DNA of 64,000 nt from Sphingopyxis sp. CCNWLW2 (GTDB taxonomy: Bacteria; Pseudomonadota; Alphaproteobacteria; Sphingomonadales; Sphingomonadaceae): positions 1,305,001-1,369,000 of the forward strand of contig NZ_JBAWKJ010000001.1 of the NCBI RefSeq assembly GCF_037095755.1, in the 5' to 3' direction. The first letter of the stretch is position 1. The number at the start of each line of letters is the position of its first letter. The notes beneath the pieces are model-generated. The model made no database searches and was not told the origin of the DNA. It saw nothing but the letters and a program-made list of their open reading frames with translations. This document shows, one piece after another, positions 1 to 64,000 of this stretch. The position numbers were made by a program, and so were the translations under genes.

Positions 1-2
1 AT

Positions 3-1499
3 CGCGAGCAGCGTGCAGCGCATGGCTTTGCGTGGGTCGCGACGACGGTGGCGGCGCTCGAAGCGGTCCTGAGCTGGTGCGAGTCCGGCCGGGACTCGAA
101 CCTGCTCGATGCCAAAATCGCCACGCTCGCCTTTGCCGAGGGGATCGGCCAGCTCGTCGGCGGGTTGCCGATGGGGCAGAATGAGATTTTCCGCCCGGCC
201 GACCTCGGGCTGGGTGCCGAAGCGCGCGCGCTCGCCGATGCCTGTGCTGACCTGCTCGACGCCGACCATGCCGCGGTGCGCGCCGACGTCGCGATGGCGC
301 TCGCCGACGGCCATTGGCCCAGCGAGACGTTGCACGACGCCGATCTCGATTCGATCCGCGACCAGTTCCGCCGCTTTACCGATGCCGAGATCGTTCCGCA
401 CGCGCACGGCTGGCATCTCGCGAACGCGCTGATCCCCGACGACACCGTGCAGGCGATGGCCGACCTCGGCACCTTTGGCGTATGCATACCCGAGGAGTTT
501 GGCGGGCTCGGGCTTTCGAAGCTCGTGATGTGCATCGTCACCGAGGAATTGTCGCGCGGCTGGATCGGCGCGGGGTCGCTCGGCACGCGGTCGGAGATCG
601 CGGGCGAGCTGATCGCGACGGGCGGCACCGACGCGCAAAAGGCCGAATGGCTGCCGCGGATCGCGAGCGGTGCGATATTGCCGACCGCGGTGTTCACCGA
701 ACCCGATGTCGGATCGGACCTCGGCTCGCTCCAGACGCGCGCGCGCCGCGACGGCGATGGGTGGGTGATCGACGGTGCGAAGACCTGGATCACCCATGCC
801 GCGCGCTCGGACCTGATGACGCTGCTCGCGCGCACCGTGCCCGACGCGAAGGGCTATGCCGGGCTGTCGATGCTGCTCGTCCCCAAGCCGCGCGGGAGCG
901 AGGCCGAACCTTTCCCCGCCGCCGGGATGAGCGGGAGCGAGATCGAGGTTCTCGGCTATCGCGGGATGCGCGAATATGCGCTGCAGTTCGACGCGATGAC
1001 GGCGCCCGCCGATGCGCTGCTCGGCGGCGAGGAGGGGCAGGGGTTCAAGCAGCTCATGCGCACCTTCGAAGGCGCGCGTATCCAGACCGCCGCGCGCGCG
1101 GTCGGGGTCGCGCGGCGCGCGCTCGAGCTCGGGCTGGGCTATGCGCTGAACCGCAAGCAGTTCGGCAAGGCGATCGTCAACTTCCCGCGCGTCGCCGACA
1201 AGCTCGCGATGAGCCTTGTCGATTTCGTCGCCGCGCGGGAATTGAGCTATGCCGCGGCGCGCGCGAAGGACAGCGGCAAGCGCTGCGATATCGAGGCGGG
1301 CATGGCGAAGCTGCTCGCCGCGCGCGCCGCCTGGTCGAACGCCGACGCAAGCCTGCAGATCCACGGCGGCAACGGCTATGCGCTCGAATATGAGATCAGC
1401 CGCGTGCTCTGCGACGCGCGCATCCTCAATATCTTCGAGGGCGCGGCCGAGATTCAGGCGCAGGTGATCGCGCGCGGGCTGGTCGGCGGGCGCAACTAG
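3..1499 (+). CDS. Acyl-CoA dehydrogenase, 5'-truncated by the window edge
   Basis: This is a flavin-dependent acyl-CoA dehydrogenase, which oxidises an acyl-CoA to the enoyl-CoA. The frame is open from base 3 and already reads as protein (a REQ...[10 protein letters not shown] stretch) before the first possible start, a GTG at 48, so the true start lies outside the window. The central domain has the [10 protein letters not shown] flavin-binding block. The C-terminal helical domain has [16 protein letters not shown] and a FEGAAEIQ segment, whose glutamate is the usual region of the catalytic base. The acyl chain length cannot be judged. It overlaps the convergent lyase gene by 4 bases and is not obviously linked to the uronate genes. 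Confidence 0.9.
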
Positions 1500-2659
1500 A
1501 GCCAGAGCAGGGGCTGGCGGACGGGGAAATTGCGCACGACCTCGCCGATCACCGGATCGGGGTTTAGGCGCTGCCAGAGATCCAGCCAGTCGCTGCGTTT
1601 CTGCGCGAGGCCGCCGAAGAGCAGGCTGGGCTGGCGCACCGGGAAGCCGTTCCAATATTCGACGTCGGGCGGCAGCGGCCATTTCGTCTTGTCCGCGATG
1701 AACGGCGCCATCCACGCGATCGCGCCGCCGATCGAGCGGCCGTCGGGCGTTTTCCAGCCGATCAGGTTGCTGCCGCCAAGCAGCCACGCCGAGGAGGCGA
1801 GGACATCGAGATTGAAGAGTGCATAGGCATAGGGCTTGGTGCGCGCGAGTTCGAGCGGCTGGCGGCCGTCGGGTTCGATCTGCGCCGGGATGATCACGGT
1901 TTGGAGCCGGCCCCGCGCATCCCTGAGCACGTCGTCACGACCGAGCAATGCGGCGAAAGACGCCGCCTGCAGCAGCCAGCAGCTACCGTGGTTGTTCTTC
2001 TCGTCGCGTTCGGTGGTGCCGAAGGGTGAGGTGGTGAGCCAGTTCAGATAGTCGGCGAACCAACCCTCGACGCCGGCGCGGATCGCCGCATAGCCGGGTG
2101 CATCGCGCTTTGCGAACAGCGCGGCGGCGCGTGCGACCTCGATGATCTGCAGCGTGTCGATCACGCCGATCGCACGGCCGCTGTTCACGCCGATGATCGC
2201 CTGCGCATGGTCGAGGTTCGGGTTCATCCGCGTCGTCGGGTTGACGAACCAGGCGTGGAGATGGTGCATCGCCGCTTCGGCAAAGCGCGCCTTGCCGGTG
2301 AGGTCCCACAGGGCTGCGAGCGCCGGAACGGTGCGGCCGAAGGCGATCAGCGCGTCGCGATGGCCGTCGAACTTGTCGGGGTTCGAGCGGCCGTCGCGGC
2401 GCACATAGGCGCCGCCGGGGTTCGCCGGATCGGGCCACCAATAATCGCCCTCCGAATAATAATCCCGCGGACCCGCGGGGCTGCGCGGCGCGGGGATGAC
2501 GGCGATCGTGCGCGGTTCGGCACCGAGCAGCGCCGCGGCTTGCGGAAGCAGGCGGCGGCGCTCGATCGCGCGGATGTCGAGTGCGCCGACCCGCGGGCGC
2601 CCCCATGCTGCGGGTGCTGCCAGCAGTGCGGTAAGGAGCAGGGAGCGGCGTGCGATCAT
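1496..2659 (-). CDS. Alginate lyase superfamily protein (first of a tandem pair)
   Basis: This is a 387-aa secreted protein of the alginate-lyase (PF05426) alpha/alpha-barrel family, predicted to cleave a uronic-acid polysaccharide by beta-elimination in the periplasm or outside the cell. The N-terminus has an RR pair followed by a hydrophobic run ending near AAPAAWG, compatible with a Sec or Tat signal. Family marks are YWWPDPANP with a following RRDG (about 74-89), MNPNLDHAQ, the NNHG motif with the presumed catalytic His, and an [13 protein letters not shown] helix late in the protein. It is the last gene of the receptor-lyase-lyase operon, 9 bases after its paralogue. The substrate could be alginate, glucuronan or another uronan; the sequence alone does not decide. 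Confidence 0.82.
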
Positions 2660-2668
2660 TGGTCGTGC

Positions 2669-3904
2669 TTACCGGGTGCTATGGCGCAGTAACAGCTCGC
2701 CGCCGACGATGCGCGGATAGGCGCCGGGACCCCAGGCATCGTCGGCGCGCACAAGCAGCGCGTCGAGCGTGTCGGCGGGCCAGCCTTGCTCCTTGTACGG
2801 CCAGTCGGCGGCGCGGCCGCGATAGGCGGCGACATAGTCGGTCGCCTGACGCAGCGAGCGGCCCTTTTCCTCGGCGCGATAGAGATCGATGCCGAGGCAC
2901 GCCGCGCTGTCGGCGACGGTATAGGCGGCGCCGAGCGCGTAGAGCGAATAATGGAAGCTGCGGGTGCGGGCCAATTCTTCGGGCAGCGCACCCGACGTGT
3001 CGACCTGCTGCGCGATCCGCACCTTGGGAAAGGCCGTGACGATCTTGCGCGTCATGTCGGGCCGCCGCGCGAATAGCGCAAAGCGTGCGACCTGCGCATC
3101 GTACCAGAGGCCGTGGTTGTTCGACGCCTTGCCCTCGGCCTTGCCGTTCGGGCTGTTCAGCATCCAGTCGAGATAGCGCGAAAACCAGCCTTCGAGTGCG
3201 CTCGTCTCGGCCGGAGCCAGCGCTCCCGACGGTGCGATCAGCCCCGCGGCGTCGATTACGCCGATGAAGCTCGCGCCGTCGAGCACACCTTCGGGCCGGC
3301 CGTTCGACACGCCGGGCACCGCCTGCGCAAAGTTCATGTTCGGGTTCATGGCGGTTGCCGGATCGAGGAACCAGGTGCGGATCACGCGCGCCGCGCCCTC
3401 GGCATATTTGCGGTCGCCGCTGTAATAAAAGGCAAGCGCGAGCGTGTCGGCCTCGCGCGCCATGCGGCTCAGCGCCGCGCGGTCGAAGCGGTTGCTTTCG
3501 ATATCGGGATTGGTGTCACCGTCGCGGCGCACATAGGCGCCCTTGGGATTCGCGGGGTTCGGCCACCAATAGCGCGCGAGGCTGATATAATCGTGGCGGT
3601 CGCCCGACACGGGGATGCTGCGCTTGCCCATCACCGACGCGGGCTTTGCCGCGAGCGCCTTGTCGGCGCGTACGATCAGCTCGCGGTAGGCCGCGCCGAT
3701 CGCCGGATCGTTTGGCAGCGCCGCCTTGATCGCCGCGAGATCGGCGGGGCGCAGCGTGAAGGTGCGGCGCCCGTCGAACGATGCCGAATAGCCATCGCTC
3801 GCGTTGCAGGTGGAATCGGGGGAAAAAGCCGCCGCCGCGGACGGAAATGACGCGGCGGCGGCCAGTATAGCCCAAGGGAGTCGGGCTAAAGTCGCTCGCT
3901 TCAC
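2669..3904 (-). CDS. Alginate lyase superfamily protein (second of the tandem pair)
   Basis: This 411-aa protein has a signal peptide (hydrophobic run ending SAAAA) and the same PF05426 marks as its neighbour: YWWPNPANP followed by RRDG, MNPNMNFAQAVPG, SNNHG with the likely catalytic His, and an ARTRSFHYSLYAL helix. The two paralogues are clearly diverged outside these blocks, so they probably act on different linkages or chain ends rather than being a recent duplication. The start overlaps the receptor stop by 4 bases (ATGA), so translation is probably coupled to the receptor gene. Activity as a polysaccharide lyase is inferred from the family; the exact substrate is open. Confidence 0.82.
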   Translation of the reverse strand: MKRATLARLPWAILAAAASFPSAAAAFSPDSTCNASDGYSASFDGRRTFTLRPADLAAIKAALPNDPAIGAAYRELIVRADKALAAKPASVMGKRSIPVSGDRHDYISLARYWWPNPANPKGAYVRRDGDTNPDIESNRFDRAALSRMAREADTLALAFYYSGDRKYAEGAARVIRTWFLDPATAMNPNMNFAQAVPGVSNGRPEGVLDGASFIGVIDAAGLIAPSGALAPAETSALEGWFSRYLDWMLNSPNGKAEGKASNNHGLWYDAQVARFALFARRPDMTRKIVTAFPKVRIAQQVDTSGALPEELARTRSFHYSLYALGAAYTVADSAACLGIDLYRAEEKGRSLRQATDYVAAYRGRAADWPYKEQGWPADTLDALLVRADDAWGPGAYPRIVGGELLLRHSTR

Positions 3905-6843
3905 AGGCGGACCCGGAAGCCGAAGAAATATTGCGGGCCGCTACGCGACACCTCGGCGATGCTGTCGTACCCGCCCTTATACATGATATCCTGCGTGTTC
4001 GTGACGTTGAGCGCCTGCAGCTTGACCTGAACATTCTTGGTAAGGTCGTACTGCGCCGACAGGTTGAGATAGGTGCCGCCGCGGATCTCGCGGTTGGTGC
4101 CGCCGTTGGGCTTGTAATAGCCCGAGCGGTAACGGAGGTTGGCGCGCAGCGAGAGGCCCCATTTTTCGAACCACACCGATCCGCTCGCGGTCCATTTCGA
4201 CAGCCCGATCAGATTGGCCGGGTCGACATAATCGGCGATCGGCGAGGTGTCGGGATACTCGAAATTGGCGAAGGCGCGGTTGACCGAACCCTGGATGCCG
4301 AAGCCGTCGAGCGGATCGGGAAGCCAGGTGAAGGCATGGCTCGCGGTCGCCTCGACCCCATAGAGATGCCGCGTTTCGGCGTCGTTCGTCGGGGCCACGG
4401 GGGCGATGGTGACGGTTTCGGTCACCGGTGCGCCGCCGTCGCGGATCGTCGTGATCGTGACGTCGGTGGGGATCGGCTCCTCGGCGCTGATCACCGTGCC
4501 CTTCGCCCATTTATAATAGCCCGCAACCGAGATCAGCGTGTCCTGCGACGCGTAAAGCTCGAGGCTGGCGTCGAGGTTCCACGCGCGCAGCGGCTTGAGG
4601 TTCGGGTTGCCCGTCGTCGCGTTGAAGATGATGTTGTCGACCCCCGTCGCCGAGGTGGTCGGGTTGAGGTTCACCCCCGCGCCAAAACTTTCGATCCCCG
4701 ATCGCGCGATGGCGCGATAGGCGGCAAGGCGCAGCTTGACCTGCTCGGACAGATCGAAGGCGATGTTCGCCGACGGCAGGAAATAATTATAGCTGCCTTT
4801 CACGCGGTTCGTTTCGAGCGGGCGGGTCGGGTCGACGCCGATCGAATAGGTGTCGCCCGCGGTGTCGATGGTGATGCGATAGGGCTGGCGGAAACCGATC
4901 GACGTGATGTCGGTCTTCACCCAGCGCAGCCCGACATTGCCGCTGAACGGCACATTGCCCATGTCGGATTCGAAATTCGCCATCGCATAGGCGGCGTAGA
5001 TGCGCTCGGTGACGTCGATGTCGCTCGGGTCGCGGCCATCCTCGGGCGTGGGCAGCGCATCATCGCTGCCGGTGAAGGTGCGGAACAGGCAGTCATTGTC
5101 GAACGTCGCCCAGCGCGTAACATTTGTCCCCATGCCCTTCATGTACGAGGTGGTGGTGAAGGGGACGCGGCACTGCTGGTTCGCCTGCGCGATCAGCTGC
5201 GCCGGCGTCTGGCCGTTGATGGCGGCCAGCGTGTTGAGGTCGTTGTTGCGCGCATTGTCGTTGGTGCGATGGTGGTCGGAGACGCGGCCCCCGAACTTCA
5301 CGCCGGTGATGAAGCCGTCGAGCTCGCGGTCGATGTCGAGCCGCGCGGCCCAGATCCGGTCGGTGCGGTCGGTGACGAAGCGGCGCCGCGCATAGACCGC
5401 GTTGGCGGCATTCGCTAGGAACAGGTTCGGATTGGTGATGTCGAAATTGTCGAACGCGACGACCGGCACGACATCGTCGCCCTCATAGGTCAGCGTATAG
5501 CCGACGCGGCGCGTCGAGCGCATGCGCGTCTGCTTCTGCGTCTCGGTGCGGTGGCTGTTCGAATAGGAGGCATCGAACGCGACGTTCCAGCGGTCGGGCG
5601 ACCAGATCAGGCTTAAACCCCCGCCCAGATATTCCTCGACGCGGCGGCGCGTTTCGAGCTGGTTTTCGAGGTTCGAATTGCCGCGATAGCTCATCAGCGC
5701 GCCGGGCGAATAGCCGTTGTCGCCGTTGCCGATGATCAGCGGCTGGACGCCGCGCAGCCCTTCGGTGATGCCGAGGACGTTACGGTCCTCGAGGCTGTTG
5801 CGCTTCGAATATTGGCCGTCGATCGCGATTTCGAACTCGGGCGACGGGCGCCACTGGATCGCGCCGATCAGCCCGTCGCGAACCTCCGAGGTCTGCTGGG
5901 TGCGGAAGCTGCGCGACGTATTGGCGAAATAGGCGGGGCCACGCGTTTCGCCGACCACCACGGGCGGCGCGCCGGCGCTCGGCGCAACCGAGCGCGGACC
6001 CGTCGCGAACGTGCAATTCTGGCTGGCGCCCGCGGCAATCTGCGCGGCGGCGCTGCCGGTCAGCTGGAAGGGATTGTTTGCCGAGGTGTTGCACAGCTGG
6101 AAGGTCGCGTTGGCGTTATAATAGTCCTCGGGCGCGGTCGTGTCCTGCCGCTGGTAACCGATCGACACGCCGATATCGCCAAGCCCGGTTTCATACTGGT
6201 CGGTGTAGGAGAAGTTGGCGCGATAGCCGAGCCCGTCATGCTGATAAACGTCATTATCCTGCGGCTGGAAATCGCCGCGCACCTCGAACTGGATGCGGCG
6301 CTTGCCATAGTCGAGTGGCTTCATCGACCGGAGTTCGATCACCCCGCCGACGCCGCCCTCGAGGAAGTCGGCGCGCTGGGTTTTATAGACGAGCACGCCG
6401 TTGACGAGTTCGGACGGGAATTGCTGGAAGGCGACCGAACGGTCGGGGCCCGCGGTCGACACCTCGCGCCCGTTGAAGGTCGAGAAGCTCAAGGTCGGGC
6501 CGAGGCCGCGCACCGACAGCTCGTTGGCGTTGCCTTTGAAGCGGTCGGCCGAGACGCCGACGATGCGTTCGAGCGTGTCGCCGACCGAATTGTCGGGGGT
6601 CGCGCCGATTTCGTCGCTGACAAGGCCATCAACGACAACGTCGGCGGCGCGCTTGAATTCGATCGAGCTGCGCTGCGTCGCGCGGGTGCCGGTCACGAGA
6701 ATTTCGTCGCCGCCATCGACCGCCGCCGCCTGTTCGCTCTCGATTTCGGCAGGGGCTTCCTGTCCCCAGGCGGGCATCGCAGCAAAAAGCGCAGCGGACG
6801 CCAGCAGGGCGGCGCGGGTCGGCAAGGCCGATGGTGACTTCAT
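3901..6843 (-). CDS. TonB-dependent outer-membrane receptor (uronan uptake, locus half A)
   Basis: This 980-aa TonB-dependent receptor has a signal peptide (about 1-27, ending PAWGQ), a plug domain starting near ILVTGTRATQRSSIE and containing DTLERIVGVSADRF, and a long 22-strand-type barrel ending in FFGFRVRL. The start is supported by an AAGGAGAG ribosome site 6-8 bases upstream. It heads an operon with two lyase-family genes, so it probably imports oligosaccharides from a uronic-acid polymer. Its upstream region holds two GntR-type boxes and a LacI-type palindrome, the same pair found before the second receptor at 56.3 kb. The transported substrate is inferred from context only. Confidence 0.9.
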   Translation of the reverse strand: MKSPSALPTRAALLASAALFAAMPAWGQEAPAEIESEQAAAVDGGDEILVTGTRATQRSSIEFKRAADVVVDGLVSDEIGATPDNSVGDTLERIVGVSADRFKGNANELSVRGLGPTLSFSTFNGREVSTAGPDRSVAFQQFPSELVNGVLVYKTQRADFLEGGVGGVIELRSMKPLDYGKRRIQFEVRGDFQPQDNDVYQHDGLGYRANFSYTDQYETGLGDIGVSIGYQRQDTTAPEDYYNANATFQLCNTSANNPFQLTGSAAAQIAAGASQNCTFATGPRSVAPSAGAPPVVVGETRGPAYFANTSRSFRTQQTSEVRDGLIGAIQWRPSPEFEIAIDGQYSKRNSLEDRNVLGITEGLRGVQPLIIGNGDNGYSPGALMSYRGNSNLENQLETRRRVEEYLGGGLSLIWSPDRWNVAFDASYSNSHRTETQKQTRMRSTRRVGYTLTYEGDDVVPVVAFDNFDITNPNLFLANAANAVYARRRFVTDRTDRIWAARLDIDRELDGFITGVKFGGRVSDHHRTNDNARNNDLNTLAAINGQTPAQLIAQANQQCRVPFTTTSYMKGMGTNVTRWATFDNDCLFRTFTGSDDALPTPEDGRDPSDIDVTERIYAAYAMANFESDMGNVPFSGNVGLRWVKTDITSIGFRQPYRITIDTAGDTYSIGVDPTRPLETNRVKGSYNYFLPSANIAFDLSEQVKLRLAAYRAIARSGIESFGAGVNLNPTTSATGVDNIIFNATTGNPNLKPLRAWNLDASLELYASQDTLISVAGYYKWAKGTVISAEEPIPTDVTITTIRDGGAPVTETVTIAPVAPTNDAETRHLYGVEATASHAFTWLPDPLDGFGIQGSVNRAFANFEYPDTSPIADYVDPANLIGLSKWTASGSVWFEKWGLSLRANLRYRSGYYKPNGGTNREIRGGTYLNLSAQYDLTKNVQVKLQALNVTNTQDIMYKGGYDSIAEVSRSGPQYFFGFRVRL

Positions 6844-6888
6844 TTCCCTCTCCTTTTTGACGCCGCCCCTGGCGGCGGCATGACCCGG

Positions 6889-6904
6889 TTGATACCGGTG
6901 TCAA
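6889..6904. promoter_or_regulatory. LacI-type operator before receptor 1
   Basis: TTGATACCGGTGTCAA is a 16-base palindrome with one mismatched pair and the central CG typical of LacI-family operators. It lies about 45 bases upstream of the receptor start. Closely related sites occur at 8324, 56165 and 61865. The LacI gene at 60.7 kb is the natural candidate regulator. Confidence 0.65.
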
Positions 6905-6910
6905 TTTTAG

Positions 6911-6940
6911 ATGTCATACAACTTGTGAGATGTATTACAA
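6911..6940. promoter_or_regulatory. Two FadR/GntR-type boxes before receptor 1
   Basis: ATGTCATACAA (6911-6921) and ATGTATTACAA (6930-6940) are direct repeats 19 bases apart. The second fits the known FadR-subfamily pattern TNGTNNNACNA closely only when one edge base is relaxed; the first behaves the same way. On the minus strand a possible promoter TTGACT-N16-TAATAC spans 6932-6959, so the upstream box would overlap its -10. That would fit repression, but the promoter is only a guess. Confidence 0.58.
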
Positions 6941-6981
6941 CTTTGAGGGGGTAAGTCAATCGCCCGCTTTGTGGGGCGGAT

Positions 6982-7009
6982 ATGGGCCGGTTACGGCAGG
7001 CCGGCCCAT
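6982..7009 (-). terminator. Hairpin after the GH88/GH105 gene
   Basis: ATGGGCCGG and CCGGCCCAT form a perfect 9-bp stem with a 10-base loop, 6 bases past the stop of the hydrolase gene and before the receptor promoter. No T-run follows on the minus strand, so it may be a weak or factor-dependent terminator or an RNA-stabilising hairpin. Confidence 0.45.
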
Positions 7010-7014
7010 TTATA

Positions 7015-8166
7015 TCAACGTCTTACGCGCTTTCTCGACAGGTCGTACATCGCGGTGCCGGCGAGCAGATAGGCGCCGCTTCCGTAAAATTGCGTCTCCT
7101 TCGCCGACACGCTGTCAGGCCGGTCGCCGACCTGCTGGACCCAGCCGAGCATGCCGTCAGGCTGCACCGCGCGCTGCAGTGCATCCCATCCGCGCACTGC
7201 CGCCGGCTCGTATGTCGCGCGGTCGAGCAGGCCGTTGTCGACGCCCCACGCAAACGCATAGGTGAAGAAGGCGGTGCCGCTCGATTCGGGCGGGGTGCCC
7301 GGGTCCTGGTCGAGCAGCGAGGCGGGCCAATAGCCGTCGGCCTTTTGCAGCGTGACGAGTTTCGCCGACATATCCCTGAACAATTTCTCGTAGATCGGCC
7401 GCTTCGGATCCTTCTTGTCCATCACCTGCAGCATCCGCACGAGGCCGCCCATCACCCAGCCGTTGCCGCGGCTCCAGAACAGCTTGCGACCCTTGGCATC
7501 GCGCATGCCGAAGAATCGGCTGTCGCGGAAATAGAGATTTTCCGACGGATCGAAGAGATAGTCGGTCGTCGCCTTGAATTCCTCATGCGCAAAATCGGCA
7601 TAGCGTTTGTCGCCGGTCGCCTTCGACAGCCGCAGCAGGGTCGGCGGCGCCATGAACAAGGCGTCGCACCAGCACCAGCGGTCGGTGCATGTCGACGTGT
7701 TCTTGCCCGGCGCGACGGGGATGAATTCGAGGCTGATCGTTGGCCGATTGGCGAGGACATTGTCGAAATAGGCTTTCGTCGGCGCGATCGCGCCGTTGCC
7801 TGCGCCACTCTGCGCCGCCCACAGCCACGCCTGCCCGATCAGCTGGTCGTCGGCGTGATAGGCGAGGTCGCCGAGCTGCCATTTCTCGGCGCGACCGAGA
7901 TCGAGCAGCGGCTGCGCATATCTCTTGTCGCGGCTCGCAAGCTCGGTGAGCGCGACCCAGAAGGTCGCCTGCTGCCAGTCGCGCACTTCCTGCACGCTCT
8001 TGCGCGCCGCGGGCATCGTCGCCCAGTTGGTGCGGTTCGCGAGCTGCCAGTCGGCGACGCGGCGCGTCTGCGCGAGGATCGCCGCGGGCTGGGGCATCGC
8101 GGGTTCGGCGGGCGCCACCGCGGCGGCGGGGGCGGTCATCATCAGGGCAAAGAGGCTCAGCGGCAT
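7015..8166 (-). CDS. Glycoside hydrolase GH88/GH105, unsaturated uronyl hydrolase
   Basis: This 383-aa (alpha/alpha)6-barrel hydrolase of the GH88/GH105 group removes the delta-4,5-unsaturated uronic acid that lyases leave at the non-reducing end of oligosaccharides. A short hydrophobic N-terminus suggests export to the periplasm. Family marks are the ADDQLIGQ block (about 105-112), CDALFMAPP (167-175, with Asp168 the likely catalytic acid by family analogy) and WSRGNGWVMGGL (231-242). An AAGGA ribosome site lies 6-9 bases before the ATG. It is divergent from manD and shares its operator region. Its product, unsaturated uronate, is what KduI and KduD process after spontaneous ring opening, which ties both halves of the locus together. 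Confidence 0.86.
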   Translation of the reverse strand: MPLSLFALMMTAPAAAVAPAEPAMPQPAAILAQTRRVADWQLANRTNWATMPAARKSVQEVRDWQQATFWVALTELASRDKRYAQPLLDLGRAEKWQLGDLAYHADDQLIGQAWLWAAQSGAGNGAIAPTKAYFDNVLANRPTISLEFIPVAPGKNTSTCTDRWCWCDALFMAPPTLLRLSKATGDKRYADFAHEEFKATTDYLFDPSENLYFRDSRFFGMRDAKGRKLFWSRGNGWVMGGLVRMLQVMDKKDPKRPIYEKLFRDMSAKLVTLQKADGYWPASLLDQDPGTPPESSGTAFFTYAFAWGVDNGLLDRATYEPAAVRGWDALQRAVQPDGMLGWVQQVGDRPDSVSAKETQFYGSGAYLLAGTAMYDLSRKRVRR

Positions 8167-8323
8167 GGCGTTTCCTTCACGGCAACAAGGGGCGACCAGC
8201 GAAAGGAGGCACTTTTCGGCGTGATCTGCCAGACGTCACGCGCACCGCTCGCTTGCGGCCGGCGGGGTGCATCTGGCGCTGCGCATCGTGCTTCCTCTCC
8301 CATGGAGGTGTCGGCCTTTGGTC

Positions 8324-8339
8324 TTGACACCGGTGACAT
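8324..8339. promoter_or_regulatory. LacI-type operator in the hydrolase/manD divergent region
   Basis: TTGACACCGGTGACAT is an imperfect palindrome matching the other LacI-type sites in the window. It is followed by the perfect 10-base palindrome GACATATGTC (8335-8344, overlapping). It lies in the 244-base region between the GH88/GH105 gene and manD and could serve either direction. Its left edge, TTGACA, also resembles a -35 element. Confidence 0.65.
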
Positions 8340-8371
8340 ATGTCTTTCCTTTTGGATCGAGTGTCAATAAG

Positions 8372-8384
8372 GTTGTCACACAAC
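8372..8384. promoter_or_regulatory. FadR/GntR-type box before manD
   Basis: GTTGTCACACAAC is a perfect inverted repeat (GTTGT, 3-base centre, ACAAC) that fits the FadR-subfamily pattern TNGTNNNACNA. It lies 26 bases before the manD start. The manD operon carries the GntR gene itself, so autoregulation is likely. Confidence 0.65.
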
Positions 8385-8410
8385 TAGCCATGTGGCGATA
8401 AGGGGATGGA

Positions 8411-9622
8411 ATGCCGAAGATCGTGTCAGCCCGGGTAATATTGACCGCACCCGGCCGCAATTTCACGACGCTGAAGATCGAGTGCGACGACGGGACGACC
8501 GGCGTCGGCGATGCGACGCTCAATGGCCGCGAGCTCGCGGTCGCGGCTTATCTGTCGGAGCATGTCGTCCCCTGCCTGATCGGGCGCGACGCGCACCGCA
8601 TCGAGGATATCTGGCAATATCTCTACAAGGGTGCGTACTGGCGCCGCGGCCCGGTGACGATGGCGGCGATCGCCGCGGTCGACATGGCGCTGTGGGATAT
8701 CAAGGGCAAGGTCGCCGGACTGCCGGTGTATCAGCTGCTCGGCGGTGCCGCGCGCGAGGGCTGCATGGTCTATGGCCACGCCAATGGCACGACGATCGAC
8801 GACACGATCGAGGCGGCGCTCGATTACCAGCGGCAGGGATATAAGGCGATCCGCCTGCAATGCGGCGTGCCCGGAATGGCATCGACCTATGGCGTCAGCA
8901 AGGACCGCTATTTCTACGAACCCGCCGACAATGACCTGCCGACCGAGAATGTCTGGTCGACCGCGAAATATATGCGAATCGTCCCCGAACTGTTCGCGGC
9001 GGCGCGCGAGGCGCTCGGCTGGGATGTCCACCTGCTTCACGACGTCCACCACCGCCTGACCCCGATAGAGGCGGCGCGGCTTGGCAAGGATCTCGAGCCC
9101 TGGCGTCCCTTCTGGATCGAGGATGCGACCCCGGCCGAGGATCAGGAGGCGTTCCGCCTGATCCGCCAGCACACGACGACGCCGCTCGCGGTCGGCGAAA
9201 TCTTTAGTTCGATCTGGGACTGCAAGGCGCTGATCGAGAATCGGCTGATCGACTATATCCGCGCCACCGTGCTCCACGCGGGCGGCATCACGCATATGCG
9301 GCAGATCGCTTCGCTCGCCGATCTCCACCAGATCCGCACCGGCTGCCACGGCGCGACCGACCTGTCGCCGGTGACGATGGCGGCGGCGCTGCACCTTGGG
9401 CTTTCGATCCCTAATTTCGGGATCCAGGAATATATGCGCCACACCGTCGAGACCGACGCGGTCTTCCCGCACGCTTATCGCTTTGCGGACGGCATGCTCC
9501 ATCCGGGCGACGCGCCGGGGCTCGGCGTCGATATCGACGAGGCGCTCGCCGAAACATTCCCCTATGCCCGCGCCTATCTGCCGGTGAACCGGCTCGAGGA
9601 CGGCACAATATGGAGTTGGTGA
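8411..9622 (+). CDS. manD: D-mannonate dehydratase (enolase superfamily)
   Basis: This 403-aa enolase-superfamily enzyme dehydrates D-mannonate to 2-keto-3-deoxygluconate in the cytosol. It is collinear with the characterised Novosphingobium ManD as I recall it, including PGRNF near the start, [11 protein letters not shown] and the terminal WSW. The expected active-site residues are present: Arg148, Tyr160, Asp211 and His213 in LLHDVHH, Glu237 in [10 protein letters not shown], Glu263 in AVGEIF, and His313 in GCHGATD. The three acids are the Mg ligands of this family. Some ManD homologues are weak on mannonate, but the setting next to uronate genes supports the full role. The gene is translationally coupled to the DUF4861 gene downstream. 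Confidence 0.92.
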
Positions 9623-10539
9623 TGCGTTTGGCTTTCCTTGCCCTTGCTTTGCTCGCCGCGCCGGTGGGCGCCGAAGAGACCAAACCACAGCATAAACCGT
9701 TCCAGCCCGCCACGGCGGAGGAGAAAAAGGCGCGCGCGGCGGTGGTGATCGCCGATTATCGCTTCGACGACCTGCTCTGGGAAAACGACCGCATCGCGCA
9801 CCGCATCTATGGTCGCGCGCTCGAGGCGGCCGAGCCGCCCTCGTCGTCGGGGATCGACGCGTGGGGCAAGCGCGTGCGCTGGCCCTTCATGGACCGTCAG
9901 CTCAGAACCGGCGACCAGCATGCCGACCATGGCGAGGGGATCGACTTCTATAATGTCGGCACGGGGCGCGGTACCGGCGGGCTTGGCATCTGGTACGACA
10001 ACAAGCTCTGGACGTCGCGTAACTATGTGCGGCCGCGCATCCTGCAATCGGGCGCTGACGTCGCGGACTTCACCGTCGATTATGAGCCATGGCCGGTCGA
10101 TACGCTGCGCACCGTGCGGGAGACGCGCCGCTTCACGCTGCCCGCGGGGACGAATTTCACCCGGATGACCTCGACCATCGCGTCGAGCAGCGATGCCGAA
10201 TTGATCGTCGGGATCGGGATTTCGAAACGGCCGATAAATGGGAACAAGCTGGGTGAGGTCCGCAAGGATGCCGCCGCCGCGCGGTTGAGCTGGTGGGGCC
10301 CCGCCGATGGCGAAGGCGATAGCGGCAAGGGGCGGATGGCGGCGGCGGTGATCGTCGATCCGGCCGCCTTCGCGGGCTTTGCCGAGGACGCCGACAATTA
10401 TCTGATTCTGCTTCGCGTCCGGCCGGGGCAGCCCTTTGTCTATTACAGCGGCGCGGCGTGGGATCGCGGGGGCGACTTTGCGGCAGAGGATGGCTGGAAT
10501 AGCTATGTCGACGCGCAGCGACCCGATTTCCGGCCCTAG
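9622..10539 (+). CDS. DUF4861 family secreted protein
   Basis: This is a 305-aa protein of the uncharacterised DUF4861 family, judged from the blocks WENDRIAHRIYG (about 53-64), GIDAWGKRVRWP and the glycine-rich HADHGEGIDFYN...GTGGLGIW region. I chose the ATG at 9622, which shares one base with the manD stop (TGATG) and has GGAG six bases upstream. It gives a clean signal peptide ending PVGA; an in-frame ATG at 9610 is less likely. Export contrasts with cytosolic ManD, so it probably acts on the oligosaccharide in the periplasm. Members of this family recur beside uronate and rhamnose polysaccharide genes. I cannot assign a reaction. Confidence 0.78.
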   Translation: MRLAFLALALLAAPVGAEETKPQHKPFQPATAEEKKARAAVVIADYRFDDLLWENDRIAHRIYGRALEAAEPPSSSGIDAWGKRVRWPFMDRQLRTGDQHADHGEGIDFYNVGTGRGTGGLGIWYDNKLWTSRNYVRPRILQSGADVADFTVDYEPWPVDTLRTVRETRRFTLPAGTNFTRMTSTIASSSDAELIVGIGISKRPINGNKLGEVRKDAAAARLSWWGPADGEGDSGKGRMAAAVIVDPAAFAGFAEDADNYLILLRVRPGQPFVYYSGAAWDRGGDFAAEDGWNSYVDAQRPDFRP

Positions 10540-10572
10540 CCAGTTTCGCGGCGCGATGATAACGCAGCATCC

Positions 10573-11280
10573 ATGGCGGTAACCAAGGCGGCGTCGCTGG
10601 CGGATGATCTGGTCCAGCGCTTCGAGGAACAGATCGAAACGGGCGAAATGCCCGTCGGATCGCGTTTCCCGACTGAAAAAGAGATCACCGAGACGTTCGG
10701 CGTCAGCCGCACCGTCGTGCGCGAAGCTTATTCGCGCCTCGCTGCGCGTGGTCTGCTCGTGTCGCGGCGCGGGTCAGGGGCTTATGTTCCCGACGGCGCG
10801 CAATATCGCGCTTTCCAGGTCACCGCCGAGGAAATCGGCGAGATCGACGATGTGCTCAAGCTGCTCGAAATGCGCATGGGGTTCGAGGCCGAAATGGCCG
10901 ATCTCGCGGCGCGGCGGCGTACCGACGCCGATCTGGCGGCGCTGCGCAGCGCGCTCGACGCGATGGAGGAAGGCGGCGACGTCGACGCATCGGTCGCCGC
11001 CGATGCCGCCTTTCACGCTGCGATCGCAAGCGCGACGGGCAACCCCTATTTCCTGCGCTTCACCCAGTTTCTCGGCGTGCGGCTCGTCCCGTCGCGGCGG
11101 CTGTATCTGCAAGGCGACGATCCGGTCCGGCATCAACGCTATGCGCATACGATCAACCGCGACCATGAGGCGATCGTCGTCGCGATCGAGGCGGGCGATC
11201 CGGTCGCCGCGCGCCGCGCCGCGCGCCGGCATATCGAAAAATCGATTCTGCGCTATCGCACGCTCAAGGAGGGTCGATAG
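10573..11280 (+). CDS. FadR-subfamily GntR transcriptional regulator
   Basis: This 235-aa regulator has an N-terminal winged helix-turn-helix (about 10-75: SRFPTEKEITETFGVSR, then a GLLVSRRGSGAYV wing) and a C-terminal FCD ligand-binding domain (about 95-230) with the DAAFHAAIA and AARRHIEKSI helices typical of sugar-acid-responsive members. It follows the DUF4861 gene by 33 bases and is probably the last gene of the manD operon. The boxes of form TTGTCATACAA at 6911, 6930, 8372, 56094 and 56114 fit the FadR-subfamily consensus. I infer that it controls both halves of the uronate regulon, with a uronate or KDG-type metabolite as inducer. Confidence 0.88.
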   Translation: MAVTKAASLADDLVQRFEEQIETGEMPVGSRFPTEKEITETFGVSRTVVREAYSRLAARGLLVSRRGSGAYVPDGAQYRAFQVTAEEIGEIDDVLKLLEMRMGFEAEMADLAARRRTDADLAALRSALDAMEEGGDVDASVAADAAFHAAIASATGNPYFLRFTQFLGVRLVPSRRLYLQGDDPVRHQRYAHTINRDHEAIVVAIEAGDPVAARRAARRHIEKSILRYRTLKEGR

Positions 11281-11391
11281 CCGCTTGCCCGATAATGCGC
11301 GCTAATGATCGGTGCGATTGGTGCCGCACCCGTGCCCCAGAACGGGCCGCGCAGGAAATTAGCTATCTACTGACCTTGATTTCGACTCGTG

Positions 11392-11889
11392 ATGCTCTAT
11401 TCCAACCCCGTGCAAGGCGACCCCGACAATTACATAAGCCTGCTGTCTGCCGCGCAGATTGAAACGCTGCGGCACGTTTACGAGCACAAAAATTCCAAGC
11501 AGATCGCGCGGCTGATGAACGTTTCGCCGCACACCGTCGACGAGCGCGTGCGTCGCGTTCTAAAGAAGCTTAATGTTTCCAACAGGATAGAGGCGGCGCG
11601 TATCCTTGCTGTTAACGGTGTCTTCGATCATGTTACCCCTTATCAGCCTTTGACATATCAATTGATGGACCTTGGCGATATTTCTCCGCCCCCCGATGCC
11701 GATGCGGGGCGCAGTTCGTTTCGGCGATTTTTCGATATAGGTTCGCCATTTCCTACCGCGTCCCAGCCGGCCAACCGGCATGGGTTGATGGAAAGGATAA
11801 TCTGGCCGATTTTGATCGCTTTTGCGACAATATTGGCGTTCTCCGCCCTCTATTCGATCCTTGTCGGGCTCGGTCGTGTTCTGACCTGA
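11392..11889 (+). CDS. LuxR-type HTH protein with C-terminal membrane anchor
   Basis: This is a 165-aa protein. Residues about 17-70 form a GerE/LuxR helix-turn-helix (LSAAQIETLRHVYEHKNSKQ, then SPHTVDERVRRVLKKLNVSN). A low-complexity linker follows, then one hydrophobic segment near the end (IIWPILIAFATILAFSALYS). There is no receiver or ligand domain. A DNA-binding head tethered by a tail anchor suggests a membrane-bound regulator, but no target is visible. No clear Shine-Dalgarno sequence is seen, and GTG at 11389 is an alternative start. It heads a group of small genes that precede the flagellar locus. Confidence 0.72.
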   Translation: MLYSNPVQGDPDNYISLLSAAQIETLRHVYEHKNSKQIARLMNVSPHTVDERVRRVLKKLNVSNRIEAARILAVNGVFDHVTPYQPLTYQLMDLGDISPPPDADAGRSSFRRFFDIGSPFPTASQPANRHGLMERIIWPILIAFATILAFSALYSILVGLGRVLT

Positions 11890-11947
11890 TGTTCGAACGA
11901 ATGCTGCGGGGGGGAACCGGTAGCATTCTTTTTCAAGGAAAAAGAAG

Positions 11948-12322
11948 ATGCTGAATCAACGAGTTTCTGCGGCGAAGAAGATCGCTTCCGACCTGCATCT
12001 GGCCGAAGACGCCATCGACGAAGCGATGATCCGCATCGCCCAGCTCGCCGCGACGTTGCCCACCGCGCGCCGCGAAACCAACATGTCGGCGATCGTCGGC
12101 CAGGACGCGATGGCGAAAGTCGCGCATGCGCTCGCCGCCGCCGGCGAAGTCCGCCAGCTTCTGACCGACGCGCATCTGGCGCTGACCGTGACGCAGAAGG
12201 AAGTCGGGCTCGGCACGCGCATGTTCGGTGCGGGCGTCAAGCCGGCCGAAGCGAAGCTGGTCGCCGACGGCAGCAACGATCGCTCGGGCGACGGTGCTGC
12301 TACGTTCGCGAAGGCCGGTTGA
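11948..12322 (+). CDS. Conserved small protein of unknown function
   Basis: This 124-aa predicted soluble protein has an AAGGAAAAAG ribosome site before its ATG. It is rich in Ala and charged residues, with long amphipathic helices (KKIASDLHLAEDAIDEAMIR, then REVRQLL-like and LTVTQKE stretches), and it has no signal peptide or catalytic motif that I recognise. The helical pattern could support a coiled coil or a small helical bundle that binds a partner. It stands between the LuxR-TM gene and a small membrane protein gene, all on the same strand, which suggests that they may work together. Confidence 0.6.
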   Translation: MLNQRVSAAKKIASDLHLAEDAIDEAMIRIAQLAATLPTARRETNMSAIVGQDAMAKVAHALAAAGEVRQLLTDAHLALTVTQKEVGLGTRMFGAGVKPAEAKLVADGSNDRSGDGAATFAKAG

Positions 12323-12350
12323 ACCGCAAGAAAGAAGGTTGACAGCCACA

Positions 12351-12764
12351 ATGTGGTCCGTGGCGATTTATTATGTTGTCTTGCTCATCACGGTGGCCGT
12401 CGCGATCCGACGCGGCGGGCCACTGGAACGTTGGGCAGCCTATACAGCATTGATCGCCTCGGTCCTCACCAGTGCCCTGACGCCTTTTCCGACCTGGACC
12501 GATATCGAACTGAATATCTTCATCATAGACATGTTCGTTCTGCTGAGCTTCTGGTTCATTGCCATGCGCACGCAGAGCTTCTGGCCCTATTGGATTACCG
12601 GATGGCAGCTGATCGCCATTTTCGGCCATATCCAGAAGTTCATGTTTTCGGAGATATTGGCGCGACCCTATTCGCTTCTCTCAGTCTATATATCGTACCC
12701 GATCCTGTTGCTGATCATCTATGCATCGGGGTCGTCCAGCCGGCGGGAAAACGTCACGGCCTGA
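12351..12764 (+). CDS. Small integral membrane protein, unknown function
   Basis: This is a 137-aa protein with about four membrane helices: IYYVVLLITVAVAI, a second near YTALIASVLTSAL, LNIFIIDMFVLLSFWFIAM, and a last one near YPILLLIIYAS. I chose ATG 12351, which places the first helix at the N-terminus; upstream in-frame sequence overlaps the previous gene in a different frame and reads as non-protein. There is no recognisable family. It is 28 bases after the 124-aa gene and 27 before the winged-helix gene, so the three may be co-transcribed. Confidence 0.65.
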   Translation: MWSVAIYYVVLLITVAVAIRRGGPLERWAAYTALIASVLTSALTPFPTWTDIELNIFIIDMFVLLSFWFIAMRTQSFWPYWITGWQLIAIFGHIQKFMFSEILARPYSLLSVYISYPILLLIIYASGSSSRRENVTA

Positions 12765-12791
12765 TATGTGGCTCCCCGGGGGCATCGTCAC

Positions 12792-13295
12792 ATGCAGCAA
12801 TTTTCGAACCAAGAAATTGCCGAGCTGAAATCGCGGGTCGACCAGATCCATGAACTGCTGGCGAGCCGCGGCGAGGAATCGCCGGGCGTGACCGTACGCG
12901 CCATCGACAGCGCGCGCGGCAACACGCCGTCGAACGCGGCGCTGCTCGACCGGCTGTCGTTCAGCATCCAGGTCCGGCGCATCCGCCGCAGCCATTTCGG
13001 CACCGCCGAAATGTCGGGCCCGACCTGGGACATGATGCTCGACCTGATGCTCGCGGGCGCACACGGCCGCGTGCTCAGTGCCAGCGATCTTGCGACCGGG
13101 GCGGGCGTTCCGCTGTCATCGGGGCTGCGCATGATCGCGGCGCTCGAACGCCTCGGGCTGTTGCACCGCTCGATCGACGAGCGCGACCGGCGCCGCACGA
13201 TCGTCCGGCTGACCGACATCGGCACCGAACGCATGGCCAGCTATTTCGAGAAAATCGACGCCGCCTGGCAGAACGGGCAGACGCTGGCAGCCTAG
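12792..13295 (+). CDS. MarR-like winged-helix DNA-binding protein
   Basis: This is a 167-aa protein. Its first 25 residues (QEIAELKSRVDQIHELL) form a coiled-coil-like helix. The second half is a winged helix with the MarR pattern: SASDLATGAGVPLSSGLRMI as recognition region, LERLGLL, then a DERDRRRTIVRLT wing. The family is used as a local repressor or activator. I chose ATG 12792 over GTG 12768 because the extra residues are not helix-forming. It ends 54 bases before the convergent fliA gene, with a hairpin between them. Its target is unknown; flagellar control is possible but unsupported. Confidence 0.7.
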   Translation: MQQFSNQEIAELKSRVDQIHELLASRGEESPGVTVRAIDSARGNTPSNAALLDRLSFSIQVRRIRRSHFGTAEMSGPTWDMMLDLMLAGAHGRVLSASDLATGAGVPLSSGLRMIAALERLGLLHRSIDERDRRRTIVRLTDIGTERMASYFEKIDAAWQNGQTLAA

Positions 13296-13303
13296 CCCCC
13301 CAA

Positions 13304-13344
13304 ACCGGGTGCGGGGCCGACTGGTCGCGCGCACCGCACCCGGT
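13304..13344. terminator. Bidirectional hairpin between the winged-helix gene and fliA
   Basis: ACCGGGTGCGG (13304-13314) pairs perfectly with CCGCACCCGGT (13334-13344) across a 19-base loop. It lies between two convergent genes, so it can end both transcripts. No T-run is present. Confidence 0.6.
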
Positions 13345-13348
13345 CCCC

Positions 13349-14095
13349 CTATTCGGTCATTTCCTTCATCATGCGATCGACCTTGATCATCGCCTCGCGC
13401 TTGATCTGGCAGATGCGCGCGGCGCTGACGTCGAGGGTCAGGCCGATTTCGTGCAGGTTGAGCTCTTCGAAGAAATAGAGCTGGAGCACCATCTGTTCGC
13501 GGTGCGACAGGCGGCCGACGCACTGGCGCAGTGCGCCCATCAGATCCTCCTGTTCGCACCGCTCGTCGGCGCCCGTATCGTCGTCAGCCGCGAGGAAGGC
13601 GCCGATGTCGGTGAGCTCGTCGAGTGAGGTCGACCGGCCGTGCGTCGCATTGCGTTCGAGCGCGAAATAATCCTCCGCCGACATGTCGAACGCGACCGCC
13701 ATTTCGGCCGTCGTCGGCGCGCGCATCAACTGCTGTTCGAGCGTGCTGCGCATCGCGTGGATCCGCTTCGCCGCGACCATCGCCGAGCGGCCGACATCGG
13801 CCTCGCGGCGCAGCTGGTCGATCATCGCGCCGCGGATGCGCGTCGTCGCATAGGTGGCAAAGGCGAACCCGCGCTCCTCATAATTTCGGCTCGCCTCGAT
13901 CAGCGCGATCAGCCCGGTCTGGATCAAATCGTCGAGCTCGCTCGTCCGCGACACGCGCGAAAACACCTGCCACGCGATCTTGCGAACCAGCGGCGAATAT
14001 TCCTCGACCAGCGCCTCGACGCTTTCGCCGTAGCCGCGTGCGCGCGGCGCGCGGCCGACGGTCCCGGCAAATTGCTCGGCGGGCTCAATTCTCAT
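13349..14095 (-). CDS. fliA: Flagellar sigma factor sigma-28 (FliA)
   Basis: This is a 248-aa sigma factor that directs RNA polymerase to late flagellar genes. Region 2 spans about residues 30-100 (YSPLVRKIAWQVF, SELDDLIQTGLIALIEA, FATYATTRIRGAMIDQLRR). Region 4 is at the C-terminus (LSHREQMVLQLYFFEELNLH, then SAARICQIKREAM). The ATG at 14095 overlaps the end of flhA by 11 bases, so it is co-translated with flhA. The same operon starts at a sigma-54-type promoter at 17065, which puts FliA under class II control. FlgM at 17.4 kb is its antagonist. Likely target promoters are at 17767, 26442, 31538 and 43425. Confidence 0.93.
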   Translation of the reverse strand: MRIEPAEQFAGTVGRAPRARGYGESVEALVEEYSPLVRKIAWQVFSRVSRTSELDDLIQTGLIALIEASRNYEERGFAFATYATTRIRGAMIDQLRREADVGRSAMVAAKRIHAMRSTLEQQLMRAPTTAEMAVAFDMSAEDYFALERNATHGRSTSLDELTDIGAFLAADDDTGADERCEQEDLMGALRQCVGRLSHREQMVLQLYFFEELNLHEIGLTLDVSAARICQIKREAMIKVDRMMKEMTE

Positions 14096-16208
14096 GCGGT
14101 TGGTCCTCCATGTGGGCTTCGGGCCCGGACGCGAGGCGGGGCACTTCGGCGCCGATCGTCGCGACGATTTCGGTCTGCTTGGTCGCCGGAATCTCGAGAT
14201 AGGAGATGACGGCGACGTCGGGGAAAGTGGCGCGCACAAGGCGCGAGAGGGCGGAGCGGCAGATCGGCGAGGCGACGAGCGCGAAGCTGCGCGTCTGAAG
14301 CAGCAGCGGTTCGACCGCCTGGCCGACCTGTTCGATGATCGTCATCGCCATGCCATGTTCGAACGGCCACTCGGCGGCGGGGTTGGCGCGCACCGCCTGG
14401 TTGAGCAGCACCTCGACCTCGGGACTGAAGGTGACGACGGGCAGCGGCATCCGGCTCGGCACGATCGTCTGGACGATCAGCGCGCCGATGCGCTGGCGCA
14501 CCGCTTCGATCAGGTCGATCTCGCCCAGCTGCTGCGGCGACAGCGCCACCATCGCCTCGGCGATCTTGCGGAAATCGCGCAGCGGCACGCGCTCGATGAG
14601 CAAGGATTTGCACAGGCTCGCGACGCGCGGCAGCGAATAGCCTTGGGGCGACAGATTCTGCGCGAGCTGCGGATAATGCGTCTTGAGATTGTCGATCAGC
14701 GCCTGCGCGTCGTCGATGCCGAACAGCTCGGCGGCGGCGCCGACGATGCTGTTGTTGAGGTGCGTCGCGACGACGGTCGCCGGATCGACGACGGTATAGC
14801 CCGCGGCGATCGCGTCATTCTGCATCGCCTTTGGAATCCACAGCGCGTCGAGGCCGAAGGTCGGATCCTTGCACGGGCGGCCGACGACCTTGGTCACAAG
14901 GTCGCCCGAATCGAGCGCGAGCATTTCGTTGGGGAAGACCTCGTCCTCGCCGACGATCACCCCGGCAACCGAGATGCGATAGACGTTGCCGGGCAGCGAC
15001 AGGTCGTCGGTGACCTTCACCGGCGGCACGACAAAGCCGAGTTCCTTCGACAATTGGCGGCGGATGCCCGTGATGCGCGTCATCAGCGGCGAGCCCTTGC
15101 GTTCGTCGACGAGGGTGACGAGCGCATAGCCGATCTCGAGCTGGCACGCGCTCGCGTCGCTGACGTCGGCCCATTCGATATGCGACGGGTCGGGCGCGGG
15201 CGCGGCGGGTTCGGGCAGGTCGGCGACCGCGGCGGCGCTGCGGCGCAGCTGCCAGCCGATAGCGAAGGAGAGCGCGGCGGCGGGCAGGATCAACATCTGC
15301 GGCATCGCGGGAACGAGCCCGAGGATGAAGAGAATACCGCCGACCGCCATCCAGATGGCGGGCGAGGAAAACTGGCTGCCGATCTGGCCGCTGAGGTCGA
15401 AGGGCGAGGACACGCGGGTGACGATCGCCGCGGCGGCGATCGACAGCAGCAGCGCCGGGATCTGCGCAACGAGCGCGTCGCCGATCGCCAGCGTGACATA
15501 GGTGCTGCCCGCTTCGGAGAAGCTCAGCCCATGGCTGAAGATGCCGAGGATGAGCCCGCCAACGATGTTCACGAACAGGATCAGCAGGCCGGCGACGGCG
15601 TCGCCCTTCACGAATTTCGACGCACCGTCCATCGAGCCGTAGAAATCGGCTTCGGTCGCGACTTCGACGCGGCGCGCCTTGGCTTCTTCGGGGCTGAGCA
15701 GCCCGGCGTTGAGATCGGCGTCGATCGCCATCTGCTTGCCGGGCAGGGCATCGAGGGTGAAGCGCGCCGACACCTCGGACACGCGGCCCGCGCCCTTGGT
15801 GATCACGATCAGGTTGATGATCATCAGCACGAAAAAGACGAACAGGCCGACGACATAGTCGCCGCCGATCAGCACCTGGCCAAACGCCTCGATCACATGG
15901 CCCGCCGACGCGGTGCCTTCGTGGCCGTGGACGAGCACGACGCGCGTCGAGGCGACGTTGAGCGCGAGCCGGAACAATGTCGCGAGCAGCAACACGGTCG
16001 GAAAGGCGGAGAAATCGAGCGGTTTCGACGCCTGCAGCGCGACCATCAGGATGAGCAGGCTGATCATAATGTTCGCGACAAAACTGATGTCGAGGATCAG
16101 CGGCGAAACGGGGATCACCATCAGCCCGACGAGGATCAGCATTCCCGCGGGCAGCGCCGATACGCCGGCGATGCGGCCGATGTTGGCGAGGTTGAAGCCG
16201 CCGGTCAT
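14085..16208 (-). CDS. flhA: Flagellar export gate protein FlhA
   Basis: This is the 707-aa core of the flagellar type III export gate and has full family length. The N-terminal half has about eight membrane helices from residue 15 on. The FHIPEP-family signature is in the loop LPGKQMAIDADLNAG (about 150-165). The C-terminal half is the cytosolic domain that docks chaperone-substrate pairs. It overlaps the upstream SLT gene by 4 bases and fliA by 11, making a tight SLT-flhA-fliA operon away from the other export genes (fliOPQR-flhB at 31.5-34.8 kb). Confidence 0.95.
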   Translation of the reverse strand: MTGGFNLANIGRIAGVSALPAGMLILVGLMVIPVSPLILDISFVANIMISLLILMVALQASKPLDFSAFPTVLLLATLFRLALNVASTRVVLVHGHEGTASAGHVIEAFGQVLIGGDYVVGLFVFFVLMIINLIVITKGAGRVSEVSARFTLDALPGKQMAIDADLNAGLLSPEEAKARRVEVATEADFYGSMDGASKFVKGDAVAGLLILFVNIVGGLILGIFSHGLSFSEAGSTYVTLAIGDALVAQIPALLLSIAAAAIVTRVSSPFDLSGQIGSQFSSPAIWMAVGGILFILGLVPAMPQMLILPAAALSFAIGWQLRRSAAAVADLPEPAAPAPDPSHIEWADVSDASACQLEIGYALVTLVDERKGSPLMTRITGIRRQLSKELGFVVPPVKVTDDLSLPGNVYRISVAGVIVGEDEVFPNEMLALDSGDLVTKVVGRPCKDPTFGLDALWIPKAMQNDAIAAGYTVVDPATVVATHLNNSIVGAAAELFGIDDAQALIDNLKTHYPQLAQNLSPQGYSLPRVASLCKSLLIERVPLRDFRKIAEAMVALSPQQLGEIDLIEAVRQRIGALIVQTIVPSRMPLPVVTFSPEVEVLLNQAVRANPAAEWPFEHGMAMTIIEQVGQAVEPLLLQTRSFALVASPICRSALSRLVRATFPDVAVISYLEIPATKQTEIVATIGAEVPRLASGPEAHMEDQPHEN

Positions 16209-17032
16209 GCCGCGCCTCCCGAAAGCGACGCGAGCCGCCGATAGGCATCGGCGGCAAAGCCCATCGAGAGCTTTTTGGGCATAGGCTGGATATCCATCAT
16301 CTGTAGGGGCGGGCGTCCGCCGCCATTGTTCGCGAGGCCGCTCGAACTGCTTGCCTCGGCGTGCCAGCCCGAGGGGGCGAAGGGCTTCATATTTTCGATC
16401 TTGCCGCCGTCCTCGAGCTTCACGCGAAAGCGGTCGCGGATCTCGGCGAGGCTGCGCATGCTGCCGTCGGGGGCGTAAAAGACCGACCGGTTCGCCGCTG
16501 CCGCCTCGGGCATCATCGATGCGCCGGGCTGGTCGGGGTTGGTTTCGAGCGCGGTCAGGAATTTTGCGGCGCCACCCGACCCGAGGAAATGCGCGAGATA
16601 AAGGTCGACGGGCTCGGCGCTGCGGCCGATCCGGCTTTCGATATAGTCGCGATTGTCGCCGGTCAGCGCGGCTGCCATGTTCGACGAGGCCGTGGGGTCG
16701 TCGCGGAGGTCGAGAATCTGCTGGCGGAGCGCGGGGTCGGCGACCGTCAGCCGACCCGAAGCGTCGCGGCCGATCGCATCGGCGGCCCAGGCAAGGCCGT
16801 GGTTCGCGCCGTGACGATCGAGCGTCGCGAGCCAGGTCTGCTTGGTGAACTGGTACAGGCCGCGGGCCGACGAGGTCTGCGCTTTCGCGGTCGGATTATA
16901 GCCGCTTTCGACGCGCGCGACGTCGAACAGATAATCGAAATCGACCCCCGAACGCGCCGACGCATTCTGCACCGCATCCATCACGGGAGCGGCGATGCGG
17001 GTCGAGCCCCGGGGATTGTTGATTGCGTTCAT
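16205..17032 (-). CDS. Lytic transglycosylase (SLT domain), probably flagellar
   Basis: This 275-aa protein has a lysozyme-like SLT domain in its first half: FDVARVESGYNPTAK (catalytic Glu42 by family pattern), then SSARGLYQFTKQTW. It cuts peptidoglycan between MurNAc and GlcNAc. No clear signal peptide is seen, so export may be through the flagellar apparatus. It is the first gene of a sigma-54 operon with flhA and fliA. The FlgJ in this window (23.95 kb) has only the rod-cap domain and no muramidase, so this enzyme is the likely one that opens the wall for the rod. The C-terminal 100 residues are low-complexity. Confidence 0.85.
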   Translation of the reverse strand: MNAINNPRGSTRIAAPVMDAVQNASARSGVDFDYLFDVARVESGYNPTAKAQTSSARGLYQFTKQTWLATLDRHGANHGLAWAADAIGRDASGRLTVADPALRQQILDLRDDPTASSNMAAALTGDNRDYIESRIGRSAEPVDLYLAHFLGSGGAAKFLTALETNPDQPGASMMPEAAAANRSVFYAPDGSMRSLAEIRDRFRVKLEDGGKIENMKPFAPSGWHAEASSSSGLANNGGGRPPLQMMDIQPMPKKLSMGFAADAYRRLASLSGGAA

Positions 17033-17064
17033 GGCTGTTGGTTCCGCTTGTTCAGCAGACCAAA

Positions 17065-17080
17065 AGCAATCATCGTGCCA
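17065..17080 (-). promoter_or_regulatory. Sigma-54-type promoter for SLT-flhA-fliA
   Basis: On the minus strand TGGCACGATGATTGCT matches the sigma-54 consensus TGGCACGRNNNTTGCW at every defined base. GG and GC are correctly spaced. Transcription would start near 17054, about 20 bases before the SLT start. Confidence 0.72.
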
Positions 17081-17112
17081 TTTCGTGGAAACGGCTGGAA
17101 ATTATGTGGTTA

Positions 17113-17421
17113 TCAGTAGCTTAAAGCCACCCCGCGCGGACGGGTGCCACGGATTTCGTGGCTCTTGTCAATCCTCTGACGCGTCCAGTTCTTCAGGATG
17201 TTGACGCGCATCGCGGCGGCTTCGAGCTGGCCGAGCGTCTTCCCGATCAGCACGCGGGCGCGATGTTCGCTGCCCGCGGGGATATTCGCACCACGAAACA
17301 GGATCACGGCGGTTGCCAATTCTTCGGTCGCCGCGATGATCGCGCCGGCGTCATGCCCGTCGAGCGCGCCGACCAATGTTTCAAGCCGCGATTCAATTTC
17401 TTCCATCTCTGCCAGCATCAT
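17113..17421 (-). CDS. Small protein after FlgM, possible FlgN-like chaperone
   Basis: This is a 102-aa, mostly helical protein whose start overlaps the flgM stop by 4 bases (ATGA). The first 60 residues (EMEEIESRLETLVGAL, then IIAATEELATAVILF) and a later LGQLEAAAMRVNILKNW helix resemble the long helices of FlgN, the export chaperone for FlgK and FlgL. Position supports that, since flgN commonly follows flgM. The match is by pattern and place only. It could instead be an unrelated small flagellar protein. Confidence 0.55.
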   Translation of the reverse strand: MMLAEMEEIESRLETLVGALDGHDAGAIIAATEELATAVILFRGANIPAGSEHRARVLIGKTLGQLEAAAMRVNILKNWTRQRIDKSHEIRGTRPRGVALSY

Positions 17422-17714
17422 TCGGCCCCGCTGTGGAAATCGAGCATCGCGCTCGCGATGATCGCGGGATGCACGCCATAGCTGCCATTGGCGATCGCGG
17501 TGCGCAGCGAGGCGACGCGCGCGATGTCGACCGGCGGCGCCTGATCGGCGAGGCTGCCCGCGAGGCGGGTCAGCCGCGCGGTCGGCAGATTGTCCTGCGC
17601 CGGCTGGAGCTGCGCCGGCGCGCGCATCGCGGTCGCCGCTTCGTTGGCGACCCTGCGCAGCGGGCCGGCACGGCCGATGCCGCCGACTGGTCCGATCTTG
17701 CTGTCACCCGACAT
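17418..17714 (-). CDS. flgM: Anti-sigma-28 factor FlgM
   Basis: This is a 98-aa protein that holds FliA inactive until the hook is complete and FlgM is exported. The C-terminal sigma-binding half has the family pattern DIARVASLRTAIANGSYGVH followed by PAIIASAMLDF. The N-terminal half is disordered, as expected for an exported anti-sigma factor. I chose ATG 17714 because GGAGG stands 5 bases before it; an upstream ATG at 17726 lacks one. A likely FliA promoter sits 53 bases upstream, so FlgM is in the class that it controls, a standard feedback loop. Confidence 0.9.
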   Translation of the reverse strand: MSGDSKIGPVGGIGRAGPLRRVANEAATAMRAPAQLQPAQDNLPTARLTRLAGSLADQAPPVDIARVASLRTAIANGSYGVHPAIIASAMLDFHSGAE

Positions 17715-17766
17715 AAAAGCCTCCATCCGGTGCCGTCAGAAAAGTGACGACGCGGTTCACGAAGGC

Positions 17767-17795
17767 TTTAACGGACGCGGTTCCCGGCGATTAAG
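17767..17795 (-). promoter_or_regulatory. Candidate sigma-28 promoter for flgM
   Basis: On the minus strand: CTTAATC, 13 bases, TCCGTTAAA. The same arrangement with the same spacing is found before motA, fliD and fliC. It lies just downstream of the flgA terminator. Confidence 0.62.
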
Positions 17796-17807
17796 GCCGC
17801 CCACCGC

Positions 17808-17860
17808 AAAAAAAGACAAAAGAAAGGCCCGGCGCCGTCGGAAAGCCGACAGCCCGGGCC
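17808..17860 (-). terminator. Rho-independent terminator of flgA
   Basis: Read on the minus strand, GGCCCGG and CCGGGCC (17854-17860 and 17826-17832) close a GC-rich stem that continues inward through TGTCGG-CTTT-CCGACG with one wobble and a bulge. A long T-rich tail (TTTCTTTTGTCTTTTTTT) follows. It lies 26 bases past the flgA stop. Confidence 0.82.
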
Positions 17861-17886
17861 CAGTGGGTGGGTAAGCGAGGGCGAAA

Positions 17887-18408
17887 TCAGTCGTCGAGGC
17901 GGGCGCGGCCCGGGCCGGTGACGGTGGCGCTGAGTGTGGATTTGGCGTCGTTGCCGCGCAAGGCGATCGTCTCGCCGACGCGGCCGTCCTGCGTCGCGAC
18001 GGCGGCATAGCTGATCGAATAGCTGTCGGTTTCGATCGTCACGCGGACATTGTCGCCGCGGCGGATGACGGGCGCGCTCGCCGCGGGGCGCGCGAAGCTG
18101 GCCGCGACCGGCGATGCTCCGGCGGGGGCGGTCATCGGCACACGCAGGCGCCAGCCGAGCGAGGCGCAGCGCACCGCGAGCGTCTGGGCGTCGAGCGCGG
18201 TGACCGATGCTTGTTCGGGGCAACGCGCCAGCTTGATGCGGCGATCGACCGGGGTCGCGTTGCGGCCCATGGCATTGGCGACCATGTCGGTCAGCACGTC
18301 GATCGTCTGCCAATCCTCATTGCCCTGCTGCGCCTCGGCCGCGATCGGGGCGGCGAGCGAAAGGGCGGCGGCGCACGCGGCGAGGCGCGTGAGAATGTTA
18401 CGGGACAC
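17887..18408 (-). CDS. flgA: Flagellar P-ring assembly chaperone FlgA
   Basis: This is a 173-aa periplasmic chaperone needed for FlgI to form the P ring. A signal peptide (hydrophobic run ending AAPIAAEAQ) is followed by the mature part with an SAF-like domain toward the C-terminus (PVIRRGDNVRVTIETDSYSI, RVGETIALRGNDAKS). I chose the GTG at 18408 because AAGGAGA lies 7 bases upstream. It is divergent from flgB, and each side has its own sigma-54-type promoter in the 284-base gap. The gene is monocistronic, closed by a strong terminator. Confidence 0.9.
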   Translation of the reverse strand: MSRNILTRLAACAAALSLAAPIAAEAQQGNEDWQTIDVLTDMVANAMGRNATPVDRRIKLARCPEQASVTALDAQTLAVRCASLGWRLRVPMTAPAGASPVAASFARPAASAPVIRRGDNVRVTIETDSYSISYAAVATQDGRVGETIALRGNDAKSTLSATVTGPGRARLDD

Positions 18409-18447
18409 GGTCCATCTCCTTCGGTCCAAAATGGTCGCCCGATAAAG

Positions 18448-18464
18448 TGCAGGAAGCGTGCCAG
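18448..18464 (-). promoter_or_regulatory. Sigma-54-type promoter for flgA
   Basis: On the minus strand CTGGCACGCTTCCTGCA matches YTGGCACGRNNNTTGCW except at two positions. GG and GC spacing is exact. The start would be near 18437, about 30 bases before the flgA GTG. Confidence 0.6.
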
Positions 18465-18583
18465 TCGCGGTTTGATGCGCGGTTTCGCGCGGCTACGCGC
18501 GGCATCGTCGGATTTTTGACGAGCCAAGTGCGCCACAATCATGGCATCGCATTAAATAACTGAAAAATATTGATAAATGCCAT

Positions 18584-18600
18584 TTGGCATGGCCATTGCA
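18584..18600 (+). promoter_or_regulatory. Sigma-54-type promoter for the flgB operon
   Basis: TTGGCATGGCCATTGCA matches the sigma-54 consensus YTGGCACGRNNNTTGCW except for one base. It is 93 bases before flgB. An AT-rich stretch (18550-18580) lies just upstream, a suitable place for activator or IHF contact. Confidence 0.72.
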
Positions 18601-18692
18601 TAATGCCTTGGTGTTTTTCCGCGCGTCCGTGCCAACCGGCCGGATCCCGGTGAAAGGCCCCGCCGCCGGATGGCGGCAAGCGAAGGAATGTG

Positions 18693-19046
18693 ATGATGGC
18701 ATCCGAGAAACTCTTTGGCCTGCACGCCACCGCGCTGCAGCTGCGCAGCCAGCGCATGATGATGCTCGCGTCGAACATCGCGAACTCCGCGACGCCGGGC
18801 TACAAGGCGCGCGACCTCGATTTCGCCAAGGCGCTCGACCTGGCGCAGCAGGGCGGCTCGACCGCCAATGCCATAGAGGGCGCGATCAGCTATCGCGTCC
18901 CCGTACAGGCGTCGCTCGACGGCAACACCGTCGAAATGGCGACCGAGCAGACCGCCTACGCCGAAAACGCGCTCGCCTATCGCTCGAGCCTGTCGTTCCT
19001 CAGCGGGCGTATCAACACGCTGTCGCGCGCGCTCAAGGGCGAATGA
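18693..19046 (+). CDS. flgB: Flagellar proximal rod protein FlgB
   Basis: This is a 117-aa rod protein, slightly short for the family. The N-terminal rod signature is ASNIANSATPGYKARDLDF and the C-terminal helix runs through AYRSSLSFLSGRINTLSRAL. An AAGGA site lies 5 bases before ATG 18693. It is the first gene of a long operon flgBCDEFGHIJKL, and its stop overlaps the flgC start by 4 bases. Confidence 0.93.
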   Translation: MMASEKLFGLHATALQLRSQRMMMLASNIANSATPGYKARDLDFAKALDLAQQGGSTANAIEGAISYRVPVQASLDGNTVEMATEQTAYAENALAYRSSLSFLSGRINTLSRALKGE

Positions 19047-19453
19047 CGATGAACGGCAACTTCTCCGTCTTCGACATCAGCGGCCGCGCGATGTCGGCGC
19101 AGCTCGTCCGGCTCAACACCACCGCGTCGAACCTCGCCAATGCGGGAACGGTCGCGGGCAGCGAGGCCGGCGCCTTCCGCTCGCTGAAGCCGGTGTTTCG
19201 CACCGTGATGGACGACCATGGCCGCGCGACGGTCCAGATCGACCAGGTCACGACCTCGAAAATGGCACCGTCGAAACGCCACGATCCGTCGAACCCGCTC
19301 GCCGATGCCGACGGCAACGTCTGGGAAGCCGCGGTCGATAGCGCCGCCGAACTGGTCGAGATGGTCGAGACCGCGCGCCAGTATCAGAACAATGTCCAGG
19401 TCCTCGAAACCGCCAAGGGCCTGATCAACGAAACCCTCAGGATGGGACAGTAA
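19043..19453 (+). CDS. flgC: Flagellar proximal rod protein FlgC
   Basis: This is a 136-aa rod protein of ordinary length. It has the N-terminal TTASNLANAGT motif and the C-terminal ELVEMVETARQYQNNVQVLE helix of the rod/hook family. The ATG at 19043 overlaps the flgB stop (ATGA); a second in-frame ATG at 19049 is the alternative. FlgB and FlgC form the inner rod with FlgF. The frame is open upstream through flgB, but that is only a shadow. Confidence 0.93.
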   Translation: MTMNGNFSVFDISGRAMSAQLVRLNTTASNLANAGTVAGSEAGAFRSLKPVFRTVMDDHGRATVQIDQVTTSKMAPSKRHDPSNPLADADGNVWEAAVDSAAELVEMVETARQYQNNVQVLETAKGLINETLRMGQ

Positions 19454-19454
19454 A

Positions 19455-19757
19455 ATGAGCGTCAACAGCATCACCAACAATAGCAACCCGGTGTTCCAGC
19501 CCAAGGGCGGCAAGCAGATGGATCAGGGCGACTTCATGCGCCTGATGACCGCACAGCTGTCGCAGCAGGATCCGTTTAACCCGGTCGATAACCAGCAGAT
19601 GGTTGCGCAGATGGCGCAATTCTCGAGCCTCGCCGGGATCAGCGAGACGAACACGGTGCTCGCAAAGATTTCGGAGCAGCTCATCGCGCAGACCCAGCTG
19701 CTCAAGGACATCAAGGCGGCCACACCGGCACCCACGCCGACGCCGCCCACCACCTAA
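19455..19757 (+). CDS. flgD: Minimal hook-capping protein FlgD
   Basis: This is a 100-aa FlgD, much shorter than the roughly 220 residues usual in enterics. The conserved N-terminal capping region is intact (MDQGDFMRLMTAQLSQQDPF, NQQMVAQMAQFSSLAGI). After about residue 88 the protein ends in a Pro-Thr tail, so the usual Ig-like and Tudor-like domains are missing. The reading frame is clean and the next gene starts 28 bases on, so this is not a visible frameshift. The capping activity is thought to lie in the N-terminal part. Confidence 0.88.
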   Translation: MSVNSITNNSNPVFQPKGGKQMDQGDFMRLMTAQLSQQDPFNPVDNQQMVAQMAQFSSLAGISETNTVLAKISEQLIAQTQLLKDIKAATPAPTPTPPTT

Positions 19758-19785
19758 GCTCCCCATTTTCAGGAAGGATTAGTCC

Positions 19786-20613
19786 ATGTCATTCTATACT
19801 TCGCTTTCGGGCCTCAAGGGCGCGCAGACCGACATGTCGGTCATCTCGAACAATATCGCGAACGCCGGCGCGATCGGCTTCAAGCGCAGCAAGGCGCAGT
19901 TCGGCGATATCTTCGCCTCGTCGCCGACGCAATCGACGAAGATGATCGCGGGTCAGGGCACGCGCCTCAACGGCATCACCCAGCAGTTCACGCAAGGGTC
20001 GTACGAAGCGAGCGAAAAGACGCTCGACCTCGCGATCGTCGGCGAAGGCATGTTCATCGTGAAGGGCGAGCCGCCGCGCGAGGCGATCAGCTATACGCGT
20101 AACGGCTCGTTCGAACCCACCCCCGACCGCTATGTCATCGATTCGACGGGCGCGAAGCTGCAGCTTCTTCCGATCGACGCGAACGGCAATGTCACGAACA
20201 ACACGCTCGCCGGCGCCTTTGACCTCCGTCTGCCCACGGGTGCGCCGAGCGACCCGGCCTCGGGTCTCGTCAACGTCACGATCGGCCTCGACGGCCTCGT
20301 CACCGCGACCTTTGCGAACGGTGAAGACCAGAAGCTCGGCAAGGTCGCGATGGCGACCTTCCCGACGATGTCGGGTCTGCGCCCGACGGGCGACGCGCAC
20401 TGGCAGTCGACGGGCGAAAGCGGCCCGCCGACGATCGACGCCGCGACCAATGGCCCGATGGGCGCGGTCCGCTCGGGCGCGCTCGAACGTTCGAACGTCG
20501 ATATCACCGAGGAACTGGTGATGCTGATGGCGGCGCAGCGCAATTTCCAGGCGAATGCCAAGGCGATCGAGGGCGCGTCGCAGCTGACCCAGACGATCAT
20601 CGGCATGCGCTGA
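19786..20613 (+). CDS. flgE: Flagellar hook protein FlgE, short form
   Basis: This is a 275-aa hook protein. The N-terminus (MSFYTSLSGLKGAQTDMSVI, then SNNIANAGAIGFKRSK) and C-terminus (LVMLMAAQRNFQANAKAIEG) are the coiled-coil ends of the axial family. The family normally runs to 400 residues or more, so the outer variable domain is reduced. Its place right after flgD and before flgF favours FlgE over a second rod protein. A FlgG-like paralogue cannot be fully excluded without alignment, but no other flgE is present in the cluster. Confidence 0.85.
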   Translation: MSFYTSLSGLKGAQTDMSVISNNIANAGAIGFKRSKAQFGDIFASSPTQSTKMIAGQGTRLNGITQQFTQGSYEASEKTLDLAIVGEGMFIVKGEPPREAISYTRNGSFEPTPDRYVIDSTGAKLQLLPIDANGNVTNNTLAGAFDLRLPTGAPSDPASGLVNVTIGLDGLVTATFANGEDQKLGKVAMATFPTMSGLRPTGDAHWQSTGESGPPTIDAATNGPMGAVRSGALERSNVDITEELVMLMAAQRNFQANAKAIEGASQLTQTIIGMR

Positions 20614-20648
20614 CGCGCTGCTGACCGCCGCCTGCCGGGAGACTATCG

Positions 20649-21392
20649 ATGGACCGCCTTATCTATACCAGCCTTGCCGCGATGCGGGGCAGCATGTCCC
20701 GGCAGACGGCGATCGCCAACAATCTGGCGAACGCCCAGACGCCGGGCTTCCGCGCTGACATGGCGAGCGCGCAGTCGCTGTGGCTCGATGGCAGCGGGCT
20801 CGACGCGCGCGCCATGGCGTCCGAAGAAGTGCTCGGCGCCGATATGAAGGCGGGCACGGTCACCCAGACGGGGCGCGACCTCGACATCGCGATGCAGGGC
20901 GATGCGCTGCTCGTGGTGCAGGCGAAAAATGGCGAAGAAGCCTATACGCGGCGCGGCGATCTCCAGATTTCGCCAAGCGGGCTGCTCACCACCGGCGACG
21001 GCAATCCCGTTCAGGGCGGCCAGGGTCCGGTGACGATCCCGCCCGCCGACGCGATCACGATCGACCAGGAAGGCCGTGTGTGGATCGTGCCGCAGGGCGG
21101 TGATCCCGAAAATCCGCAGGAGGTCGACCGGCTGCGGCTCGCGACTCCGACGGGGTCGGACATCGCCAAGGGGCTCGACGGCCTGTTTCGCGTGAAGGGC
21201 GGGGGCATCCTGCCCGACGATCCCGAAGCGCGGCTTCTGACCCGCTCGATCGAAGGATCGAACGTCACCGCCACCGCCGCGCTCGTCGAGATGATCGAGG
21301 CGAGCCGCAGCTGGGACACCCAATTGAAGATGATCGGCGACGTCCGCGACATGGACAGCGCGACCGCCAATCTGATGCAGCTTCCCCGTTAA
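20649..21392 (+). CDS. flgF: Flagellar proximal rod protein FlgF
   Basis: This is a 247-aa rod protein of usual length. It starts MDRLIYTSLAAMRGSMSRQT followed by IANNLANAQTPGF, the FlgF pattern, and ends in the family helix VEMIEASRSWDTQLKMIGD. A GGGAG ribosome site precedes the ATG. It is followed 12 bases later by flgG. Confidence 0.92.
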   Translation: MDRLIYTSLAAMRGSMSRQTAIANNLANAQTPGFRADMASAQSLWLDGSGLDARAMASEEVLGADMKAGTVTQTGRDLDIAMQGDALLVVQAKNGEEAYTRRGDLQISPSGLLTTGDGNPVQGGQGPVTIPPADAITIDQEGRVWIVPQGGDPENPQEVDRLRLATPTGSDIAKGLDGLFRVKGGGILPDDPEARLLTRSIEGSNVTATAALVEMIEASRSWDTQLKMIGDVRDMDSATANLMQLPR

Positions 21393-21404
21393 GGAGATTA
21401 TGAA

Positions 21405-22190
21405 ATGAGTATCGGTGCCTTGCACGTCGCGCGGACCGGTCTGGATGCCCAGGGCTTCCGGATGCAGGTGATCGCCAACAACCTCGCCAACGTCAACACC
21501 ACGGGCTTCAAGCGCGACCGCGCGAGCTTCGAGACGCTGAGCTATCAGATGATGACGCAGGCGGGCGCGCCGTCGACGGCGGAAAACCGCTATGCGACCG
21601 GGCTCAACCTCGGCACCGGGGTCGCGCTCAACGGCACCGCGCGCATGGATACGCAAGGCACCTTCCAGACGACGGGCAACGGGCTCGACGTCGCGATCGA
21701 CGGCGCCGGCTATTTTCAGGTCGAAATGCCCGACGGGCGCACCGGCTATACCCGCGCGGGCAATTTCGGTCGCTCACCCGACGGCACGATCGTGACCTCG
21801 GACGGCAAGCCGATGACGCCAGCGATCCAGATTCCCGAAGATGCCAGCAATGTGACGATCGGGCTCGACGGCACCGTGTCGGCGACCGGCGCCGACGGCA
21901 CCGCGCTCGAACTCGGGCGGATCGAGATCGCGCGCTTCGCCAACCCGGCGGGCTTGCAGGCGATCGGCGGCAATTTGCTCGTCGAGACGCAGGCCTCGGG
22001 CGCGCCGCTCGTCGGCGGTGCGGGCGAGGAAGGCCGCGGCACGCTGCGCGGCGGGATGCTCGAAGGCTCGAACGTCAATGTCGTCGAGGAACTCGTCGAC
22101 ATGATCGAGACGCAGCGCGCTTATGAGGTCAATTCGAAGATGATCTCCGCCACCGACGAGATGATGAAAAATGCGTCGCAGACTCTCTAA
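21405..22190 (+). CDS. flgG: Flagellar distal rod protein FlgG
   Basis: This is a 261-aa distal rod protein with standard length. N-terminal VIANNLANVNTTGFKRDR and C-terminal VVEELVDMIETQRAYEVNSK are classic FlgG signatures. Its last 20 bases overlap the start of flgH in another frame, so the two are likely translated in step. Confidence 0.95.
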   Translation: MSIGALHVARTGLDAQGFRMQVIANNLANVNTTGFKRDRASFETLSYQMMTQAGAPSTAENRYATGLNLGTGVALNGTARMDTQGTFQTTGNGLDVAIDGAGYFQVEMPDGRTGYTRAGNFGRSPDGTIVTSDGKPMTPAIQIPEDASNVTIGLDGTVSATGADGTALELGRIEIARFANPAGLQAIGGNLLVETQASGAPLVGGAGEEGRGTLRGGMLEGSNVNVVEELVDMIETQRAYEVNSKMISATDEMMKNASQTL

Positions 22191-22830
22191 TCTGGTGATG
22201 CTGGCCCTCGTGGTTGCGCCGTTTGCGGCGCACGCGAAGGACAAGCTGCCGCCCGACGCCTTTTCGGTTTCGATGCCGCCGCCGCCGCCATCGCCGCCGG
22301 CGAACGGCTCGATCTTTCAGGGCAGCTATGTCGCGCTCACCTCGGGCGGGCGTGCAGGCGCCGTCGGCGATATCGTCACGATCCAGCTCGTCGAACGCAC
22401 CGCCGCGACCAAAAGCAACGCCGCGGGTACGCAGCGCGACGGCGATATCGGCCTGACGCCGCCGACCACCGGCCCGCTGTCGCTGTTCAACCCCAGCGAT
22501 ATCGCGATGGGCGGCAGCCAGGCGTTCAAGGGCAAGGGCGACGCGTCGCAGTCGAACGCGCTGTCGGGCGAAGTCAGCGTCACGATCGCCGCCGTGTATC
22601 CGAACGGGACGATGTTCGTGCGCGGCGAAAAGCTGCTCACGCTCAACCGCGGTGACGAACGCGTCCAGATTTCGGGGATCATCCGCGCGATCGACATCAG
22701 CCCCGACAACCGCATCCTGTCGACGCGCGTCGCCGATGCCAAGATCCGCTACGTCGGCAAGGGCGAGATCGCCCGCGCGAGCCAGCAAGGCTGGCTGCAG
22801 CGCTTCTTCTCGATCATCAGCCCGTTCTAA
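22171..22830 (+). CDS. flgH: Flagellar L-ring protein FlgH without lipobox
   Basis: This is the 219-aa L-ring protein of the outer membrane. The family body is clear (AGAVGDIVTIQLVERTAATK, FKGKGDASQSNALSGEVSVT, RGEKLLTLNRGDERVQISG, GWLQRFFSIISPF at the end). FlgH is normally a lipoprotein, but here the signal sequence ends FAAHAKDK with no cysteine, and I see no cysteine in the protein. A proline run (PPPPPSPP) follows the cleavage area. It therefore seems to be cut by signal peptidase I and held in the ring without a lipid. Confidence 0.92.
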   Translation: MRRRLSNLVMLALVVAPFAAHAKDKLPPDAFSVSMPPPPPSPPANGSIFQGSYVALTSGGRAGAVGDIVTIQLVERTAATKSNAAGTQRDGDIGLTPPTTGPLSLFNPSDIAMGGSQAFKGKGDASQSNALSGEVSVTIAAVYPNGTMFVRGEKLLTLNRGDERVQISGIIRAIDISPDNRILSTRVADAKIRYVGKGEIARASQQGWLQRFFSIISPF

Positions 22831-22844
22831 CAGAGGAATTTGAA

Positions 22845-23954
22845 GTGACCCAGCGTCCGACCCTGTTCACCCTTTTTGCGCTCCTGCTCGCGAGCTTCGC
22901 CTTTGCGGCGCCCGCGCACGCCGAGCGCATCAAGGACATGGGCCAGTTCCAGGGCCTGCGCGCCAACCAGCTCACCGGCTACGGCATTGTCGTCGGCCTT
23001 GCGGGCACGGGCGACGACAGCCTCGACTATTCGACGCTGGGCATGAAGGGCGCGGTGTCGCGCTTTGGCCTGACATTGCCGCCGGGGGTCAATCCGGCGC
23101 TGAAGAATGCCGCGGCGGTGATGATCACCGCCGAATTGCCGCCCTTCGCCAAGCCCGGCCAGCGCCTCGACGTCACCGTGTCGGCGATCGGCAAGTCCAA
23201 AAGCCTGCGCGGCGGCACGCTCGTGCTCGCGCCGCTTTATGGCGCCGATGGACAGATTTATGCGATGGTGCAGGGCAATCTCGTCATCGGCGGACTCGGC
23301 GTCGATGCCGCCGACGGATCGAAGCTGACGGTCAATGTGCCGTCGAGCGGCCGCATCGCGGGCGGCGCGACGGTCGAACGCGCGGTCGACACCGGCTTTG
23401 CGACGTCGAGCTATCTGACCTTCAACCTCCACCAGTTCGATGCGACCAATGCCAAGCGGGTGACCGATGTGATCAACGCCGCGCTGCCCGGCTCGGCATC
23501 GATGATCGACGGCGCCAGCATTGCGATCCGCACGGGCGGCAACGGCGACGAACGCATCCGGCTGATCTCGCAGATCGAGAATCTGGGCGTCCAGCGTGCT
23601 GAGCCGCCCGCGAAGGTCATCGTCAACGCCCGCACCGGCACCGTCGTGATCAACGGCGCGGTCCGCGTCGGCACCGCCGCGGTGACGCAGGGCAAGCTGA
23701 CCGTCTCGATCAAGGAATCGCCGATGGTCGTGCAGCCCGCACCGTTCAGCCGCGGCCAGACCGCGGTCGAGGAGTCGAGCGAGATCAGTGTCGAGCAGGA
23801 CTATCGTCCGGTGATGCTGGTCAAGCCGACCGCTTCGCTTTCCGAACTCGTCGATGCGATCAATCGCATGGGCGTTCCCCCGGGCGACCTTGTCGCCATC
23901 CTCGAGGCGCTGAGCCAGGCCGGCGCGCTCACTGCGGAACTGGTGATCATATGA
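22845..23954 (+). CDS. flgI: Flagellar P-ring protein FlgI
   Basis: This is the 369-aa P-ring protein of the peptidoglycan layer. It starts at GTG with an AGAGGA site six bases upstream. The signal peptide ends APAHAE. Family blocks are GYGIVVGLAGTGDDSLDYST, then MKGAVSRFGL, AAVMITAELPPFAKPGQRLD and the C-terminal LSELVDAINRMGVPPGDL. Standard length. It overlaps flgJ by 4 bases. FlgA (17.9 kb) is its assembly chaperone. Confidence 0.95.
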   Translation: MTQRPTLFTLFALLLASFAFAAPAHAERIKDMGQFQGLRANQLTGYGIVVGLAGTGDDSLDYSTLGMKGAVSRFGLTLPPGVNPALKNAAAVMITAELPPFAKPGQRLDVTVSAIGKSKSLRGGTLVLAPLYGADGQIYAMVQGNLVIGGLGVDAADGSKLTVNVPSSGRIAGGATVERAVDTGFATSSYLTFNLHQFDATNAKRVTDVINAALPGSASMIDGASIAIRTGGNGDERIRLISQIENLGVQRAEPPAKVIVNARTGTVVINGAVRVGTAAVTQGKLTVSIKESPMVVQPAPFSRGQTAVEESSEISVEQDYRPVMLVKPTASLSELVDAINRMGVPPGDLVAILEALSQAGALTAELVII

Positions 23955-24268
23955 CGAGCCCTATTTCTTCGATCGGTGCCACGCCGACGCCCGCGGCTGC
24001 CGGCGGCGGCGATGGCGGGCTGCGCAAGGCGGCCGAGGCGTTCGAAGCCGTGATCCTGCGCCAGCTGATGGCGTCGATGCGGCAGGCGAAGCTCGGCGAC
24101 GATATATTGGGGTCGAGCGCGACCGACAATTTCCGCGAAATGGCCGACGCGCGCACCGCCGACAGCCTCGCCGCGATGCGCCAGTTCGGGATCGCCGACA
24201 TGGTCGAGCGGCAGTTTCGCGGTCAGCTTGCGAGCCACGCCGGTCGCTCTGGGGGAGGCGTGCAATGA
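23951..24268 (+). CDS. flgJ: FlgJ-like rod cap protein (rod-binding domain only)
   Basis: This is a 105-aa protein that contains only the rod-binding domain of FlgJ (GLRKAAEAFEAVILRQLMAS, DNFREMADARTADSLA). The C-terminal glucosaminidase of the enteric two-domain FlgJ is absent, as in many alphaproteobacteria. The muralytic step is probably done by the SLT protein at 16.2 kb. It overlaps flgI and flgK by 4 bases each. Confidence 0.88.
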   Translation: MTSPISSIGATPTPAAAGGGDGGLRKAAEAFEAVILRQLMASMRQAKLGDDILGSSATDNFREMADARTADSLAAMRQFGIADMVERQFRGQLASHAGRSGGGVQ

Positions 24269-25590
24269 GCGACCTGCTCGGCATCGGCTATAGCGGGCTC
24301 AAGGCCTATTCGCGTGCGCTCTCGACGATCGGCGACAATATCGCCAACGCCCAGACCCCCGGATATGCGCGGCGCCGGCTCGAAATGATGGAAGCCGTCG
24401 GTGGCGGCAATTCGATCTTTTACCGCGGCAATACCAATCCTGGCGGGGTCGACATTCGCGGCATCGACCGCTCGGTCGATCAGTGGCTGATCGAGGATTC
24501 GCGCATCACCTCGGGCGACGCCGAACGCTCGGCGACGAAGCTCTCCTGGCTCGACAAGGTCGAAGGCGCGCTCAGCGACGAAACCAATGGTATCAAGACC
24601 GGGCTCACCAAGCTTTATACCACCGCCGACCAGTTGACCGCCGATCCGACGAACCGGACGCTGCGTGCGCAGTTCCTGCAATCGGTCGACGATATCGCGT
24701 CGGGCTTTCGTACCGCAGCGAACCAGCTAGACAAGATGGGCGAGGGGATCGAGGGCGCGGCCGCGAGCACGGTCGACCAGTTCAACAGCAATCTGAATGC
24801 GCTCGAACAGATCAACATCGGACTGCGCAAGGCGCGGCCGGGCTCGACCAACGAGGCGAGCCTGCTCGACGAACGCGACCGGCTGCTCGACAAATTGTCG
24901 TCGCAGGCGGGCGTCAGCCCGACCTTCGACAATAATGGCGCGGTGACGCTGCGCGCGGCCGGATCGGGCGATCTGCTCGTCGGCGGCGGCGTGGTGAACC
25001 CGATTTCGGTCACTGCGGCACCCGACGGGCGCCTGTCGTACAGCGTCGGCGGTTCGCCGCTCGCGATCTCGACCGGCTCGCTTGCCGGCCTTGCCGAAGG
25101 TGCGAACCATGTCGCCGACCAGCGCGCGTCGCTCGACACGATGGCGACGCAGTTCGCCAGCCAGCTCAACGCCGCGCATCAGGCGGGCACCGACGCCAAT
25201 GGCAATCCGGGGCAGCCGCTGTTCACCGGCACCAGCGCGGCAACGCTGACCGCCGCGACGCTGACCCCCGATCAGGTGGCGGCGGCGAACGCGTCGGGCA
25301 GCAACGGCAATATGCTCGCGCTCGGTGCGATGCGCGGAGCGAACGATCCCGAAGCGCGCTGGTCGGGCCATCTGGCGACACAGGCGCAGGCCGTGTCGTC
25401 GGCGCGGGCGCAGGACGCCGCCGCGGCGACGCGCGCCGATGCCTCGGCCGCGGCGCGCGATGGCGTCAGCCAGGTCGACCTCGACACCGAAGCCGCCGAA
25501 CTGCTGCGCTTCCAGCAAGCCTATTCGGCCGCCGCGCGCACGATCCAGGTCGCGCGCGAAACCATGCAAACATTGCTCAGCTCGCTCTAA
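24265..25590 (+). CDS. flgK: Hook-filament junction protein FlgK
   Basis: This is a 441-aa hook-associated protein 1. N-terminal LGIGYSGLKAYSRALSTIGD followed by NIANAQTPGYARR, and C-terminal ELLRFQQAYSAAARTIQVAR, are typical ends. The length is at the short end of the family, pointing to a reduced outer domain. It is read in the same operon as the rod and hook genes and is followed by flgL after 15 bases. Confidence 0.93.
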   Translation: MSDLLGIGYSGLKAYSRALSTIGDNIANAQTPGYARRRLEMMEAVGGGNSIFYRGNTNPGGVDIRGIDRSVDQWLIEDSRITSGDAERSATKLSWLDKVEGALSDETNGIKTGLTKLYTTADQLTADPTNRTLRAQFLQSVDDIASGFRTAANQLDKMGEGIEGAAASTVDQFNSNLNALEQINIGLRKARPGSTNEASLLDERDRLLDKLSSQAGVSPTFDNNGAVTLRAAGSGDLLVGGGVVNPISVTAAPDGRLSYSVGGSPLAISTGSLAGLAEGANHVADQRASLDTMATQFASQLNAAHQAGTDANGNPGQPLFTGTSAATLTAATLTPDQVAAANASGSNGNMLALGAMRGANDPEARWSGHLATQAQAVSSARAQDAAAATRADASAAARDGVSQVDLDTEAAELLRFQQAYSAAARTIQVARETMQTLLSSL

Positions 25591-25605
25591 GGAAGGGTCA
25601 GGACC

Positions 25606-26436
25606 ATGATCAACGCCGTGGGCAACCGCATGACGCGCGAAATCGCGCGCCAACAGAAACTCGCCGACGCGCTCGAGCGGACGCAGATTCAGATTTCGGG
25701 CGGCAAGAAGCTGCTGCGCATGTCCGACGATCCCGTCGCAGCGCGGCGGATCGCGACGATCGGCACGACGCAGGCGAGCATGACCGCCTGGTCGGCCAAT
25801 GTGAACGCGGCCGACGCGCTGGTGTCGCAGGCCGATGGCGTGATGAAATCGGTCAGCAACCTGATGATCCGTGCGCGCGAGCTGACGCTTTCGGCAGCAA
25901 GCGATACGACAAATCCCGCCGACCGCGCGACGATCGCCGCCGAACTCGGCACGATCGCCGACGAGCTCGATGCGCTCGCCGCGACACGCGATTCGAACGG
26001 CGAGCCCGTGTTCGCGACCGGCACCGCGCGCGTGATGCGCTTTGATTCGGATGTCAGCTTCGCCCCGGTTCCGTCGGCAGCCGACGTTTTCGTCGTCGGC
26101 GGAAACAGCCTGTCGACCGGCATTCGCGATGCGGCCGCCGCGGTTGCGGCGGGCGACAAGGCGATGATGGGCACGGCGATCACGGCGCTCGACACCGCGA
26201 TCAGCCATGCCGCCGATAAGCATGCCGAAATCGGCCTTGCGGGCGGGCGGCTCGACCGCATCGCCGACGGGCTCGCGGCGCGCGGGATCACGCTCAAGGA
26301 CGAACGATCGTCGGTCGAGGACACCGACCTCGATGTCGCGATCGCGCAGCTCAATGCCCAGGATCTGACGCTGCAGGCGGCGCAGGCGGCCTTTGCGAAG
26401 ATCAACCGGCAGAGCTTGTTCGATATTTTGAACTGA
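25606..26436 (+). CDS. flgL: Hook-filament junction protein FlgL
   Basis: This is a 276-aa hook-associated protein 3 of the flagellin superfamily. The N-terminus has LADALERTQIQISGGKKLLR followed by MSDDPVAARR, the C-terminus has DLDVAIAQLNAQDLTLQAAQ and ends FAKINRQSLFDILN. It is the last gene of the flgB operon. A candidate sigma-28 promoter for motAB starts six bases after its stop. Confidence 0.92.
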   Translation: MINAVGNRMTREIARQQKLADALERTQIQISGGKKLLRMSDDPVAARRIATIGTTQASMTAWSANVNAADALVSQADGVMKSVSNLMIRARELTLSAASDTTNPADRATIAAELGTIADELDALAATRDSNGEPVFATGTARVMRFDSDVSFAPVPSAADVFVVGGNSLSTGIRDAAAAVAAGDKAMMGTAITALDTAISHAADKHAEIGLAGGRLDRIADGLAARGITLKDERSSVEDTDLDVAIAQLNAQDLTLQAAQAAFAKINRQSLFDILN

Positions 26437-26441
26437 CGCCC

Positions 26442-26470
26442 CTCAATTTTTCGGCGCCGCTGCCGTTACT
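26442..26470 (+). promoter_or_regulatory. Candidate sigma-28 promoter for motAB
   Basis: CTCAATT, 13 bases, GCCGTTACT. It shares its whole -10-like block and its spacing with the fliC site at 43425. It is about 70 bases before motA. Confidence 0.65.
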
Positions 26471-26538
26471 CATCAAGACGTCCCTGAATTTGCGGGGGCC
26501 GGCTTCGACAGCCGGGTCCGAATGGAGTTTGCTCGCAC

Positions 26539-27402
26539 ATGTTTCCCGTTGTCGGCATTGTCGTACTGATCCTGCTGGTCTTCGGGGGCTTCGCGCTGAC
26601 CGGCGGCAATCTGGGCCCCGTCATGCACGCGCTGCCGCACGAAATGCTGATCATCGGCGGTGCGGCACTCGGCTCGCTGATCATCGGCAATTCGGGCGCC
26701 GACCTGAAGGCGCTGGGCGGCGGGCTCGCCAAGGTGTTCAAGGGGCCGCAGTATAAGAAGCAGGATTATCTCGACTGCATCCTGCTCGTCTCGACCTTGA
26801 TGAAGATGATGCGCACCGAAGGACCCGTTGCCGTCGAGCCGCATATCGAGGATCCGAAAAACTCGACGATCTTCCAGCAATATCCCAAGCTTTTGAAGGA
26901 CGACACCCTCGTCCACCTGATCTGCGACACGCTGCGCCTCGTCGTCGTGTCGTCGGGTACGCTCGATCCGCACGCGGTCGAAGAGGTGATGGATAATGCG
27001 CTGAAGAGCCACCATCATCATTCGATGAAGCCCGCCGAAGGTCTGCAGAGCCTTGCCGATGCGCTTCCCGCGCTCGGCATCGTCGCCGCGGTGCTCGGCG
27101 TCGTGAAGACGATGGGCTCGATCGACAAGCCTCCCGCGATCCTGGGCGCGATGATCGGCTCGGCGCTCGTCGGCACTTTCCTCGGCGTGCTCCTCGCTTA
27201 TGGTCTCGTCGGCCCGTTCGCGACGCGCGCCAAGGCGGTGATCGAAAGCGACGCCGCCATCTATCATACGGTGAAGCAGCTGATCATCGCGTCGCTTCAC
27301 GGCCATCCGCAGCCGCTGGTGATCGAGGCGGCGCGTTCGGGCGTCGACCATCATAACCAGCCGAGCTTTGCCGAAGTATTCGATGGAATGCGGGGTCGCT
27401 GA
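26539..27402 (+). CDS. motA: Flagellar stator protein MotA
   Basis: This is the 287-aa stator subunit of the long MotA type. It has two membrane helices at the start (VVGIVVLILLVFGGFAL and LIIGGAALGSLIIG), a cytosolic loop with charged residues that touch FliG, and two more helices near ALPALGIVAAVLGVVK and ILGAMIGSALVGTFLGVLL. Prolines needed for torque are present at the helix ends (DKPPAI). The next gene begins on its final base. Confidence 0.94.
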   Translation: MFPVVGIVVLILLVFGGFALTGGNLGPVMHALPHEMLIIGGAALGSLIIGNSGADLKALGGGLAKVFKGPQYKKQDYLDCILLVSTLMKMMRTEGPVAVEPHIEDPKNSTIFQQYPKLLKDDTLVHLICDTLRLVVVSSGTLDPHAVEEVMDNALKSHHHHSMKPAEGLQSLADALPALGIVAAVLGVVKTMGSIDKPPAILGAMIGSALVGTFLGVLLAYGLVGPFATRAKAVIESDAAIYHTVKQLIIASLHGHPQPLVIEAARSGVDHHNQPSFAEVFDGMRGR

Positions 27403-28250
27403 TGGCCGCGCGTCCCAACATGCCGCGGCCGATCATCGTCAAGAAGGTGATCCAGCAGGCGCACGGCGGCCATCATGGCGGCGCGTGGAAGGTCGCCTAT
27501 GCCGACTTCGTCACCGCGATGATGGCCTTCTTCCTTTTGATGTGGCTGCTCGGTGCGACGAACGAGGCGCAGCGCAAGGCGCTCGCCGACTATTTTGCAC
27601 CGACGATCGTCCAGACAAAGACCGAGACCGCCGGCTCGACGGGCCTGTTCGGTGGCGACTCGCTGGTCGCGGCGGACAAATACCCACATGGCGCGGCGCA
27701 GACGGGCACGCGCGCCATGACGATTCCGCGCGATGCCGCGGGCGGACCGCGCGAAGCGTCGGGGCGCGAGCGCGCGAGCGACAAGGAGCAGTTCAAGAAG
27801 CTGGCCCAGACGCTGATCGATCAATTGCAGGCAAAGAACGACCTCAAGCGCCTGGCGCCGAACCTGCGTTTTACCGAAACGCTCGAGGGGCTGCGTATCG
27901 ACGTCGTCGACGATGCGGATTTTTCGATGTTCGTGATGGGCACCAGCCAGCTGACCCCCGATGGCGCCCGGCTGTTCAGCGAAATCGCGAAGCCCGTTGC
28001 GGCGGTGACGAACCGGGTGATGATCCGCGGCCACACCGACGCCGCGCCCTGGTCAGCGAAGTCGGGCACGAACAACTGGCGCCTGTCGGTCGACCGGGCC
28101 GAGGTTACGCGCCACTATCTGGAGTTTCGCGGCATCGCCTCGGATCGCTTTTCGCGAATCGAAGGGGTTGCCGATCGCGAGCCCTATGTCCCCTCCGACC
28201 GATTCGATCCGCGCAACCGCCGCATCTCGATCACGCTGGGCTGGCGTTAG
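27402..28250 (+). CDS. motB: Flagellar stator protein MotB
   Basis: This 282-aa peptidoglycan-anchored stator subunit has one N-terminal membrane helix that begins WKVAYADFVTAMMAFFLLMW. Asp35 in it is the likely proton-carrying residue. A flexible plug/linker follows, then a C-terminal OmpA-like domain (about 175-280) with RGHTDAAPW and NNWRLSVDRAEVTRHYLEFR. The MotA-MotB pair is of the proton-driven kind by sequence pattern. Confidence 0.94.
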   Translation: MAARPNMPRPIIVKKVIQQAHGGHHGGAWKVAYADFVTAMMAFFLLMWLLGATNEAQRKALADYFAPTIVQTKTETAGSTGLFGGDSLVAADKYPHGAAQTGTRAMTIPRDAAGGPREASGRERASDKEQFKKLAQTLIDQLQAKNDLKRLAPNLRFTETLEGLRIDVVDDADFSMFVMGTSQLTPDGARLFSEIAKPVAAVTNRVMIRGHTDAAPWSAKSGTNNWRLSVDRAEVTRHYLEFRGIASDRFSRIEGVADREPYVPSDRFDPRNRRISITLGWR

Positions 28251-28446
28251 TCGCATGACAATTAGTGCCAGTTTGGCAGCATATTGGAGATAGTTAACGC
28301 GATTGCGCGTCAATTACTTCCAATCTGGCAATATCTCTTTATTTTGAATGAGTTAGCTAACGCCGGGTAAGCTTTCGTTTACCAATTTCGTCAATTCCTC
28401 AATCCATCGAAGGGGGCACCGAGCGGGCGGTGCGGTGGAGACTGAA
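28251..28446. promoter_or_regulatory. Intergenic region before flbD
   Basis: These are 196 bases with a marked drop in GC (28260-28400). A perfect 10-base palindrome GTTAGCTAAC is at 28352-28361. TTTGGCAGCATATTGG (28281-28296) resembles the sigma-54 form only at its -24 half. No convincing promoter of either flagellar type is seen, which would suit a gene that sits at the top of the cascade. Confidence 0.4.
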
Positions 28447-29508
28447 ATGACTGTGGGGCAGAATAACAATATGGCGCTCGAAGCGCTGATCATCGGCACG
28501 AGCCCGGCGACCTGCCGGTTGCGCGAGATGATCCGCCGCGTGGCGCGCTCGAATGCCTCGGTCATGCTCTGCGGCCCCTCGGGCTCGGGCAAGGAACTTG
28601 TTGCCCGTGCGATCCACGACGAAGGCGCCCGTGCCGGCAAGGCCTTTTCGGCGATCAACTGCGGTGCGATCCCCGGCGAACTGATCGAATCCGAACTTTT
28701 CGGGCATGAAAAGGGCAGCTTCACCGGCGCCCATGCCCGCCGCATCGGCCATTTCGAAGCGACCGAGGGCGGCACGCTCTTTCTCGACGAAATCGGCGAC
28801 ATGCGTTTCGACATGCAGGTCAAACTGCTCCGCGTGCTCGAAGACCGGACGATCGTCCGCGTCGGCAGCAGCGACGTGAAGGCCGTCGACGTCCGCGTCA
28901 TTTCGGCCACCCACCAGGATCTCGGCGCCGCGATCGCCGATGGAAAATTCCGCGAAGACCTGTTCTTCCGGCTCGGCGTGGTTGTGCTCCAGGTCCCCAG
29001 CCTTGCCAACCGCGTCGAGGATATTCCCGCGCTCATCCGCCATTTCCAGCGCCAGATGCCCGCCGACGCCAAATGCCGCTTCGACGATGCGGCGATGGCG
29101 CTGCTGATGGCGCACGCATGGCCGGGCAATGTCCGCGAACTCAGGAATTTCGTAGAGCGCGCCAGCGTTCTCCATGGCGGCGAGACGCTCGGTCTCGACG
29201 ACGTCGCCATGCTTTTGAACCCCACCGCAGCGCTAGCACCGCGACGGGCTGTCCCCACCAGCCCCGTCGCGGTGCCGGCCAGCGTGGAAGAAGTCGCGGC
29301 TCCGGCCGCGGCGCACGCCAAGACGCCGGCGCCGGGCCGCCCGATCGACCTCAAGCGCGAGATCGAAACGATCGAACTCGAACAGATCCACGTCGCGCTC
29401 GACCTTGCCGACGGCATCATTTCGGAAGCGGCGCGCCTGCTGACGCTGAAGCGCACGACGCTGATCGAGAAGATGCGCAAGTACGGCGTTCACCAGCAGG
29501 CCGCCTGA
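28447..29508 (+). CDS. flbD: Sigma-54-dependent flagellar activator, FlbD-like, no receiver domain
   Basis: This 353-aa bacterial enhancer-binding protein opens sigma-54 promoters by ATP hydrolysis. The AAA+ domain starts near residue 15: Walker A GPSGSGKE (43-50), GSFTGA loop (90-95) for sigma-54 contact, Walker B LFLDEIGD (111-118), and an arginine-rich sensor region. A Fis-type helix-turn-helix ends the protein (SEAARLLTLKRTTLIEKMRK). There is no N-terminal receiver or GAF domain, so activity may be set by amount or a partner. ATG 28447 has GGAG six bases upstream. It is the natural activator of the four sigma-54 promoters in the cluster. Confidence 0.9.
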   Translation: MTVGQNNNMALEALIIGTSPATCRLREMIRRVARSNASVMLCGPSGSGKELVARAIHDEGARAGKAFSAINCGAIPGELIESELFGHEKGSFTGAHARRIGHFEATEGGTLFLDEIGDMRFDMQVKLLRVLEDRTIVRVGSSDVKAVDVRVISATHQDLGAAIADGKFREDLFFRLGVVVLQVPSLANRVEDIPALIRHFQRQMPADAKCRFDDAAMALLMAHAWPGNVRELRNFVERASVLHGGETLGLDDVAMLLNPTAALAPRRAVPTSPVAVPASVEEVAAPAAAHAKTPAPGRPIDLKREIETIELEQIHVALDLADGIISEAARLLTLKRTTLIEKMRKYGVHQQAA

Positions 29509-29571
29509 CCCGGCCCGCGACACAAGTTTCAGCACCCGCTGAAAAAGGGAGCTCTGGTCCGCTCCCGCACC

Positions 29572-29606
29572 ACCCGGCCGCCCGTCCCCACCATGGGCGG
29601 CCGGGT
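29572..29606. terminator. Hairpin downstream of flbD
   Basis: ACCCGGCCGCCC (29572-29583) pairs perfectly with GGGCGGCCGGGT (29595-29606) over an 11-base loop. A smaller hairpin TTTCAGC-ACCC-GCTGAAA lies just before it (29527-29544). Neither has a T-run. Both lie in the convergent gap between flbD and fliS. Confidence 0.5.
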
Positions 29607-29630
29607 AACCAGCGGGCATTTGAATGAATG

Positions 29631-29709
29631 CGGCACCGGCCCGCTCCCCCACCCAGCCTCCCATAGAATACTATGTCGGGAGGCTGGGTGGGGGAGCGGG
29701 CCGGTGCCG
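29631..29709. repeat. Long inverted repeat, copy 1
   Basis: Two perfect 32-base arms (29631-29662 and 29678-29709) flank a 15-base AT-rich loop that has its own ATAG-AATA-CTAT stem. The arms read CGGCACCGGCCCGCTCCCCC and on. A second copy at 44471 differs at three arm positions, each compensated in the other arm. Probably a bidirectional terminator or a dispersed palindromic element. Confidence 0.85.
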
Positions 29710-29730
29710 TTCCACGTCAGTGGAAAAACT

Positions 29731-30120
29731 CTATCGAAGCTGGCGCCAGGCGGCACTGATCGTCAAAATTCCTTCGAGCAGCTCGGCAAGGCCCTCGGCG
29801 CTATTCGCGGCGACGGCATCGTCGAGTTTGCGGCGCATGCTGCGATAGACGCGCGACAGCGCGGTGGCGACATCGCCGCCCTTGTCGCGGTCGAGCCCCG
29901 CGTCGAGGCCGATCAGGATCGCGCGCGCGCGGTGCGCGGGCTCGGTCGCCGAGACGCGCTGCCCCTGCCGGATCATCGCGCCCAGCACGCCCACGGCGGT
30001 CTCCAGCTCGTCATAGAGCATGGTGACCAGCTCGACGGGGTCGGCTGCGGCGGCGCGGCTTTCATGCTGCAATCGGCGATAAAGCCCGGTCGCCCGGACG
30101 GTCGAGGCGGTAGCGTTCAC
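29731..30120 (-). CDS. fliS: Flagellin export chaperone FliS
   Basis: This is a 129-aa helical chaperone that binds flagellin before export. The FliS pattern is clear: LVTMLYDELETAVGVLGAMI, then RARAILIGLDAGLDRDKGGD and AEGLAELLEGILTISAAW at the end. I chose GTG 30120 because GGGGA lies about 8 bases upstream; a TTG at 30135 is the alternative. It follows fliD by 25 bases and is probably transcribed with it from the candidate sigma-28 promoter at 31538. Confidence 0.88.
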   Translation of the reverse strand: MNATASTVRATGLYRRLQHESRAAAADPVELVTMLYDELETAVGVLGAMIRQGQRVSATEPAHRARAILIGLDAGLDRDKGGDVATALSRVYRSMRRKLDDAVAANSAEGLAELLEGILTISAAWRQLR

Positions 30121-30145
30121 GGCGGCGGTCCCCAAGTCCTAATAT

Positions 30146-31516
30146 TTAGTCGTTACCCTGGTTCGTCCAGAGTTTGATTTGCTGTTCAAGATAGGTCTGC
30201 GTCGCCTTGAACGCCGCGAGCTTGGCTTCGAGCGTGCCATATTGCTTTTCGAGCCGCGCTTTATAGGCACTCTCGCGCTCCTCGATTTTCTCGAGCTGAT
30301 CGGCGAGATTTTCCTTTTTCGCGTCGAGCGATTTCGAGACGCGATCGATCACGCCATTGGCGCCGACCGCCTTGTCGCGGATCGCGTCGAGTGCAAAGGC
30401 GATACCCGGATCGCTCAGCTCGGTGTGCGTGGCATCGCGGCGCGGGTTGAACAACGCCTCGACTGCGCCGGCGTCGCTGGCGAGCACCTTGTCGAGCTTG
30501 GCATTGTCGACCGAAAGCAGGCCGTCCCTCGTTGTCGAAATGCCGATGTCGGACAGCCTGTTGATGCTGCCGTGGCTCGAAAGCACCTTGTTGACCAACC
30601 CCTGCAGCTCGCGTTCGAGCTCGCGCAGCGATGCGGTCGATCCCGACATGCTGGAAGCCGATGTCAGGCTCTTTTTCAGCTGGTTATAGACCGAGACGAA
30701 ATCGCCGACGGTCTGCTTGATCATGTCGAGCGGCCGGCTGGCACCGATGTCGACGGGCTGCCCGGGGGCCGCCTTCTTGAGCGTCAGCGACATGCCCGGG
30801 ACGACGTCGTCGATGATGTTGGTCGCGCGGCTGAAGGCGACGCCATCGATCGTGAATTCGGCGTTGGCGGCGCTCTGACCCTCGGTCATCCCGCCCGCGG
30901 TCGCAAAGGCGGAGAGGCCGGGATCGGCGCCGGCGTCGGCGGCCAGCGTAAAGGCACCCGTTTCGCCCGTCGGACCTTTCAGGATCAGCCGGTGGCCGCC
31001 CTCGTCGGCGATGATCGACGCGGTCACGCCGGCGCCGCTCGCGTTGATCGCATTGGCCAGACCCTCGAGGCTGTTGTTCGTGGCGCCGATGGTGATCGTC
31101 TTGGCGACGCCGCCGACGGTCAGCGTCATCGTGCCCGCACCGATCGCGGCGGTACGGTCGGCGACGACGGCGGAATAATTGGTCTGCGCGCGCGCGAGCT
31201 GCGTCACGACGACGGTCGCGGCGAAGCTGTCGGCCGACAGGCCGGCGCGGCTGGTGGCGCTGAGCACGCTTTCGTCGGAAACGGTCGGCGTGCTGCGCAA
31301 GGTGCCGTCGCTGACCATCTGGCTCAGCGAATCGGCGAAGCCGTCGAGATTCGATCGCGCCTGCGCCAGCGCGCTGATCCGCGTCTGGTTCGCCTGGTTG
31401 AGTGAGTTCATGCGCGCAATTTTCGGGTCGCGCGACGCGTTCGACAGGTCGGTGACGAGCTGTTTGACGTCGAGGCCCGACCCGAAGCCGAGGCTGTTGG
31501 CGATTGAACTGACCAT
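30146..31516 (-). CDS. fliD: Flagellar filament cap FliD
   Basis: This is the 456-aa filament cap (hook-associated protein 2). N-terminal GFGSGLDVKQLVTDLSNASR and C-terminal helices ending TQTYLEQQIKLWTNQ fit the family, with a central domain (about 60-300) of variable type. Standard length. A GAAGGAT ribosome site stands before the ATG. The gene comes 45 bases after flhB and has its own candidate sigma-28 promoter overlapping the flhB stop, so it can be expressed later than the export genes. Confidence 0.93.
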   Translation of the reverse strand: MVSSIANSLGFGSGLDVKQLVTDLSNASRDPKIARMNSLNQANQTRISALAQARSNLDGFADSLSQMVSDGTLRSTPTVSDESVLSATSRAGLSADSFAATVVVTQLARAQTNYSAVVADRTAAIGAGTMTLTVGGVAKTITIGATNNSLEGLANAINASGAGVTASIIADEGGHRLILKGPTGETGAFTLAADAGADPGLSAFATAGGMTEGQSAANAEFTIDGVAFSRATNIIDDVVPGMSLTLKKAAPGQPVDIGASRPLDMIKQTVGDFVSVYNQLKKSLTSASSMSGSTASLRELERELQGLVNKVLSSHGSINRLSDIGISTTRDGLLSVDNAKLDKVLASDAGAVEALFNPRRDATHTELSDPGIAFALDAIRDKAVGANGVIDRVSKSLDAKKENLADQLEKIEERESAYKARLEKQYGTLEAKLAAFKATQTYLEQQIKLWTNQGND

Positions 31517-31537
31517 GGCAAAATATCCTTCGAACCC

Positions 31538-31566
31538 CTTAACGGCGGCGCGCGGACAAGTTTAAG
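31538..31566 (-). promoter_or_regulatory. Candidate sigma-28 promoter for fliDS
   Basis: On the minus strand: CTTAAAC, 13 bases, GCCGTTAAG, with the same spacing as at motA, fliC and flgM. It overlaps the flhB stop codon and leaves a leader of only about 15 bases. Confidence 0.55.
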
Positions 31567-32701
31567 CCTGACGGCGGCCTTCGGGATCGAAACGATGCGA
31601 AGACGGCACATCGACCGCGGGGGGCGGCGTGCCTTCGGCCGCCGCGCGTTCGAGCTGGAACACAAAGGCGAGCACGGTTGCGACCGCGACGAACAATTCC
31701 TCGGGGATCACGCGCCCGGCGCGCGCGGTGAAATAGATCGCGCGCGTGAGCGCCGGATATTCGAGCAACGGGACATTGGCACCGCGCGCCAGCTCGCGGA
31801 TCGACAGCGCGACATCGCCGCGCCCGCGCGCGACAACGACGGGCGCGGCATCGACCCCGGGGCGATAGCGCAGCGCGACCGAAAAATGCGTCGGGTTGGT
31901 GAGGACGACGGTCGCGTCGGACACCGCCTTGCGCGCCGACCCGCTCAATATGTCGTGCGCGCGCTGGCGCTGTGCCTGCTTGAGTTCGGGGGCGCCGTCG
32001 GACTGGCGCATTTCCTCTTTCACTTCCTGCTTACTCATCATCAGCCGCTTGTTGCGCTGGAACCATTGCACCGGCACGTCGATCAGCGCGATGACGACCA
32101 GCCCGCCGGCGAGCGTCAGCATCGCATGGCCGATTTCCTTTCCGGCCAATCCGATCGCCGCCATCAGGTCGGTCGACGCCATCGTCATAATCGCGGGCAG
32201 GCTCTTCAGGACGAGCCAGTAACCGACGGTGCCGAGCAGCAGAACCTTGGCGAGTGCCTTGCCGAGCTCGGTGACGCCCTGCATCCCGAACATGCGCTTG
32301 AGCCCGGCCATCGGGCTCATCCGGTTGCCCTTGAAGTGAAGCGCCTTGCCGCGCCAGCCCATCGAACCGAGCATCGCCGGACCGGCAACCGCGGCGCCGA
32401 GCGCGAGCGCGAACAGGCTCGCGAGCGGGAGCAGGATTTCGGCGCCGTTGCGCATCAGCGCCTCGGCGGGCGCAAAATCGGCGACGTCGGCGGCGGTCAA
32501 TGTCAGGCCGCGGCGCAGGAGGTCGCCCGCCGACTGGACGAACCAGCCGCCCGCGGCGACCATCCAGCCCGCGGCGGCGAGCATCATCAGCGCCGTCGCG
32601 AGCTCGCGCGACATCAGCACATCGCCTTCGCGCGCCGAGTCCGACAGCTTCTTCGCCGTCGGCTGTTCGGTTTTCTGGTCCTTCTCGGTCGTGCCCGCCA
32701 T
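31562..32701 (-). CDS. flhB: Flagellar export switch protein FlhB
   Basis: This is the 379-aa export-gate protein that switches from hook to filament substrates. It has four membrane helices in the first 215 residues and a cytosolic domain with the self-cleavage motif NPTH (269-272). The C-terminal tail beyond the cleavage domain is proline-rich. It closes the fliE-to-flhB run of minus-strand genes, 3 bases after fliR. Confidence 0.95.
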   Translation of the reverse strand: MAGTTEKDQKTEQPTAKKLSDSAREGDVLMSRELATALMMLAAAGWMVAAGGWFVQSAGDLLRRGLTLTAADVADFAPAEALMRNGAEILLPLASLFALALGAAVAGPAMLGSMGWRGKALHFKGNRMSPMAGLKRMFGMQGVTELGKALAKVLLLGTVGYWLVLKSLPAIMTMASTDLMAAIGLAGKEIGHAMLTLAGGLVVIALIDVPVQWFQRNKRLMMSKQEVKEEMRQSDGAPELKQAQRQRAHDILSGSARKAVSDATVVLTNPTHFSVALRYRPGVDAAPVVVARGRGDVALSIRELARGANVPLLEYPALTRAIYFTARAGRVIPEELFVAVATVLAFVFQLERAAAEGTPPPAVDVPSSHRFDPEGRRQA

Positions 32702-32704
32702 GGC

Positions 32705-33484
32705 CTAGATTCCAGCGACCATGCGCGCGGCGTCGAGCGCGTCGGACAGGATGCGCGCGATCGCCTCGGCCATCGCCGGCGTCGCGACGCCGAGCAATAT
32801 GATCCCGGCGAGCAGGGTCGCGGGAATGCCGACCGCGAAGAGGTTCAGCGCCGGCGCCGAGCGGCCGATGACGCCCATGATGATCTGGACGAGGATCAGC
32901 ACGAAGCCGACCGGCATCGCGATGGTGAGCCCCGCGGCGAACATCAGGCTGCCGAAGCGGATCAGCCCGCCGATGGCGTCCCAGGACGGAAAGGCGTTGC
33001 CGGGCGGGAGCGCGGTGTAGCTGCTCACGATGATGTCGATCAGCACGAGGTGGCCGTCGGCGGCGAGGAAGAGCGCGGTGGCCATCATCGACAGGAACTG
33101 GCCGATCGCCGAACTCGATGCCCCGCTCAGCGGATCGACCATCGACGCGAAGCCAAGGCCCATCGCATTGCTGATCGCCTCGCCCGCGAGCAGGGCGGCG
33201 GCGAGGCCCATCTGGAGCACGAATCCCATCGCGAGGCCGATCACGACCTCGCCGATGATGAGGAAAAAGCCCGGGACCGATACGATCCCCTCGGGCGGCA
33301 GTGCCATGCCCGATGCCGCGACCGCGGGCACCCCGACCGCGAGTGCGATCACCAGCCGCAGCTGCACCGGCACGCTCGTCGCGCCGAACACCGGCGCGGC
33401 GATGAAGGCGGCGCCGGGACGGATCATCCCCAGCATCCACAGCTGGAGCATCGCCTCGATATTCGGGATGTCGGCGGGGTTCAT
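32705..33484 (-). CDS. fliR: Flagellar export gate protein FliR
   Basis: This is a 259-aa membrane protein of the export gate with about six helices, including MLQLWMLGMIRPGAAFIAAP at the start and VGFVLILVQIIMGVIGRSAP later. I chose ATG 33484, which has an AGGA site five bases upstream and gives the usual N-terminus; the longer frame runs back into fliQ. Works with FliP and FliQ as the export channel. Confidence 0.93.
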   Translation of the reverse strand: MNPADIPNIEAMLQLWMLGMIRPGAAFIAAPVFGATSVPVQLRLVIALAVGVPAVAASGMALPPEGIVSVPGFFLIIGEVVIGLAMGFVLQMGLAAALLAGEAISNAMGLGFASMVDPLSGASSSAIGQFLSMMATALFLAADGHLVLIDIIVSSYTALPPGNAFPSWDAIGGLIRFGSLMFAAGLTIAMPVGFVLILVQIIMGVIGRSAPALNLFAVGIPATLLAGIILLGVATPAMAEAIARILSDALDAARMVAGI

Positions 33485-33491
33485 CGACGTC

Positions 33492-33761
33492 CTAGCGGAC
33501 GAGCGCCGGGATTTGCGCGAAGATTTCGCGGGTGAAATCGGTGAGCAGAACAAGGATACTGCCCCCGAAGATCGCGAGGCAGATCGCCGCGACGATCAGC
33601 TTCGGCACAAAGGTCAGCGTCTGTTCGTTGATCGACGTCGCCGCCTGCACCATGCCGAGCAGTACGCCGATGACGAGCACGGGCAGCAACAGCGGCGCCG
33701 AGGCGAGCGCGAGAATCCACAGCGATTGCTGCGCCACGCCGATGAAATAGTCCGCCTCCAC
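33492..33761 (-). CDS. fliQ: Flagellar export gate protein FliQ
   Basis: This is an 89-aa protein with two membrane helices (SLWILALASAPLLLPVLVIG and VAAICLAIFGGSILVLLTDF) joined by the loop AATSINEQTLTFVPK, the standard FliQ signature. Full length. Between fliP (4-base gap) and fliR (7-base gap). Confidence 0.95.
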   Translation of the reverse strand: MEADYFIGVAQQSLWILALASAPLLLPVLVIGVLLGMVQAATSINEQTLTFVPKLIVAAICLAIFGGSILVLLTDFTREIFAQIPALVR

Positions 33762-33765
33762 GTCG

Positions 33766-34536
33766 CTAACTCACGAAAGAGGAAGCGAGCGAGCCCATCG
33801 TCAATGCCCAGCCGTCGACGAGGACGAAGAGCAGGAGCTTGAATGGCATCGATATGATCGTTGGCGACAACATCATCATACCGAGCGACATCAGCGCCGA
33901 GGCGACGATCAGGTCGATGACGAGGAAGGGCAGGAAGATCAGGAAGCCGATCTGGAACGCGGTCTTGAGCTCGCTGGTGACAAAGGCGGGCAGCAGGATC
34001 GAGAAGGGCACGTCCGCGGGACGAGCATAGGTCGGCGCTTTCGCGATCTTCGCGAACATCATCAGGTCGGTCTTGCGCGTCTGCTTCATCATAAAGCCGT
34101 GGAGCGCGGTGCCCGAGCGCGACACCGCCTCGCCGATATCGATCTGTTCCTGGCCATAAGGTTCGATCGCGACGCGATTCACCTCGGTAATCACCGGCGC
34201 CATCACGAACAGCGAGAGGAACAAACTCAAGCCTACCAGCACCTGGTTCGGCGGCGTCTGTTGCAATCCCAGCGCATGGCGCAGGATCGACAGCACGATG
34301 ATAATGCGCGTGAAGCTCGTCATCATCAGCAGCAGCGACGGCAGCACCGTCAGCAGGCTCATCAGGACGAGGATCTGGAGCGAGAGGCTCAAGGGACGGC
34401 CGTCGCCGCCGATTTCGCCCACCGCGCGGCTCAGCCCGTCGGCCGCCTGCGCATAGGCGGCGGGCGCGGCACAGAGCAGCGCGGCGCCGCCGGCGAGCGC
34501 GGCGGTGCGCAGCCAGAAGCGGCGATCAGTCCGCAT
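33766..34536 (-). CDS. fliP: Flagellar export gate protein FliP
   Basis: This is a 256-aa gate protein. A cleavable signal peptide (ending AAPAAYAQ) is normal for FliP. Family blocks are LVLMSLLTVLPSLLLMMTSF followed by TRIIIVLSILRHALGLQQTP, then ILLPAFVTSELKTAFQIGF. Usual length. The start overlaps fliO by 11 bases. Confidence 0.95.
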   Translation of the reverse strand: MRTDRRFWLRTAALAGGAALLCAAPAAYAQAADGLSRAVGEIGGDGRPLSLSLQILVLMSLLTVLPSLLLMMTSFTRIIIVLSILRHALGLQQTPPNQVLVGLSLFLSLFVMAPVITEVNRVAIEPYGQEQIDIGEAVSRSGTALHGFMMKQTRKTDLMMFAKIAKAPTYARPADVPFSILLPAFVTSELKTAFQIGFLIFLPFLVIDLIVASALMSLGMMMLSPTIISMPFKLLLFVLVDGWALTMGSLASSFVS

Positions 34537-34804
34537 GGAAATCGCCCTGGCTGTCGTCGGCGATCCGCGTGATGCCGTTGCGCGACACCGCGATCAGCAC
34601 GCGCTGCCCGGCAAATTCGACCACCGCGAGCTTCGATCCGGGGCCGAGCGGCAGCACGTCGATCATTTCGACGGCGCGCGCCTTGGTGCCGCCGCCAACG
34701 AGCGGCACGCCCATCTGGACGCGTTTCCACAGCCACAGGCTGCCCCACGCCATGCCGCCGACGAGCGGCAGCAGGATGAGCAGGCGGAGGATATATTCGA
34801 ACAT
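34526..34804 (-). CDS. fliO: Flagellar export protein FliO
   Basis: This is a 92-aa protein with one N-terminal membrane helix (ILRLLILLPLVGGMAWGSLW) and a small cytosolic domain with VEMIDVLPLGPGSKLAVVEF, the FliO pattern. It is needed for stable assembly of FliP. It shares one base with fliN upstream and overlaps fliP downstream. Confidence 0.85.
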   Translation of the reverse strand: MFEYILRLLILLPLVGGMAWGSLWLWKRVQMGVPLVGGGTKARAVEMIDVLPLGPGSKLAVVEFAGQRVLIAVSRNGITRIADDSQGDFHAD

Positions 34805-35139
34805 CAGGCTCTCCGCTCGAAACCTTCGAGCCCGCGCGCCGGCGCGACGACTTCGGCGACCTGGATGCCATAGCGGCCGTCGATGCTGACGATTTCTCCC
34901 TTCGCGATCAGCGTGCCGTTCGCATAAATGTCGAGCAGGTCGGTCGCGGCGCGGTCGAGTTCGATCACGCTGCCTTCGTCGAGCGCGAGCAGTTCGGAGA
35001 GCGTCATCGACGTCGACCCCACCTCGACCGACACGCGCAGCGAAACGCCGGCGAGCAGGTCGAAATTGGGCGCGGCGGCGATGCTCTTGTCGCGCCGGTC
35101 GGCGCGCGCGATCTTCGGGGCGTCGCTGATATCAGTCAT
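34804..35139 (-). CDS. fliN: Flagellar switch protein FliN
   Basis: This is a 111-aa C-ring protein. The SpoA-domain core is clear: LRVSVEVGSTSMTLSELLAL, then GSVIELDRAATDLLDIYANG and KGEIVSIDGRYGIQVAEV. It overlaps fliM by 8 bases. With FliM and FliG it forms the torque and direction switch. Confidence 0.95.
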   Translation of the reverse strand: MTDISDAPKIARADRRDKSIAAAPNFDLLAGVSLRVSVEVGSTSMTLSELLALDEGSVIELDRAATDLLDIYANGTLIAKGEIVSIDGRYGIQVAEVVAPARGLEGFERRA

Positions 35140-36082
35140 GGTCCGGTCCTTTTTCGATATGTTCGATCATAATCGCGGCGTTGCCATTGGCTTCGCCGAT
35201 GCTGCCGAACGCGAAGTTGCGCCCGGCGACGGTCACCGGCACGTGGCGCGGCATATTGAGCGGGATGATGTCGCCAACCTCGAGCGCGAGCAGCTTGACG
35301 AGGCTGATCTCGGGGCGTGCGAGCACCGAGCGGACGGGCATGCGCACGTCGCGCAGTGCCTTGTCGAGCGCGCCCGACCAGGCCGGATCGGCGCCGCCAT
35401 TTGCCTGCATGTCGGGGAGCAGTTCGTCGCCCGCGATCCCGCGCAGCGCGGCGACCGGATAGGCGCACATGATCGTCCGCCCCTCGAACGGGGCGCCGCG
35501 CAGCGTGAAGCGCTGGACGAACAATTCATCGTCGGCGCGCACCGCGGCGAGCTTGGCGGGATCGGCGGTGACGCAATCGAGTTCGGGTTCGATGGCCAGC
35601 TTGCCGCGCCATGCGGCGGCGAGCTGCATCCCGATGTCGCGGCCGAGGCGCGCCGCGAAGCGATCCTCGGCGTCGGTCAGCTCTTCGCGTTCGGCGGCGA
35701 GCTGGCCGCGGCCGCCATAAAAGATGTCGACAAGCTGGAGAAGCAGCGAGCGCGAACCCGCGAGCAGCACCGGACCCTTGAGCGGCGGTGCATGATAACG
35801 CCAGAAGATCGCAGGGGCCGCCGATGCGCTCCACTCGGCAAAGCTCATCTGTTCGGCGCCCGATCGTTCGATCTGGATCGCCGGCGCGCCGAGCGCGCGG
35901 ACGAGGTCGCGCAGGCTGCGCGCAAACTGGTTCGCCACGCCTTCGAGCGCGGGGAAGGCATAGCCGTCCGCTGCCCTGCGCAGCAGCAGGGACTCCTTCG
36001 TCTCCGCAGGCGCGGCCGCAGCTGCGGGTGCAGGTGCGGCCGGTGCCTTCACGGCTTTGACGGTTTTCGTGCTGGTGGTCAC
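35132..36082 (-). CDS. fliM: Flagellar switch protein FliM
   Basis: This is the 316-aa middle protein of the C ring. It has an N-terminal Ala-Lys-rich stretch, a central domain (about 45-230; GGRGQLAAEREELTDAEDRF, ARLGRDIGMQLAAAWRGKL) and a C-terminal SpoA domain (VRSVLARPEISLVKLLALEV, DIIPLNMPRHVPVTVAGRNF). I see no standard LSQxEIDALL motif for CheY-P at the N-terminus, which is replaced by the Ala-rich stretch. Confidence 0.92.
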   Translation of the reverse strand: MTTSTKTVKAVKAPAAPAPAAAAAPAETKESLLLRRAADGYAFPALEGVANQFARSLRDLVRALGAPAIQIERSGAEQMSFAEWSASAAPAIFWRYHAPPLKGPVLLAGSRSLLLQLVDIFYGGRGQLAAEREELTDAEDRFAARLGRDIGMQLAAAWRGKLAIEPELDCVTADPAKLAAVRADDELFVQRFTLRGAPFEGRTIMCAYPVAALRGIAGDELLPDMQANGGADPAWSGALDKALRDVRMPVRSVLARPEISLVKLLALEVGDIIPLNMPRHVPVTVAGRNFAFGSIGEANGNAAIMIEHIEKGPDHD

Positions 36083-36684
36083 TGAATCACCAGGCTCGTG
36101 AAATAAACATTGTCGACGCCCCCGAAACCTTCCTTGTCGCGCAGCACATCGTTGATCGCGGCCGTCAACTGACGTTGCAGCCGCTGTTTCCCCTGCGATG
36201 TGGAGAGCAATGCCGGATCCTGTTCGGCGAGCACCATAAGCACGACCGAACGGATCGGAACAGCCTGCCGTTTGATATTATTGATAACCTTGCCGTCGTA
36301 GAAGGTCGAAAGGCTGATACCGACCTGCAGGAAGCCCGACCCGTCGGCCAGATTCGTCGTGAAGCTGTCGGCGATCGGATAATAGGTGATCTCATATTTC
36401 TTGGGATCGACCTTATACTTGTCGTTCGGGACCGACACCGTGCCGACCTTTGGCGGGGCTTCCTTGTCGTCGCCCTCGGCGGCGGGTTCGGGGTCTTCCT
36501 TGCTGCGCACGACGAGCTTGGGATAATTATCCTCGGGCTTCGCCTCGTGCGCCTGCAGCGCGCCGAAATAGATGCCCGCACCCGCGCCCGCGCCGATCAG
36601 CGCGATCGCGGCGACGCCGATCAGCAGCAGCTTCTTGAACTTGCCCTTTTTCTTGGGGGCGCCTTCGACAATATCCTTGGCCAT
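36079..36684 (-). CDS. fliL: Flagellar basal-body protein FliL
   Basis: This is a 201-aa single-pass inner membrane protein that surrounds the stator. A basic N-terminus is followed by a helix (LLLIGVAAIALIGAGAGAGI), then an acidic linker and the periplasmic domain (FLQVGISLSTFYDGKVINNI). Normal length for alphaproteobacteria. The stop overlaps fliM by 4 bases. Confidence 0.93.
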   Translation of the reverse strand: MAKDIVEGAPKKKGKFKKLLLIGVAAIALIGAGAGAGIYFGALQAHEAKPEDNYPKLVVRSKEDPEPAAEGDDKEAPPKVGTVSVPNDKYKVDPKKYEITYYPIADSFTTNLADGSGFLQVGISLSTFYDGKVINNIKRQAVPIRSVVLMVLAEQDPALLSTSQGKQRLQRQLTAAINDVLRDKEGFGGVDNVYFTSLVIQ

Positions 36685-36701
36685 GATGGGACCCTTTCTG
36701 A

Positions 36702-37880
36702 TCAGGCGAAGCGGCCGCGGCGGTCGGCGGCGCGGTCTTCGTCACGCGGCTCGGCGCGTTCGGTGGCGGTTTCGATAAGATGCGCGGGGTCAGCCGCGGC
36801 GGAGCGGCCCTGACCCTGGCCCTGGCTTTGCGACTGGCGTCCGGTCTCGCCCGGTGTGCAGGTCACTTCGGCGCCCGCGACGCGAACACCCTGCTGGCGC
36901 AATTCTTCGACGAGGCGGCCCTGCGCGGCAGTGACGATCGTCGCGGTCGCTTCGTGACGCGTGTCCATTTTCAGCGACACGCCTTCGTCGCCCATCTGCA
37001 TCGCGACGTCGAGGCGGCCGAGATGCTTCGGCATCAGGCGAAAGCTGATGTCGCCGCTGTCGGACTTGGTCGCGGCGATGTCGCGCGCGAGCTGGTCGAT
37101 CCACGCGCCGTCGCTGTCCATGTCGAGGACGCGTTCGGCGATCACCGCGGGCGCGGCCGCTTCGATGCGCGTCGCGGCCCCCGGTGCGGCGGGCTGCGCG
37201 AAGAGGATCGTCATCGACGGCGCCGCTTCGGCGGGCTTGGCGGCGGGCGGCTCGGCGCCGGCGAGGATCGGCATCGCGGCATCGCGCGGGCGCGCGGCAA
37301 CGGGAAGCGCGGAGGTGCTGGTGTCGGCCGGAGCCGCTGCGGCTTCCGCCGGTTTCGCGGGTTTCGCGGCCGTGGGGGTTGGCGCGGCGGGGATTGCGGC
37401 CGCCACGATCGCGGCCCAATTTGTGGTCGGCGCTGCCGCCACGGTCTCGCCGGTTTCCGCCGTGTCGGGCGATGCGGCTTCCGCGTCGGGCTTGGCCACC
37501 ACCGGCTTGCCCGATGTCTGTGCGGGCGCGGCGGCGGGGATGCTGCCGTTCAGCGCGATCAGCAGGTTCGCGGCCAGCGCCGCCGGATCGGCTTTGGCCG
37601 GCTCGGCCTTCACAGCGGGGGTTTCGACGGGGACACCCGTTTCGACGGGAGCCTCGATTTGCGGGGCCGCGACGTCGACGGCCGGCGCGGGATCGATCTT
37701 GATCGTCGCCGTGGTGGCGGGATTCGCGATCGGCGCGACGGCGACCGGCGCGGCGGCGAGCAGCTGGTCGAAACCGCCTTCGCCGCCACCCTCGGGAAGC
37801 TGGCCGATGTTGGCGAGGAAGGTCGCGAAGCCTGCGGGCATGGCGCCCTGGACGGTGGGGAGAGAGGGTGCGCTCATCAT
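36702..37880 (-). CDS. fliK: Hook-length control protein FliK
   Basis: This is a 392-aa protein. The first 270 residues are Ala-Pro-rich low-complexity sequence, the ruler part. The C-terminal domain (about 280-370) has the family core ISFRLMPKHLGRLDVAMQMG followed by VSLKMDTRHEATATIVTAAQ. I chose ATG 37880, which overlaps the fliJ stop by 4 bases; upstream in-frame sequence only shadows fliJ. FliK measures the hook and triggers FlhB to switch. The short FlgE hook makes the ruler length interesting. Confidence 0.9.
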   Translation of the reverse strand: MMSAPSLPTVQGAMPAGFATFLANIGQLPEGGGEGGFDQLLAAAPVAVAPIANPATTATIKIDPAPAVDVAAPQIEAPVETGVPVETPAVKAEPAKADPAALAANLLIALNGSIPAAAPAQTSGKPVVAKPDAEAASPDTAETGETVAAAPTTNWAAIVAAAIPAAPTPTAAKPAKPAEAAAAPADTSTSALPVAARPRDAAMPILAGAEPPAAKPAEAAPSMTILFAQPAAPGAATRIEAAAPAVIAERVLDMDSDGAWIDQLARDIAATKSDSGDISFRLMPKHLGRLDVAMQMGDEGVSLKMDTRHEATATIVTAAQGRLVEELRQQGVRVAGAEVTCTPGETGRQSQSQGQGQGRSAAADPAHLIETATERAEPRDEDRAADRRGRFA

Positions 37881-38323
37881 GCCGCGCCGCCTTCGATCAG
37901 GCGCAGGCGCATGCCCGTGCGCGGGCGGTGCGGGCGGTTGGCGTCGTCGCGGCGTTCCTGTTCGACCTGCGCCGCCTTCCGGCTGCGTTCGTACAGGCGC
38001 ACCGCCGATTCTTCCTTGACCATCGCGCTCTGTGCCAGCGCGCCCATCTGGTCGCGGCGCTCGCTGGCATTGCTCAGCGGCGCGGTCAGGCTTTCCTGCG
38101 CGATGTCGAGCCGCATCGCGAGTTCGCCGATCGTGTTGAGCGCGCGGCCGGCGACCGCACCCTTCGCCATCGCGAGGTCGACGCGCAGCGTTTCGAGCCG
38201 CTTCGCGAGTTCGACGAGGTTCGCCAGTTCGCCATTGGCGCGCGCCAGATTGGCCTCCGCCTGCTGATGTTCGACGGAGCGCACGCGGATGATACGTTTG
38301 CGGCGTGCGGTACGGGCGTTCAT
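37877..38323 (-). CDS. fliJ: Flagellar export chaperone FliJ
   Basis: This is a 148-aa, strongly helical coiled-coil protein (ANLARANGELANLVELAKRL; KEESAVRLYERSRKAAQVEQ) with a basic N-terminus. Sequence conservation in FliJ is low, so the assignment rests on length, coiled coil and place between fliI and fliK with 4-base overlaps to both. FliJ connects the FliI ATPase to FlhA. Confidence 0.85.
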   Translation of the reverse strand: MNARTARRKRIIRVRSVEHQQAEANLARANGELANLVELAKRLETLRVDLAMAKGAVAGRALNTIGELAMRLDIAQESLTAPLSNASERRDQMGALAQSAMVKEESAVRLYERSRKAAQVEQERRDDANRPHRPRTGMRLRLIEGGAA

Positions 38324-39651
38324 GCGGAATATCCTTCAATCAGGGCTTGGCGGGAAATATCGAAATCGACCTGCGCCTTGGCAGGCTGCGAAACATAGGC
38401 GAGCTGGTCGGCGTGGCGCGCGATCGCGGTGTCGAGCACCGGATCGGCGCCGGCGACGTAGGCGCCCATCAGCATCAGGTCGCGATTCTCTTCATAGAGC
38501 GACCAGAGCTGGCGGAAGCGCGCGGCGGCGGCGGCATGTTCGGGATCGACCGAATCGACCATCGTGCGCGACAGCGAACGCGCGACGTCGATCGCGGGAT
38601 AGACGCCCTGTTCGGCGAGCTGGCGCGACAGGATGATATGGCCGTCGACGATCGCGCGCGCGCTGTCGACGACGGGGTCGTCGATGTCGCCGCCGTCGGC
38701 GAGCACGGTGTAGAGCGCGGTGACCGATCCGCCGGTTTCGCGGTCGATGCCGGCGCGTTCGCAGAGCGAAGGGATGAGCGCGAAGACCGACGGGGGATAA
38801 CCCTTCATCGTCGGCGGCTCGCCCAAGGTCAGCCCGATCTCGCGCTGCGCATGCGCGACGCGGGTCAGGCTGTCGATCAGCAGCAGCACCTTCTTGCCCT
38901 CGGCGCGGAACGCCTCGGCGATCGCGGTCGCGCGCATCGCGGCGCGGAGGCGAAGCAGCGGCGGATGGTCGGCGGGAACCGCGACCACGACCGATTTTTT
39001 GCGCACTTCGGGGGGTAGCTTGGTTTCGACGAAGTCGCTGACCTCGCGGCTGCGCTCGCCGATCAGCCCGACGACGATGACGTCGCATTCGGTGCCGGCG
39101 ATCATCTGGCCCATCAGCACCGACTTGCCGACGCCCGAGCCCGCGATGATCGCGACGCGCTGGCCTTCGCCGACGGTGAGCAGGCCGTTGATCGCGCGCA
39201 CGCCCATGTTGAGCGGCTTGGTGACGCGGCCGCGGCGCAGCGGGTTGACCTTGCGCCCGGCGAGTGGCCACTGGAATTGCGACTGGATCGCGGGGCGGCC
39301 GTCGAGCGGATTGCCCTGCGCATCCATGATGCGGCCGAGCAGCGCCTTGCCGACGGGGACCATCGAGCTGGCGCCGTGCGGCTCGACCGGCGCGCCGGTG
39401 ACCAGCGGCTTGTTCATGTCGAAGGGCAGGACGAGGCTGCGGTGGCCGCGGAAGCCGACGACTTCGCCATAGACATAGTCATTGTCGGCCGACTTGATGC
39501 GGACGTTGCTGCCCAGCGGCTGGGGGAAACCCGACACTTCGAGCATGATACCCTCGTGCGCGACGAGCGTGCCGATGCGGCGCGGGCTGGCGCCTGCGAG
39601 GTCGACGGGGTCGAGCAGCTGCTGCGCGCTCATGGCGAGGCGGCGCGTCAT
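38320..39651 (-). CDS. fliI: Flagellar export ATPase FliI
   Basis: This is the 443-aa ATPase of flagellar export, related to F1 beta. Walker A is AGSGVGKS (170-177). Other blocks are LNMGVRAINGLLTVGEGQRV, LLLIDSLTRVAHAQREIGLT (Walker B region) and TALYTVLADGGDIDDPVVDS. ATG 39651 overlaps the fliH stop by 4 bases; a second in-frame ATG at 39633 would give MSAQQLL. It works with FliH and FliJ. Confidence 0.95.
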   Translation of the reverse strand: MTRRLAMSAQQLLDPVDLAGASPRRIGTLVAHEGIMLEVSGFPQPLGSNVRIKSADNDYVYGEVVGFRGHRSLVLPFDMNKPLVTGAPVEPHGASSMVPVGKALLGRIMDAQGNPLDGRPAIQSQFQWPLAGRKVNPLRRGRVTKPLNMGVRAINGLLTVGEGQRVAIIAGSGVGKSVLMGQMIAGTECDVIVVGLIGERSREVSDFVETKLPPEVRKKSVVVAVPADHPPLLRLRAAMRATAIAEAFRAEGKKVLLLIDSLTRVAHAQREIGLTLGEPPTMKGYPPSVFALIPSLCERAGIDRETGGSVTALYTVLADGGDIDDPVVDSARAIVDGHIILSRQLAEQGVYPAIDVARSLSRTMVDSVDPEHAAAAARFRQLWSLYEENRDLMLMGAYVAGADPVLDTAIARHADQLAYVSQPAKAQVDFDISRQALIEGYSA

Positions 39652-40247
39652 TCGGCGTGTCCCGTGCCGAGCGCGGTGCGCAGTTCGTCGAGATAGACGG
39701 CGCGGCCATGTTCGATCCAGCCGGTCGAGGTTTCGAGGCGGACGGTGCCGCGCACCATCGCGGGATCGCTCTCGACCGCCATCGCCAGCGGCGCGTCGGC
39801 GAGCAGCGCGGCGTCTTCGGGATGGACCCACAGGGTGCGCGCCTTGTCGGCGTCGGCGACCATCGCCGCGGCGGTTTCGGCCTGCGCCTGCAGCCATTCG
39901 GCGTCGATCGGCGCCGTATCGACGATCTGGCGGACCAGCCGTTCGACGGTTTCGGCGATCAGCTGCGCGAGCTCTTCGCTCGGCTCGTCCTGCAGCGCTT
40001 CGGCACCGGCGAGCAGCGCGAGCAGCTGGTGACGCTCGGCCACAAAGGCGACTTCGGCGAGACGCTGGCCTTCGGCGAGGCCAAGCGCGAAGGGATCGTC
40101 GACGTCGGGTTCGTCGAAACCTGCTTCGACGGGCTGCGCGGTGTGGGCCGCGGGCGCGAAGGACATCGGACGAAAGCCGCTGCCGCGTGCCATCGCGTCG
40201 GTGAGCGAGACGGGAGCGAAGCCGGCGTGGGCGGCGCGATCAGACAT
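39648..40247 (-). CDS. fliH: Flagellar export regulator FliH
   Basis: This is a 199-aa protein that binds and regulates FliI. The middle section is a helix rich in Ala and Glu, and the C-terminal half matches the family: AETVERLVRQIVDTAPIDAE, TLWVHPEDAALL, VRGTVRLETSTGWIEHG. It overlaps fliG by 8 bases and fliI by 4. FliH is weakly conserved, but gene order supports the call. Confidence 0.88.
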   Translation of the reverse strand: MSDRAAHAGFAPVSLTDAMARGSGFRPMSFAPAAHTAQPVEAGFDEPDVDDPFALGLAEGQRLAEVAFVAERHQLLALLAGAEALQDEPSEELAQLIAETVERLVRQIVDTAPIDAEWLQAQAETAAAMVADADKARTLWVHPEDAALLADAPLAMAVESDPAMVRGTVRLETSTGWIEHGRAVYLDELRTALGTGHAE

Positions 40248-41271
40248 AGTCGTCGCCGCCGCCCGCGATCATGATTTCGCCAGCCGCCGCCATCTGGCGA
40301 ACGATCTGCATCACGCTCTTTTGCGCATCGTCGACGTCGGCGCGCTTGACCATCGTCATTTCGGCCATTTCGTCGCGGATCGTTTCGGCGGCACGCTGCG
40401 ACATGGTCGCGAGGCACATGTCGACCATCTCTTCGTCGGCACCCTTGAGCGCGATCGCGAGCTGGGCGGCATCGACCGAGCGCAGCACGCTGCTGAGGCT
40501 CTTCTTGTCGAGGTCGCGCAGATTTTCGAAGATGAACATCTCTTCCTCGATCGTCTGGGCGAGGATGCGGTCATGCTTCTTCAGCGAGCGGAGCGTGCGC
40601 TCCGAAAGCTGCTTCGGCATTTTTTTCATTATCTTGGCAACGTCGCTCGGGCCGCCGATCGCCTGCTTGGCGACGCGCTGGCCATCGACATTGGCGCTCG
40701 CGAGCACGGCTTCGAGATCCTCGATCGCCGCGGCGGGCACCGAGGTGAGCATTGCGGCGCGCAGCACCAGATCGGCCTGCAGCACTTCGTCGAGCGTCTC
40801 GATCGCGCGCGCGGCGACATCGGGGACGAGCACCGAGAGGATCAGCGCGCCGACCTGCGGATGCTCGCTGGCGAGCAGCCCGCTGATCGCGTCGACATCC
40901 ATCCAGCGCAGCATTTCGAGCGACGCGGCGCTCCGCTGCGGCGCGACGGCGGCGAGGATATTGTCGGCGCGGACGTTGCCGACCGCTTCGTTGATCACGG
41001 TGCGGATGCGCGTGTCGGCGCCGATCGCGAGTGCGCTGACGTCGCGGCTGCGCGTCACAAAGCGGTCGAGCGCCTGCCCGATCTGCTGTTCGCTGGCATT
41101 GGCGGTGTCGAACATCGCTTTTGCCAGCTGGCGCACTTCTTCGGGGCCGAGCTGCTTCAGGATCGTCGCGGCTTCGCTTTCGTCGAGCAGCATCAGCAGG
41201 ATCGCGGCGGCGGCCGATCCTTCGATCGCGGGCATGACGGGAGCGTTATCGAGTTCGGCGACTTCAGGCAC
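40240..41271 (-). CDS. fliG: Flagellar motor switch protein FliG
   Basis: This is a 343-aa rotor protein. It has three ARM-like domains: an N-terminal domain that binds FliF (AAAILLMLLDESEAATILKQ), a middle domain (LRWMDVDAISGLLASEHPQV), and a C-terminal torque domain (FIFENLRDLDKKSLSSVLRS, with the charged loop around DLDKK, and LAIALKGADEEMVDMC). Overlaps fliF and fliH by 8 bases each. Confidence 0.95.
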   Translation of the reverse strand: MPEVAELDNAPVMPAIEGSAAAAILLMLLDESEAATILKQLGPEEVRQLAKAMFDTANASEQQIGQALDRFVTRSRDVSALAIGADTRIRTVINEAVGNVRADNILAAVAPQRSAASLEMLRWMDVDAISGLLASEHPQVGALILSVLVPDVAARAIETLDEVLQADLVLRAAMLTSVPAAAIEDLEAVLASANVDGQRVAKQAIGGPSDVAKIMKKMPKQLSERTLRSLKKHDRILAQTIEEEMFIFENLRDLDKKSLSSVLRSVDAAQLAIALKGADEEMVDMCLATMSQRAAETIRDEMAEMTMVKRADVDDAQKSVMQIVRQMAAAGEIMIAGGGDDYV

Positions 41272-42916
41272 GGGCGCCCTCCTGCATCAGGTGGCGGACG
41301 ACGAGCGCGGCGCGCGCGGAGTCCTGACGGACGAAGGCGCGGACGAGGTTGGCGCGCGCTTCATAGCTTGGCGCCTGCTCGATCATCTCGAGGGTGATTT
41401 CGCGGCCGCCCTGACCGCTGGCGAGCGCCGGGCGGTTGGTGGCGGCGAGCAGCGACGCTTCGAGTTCCTGATTCTGCGCGATGCGCTTGGCGGCGCGTTC
41501 CTTGGCGGCGCGGATCATCGGGCGGCCGATGAACAGGAAGGCGAGCAGCGCGGCGAGGATCGCGCCGACCTGCTGGACCAGCGGCATGAACCAGCCCTGA
41601 TCGTAAAAGGCGGGCGCGGTGTCTTCGACCGCGACGAACGGGCGCTGGTTGATCGCGACCAGATCGCCGCGCGTCGCGTCATATCCGACCGCGCCCTTCA
41701 CCAGATTGTCGATCTTGGTGAGATCGGCCTGCGTCAGCGCCTTCTTGCCCTGATTGAGCGCGACCGCGACCGAGACGCGGCGCAGCTTGCCCTGCGGCGA
41801 GTGCGTCACCGAAATCTCGCGGCCGACTTCATAGGCGCGCGCGGCATTTTCATTGCTCTCGGTGCCGGGCGCCGGGGCGCCGGGCGGGACCGGCTGCGGA
41901 CCGGTCGCGGTGACCGTTGTCGCCTGCGGCGGCTGGTTCGATAGCGCGCCGGGGATGCCGACCGCGGGGGCGCTCGTGCCGCTGGTCGAGCGCGTGATCT
42001 GTTCGCTGGTCAGCGCGCGGTCATTCTCGGGGAAGCTTTCGCGCGTCGCCTGGCTTTCGGACATGTCGACGTCGGCATGGACTTCGACGGTATAATTGCC
42101 GGCGCCGAGCATCGGGCCGAGCAAGGTGTCGAGCGCGCGGCGGAAGCGGTCCTCGACCTGCAGCTGCAGCTGGAACGCCTTCATGTCGCTGCCCGATGCG
42201 GTGTCGGAGAGCAAAGCGCCGCGCTGGTCGATCACCGACACCTGGTCGGCGTTCATGCCGGGGATCGACGAGGCGACGAGGAAACGGATCGCCTGGACCT
42301 GACCGTCGGACAGCGAGCGGCCGTTCTGCAAGGTCAGCATCACCGATGCGGTGGCGGGCTTGTCTTCGCGGACGAACAGGCTGGGTTCGGCGGCCGCGAC
42401 ATGGACGCGCGCGCTCTTGACCGCGTCGATCGTCTCGATCGTGCGCGACAGGTCGGCCTCGCGCGCCGAGCGCAGCGCTTCGCCTTCGATCGCGCGGCTC
42501 GACCCCATGGGGAGCGAAGCGATCAGGCTGTCGCCGCTCGGCGCCGCCTTGGGCAGGCCCTGTCCGGCGAGCGCGATGCGCGCCTGGTGGAGCTTGTCGG
42601 CGTCGACGGTCAGCGCGCCGGTGGTCGGGTCGATGCTGTGGCCGATGCCCTGCGTCTGCAGCGCGTCGGCGACCGCCGCCTTGTCGGTATCGTCGAGCCC
42701 GGCGAACAGCTGCGCCTGCGGCGCCGCCTGCATCGTGAAATAAGCGAGCGCGGCGATGCCGATCGCCGAGGTCATCGCGATCGCGGGCAGCGCGCGCTGG
42801 ACAGCGGGCTGGCGCATGAACTGGGTCAACGGTGCGAGCCGGCCGCCCAGGACGGGGGCGGGGAGGCGGTTCGCGGCACCGTCGTCGACGGGGGTAAGGA
42901 TCTGGGTTTCGGCCAT
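41264..42916 (-). CDS. fliF: Flagellar MS-ring protein FliF
   Basis: This is the 550-aa MS-ring protein. It has two membrane helices (about 45-65, ALPAIAMTSAIGIAALAYFT; and near 450, FMPLVQQVGAILAALLAFLF), a YscJ-type ring-building motif domain in between (ALRSAREADLSRTIETIDAV; ASVMLTLQNGRSLSDGQVQA) and a C-terminal FliG-binding tail. Normal length. It is 3 bases after fliE. Confidence 0.95.
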   Translation of the reverse strand: MAETQILTPVDDGAANRLPAPVLGGRLAPLTQFMRQPAVQRALPAIAMTSAIGIAALAYFTMQAAPQAQLFAGLDDTDKAAVADALQTQGIGHSIDPTTGALTVDADKLHQARIALAGQGLPKAAPSGDSLIASLPMGSSRAIEGEALRSAREADLSRTIETIDAVKSARVHVAAAEPSLFVREDKPATASVMLTLQNGRSLSDGQVQAIRFLVASSIPGMNADQVSVIDQRGALLSDTASGSDMKAFQLQLQVEDRFRRALDTLLGPMLGAGNYTVEVHADVDMSESQATRESFPENDRALTSEQITRSTSGTSAPAVGIPGALSNQPPQATTVTATGPQPVPPGAPAPGTESNENAARAYEVGREISVTHSPQGKLRRVSVAVALNQGKKALTQADLTKIDNLVKGAVGYDATRGDLVAINQRPFVAVEDTAPAFYDQGWFMPLVQQVGAILAALLAFLFIGRPMIRAAKERAAKRIAQNQELEASLLAATNRPALASGQGGREITLEMIEQAPSYEARANLVRAFVRQDSARAALVVRHLMQEGARA

Positions 42917-42919
42917 GGA

Positions 42920-43273
42920 TTACACCGGCATGTTCATAATGTCGCGATACGCGGACAGCAGCTTGTTGCGGACTTGCAGGGTGGTTTCGAAGCCGAGCGA
43001 GGCCTTCTGGCGTTCGATCATCACGCTGACGATGTCGTGCGTGTCGCCGCGCTCATAGGCTTCGGTGATCTGGCTCGCCTTCGACTGCTGCGCGTTGACC
43101 TGTTGCAGCGCGTTGTTGATCGCCGCGCCAAAATCGGGGGCTCCTGCTGCGCCGCCGACGCCGCCTTCGGCCGCGCCGATGCCGCTGCGGCCCGCGGCGC
43201 GCTGCAGCGCCTGGTTCTGATTGAGGATCGAACTGCGCATTTGCAGCAGCCGGCTCGGGTCAATCGTGCTCAT
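42920..43273 (-). CDS. fliE: Flagellar MS-ring/rod junction protein FliE
   Basis: This is a 117-aa adaptor between MS ring and rod. The C-terminal FliE core is present: DFGAAINNALQQVNAQQSKA, then SVMIERQKASLGFETTLQVR and YRDIMNMPV at the end. I chose ATG 43273 (MSTIDPS), with GGA about 8 bases upstream; the longer frame lacks support. It heads the long fliEFGHIJKLMNOPQR-flhB run from a sigma-54-type promoter. Confidence 0.93.
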   Translation of the reverse strand: MSTIDPSRLLQMRSSILNQNQALQRAAGRSGIGAAEGGVGGAAGAPDFGAAINNALQQVNAQQSKASQITEAYERGDTHDIVSVMIERQKASLGFETTLQVRNKLLSAYRDIMNMPV

Positions 43274-43323
43274 TGGTTTCCATCCGTCCTGATGCGCGGC
43301 GATGTGCCGCACGCAAAGAACAA

Positions 43324-43340
43324 TGCAAAGCGCGTGCCAA
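43324..43340 (-). promoter_or_regulatory. Sigma-54-type promoter for fliE operon
   Basis: On the minus strand TTGGCACGCGCTTTGCA matches YTGGCACGRNNNTTGCW at all but one position. The start would be near 43313, about 40 bases before fliE. It shares the 248-base gap with the divergent fliC promoter. Confidence 0.75.
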
Positions 43341-43424
43341 AAATATTAATGCTACATTTTCAATTGATTAGACGGGTACGCCTTGGCCTCTAAAACGGTT
43401 TCGGCGTTTTTTTGACGGGGGGCG

Positions 43425-43453
43425 CTTAATTGCCTCTGCGGTCCGCCGTTACT
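43425..43453 (+). promoter_or_regulatory. Candidate sigma-28 promoter for fliC
   Basis: CTTAATT, 13 bases, GCCGTTACT, the same as at motA in its -10 block and spacing. About 70 bases before fliC. A sigma-54 reading of GGGCGCTTAATTGC (43420-43433) is much weaker. Confidence 0.65.
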
Positions 43454-43521
43454 GCTTTCCGTGACCGCTCCTCGAGCCCTCACATCACGGGAATGGCCAT
43501 CGAGGCCGGAAAGGAACAAAG

Positions 43522-44352
43522 ATGACTGTCATCAACACCAATGTGAGCGCGCTTCGCGCCCAGAACAACTCGCGCGTCGCGAACCAAATGCAGTCGCAGG
43601 CAATGGAACGCCTGTCGAGCGGCAAGCGCATCAACGCTGCGAAGGACGACGCTGCTGGCCTCGCCATCGCAACCCGCATGGAAGCCGCATCGCGCGGTTT
43701 CACGCAGGCCATCCGCAATGCCAACGACGGCATTTCGCTGGCCCAGACCGCCGACAGCGCTGCCGGCAGCATCTCGGACATTCTCGTCCGTATGCGCGAC
43801 CTGTCGATGCAGGCATCGACCGGTACGCTCAGCGACCCTGATCGCGTGCTGGTGCAGAAGGAAGTCACCGCGCTGATCGCGCAGATCGGCGACGTCGTCG
43901 GTCAGACTACTTTCAATGGCAACAACCTGCTGGACGGCAGCGCCGCTACCGGCTTCGATATCCAGACCGGCATCAATGATACCGAAGTCGTGAACATCAC
44001 CATCGCGAACCTCGGCACGGCAGGCACGGCGCTTACCGGCGTCGGCGCAATCAACGTCGGTACGGCTGCCGGGGCCACCGCGGCGCTGGCAGTGCTTGAC
44101 ACGGCGATCGACAATGTCGCCAGCGAACGCGCCAATCTCGGTGCGCAGCAGAACCGCCTGACCTCGGCTGTCGATAATTTGACGTCGCGTGTCACCAATC
44201 TGGACGAAGCGAAGTCGCGCATCGAAGACGCTGATTTCTCGGTCGAATCGACGAACCTCGCGGCTGCCGGCATTCTGGCACAGGCATCGACCGCGATGCT
44301 CGCCCAGGCGAACCAGAGCTCGCAGGGCGTGATGAACCTGCTCCGCGGCTAA
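43522..44352 (+). CDS. fliC: Flagellin
   Basis: This is a 276-aa filament protein. It consists of the conserved D0/D1 ends only: N-terminal TNVSALRAQNNSRVANQMQS, LSSGKRINAAKDDAAGLAIA, and C-terminal RIEDADFSVESTNLAAAGIL ending MNLLRG. The outer variable domain is almost absent, as in many alphaproteobacteria. An AAGGAA site precedes the ATG. It is the only flagellin gene in the window. A rho-independent terminator follows. Confidence 0.95.
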   Translation: MTVINTNVSALRAQNNSRVANQMQSQAMERLSSGKRINAAKDDAAGLAIATRMEAASRGFTQAIRNANDGISLAQTADSAAGSISDILVRMRDLSMQASTGTLSDPDRVLVQKEVTALIAQIGDVVGQTTFNGNNLLDGSAATGFDIQTGINDTEVVNITIANLGTAGTALTGVGAINVGTAAGATAALAVLDTAIDNVASERANLGAQQNRLTSAVDNLTSRVTNLDEAKSRIEDADFSVESTNLAAAGILAQASTAMLAQANQSSQGVMNLLRG

Positions 44353-44407
44353 ACTTCGCGAACAAATTTCAGGCTATATTCGGTTGGTCCCTTAGATAGC
44401 CTGATCC

Positions 44408-44445
44408 GATGCCCCGGCCCCCACAGCCGGGGCATCATCTTTTTT
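44408..44445 (+). terminator. Rho-independent terminator of fliC
   Basis: GATGCCCCGGC (44408-44418) and GCCGGGGCATC (44426-44436) form an 11-bp stem with a 7-base loop, followed by ATC and a run of six T (44440-44445). It is 56 bases after the fliC stop. Confidence 0.9.
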
Positions 44446-44470
44446 GTCTGTTCGGCATGGCCGAACAGGG

Positions 44471-44552
44471 ACGGCACCAGCCCGCTCCCCCTCCCGGCCT
44501 CCCTAGGTTACTATCGTTGGGGAGGCCGGGAGGGGGAGCGGGCTGGTGCCGT
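44471..44552. repeat. Long inverted repeat, copy 2
   Basis: Perfect 33-base arms (44471-44503 and 44520-44552) flank a 16-base loop. It is the same element as at 29631 with three compensated arm changes. It again stands between convergent genes, here fliC and dnaE2. Confidence 0.85.
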
Positions 44553-44574
44553 TGCCGACGTCAGTCGGCCGCAT

Positions 44575-47500
44575 CTAATGAAAATCCCGCGACTTGGGCA
44601 GGATGCGGACGTCGCGCGGATGGCCATGTTTCGCCGCATAGCCGCGCGGCAGCTGCGGGTGTTTGACCTCGTCGGCGCGGCAGACGTCGGGGTCGAAGCG
44701 CCGATCGCTGCCCAGTGTATCGAGCATCGCGGTGCGATCGACGATGCGCGTCGCCATCAGGTGGATGACCCCTTCCTTGCTCCGCTGCACCTCGCCCTCG
44801 GCGAGCATCAGCCGCGACGCCATGACGGCGCGGCGATAGCGTTCGAAATGCCGCGCCCAGAGCAGGATATTGACGATCCCGCCCTCGTCCTCGAGCGTGA
44901 TGAAGATCGCATTGCCCTTGCCGGGACGCTGGCGGATCAGCACGACGCCAGCGGTGCGCACGATCGACCCGTTCTTCGCCGCCGCGACCTCAGCCGCGCT
45001 CAACACGCCCTCGCGCTCGAAATCGCGGCGCAGGAACGCCATCGGATGCCCTTTGAGCGACAGCCGCATCGTCTGATAATCGGTGAGCACATGCTCGACC
45101 ATCGGCGTCGGCGGCAGCTTGGCATCCTCCTCGGCACCGAGCTCGTCGGTTTCGGCCGCGCCGAACAGCGGCAGCACCCCTTGCCGGACGCGCCGTGCGT
45201 CCCATAGTGCCGGCCGCCGTTCGAGGCCCATCGAGCGGCACGCATCGGCCTCGGCGAGCAGGCGCAGCGCGCGCGACGGCAGGTTCGCGCGGCGCGCGAG
45301 CTCCTCGACCGAGGCGAAGGGCGTCGTGCGCGCGTCGGCAATCTGCGTCGCCCATTCCTCGCGAAACCCGTCGACCTGCCGCAAGCCGAGCCGGAGCGCG
45401 AGGCTGCCGTCGTCCTTCCGCTCGAGGCTGTTGTCCCAATGGCTGTCATTCACATCGACCTCGCGCACCTCGACCCCATGCTCGCGCGCATCGCGCACGA
45501 GCTGTGCCGGGGCATAGAAACCCATCGGCTGTGAGTTGAGGATGCCGCACGCGAAGACCACGGGGTGATAATGCTTGATCCACGACGAGACATAGACGAG
45601 CCGCGCAAAGGATTGGGCGTGGCTTTCGGGAAAGCCGTAGCTGCCGAAACCCTCGATCTGCTTGAAACAACGCTCGGCGAAGTCCTGCTTGTAGCCCCGC
45701 GCGACCATGCCGCCGATCATCTTCTCGCGGAAATTCTCGATCGTGCCGACGTTGCGGAAGGTCGCCATCGCGCGGCGCAGGCCGTTGGCTTCTTCGGGGG
45801 TGAAATCGGCTGCCACCATGGCCAGCTTCATCGCCTGTTCCTGAAACAGGGGAACGCCGAAGGTTTTACCCAGAACGTCATGCAATTCGTCCGGCGGGTG
45901 TGGTGGCGACGGCTCGGGAAACTCGACCGGCTCTTCCTTGTTCCGGCGGCGTAAATAAGGGTGGACCATATCGCCCTCGATCGGGCCGGGGCGAACGATC
46001 GCGACCTGCACGACCAGATCGTAGAAAATCTCCGGGCGCAGCCGTGGCAGCATGTTGATCTGCGCCCGGCTTTCGACCTGGAACACGCCGATGCTGTCGC
46101 CTTTTTGCAGCATGCCGTAAACCTCGGGATCGTCGCAATCGATGTCGACTTCGAGTGTGTGATTGCCGAGGTCATGTTCGCGCATCAGGTCGAAACATTT
46201 GCGGATGCAGGTGAGCATGCCGAGCGCGAGCACATCGACCTTCATCAATCCCAGCGCGTCGATATCGTCCTTGTCCCATTCGATGAAGGTGCGATCCTCC
46301 ATCGCGGCATTGTGGATCGGCACCAATTCGTCGAGCCGCCCTTCGGTCAATACGAAGCCACCGACATGCTGCGACAGGTGTCGCGGGGCTTTCAGCAACT
46401 CGCCCACAAAGCGGTGCAGCCGTTCGATCTCACCATTGTGCTGATTGAGTCCCGCCTCGACCAATCGTTCGACCGGCACCTCGTCGCCCCAGCTTCCCCA
46501 ACTCGTGTCTGCTAGGCGTGCGGTGACATCTTCGCTGAATCCCAGCGCCTTGCCGACCTCACGGATCGTGCTGCGCGGTCGATAGTGGATCACCGTTGCA
46601 GCTATGGCAGCGCGGTCGCGGCCATAGCGGTCATAGATATGCTGGATCACCTCCTCGCGCCGTTCGTGCTCGAAATCGACATCGATATCCGGAGGCTCGT
46701 CGCGCTCGGCGGATACGAAGCGCGAGAAAAGAAGATCGTGCTTCATCGGATCGACCGAGGTGACGCCGAGCAGGAAGCAGACGATCGAATTGGCGGCCGA
46801 ACCGCGCCCCTGACACAGGATCGGGGGGTTTTGCGCACGCGCGAAGCGGACGAGATCATAGACCGTCAGGAAATAATAAACATAATCCCGCCTGCGAATC
46901 AGCCGGAGTTCGTTGCCGATAAGCTTCCTGACCTTGGGGGGCAGGGGCGTGCCGTAGCGGTTCTCCGCCGCTGTCTTCACCAGATGATGCAGATAGGGAA
47001 ATGGCTTCCAGCCGGGCGGCACCGGTTCGTGCGGATATTCGTAGCGCAGGTCTTCAAGATCGAAGTGAATGCGAGCGAGCAGCTTCGTGCTTTGCTCGAT
47101 CGCCTTGGGATAGCCATCGAACAACCGCTTCATTTCAGCAGGCGACTTCAGGTGGCGTTCGCCATTGGCGCGGAGCAGCTTGCCCGCTTTCAGCACCGTC
47201 GTTCCTTCGCGGATGCAGGAGATGATGTCGTGGAGTGGACGCTGCCCTATGGTCGCGTAAAGTGCGTCGTTGGTCGCGAGCAGCGGGATCCCCGTCGCTG
47301 CCGATAAGCGCTGCAGTTTCGCCAGCTGGCGCGCATCCGCGCCAGATTGCGGCATCGTTGCGGCCAGCCACACCGATTTCGGCCTTGCGCCTTTAAGGGT
47401 GTGGAGCAGTTCCTCGTCGCCCTCCATCGCGATCAGCAGCAAGTCTTCGCAATGGTCGAGCAAGTCCTGGAGGCTGAGAATGCAGTCGCCCTTCTGTGCT

Positions 47501-47853
47501 TGCAGATTTCCCAACGAAAGAAGGCGCGTCAGCCGTCCCCAGCCGTGGCGGCTGACGGGATAAGCGACGATATCAGGTGTGCCGTCGGCAAAGACGAGCC
47601 GCGCTCCGACCACTAGCCGGAAGCCCTCCACCATCTCGGGCTTCTTCACCTGTTGTTCTTTCAGGAACGCCCACGCCCGCACCACCCCCGCGACGCTGTT
47701 GCGGTCGGCGATACCGATGCCTTTCATGCCGAGGTTGATCGCCTCCGCAACCATTTCGGCGGGATGCGATGCGCCGCGCAGGAAGCTGTAGTTGGTCGCG
47801 GCGACCAGTTCGGCGAAGCTGGTCTCGGGGCCGGTTTCGGGCGCCTCGTTCAT
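44575..47853 (-). CDS. dnaE2: Error-prone DNA polymerase DnaE2 (ImuC)
   Basis: This 1092-aa C-family polymerase alpha subunit copies across damaged bases as part of the ImuABC mutasome. An N-terminal PHP domain (SFAELVAATNYSFLRGASHP) is followed by the palm with the catalytic PDIDVDFEHERR block and a YVSSWIKHYHPVVFACGILN finger region. The C-terminus has an OB fold. The company of imuA and imuB, and its slightly short length, tell it from the replicative DnaE. ATG 47853 overlaps the imuB end by 4 bases. Confidence 0.94.
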   Translation of the reverse strand: MNEAPETGPETSFAELVAATNYSFLRGASHPAEMVAEAINLGMKGIGIADRNSVAGVVRAWAFLKEQQVKKPEMVEGFRLVVGARLVFADGTPDIVAYPVSRHGWGRLTRLLSLGNLQAQKGDCILSLQDLLDHCEDLLLIAMEGDEELLHTLKGARPKSVWLAATMPQSGADARQLAKLQRLSAATGIPLLATNDALYATIGQRPLHDIISCIREGTTVLKAGKLLRANGERHLKSPAEMKRLFDGYPKAIEQSTKLLARIHFDLEDLRYEYPHEPVPPGWKPFPYLHHLVKTAAENRYGTPLPPKVRKLIGNELRLIRRRDYVYYFLTVYDLVRFARAQNPPILCQGRGSAANSIVCFLLGVTSVDPMKHDLLFSRFVSAERDEPPDIDVDFEHERREEVIQHIYDRYGRDRAAIAATVIHYRPRSTIREVGKALGFSEDVTARLADTSWGSWGDEVPVERLVEAGLNQHNGEIERLHRFVGELLKAPRHLSQHVGGFVLTEGRLDELVPIHNAAMEDRTFIEWDKDDIDALGLMKVDVLALGMLTCIRKCFDLMREHDLGNHTLEVDIDCDDPEVYGMLQKGDSIGVFQVESRAQINMLPRLRPEIFYDLVVQVAIVRPGPIEGDMVHPYLRRRNKEEPVEFPEPSPPHPPDELHDVLGKTFGVPLFQEQAMKLAMVAADFTPEEANGLRRAMATFRNVGTIENFREKMIGGMVARGYKQDFAERCFKQIEGFGSYGFPESHAQSFARLVYVSSWIKHYHPVVFACGILNSQPMGFYAPAQLVRDAREHGVEVREVDVNDSHWDNSLERKDDGSLALRLGLRQVDGFREEWATQIADARTTPFASVEELARRANLPSRALRLLAEADACRSMGLERRPALWDARRVRQGVLPLFGAAETDELGAEEDAKLPPTPMVEHVLTDYQTMRLSLKGHPMAFLRRDFEREGVLSAAEVAAAKNGSIVRTAGVVLIRQRPGKGNAIFITLEDEGGIVNILLWARHFERYRRAVMASRLMLAEGEVQRSKEGVIHLMATRIVDRTAMLDTLGSDRRFDPDVCRADEVKHPQLPRGYAAKHGHPRDVRILPKSRDFH

Positions 47854-49388
47854 GCGAAGACCCCGTGAATATACCAGCGCGGGTCGGGCTTTTCGTCGTA
47901 GAGGCCGTGGCGGAAGAGCCAGAAGCGGCGGCCCTGCGCATCTTCGACGCGGTAATAATCGCGCGTCAGCCCGCCATTGTCGCGGCGGCGCCACCATTCG
48001 GCGGCGATACGCTCGGGGCCTTCGTAGCGGCGCACCGCGTGCGCCTGCCGGCGCCAGCGGAACTGGTGCGGCGGGCCGTCAGGCACCTCGGCGATTACCT
48101 CGATCGGCTGCGGCGGGTCGAAGAGGTGGAAGGGGCGCGTCGGCGGCTCGCCCGGTTCGGGCGCCTGCCAGGGCAAAGGCACCGGCGCGTCGGCCGCCGG
48201 CAGTTCGAGCTGCGCCTGTTCGGGGATATGCGTATCGGCGGGGCGCAGCCGGCGGACGCGTCCGCGCCCGAGCCGCGTCGCGAGACGGTCGGCGAGCTCG
48301 TCGATTGCGGCGTCCTTCACCGCGCCGCCCTCGAGTTTGAGCTGGCTCGCGCCGAGCGCCTCGAGCCGCGGCACCGCGAGGCGGATCATGTCGAAACCGA
48401 AGCCGGGGTCGAGCGGGTCGGCGAGGCTGTCCATGCGCTCGGCGAACAGGCGCATGACGAGGCCGGTGTCGCGCGTCGGATGGGCGGTTTCGATCGCGAT
48501 GCTGCGCGCGAGGCCATCGCTGCGAAAGAAGGTGGCGCGGAAATGGCGGCCGCCCTTGCCGCGTTCGCCAAGCGCCTCGATCGCTTCGCCGGTGAGTTCG
48601 GCCAGCACTTTGGTGGCGTGTGCCGTGCTGCCGAGCGGCTCGGCGAAGCGGCGTTCGGCGACCACGGGGGGCAGCGCGATGCGCGGGGCGAGCGGGCTCG
48701 GCGCATCGCCGAGCAGGCGGCGCAGCGCCATCGCGGCGTCGGCGCCGAAGCGCGCGGCGATATTCGCCATCGGGCGGCTCGCGAGGTCGCCGATCGTCTT
48801 GAGGCCCGCGCGGACGAGCGCGGTCGTCGCCTCGGCTTCGAGTTCGAGCGCGGCGACGGGCAGGCGGCGGATCGCCTGCGCCTCGTCGGGGGCAGGACGC
48901 GTCTGGTAACGTGCGAGCGCGCGTGCGGCATCGGCGGTCGGGCCGAGCGCGTGGCGCAAGGTCATGCCGAGCCGCGCAAGGCGCCTTTCAACATCGCGCA
49001 CGAGCTCCGCCTCGCCGCCGTACAGATGTTCGGCGCCCGCGATGTCGAGGATCAACCCGTCGGGCGCGTCGAGCGCGACGAGCGGCGAGTAGCGCGCGCA
49101 GCCCTGTGCGAGGCGGTCGAGCCAGTCCTGGTCGAGCACGGGGTCGTGCGGAACGACGGTAAGCTCGCCGATCTGCGCGCGCGCATCGGCGAGCGGCATG
49201 CCGGGGCGTAATCCGACGGCCAGCGCCGCGGCATCGACGCTGGAAAGGCGCATCGCGCCGCGCTGCTTCTCGGCGAAGACGAGCGGAGCGTCAGGCGGCA
49301 TCGGCGCCGTGCGAAGCCATCGCTCGGCGGGCAGGAAGGGGAAGAAGAGCGCCAGATAGCGCCGGGTCCCCGAAGCATTTTTCGTCAT
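47850..49388 (-). CDS. imuB: ImuB, Y-family polymerase-like mutasome protein
   Basis: This is a 512-aa Y-family homologue that acts as scaffold of the ImuA-ImuB-DnaE2 complex and docks it on the beta clamp. It starts RRYLALFFPFLPAERWLR, the usual ImuB N-terminus, and the fold is DinB-like. A QLELP segment near residue 390-400 could be the clamp-binding motif. It overlaps imuA by 98 bases, since its conserved N-terminal strand is encoded inside the 3' end of imuA in another frame. ImuB proteins usually lack the catalytic acids of true polymerases; I did not verify this here. Confidence 0.9.
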   Translation of the reverse strand: MTKNASGTRRYLALFFPFLPAERWLRTAPMPPDAPLVFAEKQRGAMRLSSVDAAALAVGLRPGMPLADARAQIGELTVVPHDPVLDQDWLDRLAQGCARYSPLVALDAPDGLILDIAGAEHLYGGEAELVRDVERRLARLGMTLRHALGPTADAARALARYQTRPAPDEAQAIRRLPVAALELEAEATTALVRAGLKTIGDLASRPMANIAARFGADAAMALRRLLGDAPSPLAPRIALPPVVAERRFAEPLGSTAHATKVLAELTGEAIEALGERGKGGRHFRATFFRSDGLARSIAIETAHPTRDTGLVMRLFAERMDSLADPLDPGFGFDMIRLAVPRLEALGASQLKLEGGAVKDAAIDELADRLATRLGRGRVRRLRPADTHIPEQAQLELPAADAPVPLPWQAPEPGEPPTRPFHLFDPPQPIEVIAEVPDGPPHQFRWRRQAHAVRRYEGPERIAAEWWRRRDNGGLTRDYYRVEDAQGRRFWLFRHGLYDEKPDPRWYIHGVFA

Positions 49389-50082
49389 GGTTCCAGTCCA
49401 GTCGCCAGCGGGCGGGCGCAGCGCCGCCGCGCCAGCGCAGCAATTCGAGGTCGAAGGCGGGCGCGCCGGGGGCGTTCGCTTCGAGCGCGTGCGAGGCGGC
49501 AGCGGCGACGCTCCAGCGCGTCTCAGCGACGCTCGGCGCCGGTACGGCATTGAGGCGGAGCATCAGCAACGTGGTGCCCGCATCACGCGCGCCGAGCGCG
49601 AGGCGGCGGCCGGCGGTGAGATCGAGCAGCGGGAATTTGCCCCAGCTTTCGACGATCACCGCCGCCGATCCCGCACAGCGGATCGCATCGTTCGCGCAGG
49701 CGAGCAGCATCTTCGGATCGGCGGTCTCGACGAGCAAAAGCCGGTCGGGGTCGCCGCCGAGTTCGGCGATGCCGGGCGCATAGATATGACCCGTGCGTTT
49801 GCCGGCATCGCTCGTGCGCAGCCAGATCAGCGGCGCCTTGCCGGGTGTGCGCAGCGCGATCAGCGCGGCGAAGGCGGCGGCGCTCGTTGCGTCGAGCGCG
49901 TCGGTGGCGAAAAATTCATGGGTGCGCCCGATCGCGAGGCCGCCGCCGAGCGCAGCGTCGAAGGACGCGTGTCCGCTCGCCAGCCAGCCCTCGGCCCGGC
50001 GGCTTTCGAAACCGCCATTGGCGGCCAGCCGGGCGATGCGTTTCCGCAGCCCGGCGAGTATGGGAGACGACTCGCGCATCAT
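49291..50082 (-). CDS. imuA: ImuA, RecA-like mutasome protein
   Basis: This is a 263-aa protein with a RecA-like fold but a modified nucleotide site (FDAALGGGLAIGRTHEFFA). First gene of the SOS mutagenesis operon. The LexA box GTTC-N7-GTTC begins only 2 bases before its ATG, on the coding-strand view overlapping the AGGA ribosome site. An adjacent in-frame ATG (50079) is equally usable. Confidence 0.9.
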   Translation of the reverse strand: MMRESSPILAGLRKRIARLAANGGFESRRAEGWLASGHASFDAALGGGLAIGRTHEFFATDALDATSAAAFAALIALRTPGKAPLIWLRTSDAGKRTGHIYAPGIAELGGDPDRLLLVETADPKMLLACANDAIRCAGSAAVIVESWGKFPLLDLTAGRRLALGARDAGTTLLMLRLNAVPAPSVAETRWSVAAAASHALEANAPGAPAFDLELLRWRGGAAPARWRLDWNHDEKCFGDPALSGALLPLPARRAMASHGADAA

Positions 50083-50084
50083 TT

Positions 50085-50099
50085 GTTCCTGATATGTTC
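50085..50099. promoter_or_regulatory. LexA (SOS) box before imuA
   Basis: GTTCCTGATATGTTC is the alphaproteobacterial LexA direct repeat GTTC-N7-GTTC with no mismatch. It lies directly before the imuA start, so bound LexA would cover the start site of the transcript. Confidence 0.85.
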
Positions 50100-50156
50100 T
50101 ATTAGCGCTTTCGGGGCCGCGCTTGTCAAGATGAGTCAGGAAATGGTGCGGTTAGG

Positions 50157-51560
50157 TTAGCGCGCGCCTGTTTCGCTCCCCGCGCTGCTGTCACCGCCCA
50201 GTGTGCGGAACAGCGCGATTCGCATCTGGGTGAGCAGCAATTGCGTCCCGACCTCGCTCCGCCGCGCCGTATAGAGGCTGCGCTGCGCATCGAGGCTGGA
50301 GAGGAAGCTGTCGACGCCGCCCTTGTATCGCGCGTCGGCGAGCGCCGCGGTGTCGGTCGCGGCTTCGGTGTTCGCGGTGGCGGCGCGGACGCGCTCCGAA
50401 ATCGTGCCCTGCACCGCGAGCGCGTCGGCGACTTCGCGGAACGCGGTCTGGATCGCGCCTTCATAGCCCGCGAGCGCGGCGTCGCGCTGCGCTTCGCTGA
50501 CCGCGACCCCTGCACGGCGGCCGCCGGCGTCGAAGATCGTCGCGGTGGCATCGCCGCCCGCCGACCAGTTGAACGATCCGCTGTCGAACAGGCCGGAGAG
50601 CGCATTGCTGGCAAAGCCGAGCAGCCCGGTGAGCGAGATCGACGGGAAAAGTCGCGCGCGCGCGACGCCGATGTCGGCATTGGCGGCGCGCAGGCCATAT
50701 TCGGCCTCGATCACATCGGGGCGGCGGAGCAGGATTTCGGAGCTGACCCCGGCGGGCAGCGACACGATCGCGGGCGTCACTTCGGTCAGGCTCGCGGGGA
50801 GCAGCGCGCGGTCGACATCGCTGCCGACGAGCAGGCGGATCAGATTTTCGTCCTGCGCGAGCGCGGTCCTTTGCTGCGCGATCGAATCCTCGGCGGTCGC
50901 GAGAATCTGTTCGGCCTGGCGGAGATCGGTGCGCGGCGCGACGCCGCCATCGAGCCGCGCCCTGGTCAGCCGCACGCTTTCGCGCGCATTGGCGGCGGTG
51001 TCCTCGGCGATTTTCAGCAGGTCGCGGTCGGCGCCATAGGCCGCCCACGCATCGGCGAGACCCGCGATCAGCGCGAGGCGCACGGTGCGCGACGCCGCCT
51101 CGGTGCCGAGCGCGCGGTTACGGTCGGCCTCGGTCGCGTTGGCGAGCTTGCCGAACAGGTCGAGTTCGAAGGCGGTGATGCCGCCGCGCAGCGAGAAATC
51201 GCCGCTGCCGTTTCCGGCGCCGTTGTCCGAATAGCCCGCGCCGGCGCTCACCCCGAGCTCGGGGAATTGCCCCGACCGGGTGACGCGCACCTGCGCGCGC
51301 GCCGCGGCGACATTGGCGTAAGCGACGCGGAGGTCGCGATTGTTCGCGAGCGCCTGATCAGTCAGCGATTGCAGCCGCGGGTCGGTGAAGACGCTTTTGT
51401 ACGAGAGGATCGGCAGCGCCGACTCACTTGCAAGCAGATAGGCGTCGCCGGCGGGCCAGCTTTGCGGCACTGGCGGCGTCGGCAGCACCGTTTTCGGCGC
51501 GAGCGAGCAGCCTGCGAGCGCCAGCGTGCTCGCGAGCAGGAAGGCGCGGGCGCCGATCAT
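50157..51560 (-). CDS. RND efflux outer-membrane factor (lipoprotein)
   Basis: This is a 467-aa outer-membrane channel of the NodT/OprM family. The signal sequence ends LALAGC with the lipobox cysteine, so it is a lipoprotein. Two OEP repeats carry long helices (YANVAAARAQVRVTRSGQFP, and ADIGVARARLFPSISLTGLL). It is the last gene of the MFP-pump-OMF operon and overlaps the pump stop by 4 bases. Substrate specificity cannot be read. Confidence 0.92.
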   Translation of the reverse strand: MIGARAFLLASTLALAGCSLAPKTVLPTPPVPQSWPAGDAYLLASESALPILSYKSVFTDPRLQSLTDQALANNRDLRVAYANVAAARAQVRVTRSGQFPELGVSAGAGYSDNGAGNGSGDFSLRGGITAFELDLFGKLANATEADRNRALGTEAASRTVRLALIAGLADAWAAYGADRDLLKIAEDTAANARESVRLTRARLDGGVAPRTDLRQAEQILATAEDSIAQQRTALAQDENLIRLLVGSDVDRALLPASLTEVTPAIVSLPAGVSSEILLRRPDVIEAEYGLRAANADIGVARARLFPSISLTGLLGFASNALSGLFDSGSFNWSAGGDATATIFDAGGRRAGVAVSEAQRDAALAGYEGAIQTAFREVADALAVQGTISERVRAATANTEAATDTAALADARYKGGVDSFLSSLDAQRSLYTARRSEVGTQLLLTQMRIALFRTLGGDSSAGSETGAR

Positions 51561-54500
51561 GCCGGCACCTCCGCCGGGTCCGTATCTCCGCCCTTGTTCT
51601 TGCCGAACCGCGCCCGCGCCGCCGCAAGGCCGTCGCGCACGCCGCGGCGGACGAGCACGAAGAAGAGCGGGATGAAGAAGATCGCGAGGAAGGCCGCGGT
51701 GAGCATCCCGCCGATCACCGAGGTGCCGATCGCGACGCGGCTGTTTGCGCCCGCACCGGTCGCGATCGCGAGCGGCAGCACGCCGAAGATGAAGGCGAAG
51801 CTCGTCATCAAAATCGGGCGCAGGCGGATGCGCGCCGCGGCGATTGCCGCCTCGATCACGCGCTTGCCCTTGCGCTCTTCCTGTTCGGCGAACTCGATCA
51901 TCAGGATCGCGTTTTTTGCGGCGAGCCCCATCGTCGTGAGCAGCCCGATCTGGAGATAGACGTCATTTTCCAGCCCGCGCAGATTGACGGCAAAGATCGC
52001 GCCGATCAGCCCGAGCGGAATGACCAGGATCACCGCGAGCGGGATCGACCAGCTTTCGTAAAGCGCCGCGAGGCAGAGGAAGACGACGAGCAAGGACAGG
52101 CCATAGAGCAAGGGCGCCTGCCCCGAGGAGAGGCGTTCCTGATAGGAGGAGCCCGACCAGGCGACGCTGGTGCCGGGGATTTCGCCCGCCATCCGCTCCA
52201 TCTCGTCCATCGCCTCGCCCGAACTGGTGCCCGGCGCAGGCTGGCCCGAGATTTCGAACGCGGGCACGCCCTGGAAGCGCGAGCTGCTGCTCGGCGTCGT
52301 CGACCAGCCGGTCTTGGCAAAGGCGGAGAAGGGCGACATTTCGCCGTCGGCCGAACGCACATACCATTGGCCAAGGTCTTCTGGGCGCGCGCGATAGGGG
52401 GCGTCGCCCTGGACATAGACGCGCTTGACGCGGCCCTTGTCGATGAAGTCGTTGACATAGCGCCCGCCCCACGCGGTCGCGAGGGTCGAATTCACATCGG
52501 CATTGTCGATGCCATATGCCGTCAGCCGCTGCGTATCGACGTCGATCTTCAGTGTCGCGACATCGGGCAGGTCGGACAGGCGCACCGAGGTCAGCTTGGG
52601 GTTCGCGTTCGCCGCGGCGAGCAATTTTTCGCGCGCTTCGGCGAATTCGGCGCGGCTCATCCCGCTGCGGTTCTGGAACTGCATCGTGAAGCCCGACGAA
52701 TCGCCGAGTCCGCGCACCGCGCCGGGGACGAGTGCGAAAACCTGAGCATCGCGAAGGCCGCTCAAGGCTTTGCGCGCGCGCTCGGCGATCGCATCGGCGG
52801 TATTTTCCTGGCCCGGCCGGTCGTCCCAATGGGTGAGGTTGACGAAGCCCTGCCCGGTGTTCTGGCCCGCCGCTGCACCGCCGCCGCCGCCCGCGATCAG
52901 GAACAAGGCCTGCACATTGGCCTTTTCCGCGGTCATCATATATTTTTCGATTTCATCGCGCACTTCGAGCGTGCGCGCCTGCGTCGCGCCGGCGGGCAGG
53001 CGGAACTGCACCGAAACGCGCCCCTGATCCTCATTGGGCAGGAAGCCGCTGGGCAGGCGCAGGAACAGGACGACGAGCAGGGCGAGCAGCACGGCGTAGA
53101 TGCCGAGGAACAGCCATTTGCGGTCGACGACCTTGGTGACGCTGCCGACATAGCGGTCGACCGAGCGGTCGAAGCGCGTGTTGAAGCCGTTCTTCGCGCG
53201 TTCAAGGAAGGCATGGACGCGCGGGAAGCGCCCCCCGTTGGTGGCCGCGTCGCCGTGTGCCTTGGGCTTGAGCAAGGTTGAGGTCAGCGCGGGGCTGAGG
53301 ATCAAGGCGACGAGCACCGACAGCGCCATCGCCGAAACGATGGTGACCGAGAATTGGCGATAGATCACGCCGGTCGATCCGCCGAAGAAGGCCATCGGCA
53401 TGAACACCGCCGACAGTACGAGCGCGATCGCGATCAGCGCGACCTGCAGCTCCTTCATCGACTGGATCGTCGCGTCGCGCGCCGACATGCCCGGATTTTC
53501 TTCCATCAACCGCTCGACATTCTCGACTACGACGATCGCGTCGTCGACGAGCAGGCCGATTGCGAGCGTCAGCCCGAACAGCGTCAGCGTGTTGATGCTG
53601 AACCCCAGCATATAGAAGATCGCGAAGGTGCCGAGCAGCACGACGGGCACCGCGATGGCGGGGATCAGCACCGCGCGCCAGCTCTGCAGGAAGACGAACA
53701 TCACGAGGATGACGAGCAGGATCGCCTCGAACAGCGATTTCTGGACCTCGCTGACCGATAGTTTGATGAAGGCGGTCGAATCATTGGCGTAGCTGTAGGT
53801 CAGCCCGTCGGGGAAATCGGCGGCGAGCTCCTCCATCCGCGCCTTGACCCGGTCGGCGGTTTCGAGCGCGTCGGATCCCGGCGACAGCGAAATCGACATG
53901 CCCGCGCCCGGATGGCCGTTGATCCGGCTGACGACGGCATAGCTTTCGGCGCCGATCTCGACGCGCGCGACATCCTTGATGCGCACCGTCGATCCGTCGG
54001 GCAGCGTCTTCAGCACGATATTCTCGAACTCGGGGACGGTCTGCATTCGCGACTGCGCGGTGACCGTCGCGTTGAGCATCTGTCCCTGCGGCGCGGGCAG
54101 GCCGCCGACGTCGCCCGCCGCGACCTCGCTGTTCTGCGCGGTGATCGCCGAAATCACGTCGCTCGGCATCAGCGATACCGCGGCGAGCCGCTGCGGATTG
54201 AGCCAGATGCGCATCGCGTGCGGCGCGCCGAAGATATTGACCTCGCCGACCCCTTCGACGCGCGACAGCGGATCCTGGATGTTCGACGCCATATAGTCGG
54301 AGACGTCCTGGTTCACGCGCGTGTTCGTCTCGTCATAGACGCCGACGAGCAGCAGCGTGTCCGAGTTCGACTTGGTGACGCGCACGCCCTGTTGCTGGAC
54401 CTGTTGCGGCAGGCGCGAGACCGCCGATGCGATCTTGTTCTGGACCTGCACTTGCGCGATGTCGGGATCGGTACCCTTTTCGAAGATCGCGGTGATATTC

Positions 54501-54763
54501 GCCTGCCCGCGCGAACTCGACTGTGAGCTGAAATAGAGCAGGCCGTCGATCCCGGTCAGCTGCTGTTCGAGCACCTGCGTGACGCTGTTCTCGATCGTTT
54601 CGGCCGACGCGCCCGGGTAGGAGGCGCGGATATTGACCTGCGCCGGCGCGATGTCGGGATATTGCTCGATCGGCAGCGAAAAGAGCGCGCCTGCGCCGCC
54701 GAGCATGACGATGATCGCCAGCACCCAGGCGAAGATCGGCCGGTCGATGAAAAGGCGCGACAT
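51557..54763 (-). CDS. RND efflux pump, HAE1 (AcrB/MexB) type
   Basis: This is a 1068-aa inner-membrane proton antiporter for hydrophobic drugs. The N-terminus is MSRLFIDRPIFAWVLAII. Two sets of six helices flank large periplasmic loops. The proton-relay aspartates are in LLVDDAIVVVENVERLMEE. Length and the conserved LPSGFLPNEDQG segment fit AcrB-type pumps. Six bases follow the membrane-fusion gene stop. No regulator gene is adjacent. Confidence 0.94.
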   Translation of the reverse strand: MSRLFIDRPIFAWVLAIIVMLGGAGALFSLPIEQYPDIAPAQVNIRASYPGASAETIENSVTQVLEQQLTGIDGLLYFSSQSSSRGQANITAIFEKGTDPDIAQVQVQNKIASAVSRLPQQVQQQGVRVTKSNSDTLLLVGVYDETNTRVNQDVSDYMASNIQDPLSRVEGVGEVNIFGAPHAMRIWLNPQRLAAVSLMPSDVISAITAQNSEVAAGDVGGLPAPQGQMLNATVTAQSRMQTVPEFENIVLKTLPDGSTVRIKDVARVEIGAESYAVVSRINGHPGAGMSISLSPGSDALETADRVKARMEELAADFPDGLTYSYANDSTAFIKLSVSEVQKSLFEAILLVILVMFVFLQSWRAVLIPAIAVPVVLLGTFAIFYMLGFSINTLTLFGLTLAIGLLVDDAIVVVENVERLMEENPGMSARDATIQSMKELQVALIAIALVLSAVFMPMAFFGGSTGVIYRQFSVTIVSAMALSVLVALILSPALTSTLLKPKAHGDAATNGGRFPRVHAFLERAKNGFNTRFDRSVDRYVGSVTKVVDRKWLFLGIYAVLLALLVVLFLRLPSGFLPNEDQGRVSVQFRLPAGATQARTLEVRDEIEKYMMTAEKANVQALFLIAGGGGGAAAGQNTGQGFVNLTHWDDRPGQENTADAIAERARKALSGLRDAQVFALVPGAVRGLGDSSGFTMQFQNRSGMSRAEFAEAREKLLAAANANPKLTSVRLSDLPDVATLKIDVDTQRLTAYGIDNADVNSTLATAWGGRYVNDFIDKGRVKRVYVQGDAPYRARPEDLGQWYVRSADGEMSPFSAFAKTGWSTTPSSSSRFQGVPAFEISGQPAPGTSSGEAMDEMERMAGEIPGTSVAWSGSSYQERLSSGQAPLLYGLSLLVVFLCLAALYESWSIPLAVILVIPLGLIGAIFAVNLRGLENDVYLQIGLLTTMGLAAKNAILMIEFAEQEERKGKRVIEAAIAAARIRLRPILMTSFAFIFGVLPLAIATGAGANSRVAIGTSVIGGMLTAAFLAIFFIPLFFVLVRRGVRDGLAAARARFGKNKGGDTDPAEVPA

Positions 54764-54769
54764 AAGAGG

Positions 54770-55951
54770 TTACTTGCCCTTAGCTTGGGCGTCGCCGCCC
54801 TTCGGAGCGCCCACGCGCTGCGCGCTGCTTGCCGGGACCGGGCGGATCGGTGCGCCCTGCCGAAGATTGCCGATGCCCTGCGTGATCACGCGATCGCCGG
54901 GTTTCAGCCCGTCGGTGACGACCCAATTGGCGCCCGAGGTGCGGTCGGCGACGATCTTGCGCCGTGCCGCCTTATTGTCCTTGCCGACGAGATAGACGAA
55001 GGCCGATCCGTCGAAATCGCGCTGCACCGCGGCTTGCGGCAGCAGGATCGCGGTCGGGTTCACCGCCTGATCGAACAGCGCGGTCACGAACATGCCGGGC
55101 AGCAGGATGCCCCTGGGATTGGGGAAGCGCGCGCGCAGCGTGATGGTGCCCGTCGCCTCGTTGACCGTGACGTCGGAAAACTGGACGACGCCGGCAAAGG
55201 GGTAGGCGCTGCCGTCCTCCATGCGCAGGCGCACCGAGGTGCTGCCCGCGGTGACCCCGCCGCTTTCGATCGCCTGCCGCAGCGTAGTGAGCTCGGCGCT
55301 CGACTGCTGCATGTCGACATACATCGGGTCGGTCTGCTGGATCACCGCAAGCGGGCTCGCCTGGCTCGCGCTGACGAGTGCGCCGGGGGTCGCGAGGCTG
55401 CGGCCGATGCGGCCGCTGATCGGCGCGGTGATCGTCGCAAAACGCAGGTTGATGCGCGCGGTTTCCAGCGCGGCGCCATTCTGCGCGACCGCGGCGCGCG
55501 CCATCCGCGCCTGTGCCAGCGCGTCGGTGTAATCCTGCTCGGCGACCGCCTGCATCTTCGCAAGCGGTTCGAGCCGCCGCGCGCGTTCGTCGGCCGCCTG
55601 TGCGCTCGCGCGGGCGCTCGCGAGGTTCGCGGCGGCCTGGTCGACCCCCGCCTGATAAAGGCTCGCGTCGATCTGGTAGAGCGGCTGGCCGGCGCGCACA
55701 AAGCCGCCTTCGGTGAACAGGCGGCGGCGGATCAGGCCGTTCACCTGCGGGCGCACTTCGCTCGTCTCGAACGCGACGGTGCGGCCGCCGAGCGACGAGG
55801 TGACGGGCACCGGCTCGACCTTGACGGCGACATAGCCGACCTCGGGCGCGCCGCGGCCATTCTTGCTTTCATCCTGACCCGAGCAGGCGCCGAGCAGCAG
55901 GCTTGCGGCACACAGGGCTCCGGCCAGCAACAGCGACCTTTTGTCCAGCAT
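54770..55951 (-). CDS. RND efflux membrane-fusion protein (lipoprotein)
   Basis: This is a 393-aa periplasmic adaptor of the AcrA/MexA family. A lipobox LLGAC follows the signal sequence. The half-lipoyl motifs (VRPQVNGLIRRRLFTEGGFV; ITAPISGRIGRSLATPGALV) bracket a hairpin rich in Ala and Arg. I chose ATG 55951; the frame upstream is non-protein. It heads the efflux operon and is divergent from the second receptor gene. Confidence 0.92.
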   Translation of the reverse strand: MLDKRSLLLAGALCAASLLLGACSGQDESKNGRGAPEVGYVAVKVEPVPVTSSLGGRTVAFETSEVRPQVNGLIRRRLFTEGGFVRAGQPLYQIDASLYQAGVDQAAANLASARASAQAADERARRLEPLAKMQAVAEQDYTDALAQARMARAAVAQNGAALETARINLRFATITAPISGRIGRSLATPGALVSASQASPLAVIQQTDPMYVDMQQSSAELTTLRQAIESGGVTAGSTSVRLRMEDGSAYPFAGVVQFSDVTVNEATGTITLRARFPNPRGILLPGMFVTALFDQAVNPTAILLPQAAVQRDFDGSAFVYLVGKDNKAARRKIVADRTSGANWVVTDGLKPGDRVITQGIGNLRQGAPIRPVPASSAQRVGAPKGGDAQAKGK

Positions 55952-56092
55952 AGTTGGTTGTTCTCGTATCGGTTCGCCGCAAGGCGGGGAGGCTTTGCGC
56001 CCTTTCAACCCATTGGTTTGCCGCATGCAAGCGCAATGCGGGCGATGCGACAAATTACGACAATTTTTATGCCGCGGCGCATTGTCCGTCCG

Positions 56093-56125
56093 AGTTGTCA
56101 TACAAGGGCGACAGTTGTCATACAA
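56093..56125. promoter_or_regulatory. Tandem FadR/GntR-type boxes before receptor 2
   Basis: AGTTGTCATACAA occurs twice, at 56093-56105 and 56113-56125, exactly 20 bases apart and 13 of 13 identical. The inner TTGTCATACAA fits the FadR-subfamily pattern TNGTNNNACNA. The same box family precedes receptor 1 and manD. Confidence 0.68.
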
Positions 56126-56164
56126 TTATTGCTTGACACGGGCCCGGTAATTCCCGCATCATTC

Positions 56165-56180
56165 GTGACACCGGTTACCA
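56165..56180. promoter_or_regulatory. LacI-type operator before receptor 2
   Basis: GTGACACCGGTTACCA is 15 of 16 identical to the site before kduI (61865) and has the same ACCGGT centre as those at 6889 and 8324. It is 128 bases before the receptor start. Confidence 0.68.
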
Positions 56181-56307
56181 GTGCCGGGCAACGATATAGA
56201 AACGGGAAGGCGGCTGGCGCGGCCACAAGGGCTAGCCATCAGGCGCAATCTCCATGGGAATTATTGGCGCGCGGGCGACAGGCCGCCGCCGGCGTGGGAG
56301 GATGAAG

Positions 56308-58917
56308 ATGGCTATTCAGGCAAGGCGGGGCGTCCGAGCATTGGCGAAACTGGCGGGCGGGGCGTCGCTTGCGGCGCTGGCGCTATCGCCAGCCCATGCG
56401 CAGGACGCGGCGGCTCCGGCCGCCGATGACGCGATCGTGGTGACCGGTATCCGGGCGTCGCTCGAACGCGCGGCCGACATCAAGCGCGAAGCCGACCAGG
56501 TCATGGATGTCATCACCGCCGAAGATGTCGGAAAGCTGCCTGACGCCAACGTCGCCGAAGCGCTGCAGCGCGTCACCGGCGTCCAGATCACCCGCGTCTT
56601 CGGCGAAGGCCAGTCGGTGTCGGTGCGCGGGTTGCAGCAGGTCCGCGTCGAGGTCGACGGGCGCACCCTGCTCGGCTGGTCGGCGCGCCTGTCGCCGCCC
56701 GAGAACGACCAACTCGGTCGCTCATCGGGGCTCGATTCGGTGCCCTCCAGCCTGTTCGGCCGATTGGAAGTGCGCAAGTCGCCGCTCGCCAGCAATGCCG
56801 AAGGCGGCCTCGGCGGCACGGTGAACCTCGTCACGCCGAAGCCGCTGTCGTTCAAGGAGCCGACGATCTCGGTCCGCGCGCAGGGCGTCTATTCGGAAAA
56901 TTCGGACAAGTTCGAACCCGCGATCACGGGCTTTGCGACGACCAAATTCGCCGATGGCCGTATCGGCATCATGCTCGCGGGCGAATATCAGAAGCGCACG
57001 TCGATGACGCAGACCTTCGAGCGCAACAATTTCCTCAACCGGAACTATACCGGCACCGGCGGCGGCGTGGTCCCGACCCCGGTGCTGCTGCAGTATGAGC
57101 AGTTCACAGTCGACCGCTCGCGCCTCGGCCTCAACGGCGCGATCCAGTTCGAAGTGACCCCCGAATTCACCATCACCGCCGACGCGCTCTATTCGAAGCT
57201 CAAGACCGGGCGACGGCAGGACTTTTTCGCCTTCCGCCTGCCGACGGGCACCAACCCTGTCACCAACCGGGTCGTCGAGGACGGCATGGTGGTCGCGGGC
57301 AACGCCAACGGTACCGTCACCACCGCGGGACAGATCCGCAACGAGCCGACCGAAAGCTTCCTCTATGGGCTCAACGGCAAATATGAGGGCGACAACGGGC
57401 TGACGATCGAGGCTGACGGCTATTACAGCAAGGGCACGATCGACCAGACGATCCAGATCATCACCTTGCAGGGCACCGCGCTGGTCCCGGGGGCGTTCGA
57501 TTTCCGCGACACGACGATCCCGTCGCTGACGCTGACCGGGCCGTTCAATCCGACCAATTATGCGTCGTACAATCCGGCGAACAACGGGGTACGCAGCAAC
57601 CGCCTGATCGGCCTGCTCGACGAATATACGGGCAAGATCGACGTCAGTTACGAAACCGGCGGCGTCACGATCGCGGCGGGGGTCCGCTATACCGACCTGC
57701 ATGCGCGCTCGAACGCGTTCCGCAGCCAGGTCACCCCCACGCGTGCCGAGATCGAACCCTTTCTGAAGCTGGTGAACACCGGCGATTTCCTGTCCGACAT
57801 TCCGGGAACCTTCCCGCGCAGCTTCCTGAGCACAGCGCCAACCTTCGACTATGTCTTCACCCGCGCGCAGGCGGCCGAACCCAATCCGAACGCGAACGGG
57901 CGTTCGACGTTGCTGCCCAATCTGCAGCGCGACTATGACTTCAGCGAAAAGACGCTCGCCGGTTACCTGATGGTGTCGGGCGAGGGCGAGATCGCGGGCA
58001 TCCCGTACAAGGCCAATGCCGGAGTGCGCATCGCGTCGACGCGGCTGTCGGTCGATAGCTATGTCAACGTCGGCACCGTCAGCCGGCTGGTCAACGACAA
58101 GAATCGCTACACCAATGTGCTGCCCAGCGCGAATATCGCCTTCAACGTCACCGACGATTTCCTGATCCGCGTGTCGGGGTCGCAGACGATGCAGCGCGCC
58201 TCGATCGCCGATCTCGCGCCATCGACCTTCTTCAACGCGACGAACCTGTCGGTCACCGGCGGCAATGTGAATCTCGAACCGCCGATCTCAACGCAGGCCG
58301 ATGTCAGCTTCGAATATTATACGGGCAAGAGTTCGCTGATCTCGGGCGCGGTCTTTTACAAGGATGTGAAGAATTTCATCGCGAGCTTCGTGACCACCGG
58401 GGTCGACACCAATCTCGACCCGCAGGGCCGCGAACTCACCTTCTCGCGCCCCGAAAATCTCGCCAGCGCGAAGATCAAGGGGTTCGAAATCGGCATCCAG
58501 CAGTTCTTCGATTTCCTGCCGTCGCCGCTCGACGGCTTCGGCGTGATCGCGAACTACACCTATTCGGATTCCGAAGACAGCGCGGGCTTCCCGCTCGTCG
58601 CGGTGTCGAAGAACAGCTACAATCTTGTCGGCCTGTACGAGAAGGGGCCTTTCTCGGCGCGCATTGCGTACAACTACCGCGACGAGGCAGTGTTCGAATT
58701 TTCGGAAGGGCGGCCGAGCTTCGTCGGTTCGCGCTCGCAGCTCGATGCGCAGATCGGGGTCGATATCACCAAGAATATCGCGCTGTCGCTCCAGGCGCAG
58801 AATCTGATGCCGAAGAAATCGGCGACGACCGAGTATAGCAATTTCAACACGACCGCGCTCAACAGCTATGCTTTGTCCGAGCGGCGCTTCTCGGTTGGCG
58901 TGCGCGCGAAGTTCTAA
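56308..58917 (+). CDS. TonB-dependent outer-membrane receptor (uronan uptake, locus half B)
   Basis: This is an 869-aa TonB-dependent receptor. Signal peptide ends SPAHAQ. The plug starts IVVTGIRASLERAADIKREA and has LPDANVAEALQRVTGVQITR, the pattern of sugar-oligomer receptors in this group. The barrel ends FSVGVRAKF with the usual terminal Phe. I chose ATG 56308, which has GGGAGG six bases upstream; an in-frame ATG lies at 56302. Its promoter carries both operator types of the regulon. Followed after 71 bases, with a hairpin, by the beta-helix gene. Oligo-uronate import is inferred from context. Confidence 0.9.
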   Translation: MAIQARRGVRALAKLAGGASLAALALSPAHAQDAAAPAADDAIVVTGIRASLERAADIKREADQVMDVITAEDVGKLPDANVAEALQRVTGVQITRVFGEGQSVSVRGLQQVRVEVDGRTLLGWSARLSPPENDQLGRSSGLDSVPSSLFGRLEVRKSPLASNAEGGLGGTVNLVTPKPLSFKEPTISVRAQGVYSENSDKFEPAITGFATTKFADGRIGIMLAGEYQKRTSMTQTFERNNFLNRNYTGTGGGVVPTPVLLQYEQFTVDRSRLGLNGAIQFEVTPEFTITADALYSKLKTGRRQDFFAFRLPTGTNPVTNRVVEDGMVVAGNANGTVTTAGQIRNEPTESFLYGLNGKYEGDNGLTIEADGYYSKGTIDQTIQIITLQGTALVPGAFDFRDTTIPSLTLTGPFNPTNYASYNPANNGVRSNRLIGLLDEYTGKIDVSYETGGVTIAAGVRYTDLHARSNAFRSQVTPTRAEIEPFLKLVNTGDFLSDIPGTFPRSFLSTAPTFDYVFTRAQAAEPNPNANGRSTLLPNLQRDYDFSEKTLAGYLMVSGEGEIAGIPYKANAGVRIASTRLSVDSYVNVGTVSRLVNDKNRYTNVLPSANIAFNVTDDFLIRVSGSQTMQRASIADLAPSTFFNATNLSVTGGNVNLEPPISTQADVSFEYYTGKSSLISGAVFYKDVKNFIASFVTTGVDTNLDPQGRELTFSRPENLASAKIKGFEIGIQQFFDFLPSPLDGFGVIANYTYSDSEDSAGFPLVAVSKNSYNLVGLYEKGPFSARIAYNYRDEAVFEFSEGRPSFVGSRSQLDAQIGVDITKNIALSLQAQNLMPKKSATTEYSNFNTTALNSYALSERRFSVGVRAKF

Positions 58918-58929
58918 AAAGAGGTCCCC

Positions 58930-58976
58930 GGCATGGCGGTGCCCCCGACCTTTCACTGGTCGCGCGCCGCCATGCC
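58930..58976 (+). terminator. Hairpin between receptor 2 and the beta-helix gene
   Basis: GGCATGGCGG (58930-58939) and CCGCCATGCC (58967-58976) form a perfect 10-bp stem over a 27-base loop. There is no T-run. In an operon it may cut downstream expression or protect the receptor mRNA. Confidence 0.45.
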
Positions 58977-58988
58977 AAAAAGGGGGTA

Positions 58989-60701
58989 ATGCCAAACGGG
59001 CCGCAGGGAGTGTATCGGGTTATGATTTCGGGTGATCGGCGTGCACGCCTTATTTCGGTTCTGGCGCTCGGCGCGGCGCTCATCTTCCCGGCGCAGGCAC
59101 AGCCAACGAAACTGCCCAAAATCCTTTCGGACCCGGCGACCGTAGCGGCGAACCCGCTGCCCGATTTCAGCTATGCGGGCTATGGCTTCGGGCTGGCTCC
59201 GATCCCCGTCGATGCGGGCACCGTCATCGACGCGACGGACCATGGCGCGATCGCCGACGACGGGCTCGACGATACCAAAGCGGTGCTGCGCGCGCTCGCC
59301 GCAGCAAACGCGGTAAAGGGCAAGGTGACGCTGCGTTTCCCCAAGGGGCGCACGCAGATCACCGAAGTGCTGCGGATCACGCGCAGCGACATCGTTCTCG
59401 ACGGCGCGGGCGACGGCCCCGGCGGCAGCGAGCTCTGGTTCCCGCGGCCTCTGAAGCTGATCGACCAGAGTCCCGATTATGACGAGCTGCGCGAATATAT
59501 GGTGCGCGAGAAGAAGCAGCAGGTCGAGCCCGAGCATAATATCGATTATCTGTTCACCGAATATACGTGGGCGGGCGGGATGATCTTTGTCGCGCCTGCG
59601 GGCAGCCGGCCGGTCTCCTATGACGGGACGAAGGATGTCCGCGACCCGGTGCTCGAGAACGGCGTATCGGGCAAGCAGTTCGGCCGCACGCTGGCGGTCG
59701 ACAATGCGGCAAGGCTCAAGGTCGGCGATGTCGTTCAGCTGCAATGGTTTTCGGTCGACGGGCCGAACAGCCGGATATTGAAATCGCTCTATGGCGATAC
59801 CGACCTGCCAATCGGCTCGCATCACTGGAGCTTTCCGAACCGGCCGGTGGTCGCGCAGGCGACGCGCATCGCGGCGGTGCGCGGCAAAACGGTGACGCTC
59901 GGCGATCCGCTGCTCCACGATGTCCGCGCCGACCAGCCCGCGGTGGTCGCGCAATGGACGCATCTGTCGAACGTCGGCATCCAGAATCTGCGGCTGCAAT
60001 TCCCCGAGGCGCCCGCGTTCGGGCATCATCTCGAACAGGGCTATAACGGCATCTATATGACCGGCGTGTTCGACGGCTGGGTGAAGAAGCTGACGATCGA
60101 CCGTGCGGACAGCGGCATCCTCACCGATAATGCCGCGAGCCTGACGATCGCCGACATCACCACAACCGGCGACCGCCGCGCGCATTATTCGGTGCATGTC
60201 GGGGCGGTGCACAATGTGCTCGTCAGGGATCTGAAGGTCGCAAATCCGGTCGTTCACCCGGTGAGCATCAACACGCGCTCGACGCGCTCGGTGTTCCTGC
60301 GTCCGGTCGTCGAGAAAGAGGCGATCATCGACCAGCACAGCGGGTCGAACCACCAGAATCTGTTCGACGCGATCGAGATGCACATCGACCCGAAGCAGGG
60401 GAAAGACGACTGGCACTACCAGCTGTGGGTTGGCGGCGGTGCGCCCTATTGGAAGCCGGGGCATGGACTCTACAACACGCTGTGGAACGCCCGGCTGGTC
60501 ATGCCCGAAAGCGTGCCCGCCGATGCGACGGTCGCGATCATAAGCGGGCTCGAAGGGCCGGGCGAGCGGATCGTCGGCCTGCACGCAAACCGCAAGATTG
60601 CGGTCAGCTACACCCCCGCGCCCTATATCGAGGGCACGGGGCAGGCGGTCGCCGCCGTGCCGTCGCTTTACGAATATCAGCTTGCGCGTCGGCGCCGCTG
60701 A
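58989..60701 (+). CDS. Right-handed beta-helix protein, pectate-lyase superfamily
   Basis: This is a 570-aa secreted protein. A signal peptide (LISVLALGAALIFPAQAQ) ends near residue 38. At about 81-99 comes the DATDHGAIADDGLDDTKAV block typical of the Pectate_lyase_3/GH28-related beta-helix start. Repeating short strands follow (NVGIQNLRLQF, GWVKKLTIDRADSGILTDNA, NVLVRDLKVANPVV). It is most likely a polysaccharide lyase or hydrolase acting on the receptor's substrate, but I recognise no family-defining catalytic set. ATG 59022 is an alternative start that would give a shorter n-region. The gene ends 4 bases before the convergent lacI-type gene. Confidence 0.78.
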   Translation: MPNGPQGVYRVMISGDRRARLISVLALGAALIFPAQAQPTKLPKILSDPATVAANPLPDFSYAGYGFGLAPIPVDAGTVIDATDHGAIADDGLDDTKAVLRALAAANAVKGKVTLRFPKGRTQITEVLRITRSDIVLDGAGDGPGGSELWFPRPLKLIDQSPDYDELREYMVREKKQQVEPEHNIDYLFTEYTWAGGMIFVAPAGSRPVSYDGTKDVRDPVLENGVSGKQFGRTLAVDNAARLKVGDVVQLQWFSVDGPNSRILKSLYGDTDLPIGSHHWSFPNRPVVAQATRIAAVRGKTVTLGDPLLHDVRADQPAVVAQWTHLSNVGIQNLRLQFPEAPAFGHHLEQGYNGIYMTGVFDGWVKKLTIDRADSGILTDNAASLTIADITTTGDRRAHYSVHVGAVHNVLVRDLKVANPVVHPVSINTRSTRSVFLRPVVEKEAIIDQHSGSNHQNLFDAIEMHIDPKQGKDDWHYQLWVGGGAPYWKPGHGLYNTLWNARLVMPESVPADATVAIISGLEGPGERIVGLHANRKIAVSYTPAPYIEGTGQAVAAVPSLYEYQLARRRR

Positions 60702-60705
60702 CCCT

Positions 60706-61761
60706 TCAGCGCTCCGGCGGCGGCGCGACCGACTGGCGCTCGACAAAGGTCGAGGCGAGCACAGTGCCTTCATCGTCCGCGATCTTGGCGCCCGGGCCGA
60801 GGAAATCGGGGACGAGCGTTTGCGCGGCGCGGATGCCCATTTCGCGGATCGGCCAGCGCACGGTGCTGAGCGCGGGCCAGATATGCGTCGCGGTCGGGCT
60901 GTCGTCGAAGCCGATGATCGACAATTCGCCGGGGACCTTGATACCCTTGCTGTGCGCGACGCTCATCACGCCCGCCGCCATTTCGTCGTTCGAACAGAAG
61001 AGCGCGGTCGGGGGAACGGGCAGCGACAGCAAAGCTTCGCCGGCTTCGATCCCCGCGGTGTAGCGGTAATTGCCGGGCGCATAGAGTTCGCCCGGAAGGT
61101 CGAGCCCGGCCTCGGCCAGCGCTTCGCGGAACCCCTCCTCACGCTCGGCGGCCGAACGGAAACCGACCGGGCCGCGCACGAAACCGATGCGGCGATGGCC
61201 GAGCGCGATCAGCCCGCGCACCGCCTCGGCGACGACCTCGCGGTCGTTCGACGAGATGCAATGCTTTTCGTCGTCGATCCGCGCCGACCCAATGCGGACA
61301 TAGCGCACGCCCAGATCCTCGCAGAGCGCGGAGAGATCGTCATTCTCCGAAATCGGCGGGAGCAGCATCGCGCCGATCGGGCGTTGCTTTTCGAGGAAGG
61401 TGCGCACATCGTCGAGCATCTTGTCCGACCCGCGATCGACGGGGCGGACGAGCAAAGCAAGGTCGCTGTCCTTGATCGCGTCGAGCACCCCGCGCTGGAA
61501 ATTGAGCACCGTCTGCGCGTTCGGATTGTCGTGGAGCAGCGCGATCAGGAAGTTGCGGCGAAAGGCGAGCGCGCGCGCCTGCGGATTGGGAACGAAGCCC
61601 AATTGCTCGATCGCCTTTTCGACCGTGGCGCGCGTCTTGTCGGTCAGGAATTCGGAGCGGTTGATCACCCGGCTCACGGTCTTTTTCGAAACCCCCGCAA
61701 GCGCCGCGACGTCGTTGATCGTCGGCTGCTTGCCCCCCGGCCCCTTGGTTTGTGCCGCCAT
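60706..61761 (-). CDS. LacI-family transcriptional regulator
   Basis: This is a 351-aa regulator. The helix-turn-helix is at residues about 12-35 (QPTINDVAALAGVSKKTVSR), then the hinge NPQARALA, then a periplasmic-binding-type ligand domain with GHRRIGFVRGP and IIGFDDSPTA. I chose ATG 61761, preceded by AGGGGAAAG; a longer frame to 61893 only adds non-conserved residues that overlap the operator region. It is divergent from kduI, whose LacI-type operator is about 105 bases away. It probably represses kduI and the other ACCGGT-bearing promoters until a uronate product appears. Confidence 0.92.
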   Translation of the reverse strand: MAAQTKGPGGKQPTINDVAALAGVSKKTVSRVINRSEFLTDKTRATVEKAIEQLGFVPNPQARALAFRRNFLIALLHDNPNAQTVLNFQRGVLDAIKDSDLALLVRPVDRGSDKMLDDVRTFLEKQRPIGAMLLPPISENDDLSALCEDLGVRYVRIGSARIDDEKHCISSNDREVVAEAVRGLIALGHRRIGFVRGPVGFRSAAEREEGFREALAEAGLDLPGELYAPGNYRYTAGIEAGEALLSLPVPPTALFCSNDEMAAGVMSVAHSKGIKVPGELSIIGFDDSPTATHIWPALSTVRWPIREMGIRAAQTLVPDFLGPGAKIADDEGTVLASTFVERQSVAPPPER

Positions 61762-61864
61762 ATTCGCTCTTTCCCCTGCAAGCCTCTGGCCCGGCTCGCG
61801 CTTTCTTTGCTGATGGGCGCTCGAAAGCGTAAAATCAACCGCCCGGCGGGGGTGCCAACACCTC

Positions 61865-61880
61865 TTGACACCGGTTACCA
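61865..61880. promoter_or_regulatory. LacI-type operator before kduI
   Basis: TTGACACCGGTTACCA, nearly the same as the receptor 2 site. It is 52 bases before the kduI start and in the divergent gap shared with the LacI gene. Its left part, TTGACA, could also be the -35 of a promoter. There is no GntR-type box here. Confidence 0.68.
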
Positions 61881-61931
61881 TCAAATCTAGCAAGGCGGCA
61901 AGCCAGAAATATCGAGCGAGGATGCGATCCC

Positions 61932-62774
61932 ATGTTTTCCAAGACCTATTATGCCACCCATCCGGTGATGATGGAGGAAGTGTCGAACGCGGAACTGCGC
62001 GATCGCTACCTGATCCAGAACCTGTTTCGTGACGGCGAGTGCGTCCTCAACTACACCCACGCCGACCGCTTCGTGATCGGCGGCGTCGCGGTCGGTAGCG
62101 CCCCGGTCAAGCTGCCGGCGCAGAGCGAGCCGCCGTCGGCCGCAGGGCACCCGTTCCTTGAGCGCCGCGAGCTTGCGATCGTCAACGTGTCGTCGGTGGA
62201 AGGCACCGTCACCGTCGACGGCGAGAGCTTCACGCTCGGCAACAAGGATTGCCTCTATGTGACGATGGGCGCGAAGGACGTCGAATTCGCAGGATCGGGC
62301 GCGCGTTACTATCTGGCGTCGTGCCCGGCGCACAAGGCGTTCACGACGCGCAAGCTCGGCATCGCCGACGCCAATGCGCTCGATCGCGGTAGCCTCGCCG
62401 AATCGAACGAACGCACGATCTTCCAGCTCGTCATCCCGGGCGTGTGCGACAGCGCGCAGCTCGTCATGGGTCTGACCGTGCTCAAGGAAGGCAGCGTCTG
62501 GAACACCATGCCCCCGCACATCCACGAGCGCCGCAGCGAGATCTATTTCTATTTCGAACTCGACAATTTGGGCAGCGACCGCGTGATGCACTTCATGGGT
62601 GAGGGTGAGGCGACGCGCCACATCGTCATGCAGAATGAGGAAGCGGTGATCTCGCCGCCCTGGTCGATCCACATGGGCGCGGGCACCAAATCCTATGCGT
62701 TCATCTGGGCGATGGCGGGCGAGAATCAGGACTATACCGACATGAACGTCCTCGACATCTGTCAGCTATCGTAA
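61932..62774 (+). CDS. kduI: 5-dehydro-4-deoxy-D-glucuronate isomerase (KduI)
   Basis: This 280-aa cupin-type isomerase converts 4-deoxy-L-threo-5-hexosulose uronate to 3-deoxy-D-glycero-2,5-hexodiulosonate. The zinc-site pattern is intact: His196 and His198 with Glu203 in [13 protein letters not shown], and a later His247 in PPWSIHMG. Length equals that of the E. coli enzyme. First of a kduI-kduD-kdgK run; it starts the cytosolic route from unsaturated uronate to KDG. Confidence 0.96.
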
Positions 62775-62778
62775 TCCA

Positions 62779-62856
62779 TTCATCGTCACCCCGGACTTGG
62801 TCCGGGGTCCAGACAACGCCGCCGGAATGGATGCCGGATCAAGTCCGGCATGACGA
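62779..62856. repeat. Palindromic intergenic repeat between kduI and kduD
   Basis: Two hairpins occur in a row: CCCCGGAC-TTG-GTCCGGGG (62789-62807) and TGCCGGA-TCAAG-TCCGGCA (62832-62850). The outer edges are also related, TTCATCGTCA and TGACGAAGG. The units resemble a palindromic element that is common between genes in alphaproteobacteria. It may tune expression of kduD relative to kduI. Confidence 0.75.
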
Positions 62857-62873
62857 AGGGTAAGAGGATGCAA

Positions 62874-63620
62874 ATGTTCGACCTCACGGGAAAAGTCGCG
62901 CTCGTCACCGGCGCCAACACGGGCATCGGGCAGGGGATCGCGCTCGCGCTCGCTGAAGCGGGCGCCGACATCGCCGCCGCGGGGCGCTCGCCCGCCGACG
63001 AGACCGTTGGCAAGGTGCGCGGGCTCGGCCGCCGCGGCGAGAATTTTGCCGCCGACCTGTCGAGCGTCGGCGCGGTGCAGCCGCTGGTCGACGCGGTGCT
63101 CGCCGAGTTCGGGCGGATCGACATCCTCGTCAACAATGCCGGCATCATCCGCCGCGCCGATGCGGTCGACTTCACCGAGGCCGACTGGGACGCGGTGATG
63201 GACACCAATTTGAAGACGCTCTTCTTCCTCTGCCAGAGCGTCGGCCGCCATATGATTGCGCGCGGGTCGGGCAAGATCATCAACATCGCCTCGATGCTGA
63301 CCTTTCAGGGCGGCATTCGCGTGCCGAGCTATACCGCGTCGAAATCGGGGGTCGGCGGGCTCACCAAGCTGCTCGCGAACGAATGGGCGGCAAAGGGCGT
63401 GCAGGTTAACGCGATCGCCCCCGGCTATATCGCGACGAACAACACCGCGGCGCTGCAGGGCGACGAGACGCGCAACCGCCAGATCATGGAGCGCATCCCC
63501 GCGGGGCGCTGGGGCGATCCGAGCGACATCGGCGGCGCCGCGGTCTTCCTCGCGTCATCGGCGTCGGACTATGTGCAGGGCCATATCCTCGCCGTCGACG
63601 GCGGCTGGCTCGCAAGATAA
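62874..63620 (+). CDS. kduD: 2-dehydro-3-deoxy-D-gluconate 5-dehydrogenase (KduD)
   Basis: This 248-aa short-chain dehydrogenase reduces the KduI product to 2-keto-3-deoxygluconate with NAD(P)H. The nucleotide motif is TGANTGIG (12-19), NNAG follows, and the catalytic Tyr and Lys are in YTASK, with Ser in NIASM. The C-terminus VDGGWLAR is as in KduD. I chose ATG 62874 with AAGAGG six bases upstream; ATG at 62868 touches that site, and the still earlier ATG at 62850 lies in the palindromic repeat. Confidence 0.93.
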   Translation: MFDLTGKVALVTGANTGIGQGIALALAEAGADIAAAGRSPADETVGKVRGLGRRGENFAADLSSVGAVQPLVDAVLAEFGRIDILVNNAGIIRRADAVDFTEADWDAVMDTNLKTLFFLCQSVGRHMIARGSGKIINIASMLTFQGGIRVPSYTASKSGVGGLTKLLANEWAAKGVQVNAIAPGYIATNNTAALQGDETRNRQIMERIPAGRWGDPSDIGGAAVFLASSASDYVQGHILAVDGGWLAR

Positions 63621-63631
63621 CAGGAACGGAT

Positions 63632-63654
63632 CGCCCTCCACGACGGAGGGGGCG
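63632..63654 (+). other. Small hairpin between kduD and kdgK
   Basis: CGCCCTCC (63632-63639) pairs with GGAGGGGGCG (63645-63654) with one extra G, over a 5-base loop. It lies 14 bases before the kdgK start. Its role is not clear. Confidence 0.35.
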
Positions 63655-63667
63655 AACGGGGAGTGAG

Positions 63668-64000
63668 ATGACCGACGGCCGCCTTGTCTTTTTCGGCGAA
63701 CTGCTGATCCGCCTGACCGCGCCGGGCAACGAGCTGCTGATGCAGTCCCCGTCGCTTGCGCTCCACGTCGGCGGAGCCGAGGCCAATGTCGCGATCGGCC
63801 TCGCGCATCTTGGCCACGACTGCGCGATGGTTAGCTGGGTCCCTGCGAATGCGCTGGGCCACGGAGCCGTTTCGGCGGTGCGCGGTGCGGGCGTCGATTG
63901 TGCCGCCGTCGCCAGCGGTGCGGGGCGCATGGGGCTCTATTTCCTCAGCGTCGGCGCGGGGCTGCGCGCGTCGGAGATCGTCTACGACCGTGCGGGATCG
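63668..64000 (+). CDS. kdgK: 2-keto-3-deoxygluconate kinase (KdgK), 3' end outside the window
   Basis: This is the first 111 codons of a PfkB-family sugar kinase; the frame is open to the window edge. GGGGAG precedes the ATG. The start RLVFFGELLIRLTAPGNELL and the PfkB block GGAEANVAIGLAHLG fit KdgK, which phosphorylates KDG for cleavage by the KDPG aldolase. The place after kduI and kduD is the main reason for the KDG assignment; the catalytic C-terminal part is not in the window. Confidence 0.88.
   Translation, partial: MTDGRLVFFGELLIRLTAPGNELLMQSPSLALHVGGAEANVAIGLAHLGHDCAMVSWVPANALGHGAVSAVRGAGVDCAAVASGAGRMGLYFLSVGAGLRASEIVYDRAGS

Follow-up and report, generated by a model that had tools for sequence, protein, structure and literature searches.

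Two ends of a sugar-acid regulon in Sphingopyxis: a predicted feed-forward loop probably ties an accessory GntR module into an older LacI network

The window, by which we mean the whole 64,000-nucleotide stretch of Sphingopyxis DNA that was analysed, carries sugar-acid genes at both of its ends. The GntR half opens with two alginate-lyase-superfamily proteins (PF05426) on the minus strand, at 1496..2659 (247.9 bits; nearest solved chain 3nfv) and 2669..3904 (264.5 bits; nearest solved chains 3nfv and 8bdq), followed on the same strand by the TonB-dependent receptor TonB1 (3901..6843; TIGR01782, 526.9 bits, above cut-off) and a GH88 unsaturated-uronyl-hydrolase-like protein (7015..8166; PF07470, 229.7 bits). 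The plus strand then carries D-mannonate dehydratase ManD (8411..9622; NF043051, 726.4 bits, cut-off 550), a DUF4861 protein (9610..10539; PF16153, 161.9 bits) and, as the third gene of the manD operon, a GntR-family regulator (10573..11280; PF00392 67.6 bits, PF07729 99.5 bits). This protein has the GntR HTH and FCD domains that define the FadR subfamily, and its scores lie below the NCBIfam equivalog cut-offs for UxuR (80.1 against 442 bits) and ExuR (71.2 against 396 bits), as well as below those for LldR, NanR and PdhR.

The LacI half begins with a predicted core promoter (56133..56162, plus strand; TTGACA-18-CATCAT, 10/12 matches), the TTGACA of which is invariant across 11 aligned genomes. 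It precedes the receptor TonB2 (56254..58917, plus; TIGR01782, 607 bits) and a beta-helix polysaccharide-lyase-like protein (58989..60701, plus), which matches NF058554 partially and below cut-off and PF12708 weakly, and whose relatives carry PF12708; the AlphaFold fold of this protein was set aside (mean pLDDT 43). The LacI-family regulator (60706..61761, minus; PF00356 64.9 bits, PF13377 121.4 bits, both exceeding the gathering score) combines the LacI HTH with a periplasmic-binding-like sensor domain, and its longest reading frame starts at 61893, the ATG at 61761 being the likelier start. Next come KduI (61932..62774, plus; NF002091, 374.3 bits, cut-off 250), KduD (62850..63620, plus; TIGR01832, 406.6 bits, cut-off 338.85) and the start of a PfkB/KdgK-like kinase gene (63668..64000, plus; L044:1668-2681). 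The regulon runs on for ~16 kb beyond the window end, to about C1:1385218, with pectin/galacturonate-type genes, two LacI-only sites and a further dual-box promoter ahead of a uxaC/uxuB-type operon. An earlier note had placed a GntR gene at 10573 and a LacI gene at 60706, with flagellar, SOS and efflux genes between them; the gene calls concur, and the genes sampled in the interval are flagellar, DnaE2-type and IMS-type (SOS-type) polymerases and RND efflux.

Four LacI-type palindromes, to none of which a strand is assigned, lie exactly where that note placed them: TTGATACCGGTGTCAA at the TonB1 promoter (6889..6904), TTGACACCGGTGACAT between GH88 and manD (8324..8339), GTGACACCGGTTACCA at the TonB2 promoter (56165..56180) and TTGACACCGGTTACCA between lacI and kduI (61865..61880), the last without a GntR-type box. 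The five GntR-type boxes, likewise unstranded, are also all present: ATGTCATACAA (6911..6921) and ATGTATTACAA (6930..6940) at the TonB1 promoter, TTGTCACACAA between GH88 and manD (8373..8383) and TTGTCATACAA twice at the TonB2 promoter, distally (56095..56105) and proximally (56115..56125). Three of them had been placed one base low, at 8372, 56094 and 56114, and the form quoted for them is exact only at 56095 and 56115; the box at 6930 has three mismatches from it, with TGT-N3-ACA retained. The FadR-subfamily consensus is given in the accessible part of PMC4494728 as TKGT/ACMA with a spacing of mostly 3 nt. The boxes at the likely cognate promoters here have a TKGT/ACMA-like form, with three of six starting or ending in A rather than T. 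Conserved islands mark the box positions in aligned genomes, and the GntR boxes are kept though their distance to the LacI box varies among relatives.

Scanning 82 kb (the window plus 18 kb downstream) with LacI and GntR matrices gave scores of 16.9–23.3 for the LacI sites of the regulon against a next best of 11.8, and of 16.4–19.2 against 11.2 for its GntR sites, a gap that is partly circular since both matrices were built from the regulon's own, scanned sites. No other site in the 82 kb scores near them, in agreement with the earlier statement that the boxes are confined to the fronts of uronate genes. The LacI pattern has 4 whole-genome matches with up to two mismatches, 3 of them inside the regulon, and with up to three mismatches 24 matches (6 inside the regulon) against 14 in a backwards-read control, from which count we regard the 18 matches outside as chance. 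Gene context was checked for three of these 18: C1:1480096 lies near a rifampin-ADP-ribosyltransferase-like gene, C1:753646 inside a reading frame that encodes a Usp domain, and C3:450424 has a GH3 gene on one side and a TonB gene on the other. Single GntR boxes show no genome-wide excess in the search with up to one mismatch, because 19 matches (5 of them within the 34-kb regulon) stand against 20 in the control; the sole perfect matches in the genome are those at 56095 and 56115. The pattern for a box pair gave 9 matches, 3 inside the regulon, against 5 in the control, and owing to its gap limit it misses the promoter at 56165. Binomial chances for all such box counts are biased, as the patterns came from the regulon's own sites.

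Comparison with relatives bears on pairing. With the own genome excluded, a LacI score of at least 15 and a GntR score of at least 14, a GntR box lies within 100 bp of 37/74 LacI boxes in the stretches fetched from 11 genomes with the GntR gene, versus 0/23 in those from seven genomes without it, where none of the scored LacI boxes has a GntR box nearby; genome counts of this kind are not independent, given how close the relatives are to one another. Across 763,617 bp, again without the own genome, a LacI box is found no more than 150 bp away from 50 GntR boxes, and 5 others lie elsewhere. Nineteen column-permuted matrices found 0 or 1 near matches each, compared with 56 for the real matrix (own genome included). 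Of the 27 named GntR loci, 26 contain one or more box pairs no further than 100 bp apart. Exceptions exist: G019 lacks the GntR box at TonB1 and the LacI box at manD, and in G465 (locus L174) the GntR gene is present (73%) while no GntR box was found. In two distant genomes (GntR 62–63% identical) the GntR/DUF4861 promoter carries a pair of GntR boxes spaced by 19 bp, with no LacI box scoring at least 15 within the 18 kb fetched. The relatives thus support the GntR and LacI proteins as the presumptive, though unproven, readers of their respective boxes.

TonB1, manD and TonB2 go missing along with the GntR gene, so that the boxes of these genes cannot test pairing and the uxaC-operon promoter is the fair test. 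This promoter has a LacI box in 62 of the 63 genomes read, and a GntR box (score at least 13) in 14/36 genomes with the GntR gene versus 0/27 without, leaving 22/36 that have the gene and lack the box here. On a 41-protein tree the box changes four times, and well-supported branches force two or more of these changes; since it is limited to part of one lineage, the independent events are few. The lacI/kduI promoter, for its part, has a GntR box in 0/12 genomes with the GntR gene, and an ACCGGT-centred palindrome, the predicted operator, is found at lacI's own promoter in all 12. Eleven of these 12 also keep the LacI box in front of manD.

The earlier proposal of one dual-input regulon split in two is supported by the relatives for the dual input and the pairing but not for the simple split, as the GntR half forms a block of 9.8 kb, next to the native stretch, that some strains have and others lack. 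The genes flanking this module are 180–519 bp apart in six genomes, all of them lacking GntR (6/10 such genomes examined, 6/17 overall). ManD was found in 11/24 relatives, every one of which has GntR, and in the fetched stretches a TonB2 orthologue occurs in 11/12 genomes with GntR versus 0/7 without. Four genomes within the genus have the two halves side by side. We set aside a recent 45-kb insertion into one cluster because the module flanks lie close together in the six GntR-less genomes, because the GntR-LacI distance is 44.7–52.6 kb in the 11 genomes measured, and because the sampled genes in between are flagellar, repair and efflux genes. Both halves do carry both box types, as had been noted, but the inputs are asymmetric, with a LacI box at 4/4 window promoters and a GntR box at 3/4.

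We consider it likely that a sugar-acid regulon has its two ends in the window, and that the GntR end is an accessory module joined to an older LacI network through a predicted feed-forward loop: the same paired sites occur at two blocks ~45 kb apart, both predicted to break down acidic sugar polymers, so that one block would act as an add-on to the older network. The wiring looks hierarchical, with a LacI box before the GntR operon and no GntR box before lacI, and the placement of the predicted sites matches such a loop (a LacI box ahead of manD-DUF4861-gntR, both box types at the targets). LacI would repress the whole set, gntR included, and release it on binding a breakdown product; a further condition, specific to the module, would then be imposed by GntR at both TonB receptors of the module and at GH88/manD. 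In this lineage GntR would also act at the uxaC/uxuB-type operon, from which ManD would receive its mannonate. At TonB2 the LacI box covers the predicted start, as would suit a repressor, whereas GntR may either repress throughout or activate at TonB2 and the uxaC operon. The predicted substrate is a glucuronate-rich or related uronate polymer, and from gene content we read the module as an accessory glucuronate-polymer unit joined to a resident LacI pectin/uronate regulon.

LacI and GntR might instead form two independent single-input circuits, each with its own sugar, that block the same promoters, gntR not being truly limited by LacI and no feed-forward loop existing. The box before manD-gntR sits in a promoter common to GH88, and LacI may therefore act mainly on GH88; the retention of this very box in 11 of the 12 GntR-bearing genomes compared, with G019 as the exception, speaks against such an arrangement, which we hold to be rather unlikely. 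LacI could also work by itself, the GntR boxes being old or weak sites of little effect that are kept through overlap with promoter elements. This would suit the uxaC-operon promoter, where 62 of 63 genomes have the LacI box and only 14 the GntR box, and the persistence of G019 without the TonB1 GntR box and of G465 without any found. However, the GntR boxes are conserved at shifting distances from the LacI box, occur in the distant genomes without one, and are of a kind that permuted matrices fail to find, which makes it very improbable that they have so little effect.

Another FCD regulator might instead read the GntR-type boxes, the likeliest candidate being a paralogue encoded on contig 3, which would place control with a second uronate locus or with both GntR proteins. 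The paralogue is 46% identical, has the SRTVVREA stretch in common and is preceded by a box-like TTATATGACAA, and its binding to these boxes is conceivable. It was found, however, in six genomes at the search cut-off (the own genome, G006, G014, G016, G020 and G024), while boxes also occur in G004, G005, G008, G011 and G023, which lack it, and in the distant genomes the boxes adjoin the module GntR. We consider this reading improbable, and retain the predicted feed-forward loop as the preferred one.

Uronate genes under two regulators are known from E. coli, where, according to the accessible part of PMC9369180, ExuR and UxuR share control of UxaC, UxuB, mannonate dehydratase and transport genes, and each of them represses its own gene. 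The predicted boxes here cover a similar set, including UxaC, UxuB and mannonate dehydratase. ExuR and UxuR, however, are described there as GntR-family paralogues with reported cross-regulation that probably form heterodimers, while the two candidate regulators here belong to unrelated families and have different boxes. LacI-family uronate regulators, with ExuR, KdgR, UxaR and UxuR as examples and six orthologous groups, are treated in the accessible part of Ravcheev et al., 2014 (PMC4052901), and the present LacI protein resembles them in its predicted hold over glucuronate/galacturonate genes; the main text of that paper, as accessible, contains no word starting with Sphingomonad. The GntR protein resembles the FadR-subfamily regulators in the accessible part of PMC4494728 in its HTH and FCD domains, and its predicted boxes have a form close to TKGT-N3-ACMA. 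No description of a LacI plus GntR uronate regulon in this group was found in the literature searched, nor in that on hexuronate/GntR motifs and on PL38/glucuronan lyases, and the papers listed as matching the box strings in full text (4, and 20 of 85) are unrelated by title; on these searches, which most subscription papers lie outside of, we take the system to be unreported.

The locus lends itself, as a natural experiment, to studying how an existing control network takes in a new catabolic module, as a single genus includes strains that lack the module, strains that have it adjoining the old regulon or ~45 kb away from it, and strains with one more GntR box at a resident operon. We tentatively suggest that the module may be a plug-in cassette which, bringing ready-made operators for the resident LacI and its own GntR, would form a feed-forward branch wherever it is inserted, and that the host network may evolve back towards it, as in the lineage where the resident uxaC operon, which would feed mannonate to ManD, acquired a GntR box.

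All nine predicted operators of the uronate regulon that the earlier note had proposed to be split by about 45 kb, four of LacI type and five of GntR type, are present in the sequence. Three of the GntR boxes begin one base beyond the positions first reported, and the 11-mer quoted for them matches exactly at two of the five and deviates at the other three. Both kinds of box are found at the promoters of the receptor TonB1 (3901-6843; LacI 6889, GntR 6911 and 6930), of GH88/manD (LacI 8324, GntR 8373), of the receptor TonB2 (56254-58917; LacI 56165, GntR 56095 and 56115) and, outside the window in the downstream stretch L044, of the operon encoding a FAH-like (2-keto-4-pentenoate-hydratase-like) protein, an MFS transporter, UxaC and UxuB (LacI L044:13324, GntR L044:13296). 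LacI boxes stand alone at the lacI/kduI promoter (61865) and, past the window, at the pectate lyase/TonB3 promoter (L044:7077 and L044:7221). Weight matrices built from the own-genome sites (seven LacI, six GntR) and scanned over 82 kb separate the regulon from the background, in a partly circular way, with the lowest regulon site at 16.9 vs 11.8 for the next best place (LacI) and 16.4 vs 11.2 (GntR). Across the whole 4.62-Mb genome, 18 of 24 matches to the LacI pattern (up to three mismatches; backwards-read control, 14) and 14 of 19 to the GntR pattern (up to one mismatch; control, 20) lie outside the regulon, which is about control level for both. The earlier note had held that equally frequent hits at unrelated promoters would refute the regulon; such an equal frequency was not found. 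A single GntR box on its own carries little information.

A promoter scan predicted TTGACA-18-CATCAT in front of TonB2, which would place the LacI box where transcription likely begins and the GntR boxes farther upstream, beyond the -35 element; the same scan found none at the remaining three dual promoters. The longest open reading frame of the LacI gene (60706-61893) begins at TTG, and the operator would then fall within the coding sequence; a start at ATG 61761 is more likely. A LacI-like palindrome, GTGAAACCGGTTACAA, is also found on contig 3, flanked by genes for a GH3 protein and a TonB receptor (L048:5424, C3:450424), and is perhaps a site for a different LacI-family regulator.

LacI orthologues (at least 57% identity) are found in 18 of 24 same-genus relatives and GntR orthologues (at least 83%) in 11, every one of them among the LacI carriers. 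We scanned the LacI half of the locus in these 18 and the GntR half in these 11, together with the own genome, giving 12 genomes with the GntR gene and 7 without it. With the own genome excluded, the scan placed 50 GntR boxes no more than 150 bp from a LacI box vs 5 elsewhere in 763,617 bp, and a GntR box lies within 100 bp of a LacI box in 37 of 74 cases in GntR carriers vs 0 of 23 in the other genomes (Fisher 2.9e-6, kinship ignored). Column-permuted matrices placed no GntR box or one near a LacI box in 19 trials, while the real matrix placed 56 (own genome included). The boxes and the TonB2 -35 element form conserved islands in alignments of 10, 12, 11 and 12 genomes. Some results run against this picture. 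In one relative, G019, TonB1 lacks a GntR box and manD lacks a LacI box. Another, G006, retains GntR and boxes, but its GntR half looks reduced: the stretch scanned yielded neither the lyases nor TonB1 nor GH88, and the ManD match covers only 69 residues. Upstream of this match (L137, about 8830-9260) boxes follow each other in the order LacI, GntR, LacI, GntR within 190 bp, and G006 has another ManD elsewhere, 69% identical.

TonB1, manD and TonB2 are absent together with GntR (for TonB2, in the scanned stretches), and boxes at these genes therefore cannot test the pairing with GntR. The FAH-like gene is present in 64 of 80 genus genomes, including all 37 that have GntR, and its promoter was read in 63 of them, excluding G462 (partial gene match) and leaving out second copies in G453, G457 and G471 and a distant copy in G439. 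A LacI box is found there in 62 of the 63 (missing from G481), and a GntR box scoring at least 13 in 14 of 36 GntR carriers vs 0 of 27 genomes lacking the gene (Fisher 1.2e-4, kinship ignored). Mapped on a tree built from 41 of these proteins, the GntR box requires 4 changes, at least 2 of them forced by well-supported branches. Since the events are few and confined to one part of the genus, the data fit GntR reading this box, short of proof. The second FAH-like copies adjoin a lyase of the 58989 type (L250-L251 in G457, L255-L256 in G453, L253 in G471), and neither box scored upstream of them.

Independent support comes from further loci. At least one box pair is found in 26 of 27 named loci, several of which come from the genomes already denoted by G handles. 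G430 (GntR 72% and 67%) has GntR boxes near TonB genes, one paired with a LacI box, and four loci titled Sphingomonas have a pair at the GH88/DUF4861 promoter and two further, unpaired GntR boxes. The one named locus with no pair is L174 (genome G465; also L248/L249): its GntR gene is retained at 73%, but neither genes of the GntR half nor a scoring GntR box turned up there, and this GntR is perhaps an orphan regulator. G162 and G083, which share the family but bear another genus code (GntR 62-63%), have two GntR boxes, spaced 19 bp, in the interval from DUF4861 to GntR, and weaker boxes near GH88 and following KduI; the 18 kb scanned contain no LacI box scoring at least 15. In the family sample LacI (E <= 1e-95) occurs in 120 of 397 genomes, spread over 45 of 96 genera, and GntR (E <= 1e-70) in 6 of the 397, from 3 genera; on these counts, made at different E cut-offs, LacI is the common regulator and GntR its rare partner.

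The own genome encodes a second GntR-type regulator on contig 3 (L133, C3:688001-702000), 46% identical and with the SRTVVREA stretch in common, near genes for a KduI-like protein, a TonB receptor and an MFS transporter. A box-like TTATATGACAA lies upstream of it, and L133 has no LacI box at score 15. We take this to be a separate uronate locus, which might have cross-talk with the window regulon; the paralogue may share the GntR boxes of that regulon, a point that also weighs against the main reading.

The GntR-LacI distance is 44.7-52.6 kb in the 11 genomes measured, own included. G450, G453, G457 and G471 have the two halves joined in a single cluster, and each of these genomes carries dual boxes at TonB2 and at manD. 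The genes flanking the GntR half (acyl-CoA dehydrogenase and LuxR-type) are 180-519 bp apart in 6 of 10 genomes lacking GntR, vs 9.9 kb with the half in place; in the other 4 and in the 7 GntR carriers compared, no LuxR gene turned up in the 1.5-kb flanks. In G004 the TonB2 orthologue adjoins the GntR half, on a different contig from LacI. Because of the closely spaced flanks, the single clusters and this placement of TonB2, the GntR half, with or without TonB2, behaves, as judged from gene order, as a block; no mobility gene was noticed.

What is the wiring of the two regulators then? The GntR gene (10573-11280) is the last of three in the manD operon, which carries both boxes at its promoter. 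At the lacI promoter a LacI box is present in 12 of 12 GntR carriers, a GntR box in none of the 12. The simplest wiring would place LacI above GntR, with GntR acting on itself and both acting on the targets. The kinship of the genomes counted slightly lowers confidence in the overall reading. The closest working analogue known to us is E. coli ExuR/UxuR, with two paralogues (PMC9369180) in contrast to the two regulator families here. Small ligands, carboxylic acids among them, are bound by regulators of the FadR subfamily (PMC4494728), and a uronate or aldonate as the GntR ligand would suit this. We infer the regulatory signs, effectors and polymer of the regulon.

The GntR half (1496-11280) encodes two PF05426 lyases, a TonB receptor, GH88, ManD, a DUF4861 protein and the GntR-FCD regulator. 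The LacI half comprises a TonB receptor, a beta-helix lyase-like protein, LacI (60706-61761), KduI and KduD within the window and, past it in L044, a KdgK-like kinase, two esterase-like proteins, a PelZ-like pectate lyase, a TonB receptor, GH43, a galactarate/altronate-dehydratase-like protein, the FAH-like protein, an MFS transporter, UxaC and a fructuronate-reductase-like protein. ManD, KduI, KduD and UxaC pass NCBIfam cut-offs, while the kinase and the PelZ-like, dehydratase-like, hydratase-like and reductase-like proteins do not reach them and are named by best match only. From standard uronate pathways we take the predicted role of the GntR half to be the release of glucuronate and unsaturated uronate, with its ManD presumably closing the mannonate branch, and that of the LacI half to be the KduI/KduD/KdgK and UxaC/UxuB steps. 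For glucuronate use each half would depend on the other, which would explain their shared control.
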